In this document: in pieces, positions 1-20,288 of the stretch
Layout of the letters: every line of letters starts with the position of its first letter
How positions within the stretch are numbered: position 1 is the stretch's first letter
IMG/VR virus record: IMGVR_UViG_3300025598_000232
Location: 1 to 20,288 of that record
Reading direction: 5' to 3' (one strand)
Source of the DNA: a virus
DNA: 20,288 bases
Made by a program: the position numbers and the translations under genes
Notes under the pieces: generated by a model
Told to the model about the DNA's origin: nothing
The model's database searches: none
Seen by the model: the letters and a program-made list of their open reading frames with translations, nothing else

Positions 1-2
1 GT

Positions 3-743
3 ATGAAGAAACTATTAACATTCCTCGCATTAGCATTAATCGCAATCGTTGTAAAAGCTGCTCCAGTTAGCGGTGACTTAGATCTCGGATTTACATCAAA
101 GTTAATCCAGCAGGGTCAATTAGTCGGCACTAACTATGCAACAGCTGGCGTTGGTACAAATGTATACGGCATTGATCTTGCTGTAACAGCATTTGACAAG
201 GTCAGTTCAACAACCACCTACTCGACTGCTGTAGTTGCTGGTAAATCAGTAACAACTGCAACAACCGATGCATCTGGTCTAAAGCGTGTTTTTCTCGATG
301 CCGGTTACAAGTTCACGTCTCCTCTCGCTGACTTAACACTCGGTGCTGAGTTAAGACATATTAGCTCGACAGAAACCACAGGTACTAACCATAACTTCTT
401 ACCATTTGTTAAATTAAGTGGTAGCTGGTTCGGTGGTCATCTTAACTGGCAAGGTCGCGCACTTAACGATACAGTTAATCGTAGCAACAATTATGAATTC
501 GGTGTCAACACACCAATTAATACATTTGGTGCTCTTAAAGTTGTTCCAGCACTAGTTGTTGGCTTTAATGATCCAGGTGCTGCTACAATTGCTGCTCTTA
601 AGAACGTTAAGAAATATTATCAACCAGGAATTGGTCTTGAGTTCCACGGTGTAGCTGCAAATCTATTTGCACAACGTACCGACTTAACGAGCTCTGCTAA
701 CCAGATTACCGGTTATAATGTTGGTTACAAATTCAAGTTCTAA
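3..743 (+). CDS. Exported outer-membrane beta-barrel-like protein
   Basis: The 246-residue protein starts with a classic Sec signal peptide: K2-K3, a hydrophobic stretch over residues 4-17, and a plausible cleavage site V-K-A19/A20. It has no cysteine near that site, so it is not a lipoprotein. The mature part is rich in Gly, Asn, Thr and aromatic residues in alternating short strands. It ends in Y-K-F-K-F, the terminal-Phe signature recognised by the BAM machinery, so insertion in the host outer membrane is inferred. The family was not identified; small porin-like barrels are the nearest general match. Arg codons are mostly CGT and the gene looks less AT-rich than its neighbours, which would fit high expression. 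A strong terminator follows the stop. The ATG lies only 2 nt from the window edge, so its promoter is not visible, and the start is chosen by the signal peptide. A virion role cannot be excluded. Confidence 0.75.
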   Translation: MKKLLTFLALALIAIVVKAAPVSGDLDLGFTSKLIQQGQLVGTNYATAGVGTNVYGIDLAVTAFDKVSSTTTYSTAVVAGKSVTTATTDASGLKRVFLDAGYKFTSPLADLTLGAELRHISSTETTGTNHNFLPFVKLSGSWFGGHLNWQGRALNDTVNRSNNYEFGVNTPINTFGALKVVPALVVGFNDPGAATIAALKNVKKYYQPGIGLEFHGVAANLFAQRTDLTSSANQITGYNVGYKFKF

Positions 744-775
744 GACCTAGAACAGTTCACACCTAACAAACATCT

Positions 776-805
776 AACCCCTCACTTCGGTGCAGGGGTT
801 TTTTT
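776..805 (+). terminator. Rho-independent terminator with UUCG tetraloop
   Basis: The stem AACCCCT/AGGGGTT is extended by CAC/GTG around a C-UUCG-G tetraloop, with one bulged C at 793, and is followed directly by a run of T through 805. It lies 33 nt after the stop of the barrel-like gene and ends that transcript. On the minus strand the same hairpin is not followed by a T run, so it should act mainly in the plus direction. The last codons of the converging minus-strand gene lie inside it. Confidence 0.9.
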
Positions 806-1006
806 ATGTTCGTCAATATGGAACTGAAGTGCTCTATTAAGTTTGTGTGAAAACTTTTCAGGTGTAATACCTGCTTTTTCTTGCAAAGCAATCTCTGCTT
901 TAAGAGCTTTCAAAAATCCTTCTGATAAATTAAAGTTTTTAGGGTAGAACATGCGCTGTTCTTTTTTAATCATACCATAAGATTCCATTAATTCGAAAAA
1001 CGTCAT
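782..1006 (-). CDS. Small hypothetical protein, 74 aa
   Basis: This 74-residue soluble, charged protein has two probable helices, around residues 1-20 and 27-64, and no recognisable domain. I do not recognise the family. The ATG at 1006 is supported by a perfect T4-type late core TATAAATA exactly 5 nt upstream, with no Shine-Dalgarno sequence. Its last seven residues (K-K-T-P-A-P-K) are encoded by the stem-loop of the terminator of the converging barrel-like gene, so that part of the sequence is constrained by RNA structure. It stands alone on the minus strand, separate from the structural block, and faces the 164-aa gene divergently. Confidence 0.7.
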   Translation of the reverse strand: MTFFELMESYGMIKKEQRMFYPKNFNLSEGFLKALKAEIALQEKAGITPEKFSHKLNRALQFHIDEHKKTPAPK

Positions 1007-1011
1007 ATTAG

Positions 1012-1019
1012 TATTTATA
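1012..1019 (-). promoter_or_regulatory. T4-type late promoter core TATAAATA
   Basis: The minus strand reads GTATAAATAC-TAAT-ATG, a perfect match to the T4 late-promoter octamer, with 5 nt between its last A and the ATG at 1006. By T4 geometry (octamer about -13 to -6) transcription would start at the A of the ATG, giving a leaderless mRNA. The motif is seen directly; its activity and the start point are inferred. Confidence 0.75.
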
Positions 1020-1040
1020 CTTACCTTATGAATATACCCT

Positions 1041-1070
1041 GTATAAACATGAAAAATCCAATGTTTATAC
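1041..1070. repeat. Perfect 10-bp inverted repeat in divergent intergenic region
   Basis: GTATAAACAT and its exact complement ATGTTTATAC are separated by 10 nt (GAAAAATCCA). The repeat lies midway between the divergent genes starting at 1006 (minus) and 1122 (plus). It could be an operator for a dimeric regulator, or a pair of outward-facing late-promoter variants, since each arm holds TATAAACA, close to TATAAATA. No T run follows either arm, so a terminator is unlikely. Confidence 0.65.
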
Positions 1071-1087
1071 TTGATTAAGTAGAAATA

Positions 1088-1096
1088 TGGTATAAC
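1088..1096 (+). promoter_or_regulatory. Possible extended -10 promoter for the 164-aa gene
   Basis: TGGTATAAC matches the extended -10 form TGnTATAAT with one mismatch, 25 nt before the ATG at 1122. The only -35-like hexamer, TTGATT at 1071-1076, is spaced 14 nt away, which is too close for a standard sigma-70 promoter. This would suit an early or middle gene read by the host polymerase. It is a weak call. Confidence 0.35.
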
Positions 1097-1121
1097 ATAG
1101 TACCTGTAACCAATATAAACT

Positions 1122-1616
1122 ATGTCTAAGGAAGAATACGTAAAATTACAGGCTGTTATTGCAGCTTTACAAAAAACTGTAGAAGATCAAGAAAAGATCG
1201 ATGAAATCCTCGATCTATTAAGCAATGCTACTGTAGCTGTTGATGAAGCAGCTAAATCAGAAGAAGAAGCAATTGACCCTTCTGAAGAAACAGGTAACGA
1301 TGAAGAAGGCGAACCAAAGCCAAAGCAACAATTCGTTATGCTTGTATCTGATACTACCGGCATTATTACTAAAGACTTGGTAGGTTGGGTATTACAGATT
1401 CCAGAGGATGATGATGTAGTTACTGTTATTGACTCTATCAAGAATGGTGCTTACAACTTTAACGCTTCTAAGAAAGGCCAAAAGTATCCAGTATCGTCTA
1501 TTGGTCAAGCAATTGCTAACGTACCAAATAAGTTCTTTAAGACTAATAATCTAAAGATTAAGACAAAAGAGCCTGTACAGATTATTACTACTAATAACGT
1601 ATTACCGAGGTCTTAA
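1122..1616 (+). CDS. Acidic hypothetical protein with coiled-coil N-terminus, 164 aa
   Basis: I do not recognise the family. Residues 1-45 are heptad-like and probably helical or coiled coil. Residues 40-65 are a Glu/Asp-rich, probably disordered linker ending in a Lys-Pro hinge. Residues 69-164 look like a small globular domain (start K-Q-Q-F-V-M-L-V-S-D, core G-W-V-L-Q-I-P-E-D-D-D) with a more basic C-terminal half. The start is the only reasonable ATG; no clear Shine-Dalgarno precedes it. The gene is transcribed against the tail block, and its stop overlaps the spike gene's stop by 4 nt at TTAA (1613-1616). The layout of helical N-terminus, acidic linker and compact C-terminus would suit a scaffold or adaptor, but no function is assigned. 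Confidence 0.75.
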   Translation: MSKEEYVKLQAVIAALQKTVEDQEKIDEILDLLSNATVAVDEAAKSEEEAIDPSEETGNDEEGEPKPKQQFVMLVSDTTGIITKDLVGWVLQIPEDDDVVTVIDSIKNGAYNFNASKKGQKYPVSSIGQAIANVPNKFFKTNNLKIKTKEPVQIITTNNVLPRS

Positions 1617-3820
1617 GTACCAGGCACCATCGCCGGTCCTGCAACATTAGAACCAGGACCGTTCGGGTAGTTAATAGGTGATCCCTCCACACCAACTGAA
1701 TAAAGTGAAGGTGGAGGAACACCCACTGTAGGTACTCTTCCGTCAAAGCGAGGTTCTGCATTAATAGCTACAGCATCAGAGCTTCCGATAACTGAAGCAG
1801 CATAGGTATTAAATTCGTTAGGTCCTGGTACTACTACTCCGTTTACCGCTGGCTTGTTCTTAAGTGTAAGAGGTATATTCTTAAACACATGAGAGTGAGG
1901 TTGTGCTATAGTTAGCATACCAGTACCTAAACTGTTAAGTGTGATAGTACCGGTAGTTATTGAAAGATTGACAAATTGAGGTTGTGTAGCACCGATTTGA
2001 GAAGCACCGCTAAATACTTTTAATTCAGGTATAATTACACCAATTGTACCGTATGGGTCAGCGCCTATTATATTCCACCCACCTGCAGGTTGACCTGTCA
2101 GGCCAGCTTCATTTACTACTGGTCCTTGAGCAACAATTTGAGTGTTTTCGGTAACTTGATACTCGATAGGGGCTGTAATATGGTTTACGAATAATTCTCC
2201 TTCTACATAAGCACCGCCACCAATAATAACGTTCTTTGAAACACCTAATGTACTATCTACAACAACTTGTCTATCAAGATTGCTCTTTAGTACTAAGGAA
2301 TCACCATTAATAGTTACTACACTACCGTCTATAGATACTTGACCTCCATTAGCACCTACATTAATTTGGTCACCCCTTACATCTACTATACCACCCATCA
2401 TCTTTAGGTTACCAGTAGTTTGTATTGATGCTCCACCCGCTCCAGATTGTACTTTAAACCTGCTTGTAGCAAATATATCTAAATTACCACCAGGCATATC
2501 TGGAACAAATAGTTCCTTATAAGGTGCGATAATTTCTGTAATAGGTTGAAAATATCCTGCTGCAATATTAGGAGAAACACTAGTTACGAGGTTTAAACCG
2601 TTAACAAGATCAGGTACATTGGTATAAGCCTGAGCTGTATTTTGTACTAAACCAACTGTAATAACCTTATGTTTTGCAATAAACTCAAAACTATTACCAC
2701 CAAACCCCATTTGTTTTTCTTGTGGTGTAATAGCAGAAAGAGTTTTAGTTAGTATTGATTGTATTTGTGTTGGGTCTGTTACTCCACTTAATTGAGAATA
2801 CGACTCATACCAACTGTTTATTGCATCAAAGTTAAAGTTACCAACCTTAAGCCAATGATCTCCTTGTACAATATAATCATTGTCTCTACCTACAAATGTA
2901 CTATTATTACCGTTTACTGTTTCAAACTTATCTGCTAAAGTTAATAACTGTAAGTTCTTAGGGTTAAATAAAGAAGTAAAAGCATTATTTAACTCATAAT
3001 AACCACCACCGAAATGAGTTACTTTGTACGATTCTCTATCAGTAGTGTTAATAATCTCTATTGCTGCACCGCGCTGGTTGATAACCATCTTATTACGGTA
3101 GGTAGAGTTATCTGATGTAACATTGGTGCTCTTATTTTCATATACACCGGGATAATCAGGATAAGAACCATCTCCAGACTTAAATATACTGTTAAAATCT
3201 TCTTGACCGAATGCAGCACCAAAATATCTTGGATGCATTGGCATACCGTCTTTAAAAAACACCCAAACATGGGCACCTACATTTGGTATAGAAAATACAC
3301 CCTTTGCAGCATTTGAATAAGTAGAAGGCTTGTATGTACTTGAATTTTCATTTGCATATTGGCTTAATATTTTAGACGTATTACCAAATGCATCACTTAC
3401 AGGATTGCTTTCATAAACTGCCCCCGGTTTTCCACCTTTATTCTCAGGATCTAAACTATTAGCAGAAGCTGTATTACTAAAATTGGTACCTGGTTGACCG
3501 AAAATTAAAGGAGCATCTGAAACTGAATTAGTATCTGATGCAGCATTATAATAACCCGTAGCACTCTGGCCTATAATTGGACTTACAAATTCAGCCCAAG
3601 GTAATTCGTCTCTTAATTGAGGTAATATATTGCTTAGATTTTCTCCACCTGGAGAACCTGGTACTGCAAATGTTTGATCAGTTTTTAATTGATTCCATTT
3701 ATTATAAACATTGTTAGTAATATATGGTACCCATACTTTAATCCTACCACGATGTTCAGGGTCATTGTTTTGTACTACTATACCCAAATATATGCTAAAA
3801 TATAACTCTTGATCTCTCAT
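1613..3820 (-). CDS. 5: Baseplate central spike, gp5/VgrG-like, no lysozyme domain
   Basis: This 735-residue protein is the likely trimeric membrane-piercing spike under the hub. Residues 9-34 (Y-L-G-I-V-V...D-P-E-H-R-G-R-I-K-V-W-V-P) and about 172-203 (S-I-P-N-V-G-A-H-V-W-V-F-F) are the two signature blocks of the gp5/VgrG OB-fold. From about residue 440 to 560 short strands alternate with Gly/Asn/Asp turns, typical of the triple-stranded beta-helix of such spikes. H642-S643-H644 is an HxH motif like the iron-binding tip motif of P2 gpV and phi92 gp138, although about 90 residues follow it. T4 gp5 carries a lysozyme domain between OB fold and needle; here I see no lysozyme motif. The gene starts 1 nt after the preceding stop (TAA-T-ATG), suggesting translational coupling, and has no terminator before the convergent gene. 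Confidence 0.85.
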   Translation of the reverse strand: MRDQELYFSIYLGIVVQNNDPEHRGRIKVWVPYITNNVYNKWNQLKTDQTFAVPGSPGGENLSNILPQLRDELPWAEFVSPIIGQSATGYYNAASDTNSVSDAPLIFGQPGTNFSNTASANSLDPENKGGKPGAVYESNPVSDAFGNTSKILSQYANENSSTYKPSTYSNAAKGVFSIPNVGAHVWVFFKDGMPMHPRYFGAAFGQEDFNSIFKSGDGSYPDYPGVYENKSTNVTSDNSTYRNKMVINQRGAAIEIINTTDRESYKVTHFGGGYYELNNAFTSLFNPKNLQLLTLADKFETVNGNNSTFVGRDNDYIVQGDHWLKVGNFNFDAINSWYESYSQLSGVTDPTQIQSILTKTLSAITPQEKQMGFGGNSFEFIAKHKVITVGLVQNTAQAYTNVPDLVNGLNLVTSVSPNIAAGYFQPITEIIAPYKELFVPDMPGGNLDIFATSRFKVQSGAGGASIQTTGNLKMMGGIVDVRGDQINVGANGGQVSIDGSVVTINGDSLVLKSNLDRQVVVDSTLGVSKNVIIGGGAYVEGELFVNHITAPIEYQVTENTQIVAQGPVVNEAGLTGQPAGGWNIIGADPYGTIGVIIPELKVFSGASQIGATQPQFVNLSITTGTITLNSLGTGMLTIAQPHSHVFKNIPLTLKNKPAVNGVVVPGPNEFNTYAASVIGSSDAVAINAEPRFDGRVPTVGVPPPSLYSVGVEGSPINYPNGPGSNVAGPAMVPGT

Positions 3821-3821
3821 A

Positions 3822-5042
3822 TTATGTAGGATATTTCATTGTGTTTATATTTAATACAGAAGAATTACCGGTATTGCTGATATTGCCACTATTAATTACC
3901 ACTGCACTATTATTAGTTAATGAAGATAGTGTGCTTTCAGATTGCTGAGTTAGAGCAGATGTAACTCCATTTTGAGTAACAATCTTATTAAGGTTTTGTA
4001 CATCTGCAGTGCTTTTAATAGATAATGTTGTAGCCGCTACTGTACCAACTGTAGCTGTTATGTTACCAACGCTACTTGCAATAGTATTTGTTGCAGCTAA
4101 AGCACCTTGAGCAGTGCTTACTACTGATTTAGCAAGTGTACTTGCAGCTTGTATATTACCGATAACATTACTTACCGCAGGCATATCAGGTACATATGCA
4201 CCTACTAATTTGCTTATAGATGGTAAGGTAACTTTAGGAATTAAATTCTGTACCTTTATCATAGCATCAGACAATAAACGACCTGGTGCTTTTATAATGT
4301 TATTAGTTTTATCTACAATTGAAGATAAGCCCTCTATGTTATAGGTATGAGACCAGCTAGAAGGTACTACTAAGTTACCGGTAATATGAGTAGAGAATGG
4401 TAATTTGTTCTTCAACGCTCCAACATCACTTGTAATAGTGCTCTGTAACGAACCAGCTATACCCTTTATAGCGTTAACTTGTTGTAAGAATGTACCCTTT
4501 AAAGGTCCAAAATTAGCTGGGGTATAGCCATTGAAATTAGTTTGTATACTAGAATTTAACCCTTTCATAACACTTAACAACCGGTTTGGTATTTTATGAG
4601 ATATGCTCGGACTTACAGCGTCGTTACCATATGTAGGATCGGTAGGATCATCTGTCTCTGGAGCATATGTAAGTGTACCTACTGAATCAGAAAAATCTTG
4701 ATACACTCCAGGCGAATCTAACTTAAGCTGTGATGTAACTGATGGATGAGAGTAAAACATCGCATTATCCCACCACCCGTTAAACCACTGAGGGTCAAGT
4801 GCAGATAAAGATTTGTTTATAGAAAAAACCGGATTAGGTGCATATACAGCTAAGCACGGATCGTTTAAATGATTGAATAAATCTATTTTCGAACCTATAG
4901 GGTTAGATGAAAAACCTGTACTATAATCTGCTTTAGCTATACCTTGTTCACTTTCATAACCTAATGCAGTATAACCAGGTAGTAGTATTTTACTACTATA
5001 GTAGTCAAATGTTTGTATTACCTGTGTTGCACTTAAAGCCAT
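3822..5042 (-). CDS. Uncharacterised baseplate-region protein, 406 aa
   Basis: I do not recognise this protein. The first 120 residues are rich in aromatics (W-F-N-G-W-W around residue 87) and Pro, suggesting a compact domain. The middle (about 150-290) has amphipathic helices, and the last 110 residues are Ala/Ser/Thr/Asn-rich with low complexity and repeated short helical stretches (A-L-A-A-T-N-T, T-V-G-T-V-A-A-T). It has no signal peptide or strong membrane segment. It lies between hub (gp27-like) and spike (gp5-like) genes and probably shares a transcript with the spike gene, so a hub- or spike-associated role is the contextual guess. A late-promoter element GCTTAAATA lies exactly 5 nt before its ATG and overlaps the stop of the hub gene. 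Confidence 0.8.
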   Translation of the reverse strand: MALSATQVIQTFDYYSSKILLPGYTALGYESEQGIAKADYSTGFSSNPIGSKIDLFNHLNDPCLAVYAPNPVFSINKSLSALDPQWFNGWWDNAMFYSHPSVTSQLKLDSPGVYQDFSDSVGTLTYAPETDDPTDPTYGNDAVSPSISHKIPNRLLSVMKGLNSSIQTNFNGYTPANFGPLKGTFLQQVNAIKGIAGSLQSTITSDVGALKNKLPFSTHITGNLVVPSSWSHTYNIEGLSSIVDKTNNIIKAPGRLLSDAMIKVQNLIPKVTLPSISKLVGAYVPDMPAVSNVIGNIQAASTLAKSVVSTAQGALAATNTIASSVGNITATVGTVAATTLSIKSTADVQNLNKIVTQNGVTSALTQQSESTLSSLTNNSAVVINSGNISNTGNSSVLNINTMKYPT

Positions 5043-5047
5043 ATGTT

Positions 5048-5055
5048 TATTTAAG
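5048..5055 (-). promoter_or_regulatory. Late promoter core CTTAAATA
   Basis: The minus strand reads GCTTAAATA-AACAT-ATG, with 5 nt between core and start codon. The TAA inside the core is also the stop codon of the hub gene (5051-5053), so one sequence ends a gene and probably begins a transcript. The same nine bases GCTTAAATA precede the gene starting at 8301. Confidence 0.65.
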
Positions 5056-6637
5056 CTATATTATTATCAATGTTAATATTCTCATTAGCGTGTACACGTA
5101 CAGCGGTAATGTTGTTAGTATAATCGGTATCTGTGAATTTATGTACTACCTTATAAACCATCCATTGGCCAAGTAATTTATCACTATATTCATTTAGAAC
5201 CCCACCACTTTCACTTTCAACACTAATAAACGTACTTGCTTCCCGTATTACAGAACCTATTGCTTCAAAGTTTAAAGAAGTATTATAAAATACAGCTCCT
5301 GCTAATAAAAAGTTACGAGCTTCAGCCAATTGACTGATCTTGTCAGGACTTAACGAATGTACATTTCTTACTGAATGAGTATCAGTTTTAGTCTTGTTTA
5401 GAGTCAATAAAGTATCTGGCTTAGAATATAATTTAAACTTATTAGTATAATTTATATCAATAAAGTTCTTTACACTCTCAATAGTATTATTAGCAAAGTC
5501 TACGCTAAATGTTTTATTTTTATGATTATTACTATAACAAGGTGTTGTTATTAGTTCAAACGCATTGTCTATAGTAGACATATCTACTATATGTAAGTTT
5601 TTTATAGTACTTGTGATGGGGTTTTGATAATTAGTGTATAGATAAGAAGTCGAACGTACAGGAGAGTTAGGAAGTGCAAAAGAGTATTCGTTGCCTCTAT
5701 CCCCTGTTTGATCCGCTACTGTAATAATTTCTCTTTGTAAGTCACCTGCTTCTGGAACTGCTATACCTGGTCTAGTACTAGCACTACTCTTAACAGCTCT
5801 AGAAAAGAAATTACTATAAGAAACTAACCTCCATTGTTTAGTGAATCTGGTACGAGAAAGTATACATGGATCAGCTCCGCCGTTGCTACCTATTTGAGAG
5901 CTTACATGCTTTTTGATTAGATACTCTAAACTATTAGCAGCAGTATAGTTTGCTGGTGCAGTATAAAATATCTTGCTCGATCCTACATCCCAATCCTTAT
6001 TAAACACTGGTGCAGGGTTAATATAGTTTTGTAAACTCTTATTAATTATAAGTTTTATAACATTACCCGTATTAACCAATTTCTGTTCATCAGTTGCATA
6101 AGCAGGTACAATACTTGCAGGTAATAGTTCATTCGAAGAAACAGGTAAATTGTACTCAGACATTATTTGATGTTCATATTCCCACAAATAAAGCTTTAAT
6201 TGCTTTTGCTTAGATGTTTCACCTACAATTTCTTTACGATCATATATAGAGAATGCATACGACATACCCCATACGTCATAATCGATTTGCAAATTGCTAT
6301 CCTTTAAAGTATCATCATCAATCGGTTTAATAGCTATATACACAATATCTCTACCATCGTTTCTAAACTTATAGTACTTGTCCGGGGTATCGCTAGAGTA
6401 TAGCTTTTTTTCAAACAAGTTATCTGGATTTTTTATTGTAAGAGCAGCTACCCTATACCAATCTCTACTATCTTCTTCTATTTCTAAATCTACAACACTT
6501 GCAAGGTTTAATTGAAATCTATTACCCTGCAAATTGTCAAATACAATATCTATCTGGTATTTTTGACCATTATATATTCTTGTATTAATCTCATTTAATT
6601 GAGGATTATTATTGACTAATGTTGTTGCTATAGCCAT
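5051..6637 (-). CDS. 27: Baseplate hub protein, gp27-like
   Basis: This 528-residue protein fits the hub that joins the spike trimer to the tail tube. The N-terminal part (about 25-130) has a tube-like beta pattern with V-D-L-E-I-E-E-D and a W-G-M-S-Y-A-F-S-I-Y-D segment. The C-terminal segment, residues about 490-520 (G-Q-W-M-V-Y-K-V-V-H-K-F-T-D-T-D-Y), is the motif seen at the end of gp27/gpD-type hub proteins. T4 gp27 is about 390 residues; here the middle (about 250-420) is larger. The ATG directly abuts the gp53-like gene's stop (TAAATG), so it is probably translated by coupling. Position just upstream of the spike gene, with one gene between, supports the call. Assignment is by motif and context rather than by strong overall identity. 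Confidence 0.65.
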   Translation of the reverse strand: MAIATTLVNNNPQLNEINTRIYNGQKYQIDIVFDNLQGNRFQLNLASVVDLEIEEDSRDWYRVAALTIKNPDNLFEKKLYSSDTPDKYYKFRNDGRDIVYIAIKPIDDDTLKDSNLQIDYDVWGMSYAFSIYDRKEIVGETSKQKQLKLYLWEYEHQIMSEYNLPVSSNELLPASIVPAYATDEQKLVNTGNVIKLIINKSLQNYINPAPVFNKDWDVGSSKIFYTAPANYTAANSLEYLIKKHVSSQIGSNGGADPCILSRTRFTKQWRLVSYSNFFSRAVKSSASTRPGIAVPEAGDLQREIITVADQTGDRGNEYSFALPNSPVRSTSYLYTNYQNPITSTIKNLHIVDMSTIDNAFELITTPCYSNNHKNKTFSVDFANNTIESVKNFIDINYTNKFKLYSKPDTLLTLNKTKTDTHSVRNVHSLSPDKISQLAEARNFLLAGAVFYNTSLNFEAIGSVIREASTFISVESESGGVLNEYSDKLLGQWMVYKVVHKFTDTDYTNNITAVRVHANENINIDNNIA

Positions 6638-7015
6638 TTATTGACTCTGAGTTATTTGTTGTAATATAGCTGAAACATATGCAGGTGTTAATATTTTTAG
6701 GGTAGTACCTGCTTTTGGAAACTGTATAGGGTTTTGTATATTGTTAGTACAACATATTAACCACCACAGCTGCGGAGTGTTGTAAGCTTTTTGAGAAATT
6801 AAAGTCCATGGCATGTAATCAGTAGTTACAGTAAAAATGTTATATGTACTATTATCTAAGTCGCTCGGTATATTAACTGTACCTAGCAAATTATAAAAAT
6901 AATTTTGTTGTGTACTGTACACATTTGCAGTGTAAACATTAAACAGATTCTCTAAGTTTAATAAACTTAGATTCTGTAAACCAGTAATATTGTTTTGTTT
7001 TTGTCCGGTTTCCAT
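6638..7015 (-). CDS. 53: Baseplate wedge protein, gp53-like
   Basis: The 125-residue protein carries a LysM-like segment of the kind found in T4 gp53 and related wedge proteins. Residues about 60-100 read T-V-T-T-D-Y-M-P-W-T-L-I, then K-A-Y-N-T-P-Q-L-W-W-L-I-C-C-T-N-N-I-Q-N-P, then a short strand K-A-G-T-T-L-K-I-L. This is the usual sequence of a short binding repeat, Trp-Trp and Asn-x-Ile-x-x-Pro. T4 gp53 is about 196 residues, so this is a short form with a reduced N-terminal part. It would clamp wedges around the hub in the inner baseplate. Its start lies 2 nt after the stop of the gp48/gp54-like gene (TAA-AC-ATG), and the hub gene follows with no gap, so the three form one coupled unit. 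Confidence 0.75.
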   Translation of the reverse strand: METGQKQNNITGLQNLSLLNLENLFNVYTANVYSTQQNYFYNLLGTVNIPSDLDNSTYNIFTVTTDYMPWTLISQKAYNTPQLWWLICCTNNIQNPIQFPKAGTTLKILTPAYVSAILQQITQSQ

Positions 7016-7017
7016 GT

Positions 7018-8301
7018 TTAATAGTTGCCTGTTGATTGCCCGTTTACGTTTATTTTGCTAGAATTGTTATAAGAGTTATAGAATAAGTTACGTGTATTTG
7101 ATAGTAAACTCCTTAACGTCATTGTAACTTTATAAGCTTCTGGAATCATTTTAACATTGTCATCAACAATTGTTACCATGTCTCCGGTGTTCATATTAAT
7201 TAAACGTGTAGTGCCTTCGTTAGTTACTTTTAAAGAGGTCATCGCTGCTATAGGGAAGCGTTTATAACCAGGTACGTCTACCTCGTACACACACGGAGGA
7301 TCTAATAAGTTTATACTTCTTCTATTAGGTAAGTTTTGATAAGTTAAAGACCATAAGAAATTCCAATTATTTCTAATATCATTTATGTCTTCTGTGTTAA
7401 ACAAGTAAAATGTTATATTAATCTCGTCTCCGTCATCTGCTGGTGTGAACACTTTAATCTTTTCTACACCTTGACCTGGACTGCCTAGTGCAAATTCTAA
7501 TTGAGATACAGCTTGGGCAGCTCCAATTGAGCCTTTAATAAACTCTGCAAATTGTCCTGCAGCTTTACCGCCTTTCTTACCACCACCTAAACCAGAGCTT
7601 ATTGCTTCTGATAAACCTTGCCCGCCTAACTGCTTTATGTTTTGCATAGTTTTATCAGTATCAGCGTTTTTCCAAGTACTATTAATACTTGTCATGTTAT
7701 CAATATTTAAATATGGAAGTTCGTATATTAACCCAGTCGGTTTGGAAGGATAAAGGTTATAATAAGGTTGTAGATACTCTAGATGAGTAATTGTACTTGC
7801 TCCTTCTTGTATTGCTTTTGCTAAACCAACATCTGCAGCAACCCCGACTGCTGTACCTACTAGTCTTCCAGCTAATGGAGCAAATGCACCGTATTTGGTT
7901 CTAGAAAGTGCTGCATTAGTTATATCACCTGCTTTTTGACCAATATAATTAGAAGCAGGTATTAAGCCTACTTGTACACCTAATGACGACTCTGTAGTAG
8001 CCATTAACTGCAATTTTAATGATCCTAATTGACCGGATTGAGTTAATTTGTATTCAGTAAGAGTTACTCTCGGTACAAAACCTCTTACTTCTTTATTTGT
8101 GTTTAAAGTCCATCTATAATCACTATGTACTTTGTAAATAAACGGATTGCTAGGATTTCCTAATACAGGTGCACCACCATTATTTTGCGTATAACTTAAA
8201 CCTAAAACTGAAGCAACTCCATTAATTTCTTGTCCTGTTTTTGCTGGCAACGAAATAGGTGCAATCTTTGAATTAGTAACTGGAAGTGGAATAGTTGCCA
8301 T
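7018..8301 (-). CDS. Baseplate-tail tube junction protein, gp48/gp54-like
   Basis: The 427-residue protein has a split beta domain like the tube-initiator proteins that cap the hub. An N-terminal part (about 50-110) with strands around R-W-T-L-N-T-N-K-E-V-R-G is followed by a Gly/Ala-rich helical insertion (about 120-270, including G-G-G-K-K-G-G-K-A-A-G-Q). The C-terminal part (about 285-415) contains D-E-I-N-I-T-F-Y-L-F-N-T and ends in I-P-E-A-Y-K-V-T-M-T-L-R-S-L-L, a motif I associate with gp48/gp54-type proteins of T4-like phages. T4 gp48 and gp54 are about 364 and 320 residues. Only one such gene is in this window. It sits between tape measure and gp53, and has its own late-promoter element 5 nt before the ATG. 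Confidence 0.5.
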   Translation of the reverse strand: MATIPLPVTNSKIAPISLPAKTGQEINGVASVLGLSYTQNNGGAPVLGNPSNPFIYKVHSDYRWTLNTNKEVRGFVPRVTLTEYKLTQSGQLGSLKLQLMATTESSLGVQVGLIPASNYIGQKAGDITNAALSRTKYGAFAPLAGRLVGTAVGVAADVGLAKAIQEGASTITHLEYLQPYYNLYPSKPTGLIYELPYLNIDNMTSINSTWKNADTDKTMQNIKQLGGQGLSEAISSGLGGGKKGGKAAGQFAEFIKGSIGAAQAVSQLEFALGSPGQGVEKIKVFTPADDGDEINITFYLFNTEDINDIRNNWNFLWSLTYQNLPNRRSINLLDPPCVYEVDVPGYKRFPIAAMTSLKVTNEGTTRLINMNTGDMVTIVDDNVKMIPEAYKVTMTLRSLLSNTRNLFYNSYNNSSKINVNGQSTGNY

Positions 8302-8306
8302 ATTAA

Positions 8307-8314
8307 TATTTAAG
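8307..8314 (-). promoter_or_regulatory. Late promoter core CTTAAATA
   Basis: The minus strand reads GCTTAAATA-TTAAT-ATG, with 5 nt between core and the ATG at 8301. The TAA in the core is also the stop codon of the tape-measure gene (8310-8312). It matches the element before the 406-aa gene in sequence, spacing and overlap with a stop codon. Confidence 0.65.
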
Positions 8315-10016
8315 CTAAGGCTCTAAAGCGAGTGAGTCTTGCATCGGTTTTATTACGGGATGAGTTTATTTCCTCTCCAGCCCCGGCTCGGATATTATAC
8401 ACTGTTGATCCGCTAGAATTGCTAGACACGTTACTATTAACAGATGCACCGTCGATAGATTGATTAGCTATTGTTTCTTTTAAAGCGTTTATACTATCTT
8501 CAAGACCTGATGTATCAGAACCTTCCTCAGATTCCTCAGGCTCAGGGCTAGGGGTAGTAGCTATAGCTGCTGTAGGGCCAGTAGGTTCTGGTGTAATTTC
8601 AGGAACTACTGGTGATTTAAACTCTATCTTAGGAGTTCCTGTTGGAGCTGTAGCAGGTTCTTTTAAAGCTGATTCTCCTTGTACAGGAGGAAGAGGTGTA
8701 GTAGCGTCTTTGCTTTCAGGAGTTATTTCAGGACTTGTCTCTGCCCCAGTACTTCCTTCTGGATGAGTTGCTTTGTATACATCTCTACCAGCTAAAGCCG
8801 CATCAATTGCAATAGAACCAGCTGTACCTAAACCAGGTATCATACTTAAAGCTCCAGAAGCTAGCTCTCCACTAGCTCCAAGCCAGTCACCAGCAAACGC
8901 TCTTTGAGCAGCAAATACTCCACCAGCAGCTAGCCCTATTAGAGGTATTTTTTTAAGTAACGATTTACCAAGAGTCTTTTCACCTGCTTTAACTGCAGCT
9001 TTCTCTAAAGCCTTTTCGCCAGCTTTTTCACCGGCTTTTTCTATCGCTTTTTCGCCTGCTTTCTCGACTACCTTTTCGCCAGCTTTTTCTACAGCCTTTT
9101 CGCCAGCTTTTTCAGCTGTCTTTTCAACTGCTTTACCTGAACCTTTTAATCCTTGTACTGCTTGTTTAATATCTGCTACTAAACCCATGAAACCACCGCC
9201 AGTAGCCCCGGCATCTTGAGCTTCTTCATTCTTTTTTAAGCCAGCATTTTCAAATACTTTATTAAATAGCTCTTCTAATTTATCTAATACCTTTTTGTTA
9301 ACGTCGTAAAGTTCTATTTTTAATGGTTTAGCACCAGCAGGGGTTTTCTTCTTTTTACCTGTATCAGGTTCCGGTACTGGCTTTAAAGCTTCAGTTATTG
9401 CACCGGTAGCACTTTGAGATTGTTCTTTTTCAGCTTCAGGTACTTTTGCCACATTACCAACTACTGGAGCAGGTACCGCTGTTGTTTCTTCAACTTCAGC
9501 TTGAACCTTTTCCTCTTTTTTAGCCTTTCTTTTAGCTCTAGCTTTTTTTCTTTTCTCTTTTTCTTCAGCAGCTTTTTGAGCTTCATATGCTTCAGCTTCT
9601 TCAGGATTATCAGCTTTAAGTTGTTTTAGTTCTCTTTGTTTTCTTATTTCTTGATAAGCCTTGTTAGTCTCTCCGCCCAATAAAGTATTTCCTAAACCTG
9701 ATTTACTGCGTTCATTGTATTTTCTTTCAATTCCTTTTAAAGCTTTTTCATAATCAGACAATACTTTTGCAGACTCTCCTGCTTTTGTTTCTGTTTTCTG
9801 CTCAGATCTCTCTTCTAATACTTTTACAAGCTTTTCTACTTGCTTAGATAAAGTCTCTATGTTTTCACCAGTCTTATTGAAGGTTGTTAAGGATTGCTTT
9901 ATTTTATCTAAATTATCATCCAGTTTTACATTAAGCTCTTTAGTAAGTCCAGGATTCAAGGAAGCACTTGGCGTCTGTACTTGTTCCTCTTCTGTATTGT
10001 AACCGGTTGTTGACAC
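8310..10016 (-). CDS. 29: Tape-measure-like tail protein
   Basis: This 568-residue protein has the architecture of a tape measure and nearly the length of T4 gp29 (about 590), implying a tail near 85 nm at 1.5 angstrom per residue. Residues about 25-75 are coiled coil. Residues 85-180 are highly charged helix with a Lys/Arg block (K-R-K-K-A-R-A-K-R-K-A-K-K). Residues about 294-347 are a four-residue EKAx repeat, and 354-415 hold a hydrophobic Gly/Ala-rich segment (I-P-L-I-G-L-A-A-G-G-V) that could enter the host membrane. Residues about 420-500 are Pro/Glu/Thr-rich and probably disordered. The start is GTG at 10016; the next in-frame Met is near residue 275, too late. TAAGTA lies 5 nt before the GTG. 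It sits after the assembly-protein pair, as tape measures usually do. Another elongated virion protein is the alternative. Confidence 0.6.
   Translation of the reverse strand: MSTTGYNTEEEQVQTPSASLNPGLTKELNVKLDDNLDKIKQSLTTFNKTGENIETLSKQVEKLVKVLEERSEQKTETKAGESAKVLSDYEKALKGIERKYNERSKSGLGNTLLGGETNKAYQEIRKQRELKQLKADNPEEAEAYEAQKAAEEKEKRKKARAKRKAKKEEKVQAEVEETTAVPAPVVGNVAKVPEAEKEQSQSATGAITEALKPVPEPDTGKKKKTPAGAKPLKIELYDVNKKVLDKLEELFNKVFENAGLKKNEEAQDAGATGGGFMGLVADIKQAVQGLKGSGKAVEKTAEKAGEKAVEKAGEKVVEKAGEKAIEKAGEKAGEKALEKAAVKAGEKTLGKSLLKKIPLIGLAAGGVFAAQRAFAGDWLGASGELASGALSMIPGLGTAGSIAIDAALAGRDVYKATHPEGSTGAETSPEITPESKDATTPLPPVQGESALKEPATAPTGTPKIEFKSPVVPEITPEPTGPTAAIATTPSPEPEESEEGSDTSGLEDSINALKETIANQSIDGASVNSNVSSNSSGSTVYNIRAGAGEEINSSRNKTDARLTRFRALA
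8973..9136 (-). repeat. Coding tandem repeat, EKAx tetrapeptides
   Basis: In the tape-measure-like gene roughly thirteen consecutive four-residue units of the form E-K-A-[G/V/I/L/A] are encoded by degenerate 12- and 24-bp repeats rich in GCTTTTTC/GCCTTTTCG on the plus strand. The units alternate largely between EKAG and EKA plus a branched residue, giving a long charged helix with a regular small or hydrophobic stripe. Third-position differences show that the copies are not recent exact duplicates. Confidence 0.8.
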
Positions 10017-10021
10017 TAAAA

Positions 10022-10029
10022 TACTTAGC
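10022..10029 (-). promoter_or_regulatory. Degenerate late promoter core GCTAAGTA
   Basis: The minus strand reads GCTAAGTA-TTTTA-GTG, with the same 5-nt spacing as the perfect copies but with A-to-G in the TAAATA core. It is supported by spacing rather than by sequence and helps justify the GTG start at 10016. Confidence 0.4.
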
Positions 10030-10048
10030 GATAAGAGTATTCTTTATG

Positions 10049-10828
10049 TTACTTATCTAAGAAGAAATCCACCGCAATATCAATAGTTACAGTATCATTA
10101 TTATCTGTATCAATAGTTAATAAATCGCTTGTTATGATATTAATAGTTTTTGCATAGTTTTGCAATTCTAGCAATATTTCCGCTGGAAGATTTTCTATAA
10201 GAGTCAACCTATCTGTATATGTAAGTGCATTGTAGTTTAAACTAATCGGATCAGAACCCTCTATTACATAGATTTCTTTTATTAACTTACATGCTTCGTT
10301 CAGTATAGCTTGCTCAACAGCATTGTTATAGTCTACGTTTTTATCAACAGGCTCTTTTTCTCTTAACTCTTTTTCCATACCATATTGATCTACAATTAGA
10401 GGCACATGTATATCTACTTGTATGTTTTTCGTTATACAAGTCTTGCTTTCAGGTATTTGTAGAGTTTTTGCATATTCTAAAGAAGAATCAAAAGAAACAG
10501 CCCAATCTACATCATCTTTATGTACTATAATATTCGAACCTAAAGTGTTTTTTCTTAAAGCCAGTAATATAACTAAACGATCAATTATAGTGAGACTGTC
10601 AATTATATCAGGCTCTGTGCAGCTCTCCTTAATAACATTATACGTAGTTATTATAAACCGTGTATTATAGATAATATTATCAACCAAACATGTATAAAAG
10701 GACTGCTGTTGCTTAGTAGTAATTGGTTTAAACTTCACATCTCTTTTCAGAGAGGGTATGTACACATCGAATGTATTTTTTAATGTGTAAGAATTAAGTG
10801 TTGAAATAATATCGTTTATATTTGTCAT
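10049..10828 (-). CDS. Tail/baseplate assembly protein, gp26-like (T4_baseplate family)
   Basis: This 259-residue protein resembles the T4 gp26-type baseplate hub assembly family. It has a short N-terminal helix, then Y-I-P-S-L-K-R-D-V-K-F-K-P-I-T-T-K-Q-Q-Q (about 23-43), a helical part ending D-R-L-V-I-L-L-A-L-R-K (about 86-96), a beta-rich middle, and a second helical part with D-R-L-T-L-I-E-N-L-P (about 204-213). The upstream gene product has the same sequence of landmarks, so the two are tandem paralogues. The frame is open upstream to a TTG, but ATG at 10828 is preferred: it follows the upstream stop by 1 nt (TAA-C-ATG). Position immediately before the tape measure fits a chaperone role. 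Function is inferred from family resemblance and order. Confidence 0.6.
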   Translation of the reverse strand: MTNINDIISTLNSYTLKNTFDVYIPSLKRDVKFKPITTKQQQSFYTCLVDNIIYNTRFIITTYNVIKESCTEPDIIDSLTIIDRLVILLALRKNTLGSNIIVHKDDVDWAVSFDSSLEYAKTLQIPESKTCITKNIQVDIHVPLIVDQYGMEKELREKEPVDKNVDYNNAVEQAILNEACKLIKEIYVIEGSDPISLNYNALTYTDRLTLIENLPAEILLELQNYAKTINIITSDLLTIDTDNNDTVTIDIAVDFFLDK

Positions 10829-10829
10829 G

Positions 10830-11747
10830 TTAAAAACCAAGTTCAGAGTTTAGAGAGCCGCTTGCAGGTAAGTTCAAACCACCTGTATCATTTTTATTCT
10901 CAGATGTTTTTTCGTTATCCTGTGCATAGTACATCCAGTATACTTGCATTTCAACTGGTGTAATAGTGTCAATATATTCTGGTGAAAACCCTGCATACCT
11001 TACCATATTATAAAAAGCTCTGTATATGTTATTAAGATTTTCAGTAAAATTGTATTCTATGAGCTTTTGCATAGACTGACATGTAATATTTTTTGACATT
11101 CTCAGTACAGGCTCTTTGTTGGCAGGATTAACTATTACAAGCAAATCTTCTTCTTCGTACTTTTCTTCAATTGTTAGTATATTTTGATATACCTGATTAC
11201 ATAAGGCATGGGGTAATGAATACACTATTTGCAATCTGTTTTCTAATGTGAAATCCTTGAATATAACGGTTTCGTTGTTTATTTTTATAGAATCTATGTA
11301 TGAAGCTAAAACAACAAATATATCATTGTTATTACTAAGGAAAACGTGCTCGTCTCGTGCTTTATAAGACGAAAAACTAACACTAATACCGTTCCATTCT
11401 AAAGTGCTGGATTTATTAATAGCCTTAATTAATTGTAGTAATGTTTCAACAGTAGTAGTATAGGTGAATGTATTATTACCAGGCAAGGTACATTTAAGAT
11501 TTAAATCCGGACTAACGCAATAGTTACGTACTGTTAATAATAGAGATAGCTTGTCTTCAAATGTAATATCTTTATCTAAAATATCTGAGCATAGATCTTG
11601 TAGTATAGAATTATACTGTTGTATTGTTTCTTTCTTGTCAGTATTGTATAAGCTCTTAACAAGCTCTCTATATTGCTTATAATAGAGCTCTTTTATCTGT
11701 ACCTCAGCTTGCAAGCTAGGTAGATAGGCATTTAACTTGAAAGGCAT
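10830..11747 (-). CDS. Tail/baseplate assembly protein, paralogue with C-terminal extension (gp26/gp51-like)
   Basis: The 305-residue protein shares landmarks with the next gene product: Y-L-P-S-L-Q-A-E-V-Q-I-K near the N-terminus, Q-Y-N-S-I-L-Q-D-L-C, D-K-L-S-L-L-L-T-V-R near residue 70, and later N-R-L-Q-I-V-Y-S-L-P. It then adds about 80 residues: a helical domain (M-Q-K-L-I-E-Y-N-F, Y-N-M-V-R-Y-A-G-F-S-P, V-E-M-Q-V-Y-W-M-Y-Y) and a disordered tail. That helical domain resembles the C-terminal part of tail-assembly proteins that recruit tube or hub subunits, which is an inference. The ATG is 3 nt after the preceding stop (TAA-GGC-ATG), with AAGG overlapping that stop. A TTTTTAA run at its own stop gives a possible +1 slip into the next gene. 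Confidence 0.6.
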   Translation of the reverse strand: MPFKLNAYLPSLQAEVQIKELYYKQYRELVKSLYNTDKKETIQQYNSILQDLCSDILDKDITFEDKLSLLLTVRNYCVSPDLNLKCTLPGNNTFTYTTTVETLLQLIKAINKSSTLEWNGISVSFSSYKARDEHVFLSNNNDIFVVLASYIDSIKINNETVIFKDFTLENRLQIVYSLPHALCNQVYQNILTIEEKYEEEDLLVIVNPANKEPVLRMSKNITCQSMQKLIEYNFTENLNNIYRAFYNMVRYAGFSPEYIDTITPVEMQVYWMYYAQDNEKTSENKNDTGGLNLPASGSLNSELGF

Positions 11748-11750
11748 GCC

Positions 11751-12401
11751 TTATTGACTTACTTCGTATGTAGAGTATGTCCATACCGTCTTAGCCGTAC
11801 GCATACCCACCTTGCCATTGCCATACGCTGACTCAAACCCGGCTACATCAACTGGAACTGCATTAACAAAGCTTATTGTTTTACGGTATATTGGATTAGC
11901 TGGATCGTTAGAAGTCTTATCAAGATAATTTACAGTAACTCTAGTCTTAAAGTTTTGAGAGCTATTACCACCTCTTGCAAACAAACCGTATTGTGCTGCA
12001 GCTACTACCCAAGGTCTCATCACATAGTCAATAAATGAACTATTGGTTTCTAAAAATGATATTTCGAAGTTACCTAAACTCTTACGACCTCTTAGTGTAG
12101 GGCCTGTCAACAAACCACCAGTAGTACTGTTTTCAATACCGACACGAGACGAGTTACTACCTTCACCAGGTATTGTTATTCCGTTAGCGAAAAAAATGTC
12201 ATTATCTGATAATTGTTTTATCTGACTCCAGATCGTGCCGTTATACACTGTTAAAGCGTTATCTGAAATTATATCAAGATTGTTTTCTAAATTATTAATT
12301 ATAGATGAAATACCTTCTATACTAACTACAAAGTTAGCTTCAATAGGTATATGCAGAGCAGGATCTGATAGTACCTGAGTTAAGAAGTCTTGATTGACCA
12401 T
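11751..12401 (-). CDS. Tube-fold virion protein, gp19-related, 216 aa
   Basis: Features of the gp19 tube fold are present. An early P-I-E-A-N-F-V-V-S-I-E-G-I strand is followed by an A-N-G-I-T-I-P-G-E-G loop, a strand G-N-F-E-I-S-F-L-E-T-N, a helix I-D-Y-V-M-R-P-W-V-V-A-A-A, and a closing segment with a conserved-looking F-V-N-A-V-P-V-D-V-A-G-F and K-T-V-W-T-Y-S-T-Y-E-V. It is more diverged than the other tube-fold proteins here and lacks their N-terminal F-Y-x-T-A and their basic C-terminal tail. Candidates are an inner-baseplate or tube-initiating ring, or a tail completion protein. The ATG follows the previous stop by 1 nt (TAA-T-ATG). The upstream AGAGG that looks like a Shine-Dalgarno sequence is also the codons for the previous protein's last Arg-Gly. 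Confidence 0.5.
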   Translation of the reverse strand: MVNQDFLTQVLSDPALHIPIEANFVVSIEGISSIINNLENNLDIISDNALTVYNGTIWSQIKQLSDNDIFFANGITIPGEGSNSSRVGIENSTTGGLLTGPTLRGRKSLGNFEISFLETNSSFIDYVMRPWVVAAAQYGLFARGGNSSQNFKTRVTVNYLDKTSNDPANPIYRKTISFVNAVPVDVAGFESAYGNGKVGMRTAKTVWTYSTYEVSQ

Positions 12402-12402
12402 A

Positions 12403-13116
12403 TTACTTACCTCTTATAGATCTACCTGCATAGCGTATAGCATTAGCAGCATTACCAACTCCACGCGCAATATTGGTTACTTGATTGAGAGCACCTAGTA
12501 GTGTTAGTCCTCCTCCAGCTGAACCATTACTCTGGTTATAAGCTATTTGACTATCACTTTGATATGTTACGTCCCAGCGTTGATAGCCTAACGTTACTTT
12601 AAATTCTTGTACTTTACCGGTTCCAGCTAGATCATAGCTTATACCAGGTGCATTAACTACGAACAAACCAGTTAATTTGTATTGTACTAACTTTTCTAAG
12701 TTATCATCTACAATATCAAGAGTAGCATAACTGCTATCGTCTGGTACAGGGTTAGCATTATAACGTCTAGTAGGATTACCATTTACAGCTCTTACATCAA
12801 CGTTAGAAGCCACTTCTTCTAGTCTTTCCTCAAACCACCTCTTTAAATAAAGTACTTGATCGGTGTAGAATGTTAATTCCCATTGTTTGCTATCACCGAA
12901 GTCTCTGGTACCAGTTGAATGTACTTCTGCACCAAAATACCTTACTGAAGCAATAGCTGCCTTTTTATTAGGTATAGAAACGTTTTTAATATATACTAGA
13001 TCTTCTTCAGTTAAAGAACTACCATTTATTACTAATGAAGAAACCCTGGCTTGGAAATCTCTTGAAAATCCGCGCTGGGTTGCTGTCGAATAGAATAAGG
13101 ATAGATCTTGGGACAT
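12403..13116 (-). CDS. Tail tube-like protein (gp19 fold) with C-terminal tail, 237 aa
   Basis: Residues 1-185 align by landmarks with the tail tube gene product: M-S-Q-D...F-Y-x-T-A-x-x-R-x-F-x-R-D, E-E-D-L-V-Y-I-K-N-V-S-I-P, W-E-L-T-F-Y-T-D, a helix before R-R, the strand Y-K-L-T-G-L-F-V, Y-D-L-A-G-T-G and the final Q-E-F-K-V-T-L-G-Y-Q-R-W. An extra C-terminal tail of about 50 residues ends in a 34-residue basic, probably helical block (L-T-L-L-G-A-L-N ... R-S-I-R-G-K) shared with the next paralogue. It is 237 residues against 163 for T4 gp19. It may form a specialised ring at an end of the tube or in the baseplate. A late core AATAAATA lies 5 nt before its ATG, so it probably heads its own transcript. 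Confidence 0.7.
   Translation of the reverse strand: MSQDLSLFYSTATQRGFSRDFQARVSSLVINGSSLTEEDLVYIKNVSIPNKKAAIASVRYFGAEVHSTGTRDFGDSKQWELTFYTDQVLYLKRWFEERLEEVASNVDVRAVNGNPTRRYNANPVPDDSSYATLDIVDDNLEKLVQYKLTGLFVVNAPGISYDLAGTGKVQEFKVTLGYQRWDVTYQSDSQIAYNQSNGSAGGGLTLLGALNQVTNIARGVGNAANAIRYAGRSIRGK
12406..12520. repeat. Copy 1 of shared C-terminal coding block
   Basis: This segment encodes the final 34-residue block of the 237-aa tube-like protein. It aligns without gaps to 13146-13260, the end of the next tube-like gene. At protein level 27 of 34 residues match, although the rest of the two proteins is strongly diverged. Confidence 0.75.
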
Positions 13117-13121
13117 ATTAA

Positions 13122-13129
13122 TATTTATT
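13122..13129 (-). promoter_or_regulatory. Late promoter core AATAAATA
   Basis: The minus strand reads CAATAAATA-TTAAT-ATG, with 5 nt to the ATG at 13116. This is one mismatch from TATAAATA. It lies in the 26-nt gap between the two tube-like paralogues. Confidence 0.65.
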
Positions 13130-13142
13130 GTAAGGTTACACT

Positions 13143-13937
13143 TTATTTACCTCTTATAGACCTACTAGCATAGCGTAGAGCATTAGCAGTATTGCCTACT
13201 CCACGTGCTACTTTAGTTATAGAATTCAAAGCCCCTAATAATGTTAAACCAGGTTTAGCAGGGTTTAAACCGCTTGTACCGTTTGCTGCAGCTTTATTGA
13301 ATTTATCGGTTTTTTTAGTATAAGAAACCATATCTGGGGTTTCAAACGAGTCATCCATTTCAAAGTACTGATATGCAAACGTTACTTTAAACTTTGCTAC
13401 TTCTGTACCTGCATCTGAAATATTATAAGCTATAGGTTCTATATATGTAGGGAATAGACCGTATAAAGTATATACTTTTGATATAAGCAAGGATTGAGAA
13501 GCGCCTTCATTGCTACCTGCTACATATGCATCTGCTAATAAATTGAGCTTTAAGTTTGTCTTTGCGAAGTCGATATCTGAAGTCGAATTAGTGCTATTAT
13601 CGTAAAGCACCTTACTCCAAACTTCAAACAATGATCTTAATATATTGTAATTGTCTGATATAAACTCAACACTCCAATTTTCATTATCAGAGTATACTAC
13701 ATTAGTCGGTACTACAAATTCAAATGCCTTATAAGGTACTTTTGCTATGCTTATTTTACGAGTAGGAACACTAGCTGATTGTACGTATAAATTATAATCT
13801 TCAAAGTTATCCACATAAGTCTGAACATCGGTAGGTAACGGAGATATACTCTCTACTTGAAAGTTATATTTTTTATTAAAACCGTATTCTAAAGCGGTTT
13901 TATAAAATTGATTTACTTCAGGCCGTGTTTGTGGCAT
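13143..13937 (-). CDS. Tail tube-like protein (gp19 fold) with C-terminal tail, 264 aa
   Basis: The tube landmarks are an N-terminal F-Y-K-T-A-L-E-Y-G-F-N-K-K-Y-N-F-Q-V-E-S, Q-S-A-S-V-P-T-R-K-I, W-S-V-E-F-I-S-D-N-Y, Y-T-L-Y-G-L-F-P-T-Y-I, Y-N-I-S-D-A-G-T and K-F-K-V-T-F-A-Y-Q-Y-F. After the core comes a linker of about 40 residues and the same C-terminal basic block as the neighbouring paralogue, ending R-S-I-R-G-K. The core is clearly more diverged from that neighbour than the tail is. Role as for the neighbour: probably a minor ring in tube or baseplate. It lies just after the strong terminator that follows the tube gene and has a weak TTAAGTA element 5 nt before its ATG, so it is probably transcribed separately at a lower level than the tube. 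Confidence 0.7.
   Translation of the reverse strand: MPQTRPEVNQFYKTALEYGFNKKYNFQVESISPLPTDVQTYVDNFEDYNLYVQSASVPTRKISIAKVPYKAFEFVVPTNVVYSDNENWSVEFISDNYNILRSLFEVWSKVLYDNSTNSTSDIDFAKTNLKLNLLADAYVAGSNEGASQSLLISKVYTLYGLFPTYIEPIAYNISDAGTEVAKFKVTFAYQYFEMDDSFETPDMVSYTKKTDKFNKAAANGTSGLNPAKPGLTLLGALNSITKVARGVGNTANALRYASRSIRGK
13146..13260. repeat. Copy 2 of shared C-terminal coding block
   Basis: This is the counterpart of 12406-12520, offset by 740 bp. Several runs, such as CATAGCGTA and GCATTAGCAG, are identical, and most differences in between are conservative at protein level. Confidence 0.75.
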
Positions 13938-13942
13938 AATAA

Positions 13943-13950
13943 TACTTAAG
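13943..13950 (-). promoter_or_regulatory. Degenerate late promoter core CTTAAGTA
   Basis: The minus strand reads CTTAAGTA-TTATT-ATG, with 5 nt to the ATG at 13937. The core has A-to-G relative to TTAAATA. It lies directly downstream of the terminator at 13962-13989, where a new promoter is needed. Confidence 0.45.
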
Positions 13951-13961
13951 GCTAATATAAC

Positions 13962-13989
13962 AAAAAAACCTGACTTTTCAGCCAGGTTT
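13962..13989 (-). terminator. Rho-independent terminator after the tail tube gene
   Basis: On the minus strand AAACCTGGCT and AGTCAGGTTT form a 10-bp stem with one G-U pair around a GAAA tetraloop, followed by a T run. It lies 23 nt after the stop of the tail tube gene and should insulate the abundant tube transcript from the minor tube paralogues downstream. Confidence 0.9.
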
Positions 13990-14012
13990 GTAATATAATT
14001 ATATACTAAATC

Positions 14013-14534
14013 TTATTCGTGTCTCCAATAGTGATAAGCTAATGCAGCAGTAAAGGATAAAGGTGCACCTGTACCAGCTACGTTATAATCAACAGTTCCG
14101 AGCTTCTGGATATATGCTCCGTAAAGCTTGTATGTATTGAGAACATTTAATTTGTCATCAATAAGATTGAGCTGAATGATAGATTCAGTACCTCTTACAG
14201 ACAAGTCTCCTGTACTAGAAGCATCATCGAATACTTGATTGATCTGCCAATCTTCAAGCTTTTTACGAATAATACCACCCTTATCGTTACGGAATGTTAC
14301 GTTCCAAGCATTGCTACCTGGATACTTTACAGTGCCAGGGAAGTTGAAATCTAATCCCATATACGTAGCAGTTTGATTAGTGATGTCTCTTGAAGGTAGT
14401 TGAGTTGTTGTAATATAAACGAAATCATCTTCGTTTAATGTATCGTTACCTAAAGATACAACACGTAGCATATAATCTCTTGCGAAATCTCTTTGCTGTG
14501 CTACGCGAAAGAAGTCTTGTATAGTTTGTGACAT
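14013..14534 (-). CDS. 19: Major tail tube protein, gp19
   Basis: This 173-residue protein is close to T4 gp19 (163) in length and shows its order of elements: an N-terminal helix F-F-R-V-A-Q-Q-R-D-F-A-R-D, I-T-T-T-Q-L-P-S-R-D-I, M-G-L-D-F-N-F-P-G-T, W-N-V-T-F-R-N-D, a helix K-L-E-D-W-Q, the strand Y-K-L-Y-G-A-Y-I-Q-K-L-G and the final L-S-F-T-A-A-L-A-Y-H-Y-W. Stacked hexameric rings of this protein form the inner tube for DNA. It is the most compact of the tube-fold proteins here, directly follows the sheath gene as in T4, and has both a good late core (CATAAATA, 6 nt before the ATG) and a strong terminator, all fitting the major tube subunit. Confidence 0.85.
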   Translation of the reverse strand: MSQTIQDFFRVAQQRDFARDYMLRVVSLGNDTLNEDDFVYITTTQLPSRDITNQTATYMGLDFNFPGTVKYPGSNAWNVTFRNDKGGIIRKKLEDWQINQVFDDASSTGDLSVRGTESIIQLNLIDDKLNVLNTYKLYGAYIQKLGTVDYNVAGTGAPLSFTAALAYHYWRHE

Positions 14535-14540
14535 ATTAAA

Positions 14541-14548
14541 TATTTATG
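14541..14548 (-). promoter_or_regulatory. Late promoter core CATAAATA
   Basis: The minus strand reads CATAAATA-TTTAAT-ATG, one mismatch from the T4 octamer and 6 nt from the ATG at 14534. It lies in the 20-nt gap between sheath and tube genes and would give the tube its own mRNA with about 1 nt of leader. Confidence 0.7.
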
Positions 14549-14554
14549 TTAAGG

Positions 14555-16939
14555 TTATTGTAATAACTCGTTGAAGTTTTGAGATGTCTTAGTAGCATAG
14601 AAGTTTACTAAGATAAACTCTGCTGTACGAACTGGCTTAATGTAGATATCTACAACTAGCGAGTTATCATCTACAACACTTGGTGTGTTATTAGTATTGT
14701 TACATACGATTAAGTAGTCGTATAAACCTTGTGTATTCTTTGCTAAGTCGAATACTGGCTTAATTGTATTAACTAAGCGGTTCTGTGTAAATGTCGTGTT
14801 AGGTTCAAATACGAAGAACTTTGTAGTATTGAGTACTGACTTTTCTAAGAACAAGAATAAACGACGTACATTAATACGATCAAATGCGCTTGGAGCTTGT
14901 AATAATGTCTTTTGACCGTAGATCGTGAACCCTTCATTTGGGAAGTTTACTACTGGGTTAACAGCAATCTTATAAAGTAAGTCGCGTTGTTTCTGTTGTG
15001 GGTTGATTGCAATATCTGTAATACCAGTTATTGCACCACGATTTAAACCAGCAGGTGCACCCCAAGGATAAGCTACTGCATCGTTAGCTGCAAATGCTGC
15101 TGCAGCATATGCTGAGAATGGCACCCAGATTGGTTGACTTGTAAACTGGTCAACTAGCTGTACCCAGTTACCATAAGTTGCAGCATAACTCGAGTTAATA
15201 CCGCTATAAAGGTTGTTTAATGGCCAGTAAATGGCTTGTGAGAAGTTAAGACTCTTATTGGTTAATGTCTTATAATTTGCACCTTGTACAAATACACTAC
15301 GTAATGGGTCTGAAATAAACAAGCAATCTTTACGTACATTTGTTGTAAATTGTACGAATTGTTGTGTTACTTGATTCCAAGTTGAAAGAATATTTGTTGA
15401 ATCATTACCAAATGCAAATGTACCGTCAGAAGTTGTTAGGTAGTTGTTTGCGCTCTGTATTTGAGAGTTGAATAACGAACTTTCAAATATACCAGTTGTG
15501 TTTACTGTAGATAACGAGTAAGCAGCAATCGTTGAAAGACCTGCATCAGCTACAACATCGATGTTATATACATCAGCGTTAGCAGCAAGATTTAATGCAG
15601 TTTGTAATTTACCTGTAACATTACCAATAACTTTATTAGTTGTTGTGTTTAAGGAAGGTGAATATACACCTAATGGGTATAGATTATCTGCAGCAAAGTA
15701 GCCTGTTGCACCACCAGATAGTGATGAAGTAGCACTATAAATTGACTGCGTGATAATTCTTACACTCTTAACTGCATTACCGTTAGCATCTAACCAAGCA
15801 GTGTTGTTTGAAATGTTTGGATTTACAAGAACGGAAATGTTAGCTGATTTATTATTAACTACGTTTTGTACGAAGTCATTTTGAGGAGCACCACCGTTTA
15901 CGTCTTGTATTGTTCTGTTAGAGTAGAACGAAGTAGCATAACCTTCTGCAAGGTTATAAGTTAATTGATATGGGTTAGTACCAAATGGAGATGTTCTGAC
16001 TTTGAATACTGAAAGAATACCTAAGTCGTTGAAACCACCATTACCAAATACTGAAATATCATACTGTGGAATGTTTTCAATTACTTGTGAAATACTACCA
16101 GAATTGTCTGTATAAACTGAACTTAATTGGAAGCTTCCTGCATAACGAGTAGCAGGTACTGTTGTATAAGTTGCAGCTGCACCTAAACCGTTATCTTGTG
16201 CAATACTATAAAGATTGTTTGCAGCAGTGAAGTTTGTATTTGGGTTTAAGTTAGTGTTATCAGCTAAGTTAACGTAAAGACCTTCAAACTTTTCATTGAT
16301 TGTTGTTTGAGCTTCGTTAATAACTACCATACCGATACCAGGTAAGTTTAAGCTTGAAAGAGCGTTAATAGCACTTAAACCTGAACCGTTATATGCACCA
16401 ACTGTTGACCAACTTACACCGTTTTGTTTTAATGAATTGTAATCACTTTGACTTAATTCAATAAGTGTTGGTTGTGCAAAGAAGTATGTGCTTGCTGTCG
16501 AAAGAGCTTGTGCTGAAGCTGCTGGAGCTGCTAAAGCTGTATTAATTGCAGAAGCCTGTAAAGCTAAAGTAGATAGTGCTGTTGTTCCTAAACTTGCAGC
16601 AATAACTGGGTAAACTAATGCTGTATATACGTTGGAGTTATAACCATTACCTAAACCAGTACCATAAGGTAAACGATAAACACTTACTTGTGCGTTTGTA
16701 CCTGAACTAAAAACTTGCTGTACGGAATAATAAAGATAGCGTTCTGCAGCATTTGTTGGCGTACCAAATATGTTTGCGAAGTCTTGATTAGTCGTAATAT
16801 TAATGATTTCGGAAGCAGGTCCTTGTGCAGCAAATCCTGCCATAAATATGCTCGTTCCGTTTGGCGTATTAGCTGTTGTGCTGATATCGATTTCATTAAT
16901 CTGTACTCCTGGTGATTGGATTTGACGTAAAGTAGCCAT
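14555..16939 (-). CDS. 18: Contractile tail sheath protein, gp18
   Basis: This 794-residue protein forms the contractile sheath around the tube. The N-terminus has the family's S-P-G-V-Q-I-N-E-I-D-I-S, then A-G-F-A-A-Q-G-P and F-A-N-I-F-G-T-P-T, the conserved inner-domain start. The C-terminal 140 residues are close to T4 gp18: F-D-R-I-N-V-R-R-L-F-L-F-L, F-V-F-E-P-N-T-T-F-T, Y-D-Y-L-I-V-C-N-N-T-N-N-T-P-S-V and I-K-P-V-R-T-A-E-F-I-L-V-N-F. T4 gp18 is 659 residues; the extra length lies in the Ser/Thr/Asn/Ala-rich middle (about 120-560), where the surface protrusion domains are inserted. The gene has a late core 16 nt before its ATG and is followed by the tube gene, the T4 18-19 order. Many Arg codons are CGT, which fits high expression. 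Confidence 0.95.
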   Translation of the reverse strand: MATLRQIQSPGVQINEIDISTTANTPNGTSIFMAGFAAQGPASEIINITTNQDFANIFGTPTNAAERYLYYSVQQVFSSGTNAQVSVYRLPYGTGLGNGYNSNVYTALVYPVIAASLGTTALSTLALQASAINTALAAPAASAQALSTASTYFFAQPTLIELSQSDYNSLKQNGVSWSTVGAYNGSGLSAINALSSLNLPGIGMVVINEAQTTINEKFEGLYVNLADNTNLNPNTNFTAANNLYSIAQDNGLGAAATYTTVPATRYAGSFQLSSVYTDNSGSISQVIENIPQYDISVFGNGGFNDLGILSVFKVRTSPFGTNPYQLTYNLAEGYATSFYSNRTIQDVNGGAPQNDFVQNVVNNKSANISVLVNPNISNNTAWLDANGNAVKSVRIITQSIYSATSSLSGGATGYFAADNLYPLGVYSPSLNTTTNKVIGNVTGKLQTALNLAANADVYNIDVVADAGLSTIAAYSLSTVNTTGIFESSLFNSQIQSANNYLTTSDGTFAFGNDSTNILSTWNQVTQQFVQFTTNVRKDCLFISDPLRSVFVQGANYKTLTNKSLNFSQAIYWPLNNLYSGINSSYAATYGNWVQLVDQFTSQPIWVPFSAYAAAAFAANDAVAYPWGAPAGLNRGAITGITDIAINPQQKQRDLLYKIAVNPVVNFPNEGFTIYGQKTLLQAPSAFDRINVRRLFLFLEKSVLNTTKFFVFEPNTTFTQNRLVNTIKPVFDLAKNTQGLYDYLIVCNNTNNTPSVVDDNSLVVDIYIKPVRTAEFILVNFYATKTSQNFNELLQ

Positions 16940-16955
16940 AGTAGTATTATACTAT

Positions 16956-16963
16956 TATTTAGG
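16956..16963 (-). promoter_or_regulatory. Late promoter core CCTAAATA upstream of sheath
   Basis: The minus strand reads CCTAAATA followed by 16 nt and ATG, so the inferred mRNA has about an 11-nt leader. That is longer than at other heads and still lacks a Shine-Dalgarno sequence. The leader contains GTATAATAC, whose TATAAT would be a sigma-70 -10, but I find no matching -35. Confidence 0.5.
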
Positions 16964-16989
16964 CAATTTCGAAATGAAACCTCAACAAA

Positions 16990-17610
16990 TTAAAGTAATT
17001 CTGCAATTACCTGGCTGAATGAGAATGTAAAAGAAGACTCCAACTGCTCAGCATCTCTATAGTTATAGGTTATTCCAGTTAACTTAGTTATAAATGCTTT
17101 AGTATAATTCCATTGGATTTTTCTATTGTTGTATTCATCCAACCCATACACTGTTATAGTCGTCTGATACGGCTGTAAATTGGTATTAGTAGTGTATTGA
17201 GTTAAACCTGAAGTATTATTAAAGCCAAACTGAGTTAAATTGTCAGGATCAAGAGTACTTGTTTGTACACCGTTTATATAATCTAACCATTTCCAAAGCA
17301 CCCACCAGTTATTGAATCCGTTATCTACCGTAAAATTAACCGTTACATCTTCGTATTTTTCACGTTTACCGGTAGTTAGATTTAAAGACTGACCTGCATA
17401 AGGTAAGTTAGTTCCTAAAATATTAGTACTCGGTACAACAGTACCATAGACTGAATACTGCAAAGAGTCTAATACAACATTATTAGTATTTCTATCAACA
17501 GTACTGAACGTGTTTATTTTTTTAAGAGGATCAGGTAAATTCAATACTAATACGAATTTATCTTTTCTACTCTTATTAAGAATAGACTGTTGATTAATAA
17601 CGTCGCTCAT
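16990..17610 (-). CDS. Tube-fold virion protein upstream of sheath, 206 aa
   Basis: This protein shows tube-like order: D-K-F-V-L-V-L-N-L-P, S-L-Q-Y-S-V-Y-G-T-V-V-P-S, L-P-Y-A-G-Q-S-L-N-L-T-T-G, a strand Y-E-D-V-T-V-N-F-T-V-D, a Trp-rich helix F-N-N-W-W-V-L-W-K-W-L-D-Y-I, and closing strands Q-T-T-I-T-V-Y-G-L, K-L-T-G-I-T-Y-N-Y and F-T-F-S-F-S-Q-V. This matches the gp19 pattern in which a strand with D/N precedes a W-x-D/W helix. The C-terminus (Q-V-I-A-E-L-L) differs from the tube. Placed before the sheath, it may be a tail completion or terminator ring rather than the tube itself. The ATG follows the 474-aa gene's stop by 2 nt, indicating coupled translation. Confidence 0.5.
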   Translation of the reverse strand: MSDVINQQSILNKSRKDKFVLVLNLPDPLKKINTFSTVDRNTNNVVLDSLQYSVYGTVVPSTNILGTNLPYAGQSLNLTTGKREKYEDVTVNFTVDNGFNNWWVLWKWLDYINGVQTSTLDPDNLTQFGFNNTSGLTQYTTNTNLQPYQTTITVYGLDEYNNRKIQWNYTKAFITKLTGITYNYRDAEQLESSFTFSFSQVIAELL

Positions 17611-17612
17611 TT

Positions 17613-19037
17613 TTAATCAAAACGTTTTAATGCTTTTTCAAAAATACTACTAAACCCGTTATTTTCTGCATAATAACTTCTAGTGCGAGGTTTAGTTTCT
17701 ATACCGCTTGTACGAGTAACTATATTAGGCAGGTTTGGTTCTACTGTAGGAATTACTTTTGAAACTTCAGGTGGGGCTATAATTTTAGTATAATTATTCA
17801 CATACCCCTGAGATTCTTTTTCAGTAGGTATTTTTGCATATGCGTACAATTTACCGTCAATATTACCAATATTAATAGTAGTACTACTACCCTGTCTCTT
17901 AATTTCAAAGTTGCTTGTTTGAGCATCTTTATCCGATAAAGTATTCACTAAATTCTTAAACCGCACTCTTTCACTTATGTCTAATATCGATAAGAATTTT
18001 ATTGTTAATTCAATTTCTTTACGTTCTGCATCACTCATTTCGGTTTCTTCTTCTTTGAAGAACTCGGGCTGGTCCGCTTGTTGTTGAATTGTTTTAAGGT
18101 GTAAAGGCATAAAGAAATGATCTAAGCTTGCCTTTTTAAACTTGTTCGGTCTATTGGTTGTGTTAATACCGTTTCTCTTTGCAATCTCTAAATTATCGTT
18201 TTCATTATTTCTTAATAAGCTAATGAGCAGCGGCATTTCTGATATTTTAATAACCAGCTCAGGTATTGGCGCAATAGACGAGAATACTAACCATTGATTT
18301 TGAGAATAAAATAAAGTTACACTATCAGTACCAGCAGGGTTACTAATAATAATTTTTTGATCTGGAACTGGAGTTGGGTTATCAAGTAGCTTCTGTAGTT
18401 GTGCAAGCTTGTCTTCTTCTGGTATTAATTCTTTAAACGCTGCAGCTGCATCTTTTCTGTTTAACGTCCAGACCTTTCTATCTTTAAATATACCAGACTT
18501 TCCTCGAGCGTTAATTGCATCAATTAACTTACTAACATCAAATACGACAATAGAGATATCTCTTTCTGATCTCTTTTGATCTGTTTTGTAAGCACTCCAG
18601 ACACCATTTATATTAGCAATAGTTACAGACTGGTCTTTAGTAGATGTAGTAATCAATATTGCTTCGTCTGCTTCTAAATCTCTTTTTACTGTGTTAGTAA
18701 TTTGACTTAATATATTTTGTGGAATCAAACTTCCATTAATACTTGTTAAAGGTAGTATGCCGTTTTCCTGAGCTTCTATAGTTTTAAGTAAAGCAGCAAG
18801 ATTAGGAACAACAAATTCTTTTTTAACATCTCTTTCAATTTTTCCACCACCCATACGTGTCACTAAGCGAGTCGCAAAACTAGGATTCTCTATATCTTTA
18901 ATTGCTTTTTGTTGCAATGCGTTTACACCACTAGCAATAGCATTTTTAGTCTTTTGCCACCGTCCAGGCTGAGCTGAAGCTGCTGGTGTTGTAGTGTCAG
19001 ATGTTGCTTCGAAAAATGTTATAAAGTTATCAGCCAT
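17613..19037 (-). CDS. Uncharacterised 474-aa protein with three internal beta motifs
   Basis: I do not recognise this protein. Its N-terminus M-A-D-N-F-I-T-F-F-E-A resembles the capsid-targeting peptide of T4 internal head proteins (M-K-T-Y-Q-E-F-I-A-E-A), which the prohead protease cuts after Glu. A similar short beta pattern recurs three times: about residues 126-150 (Q-S-V-T-I-A-N-I-N-G-V-W-S-A-Y), 228-255 (D-S-V-T-L-F-Y-S-Q-N-Q-W-L-V-F) and 376-400 (T-T-I-N-I-G-N-I-D-G-K-L-Y-A-Y). Helical segments lie between them. The C-terminus (F-E-K-A-L-K-R-F-D) is amphipathic. The ATG lies 4 nt after the nucleotidyltransferase stop and no good Shine-Dalgarno is present. It is probably a late virion or packaged protein, by context only. 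Confidence 0.75.
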   Translation of the reverse strand: MADNFITFFEATSDTTTPAASAQPGRWQKTKNAIASGVNALQQKAIKDIENPSFATRLVTRMGGGKIERDVKKEFVVPNLAALLKTIEAQENGILPLTSINGSLIPQNILSQITNTVKRDLEADEAILITTSTKDQSVTIANINGVWSAYKTDQKRSERDISIVVFDVSKLIDAINARGKSGIFKDRKVWTLNRKDAAAAFKELIPEEDKLAQLQKLLDNPTPVPDQKIIISNPAGTDSVTLFYSQNQWLVFSSIAPIPELVIKISEMPLLISLLRNNENDNLEIAKRNGINTTNRPNKFKKASLDHFFMPLHLKTIQQQADQPEFFKEEETEMSDAERKEIELTIKFLSILDISERVRFKNLVNTLSDKDAQTSNFEIKRQGSSTTINIGNIDGKLYAYAKIPTEKESQGYVNNYTKIIAPPEVSKVIPTVEPNLPNIVTRTSGIETKPRTRSYYAENNGFSSIFEKALKRFD

Positions 19038-19041
19038 CGTA

Positions 19042-20094
19042 TTACTTACTTAAATAGTACTGTCTTGCAGCTGGGTCATAGCCAATAGATATACCACTCG
19101 TGCTTAATCCGCGTGGTTCTTTATTAACTTTATCCATATTAAGGTTATAAAATCTAGCTATAGCGTGAGCTGTTTGTACTGGTAAATACGTTCTACCGGT
19201 AGTTTTCTTTTTAAGATTCTCTATTTCATGGAATGGGGTTTCCATATCAGTATGCACTTTGGCTACTAGTTTAGCAGACTTACCATCCGATTTAACTAGT
19301 TTACTAACACCTGCATCAAGCTTTTGATGATGAGGTCCTCTGCTACCTTTACCGGTTCCGCCCATACCCGGTAAACCCATAAACGATTTAAATGTTTCTT
19401 GACTGAGAGAAAGCTCTTTATCTATTTTGTCGTTTACGCCTTTTATTAAACGTTCAACGTCTCCTGAACGTCTTAATTCTTTAAATGCTAAGTTCTCCAA
19501 TGAAAATTCACCAGATTTTTCTAACCCGGCTTGTCTTGCTTTTAAAATCTTTTCTTTTACTGTTTCTGCACACTCTAAATCGCATTTTTCACTTAATGCA
19601 TAGTCAATTAGCTCTTTCCAGGATTGTACCTTAGCTAATAATACTTTCTTATCAATAGGTGCATGTTTAGTAGGTTTAACTAACCATTCATCGTGTTTAA
19701 TTGAATATACACCGGTAGAGTGGTGAGGTTCTGTCTTGTCTTGTATATATGTCTCAACATCATAACCTTTTATTTTAATATTGTGAGAACTATTCCATAC
19801 AGACTTTTTAGCTTTAAAATAATCTTTAAGCAAGTCTTTATCAATTTTGTAGTCGTCAAAATCAGTAATAATGTGTAGATCTATATCACTATATTCAGTA
19901 TAGTTATAATTTGCTAAAGAACCTGTAAAAGTTATATCTTCTACATCAACGGATATCTCAATAAACTCTAAAAATGCTTCTGCGACTTCCAAAAGCTTTT
20001 CTTTAATTTCAGGCTTAAGTTTATTATTCTCCCATATCAACGGATTGAGTTCATCGTGATATTGAATAGTAAGCTTGTTTGCAGAAGTCGTCAT
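19042..20094 (-). CDS. Nucleotidyltransferase-fold protein, 350 aa
   Basis: The catalytic signature of the polymerase-beta nucleotidyltransferase superfamily is intact: G58-S59, then D70-x-D72 in Y-S-D-I-D-L-H-I, with a third acid (probably E114 in Y-D-V-E-T-Y-I-Q-D). The following P-H-H-S-T-G-V-Y-S-I is, to my recollection, typical of the version carried by T4-like marine phages. It would transfer a nucleotide from NTP to an unknown protein, RNA or small molecule. Residues about 180-350 are basic and unassigned, with G-L-P-G-M-G-G-T-G-K-G-S-R-G near residue 245 and a helical end. No partner antitoxin gene is adjacent, so a MNT/HEPN toxin-antitoxin pair is unlikely. It heads the structural block and shares a palindromic promoter with the divergent gene at 20115. 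Confidence 0.75.
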   Translation of the reverse strand: MTTSANKLTIQYHDELNPLIWENNKLKPEIKEKLLEVAEAFLEFIEISVDVEDITFTGSLANYNYTEYSDIDLHIITDFDDYKIDKDLLKDYFKAKKSVWNSSHNIKIKGYDVETYIQDKTEPHHSTGVYSIKHDEWLVKPTKHAPIDKKVLLAKVQSWKELIDYALSEKCDLECAETVKEKILKARQAGLEKSGEFSLENLAFKELRRSGDVERLIKGVNDKIDKELSLSQETFKSFMGLPGMGGTGKGSRGPHHQKLDAGVSKLVKSDGKSAKLVAKVHTDMETPFHEIENLKKKTTGRTYLPVQTAHAIARFYNLNMDKVNKEPRGLSTSGISIGYDPAARQYYLSK

Positions 20095-20098
20095 TTAA

Positions 20099-20112
20099 AG
20101 TAAATATTTACT
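20099..20112. promoter_or_regulatory. Palindromic bidirectional late promoter
   Basis: AGTAAATATTTACT is a perfect 14-bp palindrome, so a TAAATA core faces each way in overlapping positions. On the plus strand the core ends 8 nt before the ATG at 20115; on the minus strand it ends 10 nt before the ATG at 20094. The two divergent genes are separated by only 20 nt. The palindrome is seen directly; promoter use is inferred from the same core at other late genes. Confidence 0.6.
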
Positions 20113-20114
20113 AG

Positions 20115-20288
20115 ATGCAAGACTATCTCAAGCTATTCGAAGATATTGTTAATACTAATAATCCTGAGGTATATCAGGAGAAAGTGTTACGTGTAATAGA
20201 ACATCTTAAAAAGAAAGATAAGGTATTATTCTTAACTACTTCCAATCGCTGGGAAGGTGATAAAGAGAAACCAAAAAGCACGATATTA
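20115..20288 (+). CDS. Partial hypothetical protein, N-terminal 58 residues
   Basis: The reading frame starts at ATG 20115 and runs open to the window end. It begins M-Q-D-Y-L-K-L-F-E-D, which again resembles a T4-type capsid-targeting peptide (L7-F8-E9 fits the protease preference for L/I-x-E). A helix follows (about residues 18-33), then a hydrophobic strand K-V-L-F-L-T-T-S-N-R-W and a polar loop K-E-K-P-K-S-T. That strand-loop-helix start would fit a Rossmann or flavodoxin-like fold, but too little is visible to assign a family. Divergent transcription from the palindromic late promoter is likely. Confidence 0.65.
   Translation, partial: MQDYLKLFEDIVNTNNPEVYQEKVLRVIEHLKKKDKVLFLTTSNRWEGDKEKPKSTIL

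Follow-up and report, generated by a model that had tools for sequence, protein, structure and literature searches.

Why should the late promoter cores of a T4-like virus lie within a few nucleotides of the start codons that follow them? The question is raised by a virus contig of 20,288 bases (the window, analysed here over its whole length), which carries a T4-like tail and baseplate module encoding the tail sheath, four tail-tube-like proteins, and gp26- and gp5-type baseplate proteins. T4 late transcription, with gp55, gp33 and gp45 and the core TATAAATA, is the textbook system, and its mRNAs carry leaders and Shine-Dalgarno (SD) sites. Our analysis indicates that the window is very probably the tail/baseplate module of an uncultivated myovirus related to T4, in which the first genes of operons (the operon heads) would be transcribed into leaderless mRNA.

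The module genes lie on the minus strand. The tail sheath protein (gp18-like; 14555-16939), the product of a late structural gene, was assigned by tblastn and tree. Among the tail-tube-like proteins, all profile matches to phrog_45, those at 12403-13116, 13143-13937 and 14013-14534 are encoded by head genes, and that at 16990-17610 by a stop-coupled follower (gap 2). The gp26-type baseplate hub protein (PF12322, phrog_150; 10830-11747) and the gp5-type baseplate hub protein with its OB domain (PF04717; 1613-3820) are likewise stop-coupled followers, with gaps of 3 and 1, respectively. A further head gene, with a GTG start, encodes a long A/E/K-rich protein (8310-10016), and the phage endolysin/peptidase profile matches of this protein fall in its repetitive part. 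Against cultured phages, the window sheath showed less than 60% identity and no record reached 80% coverage; the best matches listed were 37-41% identical, over the C-terminal third only. As far as these sheath comparisons go, no cultured phage is close to the window.

At one end of the window, on the plus strand (3-743), sits a gene for a secreted porin-like protein. It is 97% identical over 226 aa to its homologue in the relative G001 (L091:4121-4798), whereas the other genes common to the window and G001 are only 42-77% identical, and further relatives (52-96% identity) occur on about 25 viral contigs. TAAATA stands 6 nt ahead of the ATG of the orthologues in G012 and G013. The porin-like gene is therefore probably one of the phage's late genes, and it has perhaps been exchanged between phages.

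The original prediction placed a late core exactly 5 nt before the start codon of six minus-strand genes, and all six are present in the sequence: TATAAATA (1012-1019; in full TATAAATA-CTAAT-ATG) before the ATG at 1006; TAAATA (5048-5053 and 8307-8312, each within TTAAATA) before the ATGs at 5042 and 8301; TAAGTA (10022-10027; CTAAGTA-TTTTA-GTG) before the GTG at 10016; TAAATA (13122-13127; ATAAATA) before the ATG at 13116; and TAAGTA (13943-13948; TTAAGTA) before the ATG at 13937. The longer spacings that it gave were also correct, namely 6 nt for the ATG at 14534 (TAAATA, 14541-14546, minus strand; predicted leader 1 nt) and 16 nt for the sheath ATG at 16939 (TAAATA, 16956-16961, minus strand). 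A divergent pair had been described as a longer-spaced variant, and so it is: the palindrome GTAAATATTTAC (20100-20111), with a late core on each strand, lies between divergent starts, at distances of 10 nt (ATG at 20094, minus strand) and 8 nt (ATG at 20115, plus strand). Being its own reverse complement, TAAATATTTA is a single site with a late core for two divergent genes. Palindromes of this type occur 15 times in ten relative contigs, four of them divergent, and similar divergent palindromes are found in G002, G003, G005 and G012.

To count these sites, starts were taken from a motif-blind gene caller, which was exact for 47 of 54 T4 starts. By these calls, TAARTA stands exactly 5 nt before the start in 7 of the 19 window genes and at 6 nt in one more; the excess of window cores at 5 nt has P 7e-12 against a Markov null. 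On the minus strand alone, the spacing of 5 nt was found at 7/17 starts and at 0/296 non-start ATGs (Fisher P 3.6e-10). The window followers begin 0-4 nt past the preceding stop, as had been claimed for the genes without a core. The claimed partition between heads and followers needs one correction: the gene at 19037 (gap 4), which had been counted as core-less, has TAAGTA 5 nt before its ATG (19043-19048, minus strand), within the end of the upstream coding sequence (LSK-stop). Either this gene breaks the partition or its core is there by chance.

Several of these sites can be followed in G013, a long relative contig syntenic with the window. The cores before 13937 and 14534 are both conserved there, and the orthologue of the gene at 8301 retains TTAAGTA at 5 nt. 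At two window sites (5048-5053 and 8307-8312) the upstream gene ends on the TAA of the core itself, and the stop codon, the promoter core and the next start are packed into 14 nt. The two modes can also switch between relatives: the gene at 3822-5042 is a head in the window and a follower in G013, and that at 10049-10828 is a follower in the window yet has GTAAGTA at 5 nt in G013.

Comparison with relatives and with other T4-like phages shows that the close-set core pattern marks an uncultivated T4-like clade. A count of TAAATA-N(d)-ATG, which needs no gene calls, has its peak in related viral contigs at d = 5-7, with 132, 84 and 36 occurrences over a background of about 15 per position; T4, Syn9 and Melnitz show no such peak. 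Measuring core-to-start distances genome-wide, as had been proposed, gave the same excess: across ten long relative contigs (77-149 kb; motif-blind starts), a core lies at 5-7 nt before 237/1076 ATG starts versus 103/32,033 other ATGs (odds ratio 88). In T4, Syn9, Melnitz, phiM9, XG4 and AG-345 together, 0/289 starts have a core at 5-7 nt, and in the leadered T4-like phages the cores are mostly 20-30 nt upstream of the start. A/T-richness alone was rejected as the cause, XG4 at 31% GC having 0/37. The Pelagibacter phage HTVC008M is mixed (4/44 with a core at 5-7 nt); it and three MAG contigs outside the clade (L119, L140, L141 and L152) have a few cores at this distance, and mixed or intermediate spacing may thus exist outside the clade.

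The sheath gene allows the trait to be placed on a tree. Its start codon is secure, because the N-terminus (MARTIQSPGV and variants) is conserved, and its core lies at 5-7 nt in 43/56 wider-clade orthologues; the 16-nt spacing, with its longer leader, is common to the window's near relatives. In the sheath tree, which was built by a quick method and has some long branches, locus counts class 35/38 rows in the window's clade as leaderless; on the other side 3 rows are leaderless and 26 leadered. The two 'leadered' members of the window's clade are fragments of only about 5 kb, each with a single core. The simplest reading is that leaderless heads arose once, a tentative one given the long branches.

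The T4 late factors were then sought in the relatives. A gp55 homologue (phrog_234), which the original prediction had proposed to look for, is encoded in 7 of the 18 relative contigs searched, several of which are fragments (G001, G002, G005, G010, G012, G015 and G018); the same search found none in the window fragment or in G013. The clamp-loader protein gp44 is present in the clade. The gp45 C-domain (PF09116) was found in 0/11 clade contigs by a search that did find HTVC008M and Syn9; PF02916 matched nowhere, the control genomes included, and is hence uninformative for gp45, and the gp33 profile PF16805 matched nowhere in a search without a positive control. Together with the excess at 5-7 nt, the gp55 homologues support the view that the core is a T4-type late promoter whose +1 is predicted to fall on the start codon or 1-2 nt ahead of it, and we infer gp55 to be its reader.

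The same A/T-rich motif at a fixed distance from the ATG could in principle belong to the start codon itself, as the Kozak-like A/T-rich start signal reported for Bacteroidetes does, and such a translation-start context would fit the spacing-5 class, of which 80% have T at -1. Gene class speaks against this reading. When genes of ten clade contigs were assigned to classes through their homologues among annotated T4-like genes or the window's structural genes, TAARTA was found at 5-10 nt in 70/92 late heads, about a quarter being without it, but in 0/37 early heads, and it was nearly absent from followers (2/60 late, 0/15 early). In place of the late core, 15/37 early heads carry a TATAAT-like hexamer at 5-8 nt. 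Among spaced genes without a late core in five clade contigs, such hexamers peak at 5-7 nt (53 vs 9.9 expected), and 30/52 of those have a TTG element at the position expected for a 16-nt hexamer spacer, i.e. TTG-N19-TATAAT. No ribosome signal would include a -35 element; these are therefore two promoter classes in one leaderless geometry. The late motif, furthermore, matches the gp55 -10 element, and among sheath orthologues it also stands at longer spacings. The TAARTA motif is thus a promoter, and the start-codon context, which we regard as highly improbable, was rejected on the early genes that lack it. The early host-type promoters look leaderless too, so that the geometry claimed for the late regulon is not peculiar to late genes. 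An additional feature of the early promoters of G001, G002, G003, G005 and G006 is a TA dinucleotide at 5 and 4 nt upstream of TATAAT (75% T, 71% A), an extra element besides TTG and TATAAT. As to where transcription would begin, the T4 late octamer spans -13 to -6 (PMC1524935), and the T4 late promoter lies about one helical turn upstream of the transcription start (PMC2988020). The first two octamer bases are weak in the clade. In leadered phages with spacings of 20-32, where no start codon is involved, the position core+6 is 78% purine (61% A, 17% G), and in the clade's spacing-7 class it is 88% A; this base composition points to a +1 at core+6. These positions are predicted from sequence, and some spacings reach 8-20 nt (16 at the window sheath gene, 8 and 10 at the palindromic pair, for predicted leaders of about 3-11 nt), so one may ask whether the polymerase initiates farther upstream, or at more than one site, and leaves short SD-less leaders on mRNAs that are not strictly leaderless. 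We think this unlikely, given that the start signature at core+6 is seen in leadered and leaderless phages alike, that most cores lie at 5-7 nt, and that early promoters have the same geometry.

A different account looks to the host, as did the original suggestion of a host that initiates without SD sites: if the host made no use of them, the phage could have lost its SD leaders without consequence. In its favour, SD-like 4-mers in the clade are rarer at heads (3.4%) than in the gene-body background (9.3%), the corresponding share of heads with SD-like sites being 72% in T4 and 79% in Melnitz. The followers speak against it. SD-like 4-mers reach 15.8% there and show a modest peak at the normal spacing of 6-8 nt (19, 15 and 13 vs about 4 per position), the same position as in T4-like controls, which suggests that the clade's ribosome probably does read SD sites. 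The suggestion is accordingly not supported, and we give it little credence; the heads lack SD sites presumably because they have no leader. What kind of host this would be was approached in three ways. Sheath alignment against genome contigs gave only 29-47% matches, scattered over unrelated MAGs; a porin profile run against two phyla (395 and 398 genomes) found nothing credible as host; and the phage tRNAs are too few to indicate one. The ribosomal protein bS21 is encoded in G003 (60388-60537, minus strand), as it is in HTVC008M; it was rejected as an explanation of the pattern, G003 being the only clade contig with bS21.

Leaderless heads thus remain the reading that we adopt, and they suggest the following mechanism. 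A gp55-type late sigma factor would recognise the A/T-rich TAAATA -10 element, and transcription would start 6 nt past the core. With spacing 5, the main class, this position is the A of the start codon; with spacings of 6-7 it falls 1-2 nt ahead of the start codon. Ribosomes would load directly onto the AUG at the 5' end. Operon-internal genes, whose starts lie between about -4 and +4 nt relative to the preceding stop, would be translated by termination-reinitiation, sometimes with a normal SD site. Early genes would use the same arrangement, with the host-type promoter TTG-N19-TATAAT placed 5-7 nt ahead of the ATG.

How does this compare with known systems? The clade shares with T4 the -10 core before late structural genes, a late class without a clear -35 element, and, in the relatives, a gp55-family sigma factor. 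It differs from T4, and from nearly all leadered T4-like phages compared, in that their cores are mostly 20-30 nt before the ATG with SD sites at many heads, whereas its own lie at 5-7 nt with none. The phage phiYS40 is not known to be T4-like, and its early mRNA is leadered. Most middle and late mRNAs of this Thermus phage are reported to have no leader (PMC3594737), a likeness to what is predicted for the clade; unlike phiYS40, the clade has a T4-type late core and early promoters that also look leaderless. In Deinococcus-Thermus, -10 elements only a few bp ahead of an ORF are common and give leaderless mRNA, beside classical promoters and ribosome-binding sites (PMC12340547). There the -10 element is similarly close to the ORF, but the genes are cellular and the sigma factor is the housekeeping one, whereas the clade also has a phage late sigma factor. 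These two are the closest precedents. A search of our literature library returned only phiYS40 and general remarks, and no account of a T4-like phage with leaderless late transcription, which, for a search of that library only, is weak evidence.

Taken together, we consider it more likely than not that leaderless heads arose by a single switch in a deep, uncultivated T4-like clade, with host-sigma promoters for early genes and gp55 promoters for late ones, that the clade keeps SD sites only inside operons, and that promoter position there replaces the ribosome-binding site for whole regulons. One practical consequence is that SD-dependent gene callers may misplace starts in such genomes. The signature itself (a core at 5-7 nt, heads without SD sites, followers with them) could predict leaderless use in uncultured viruses, and perhaps their hosts. 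A large clade in which a T4-type promoter has moved onto the start codon is, moreover, a natural comparison for the co-evolution of promoter position and translation initiation.
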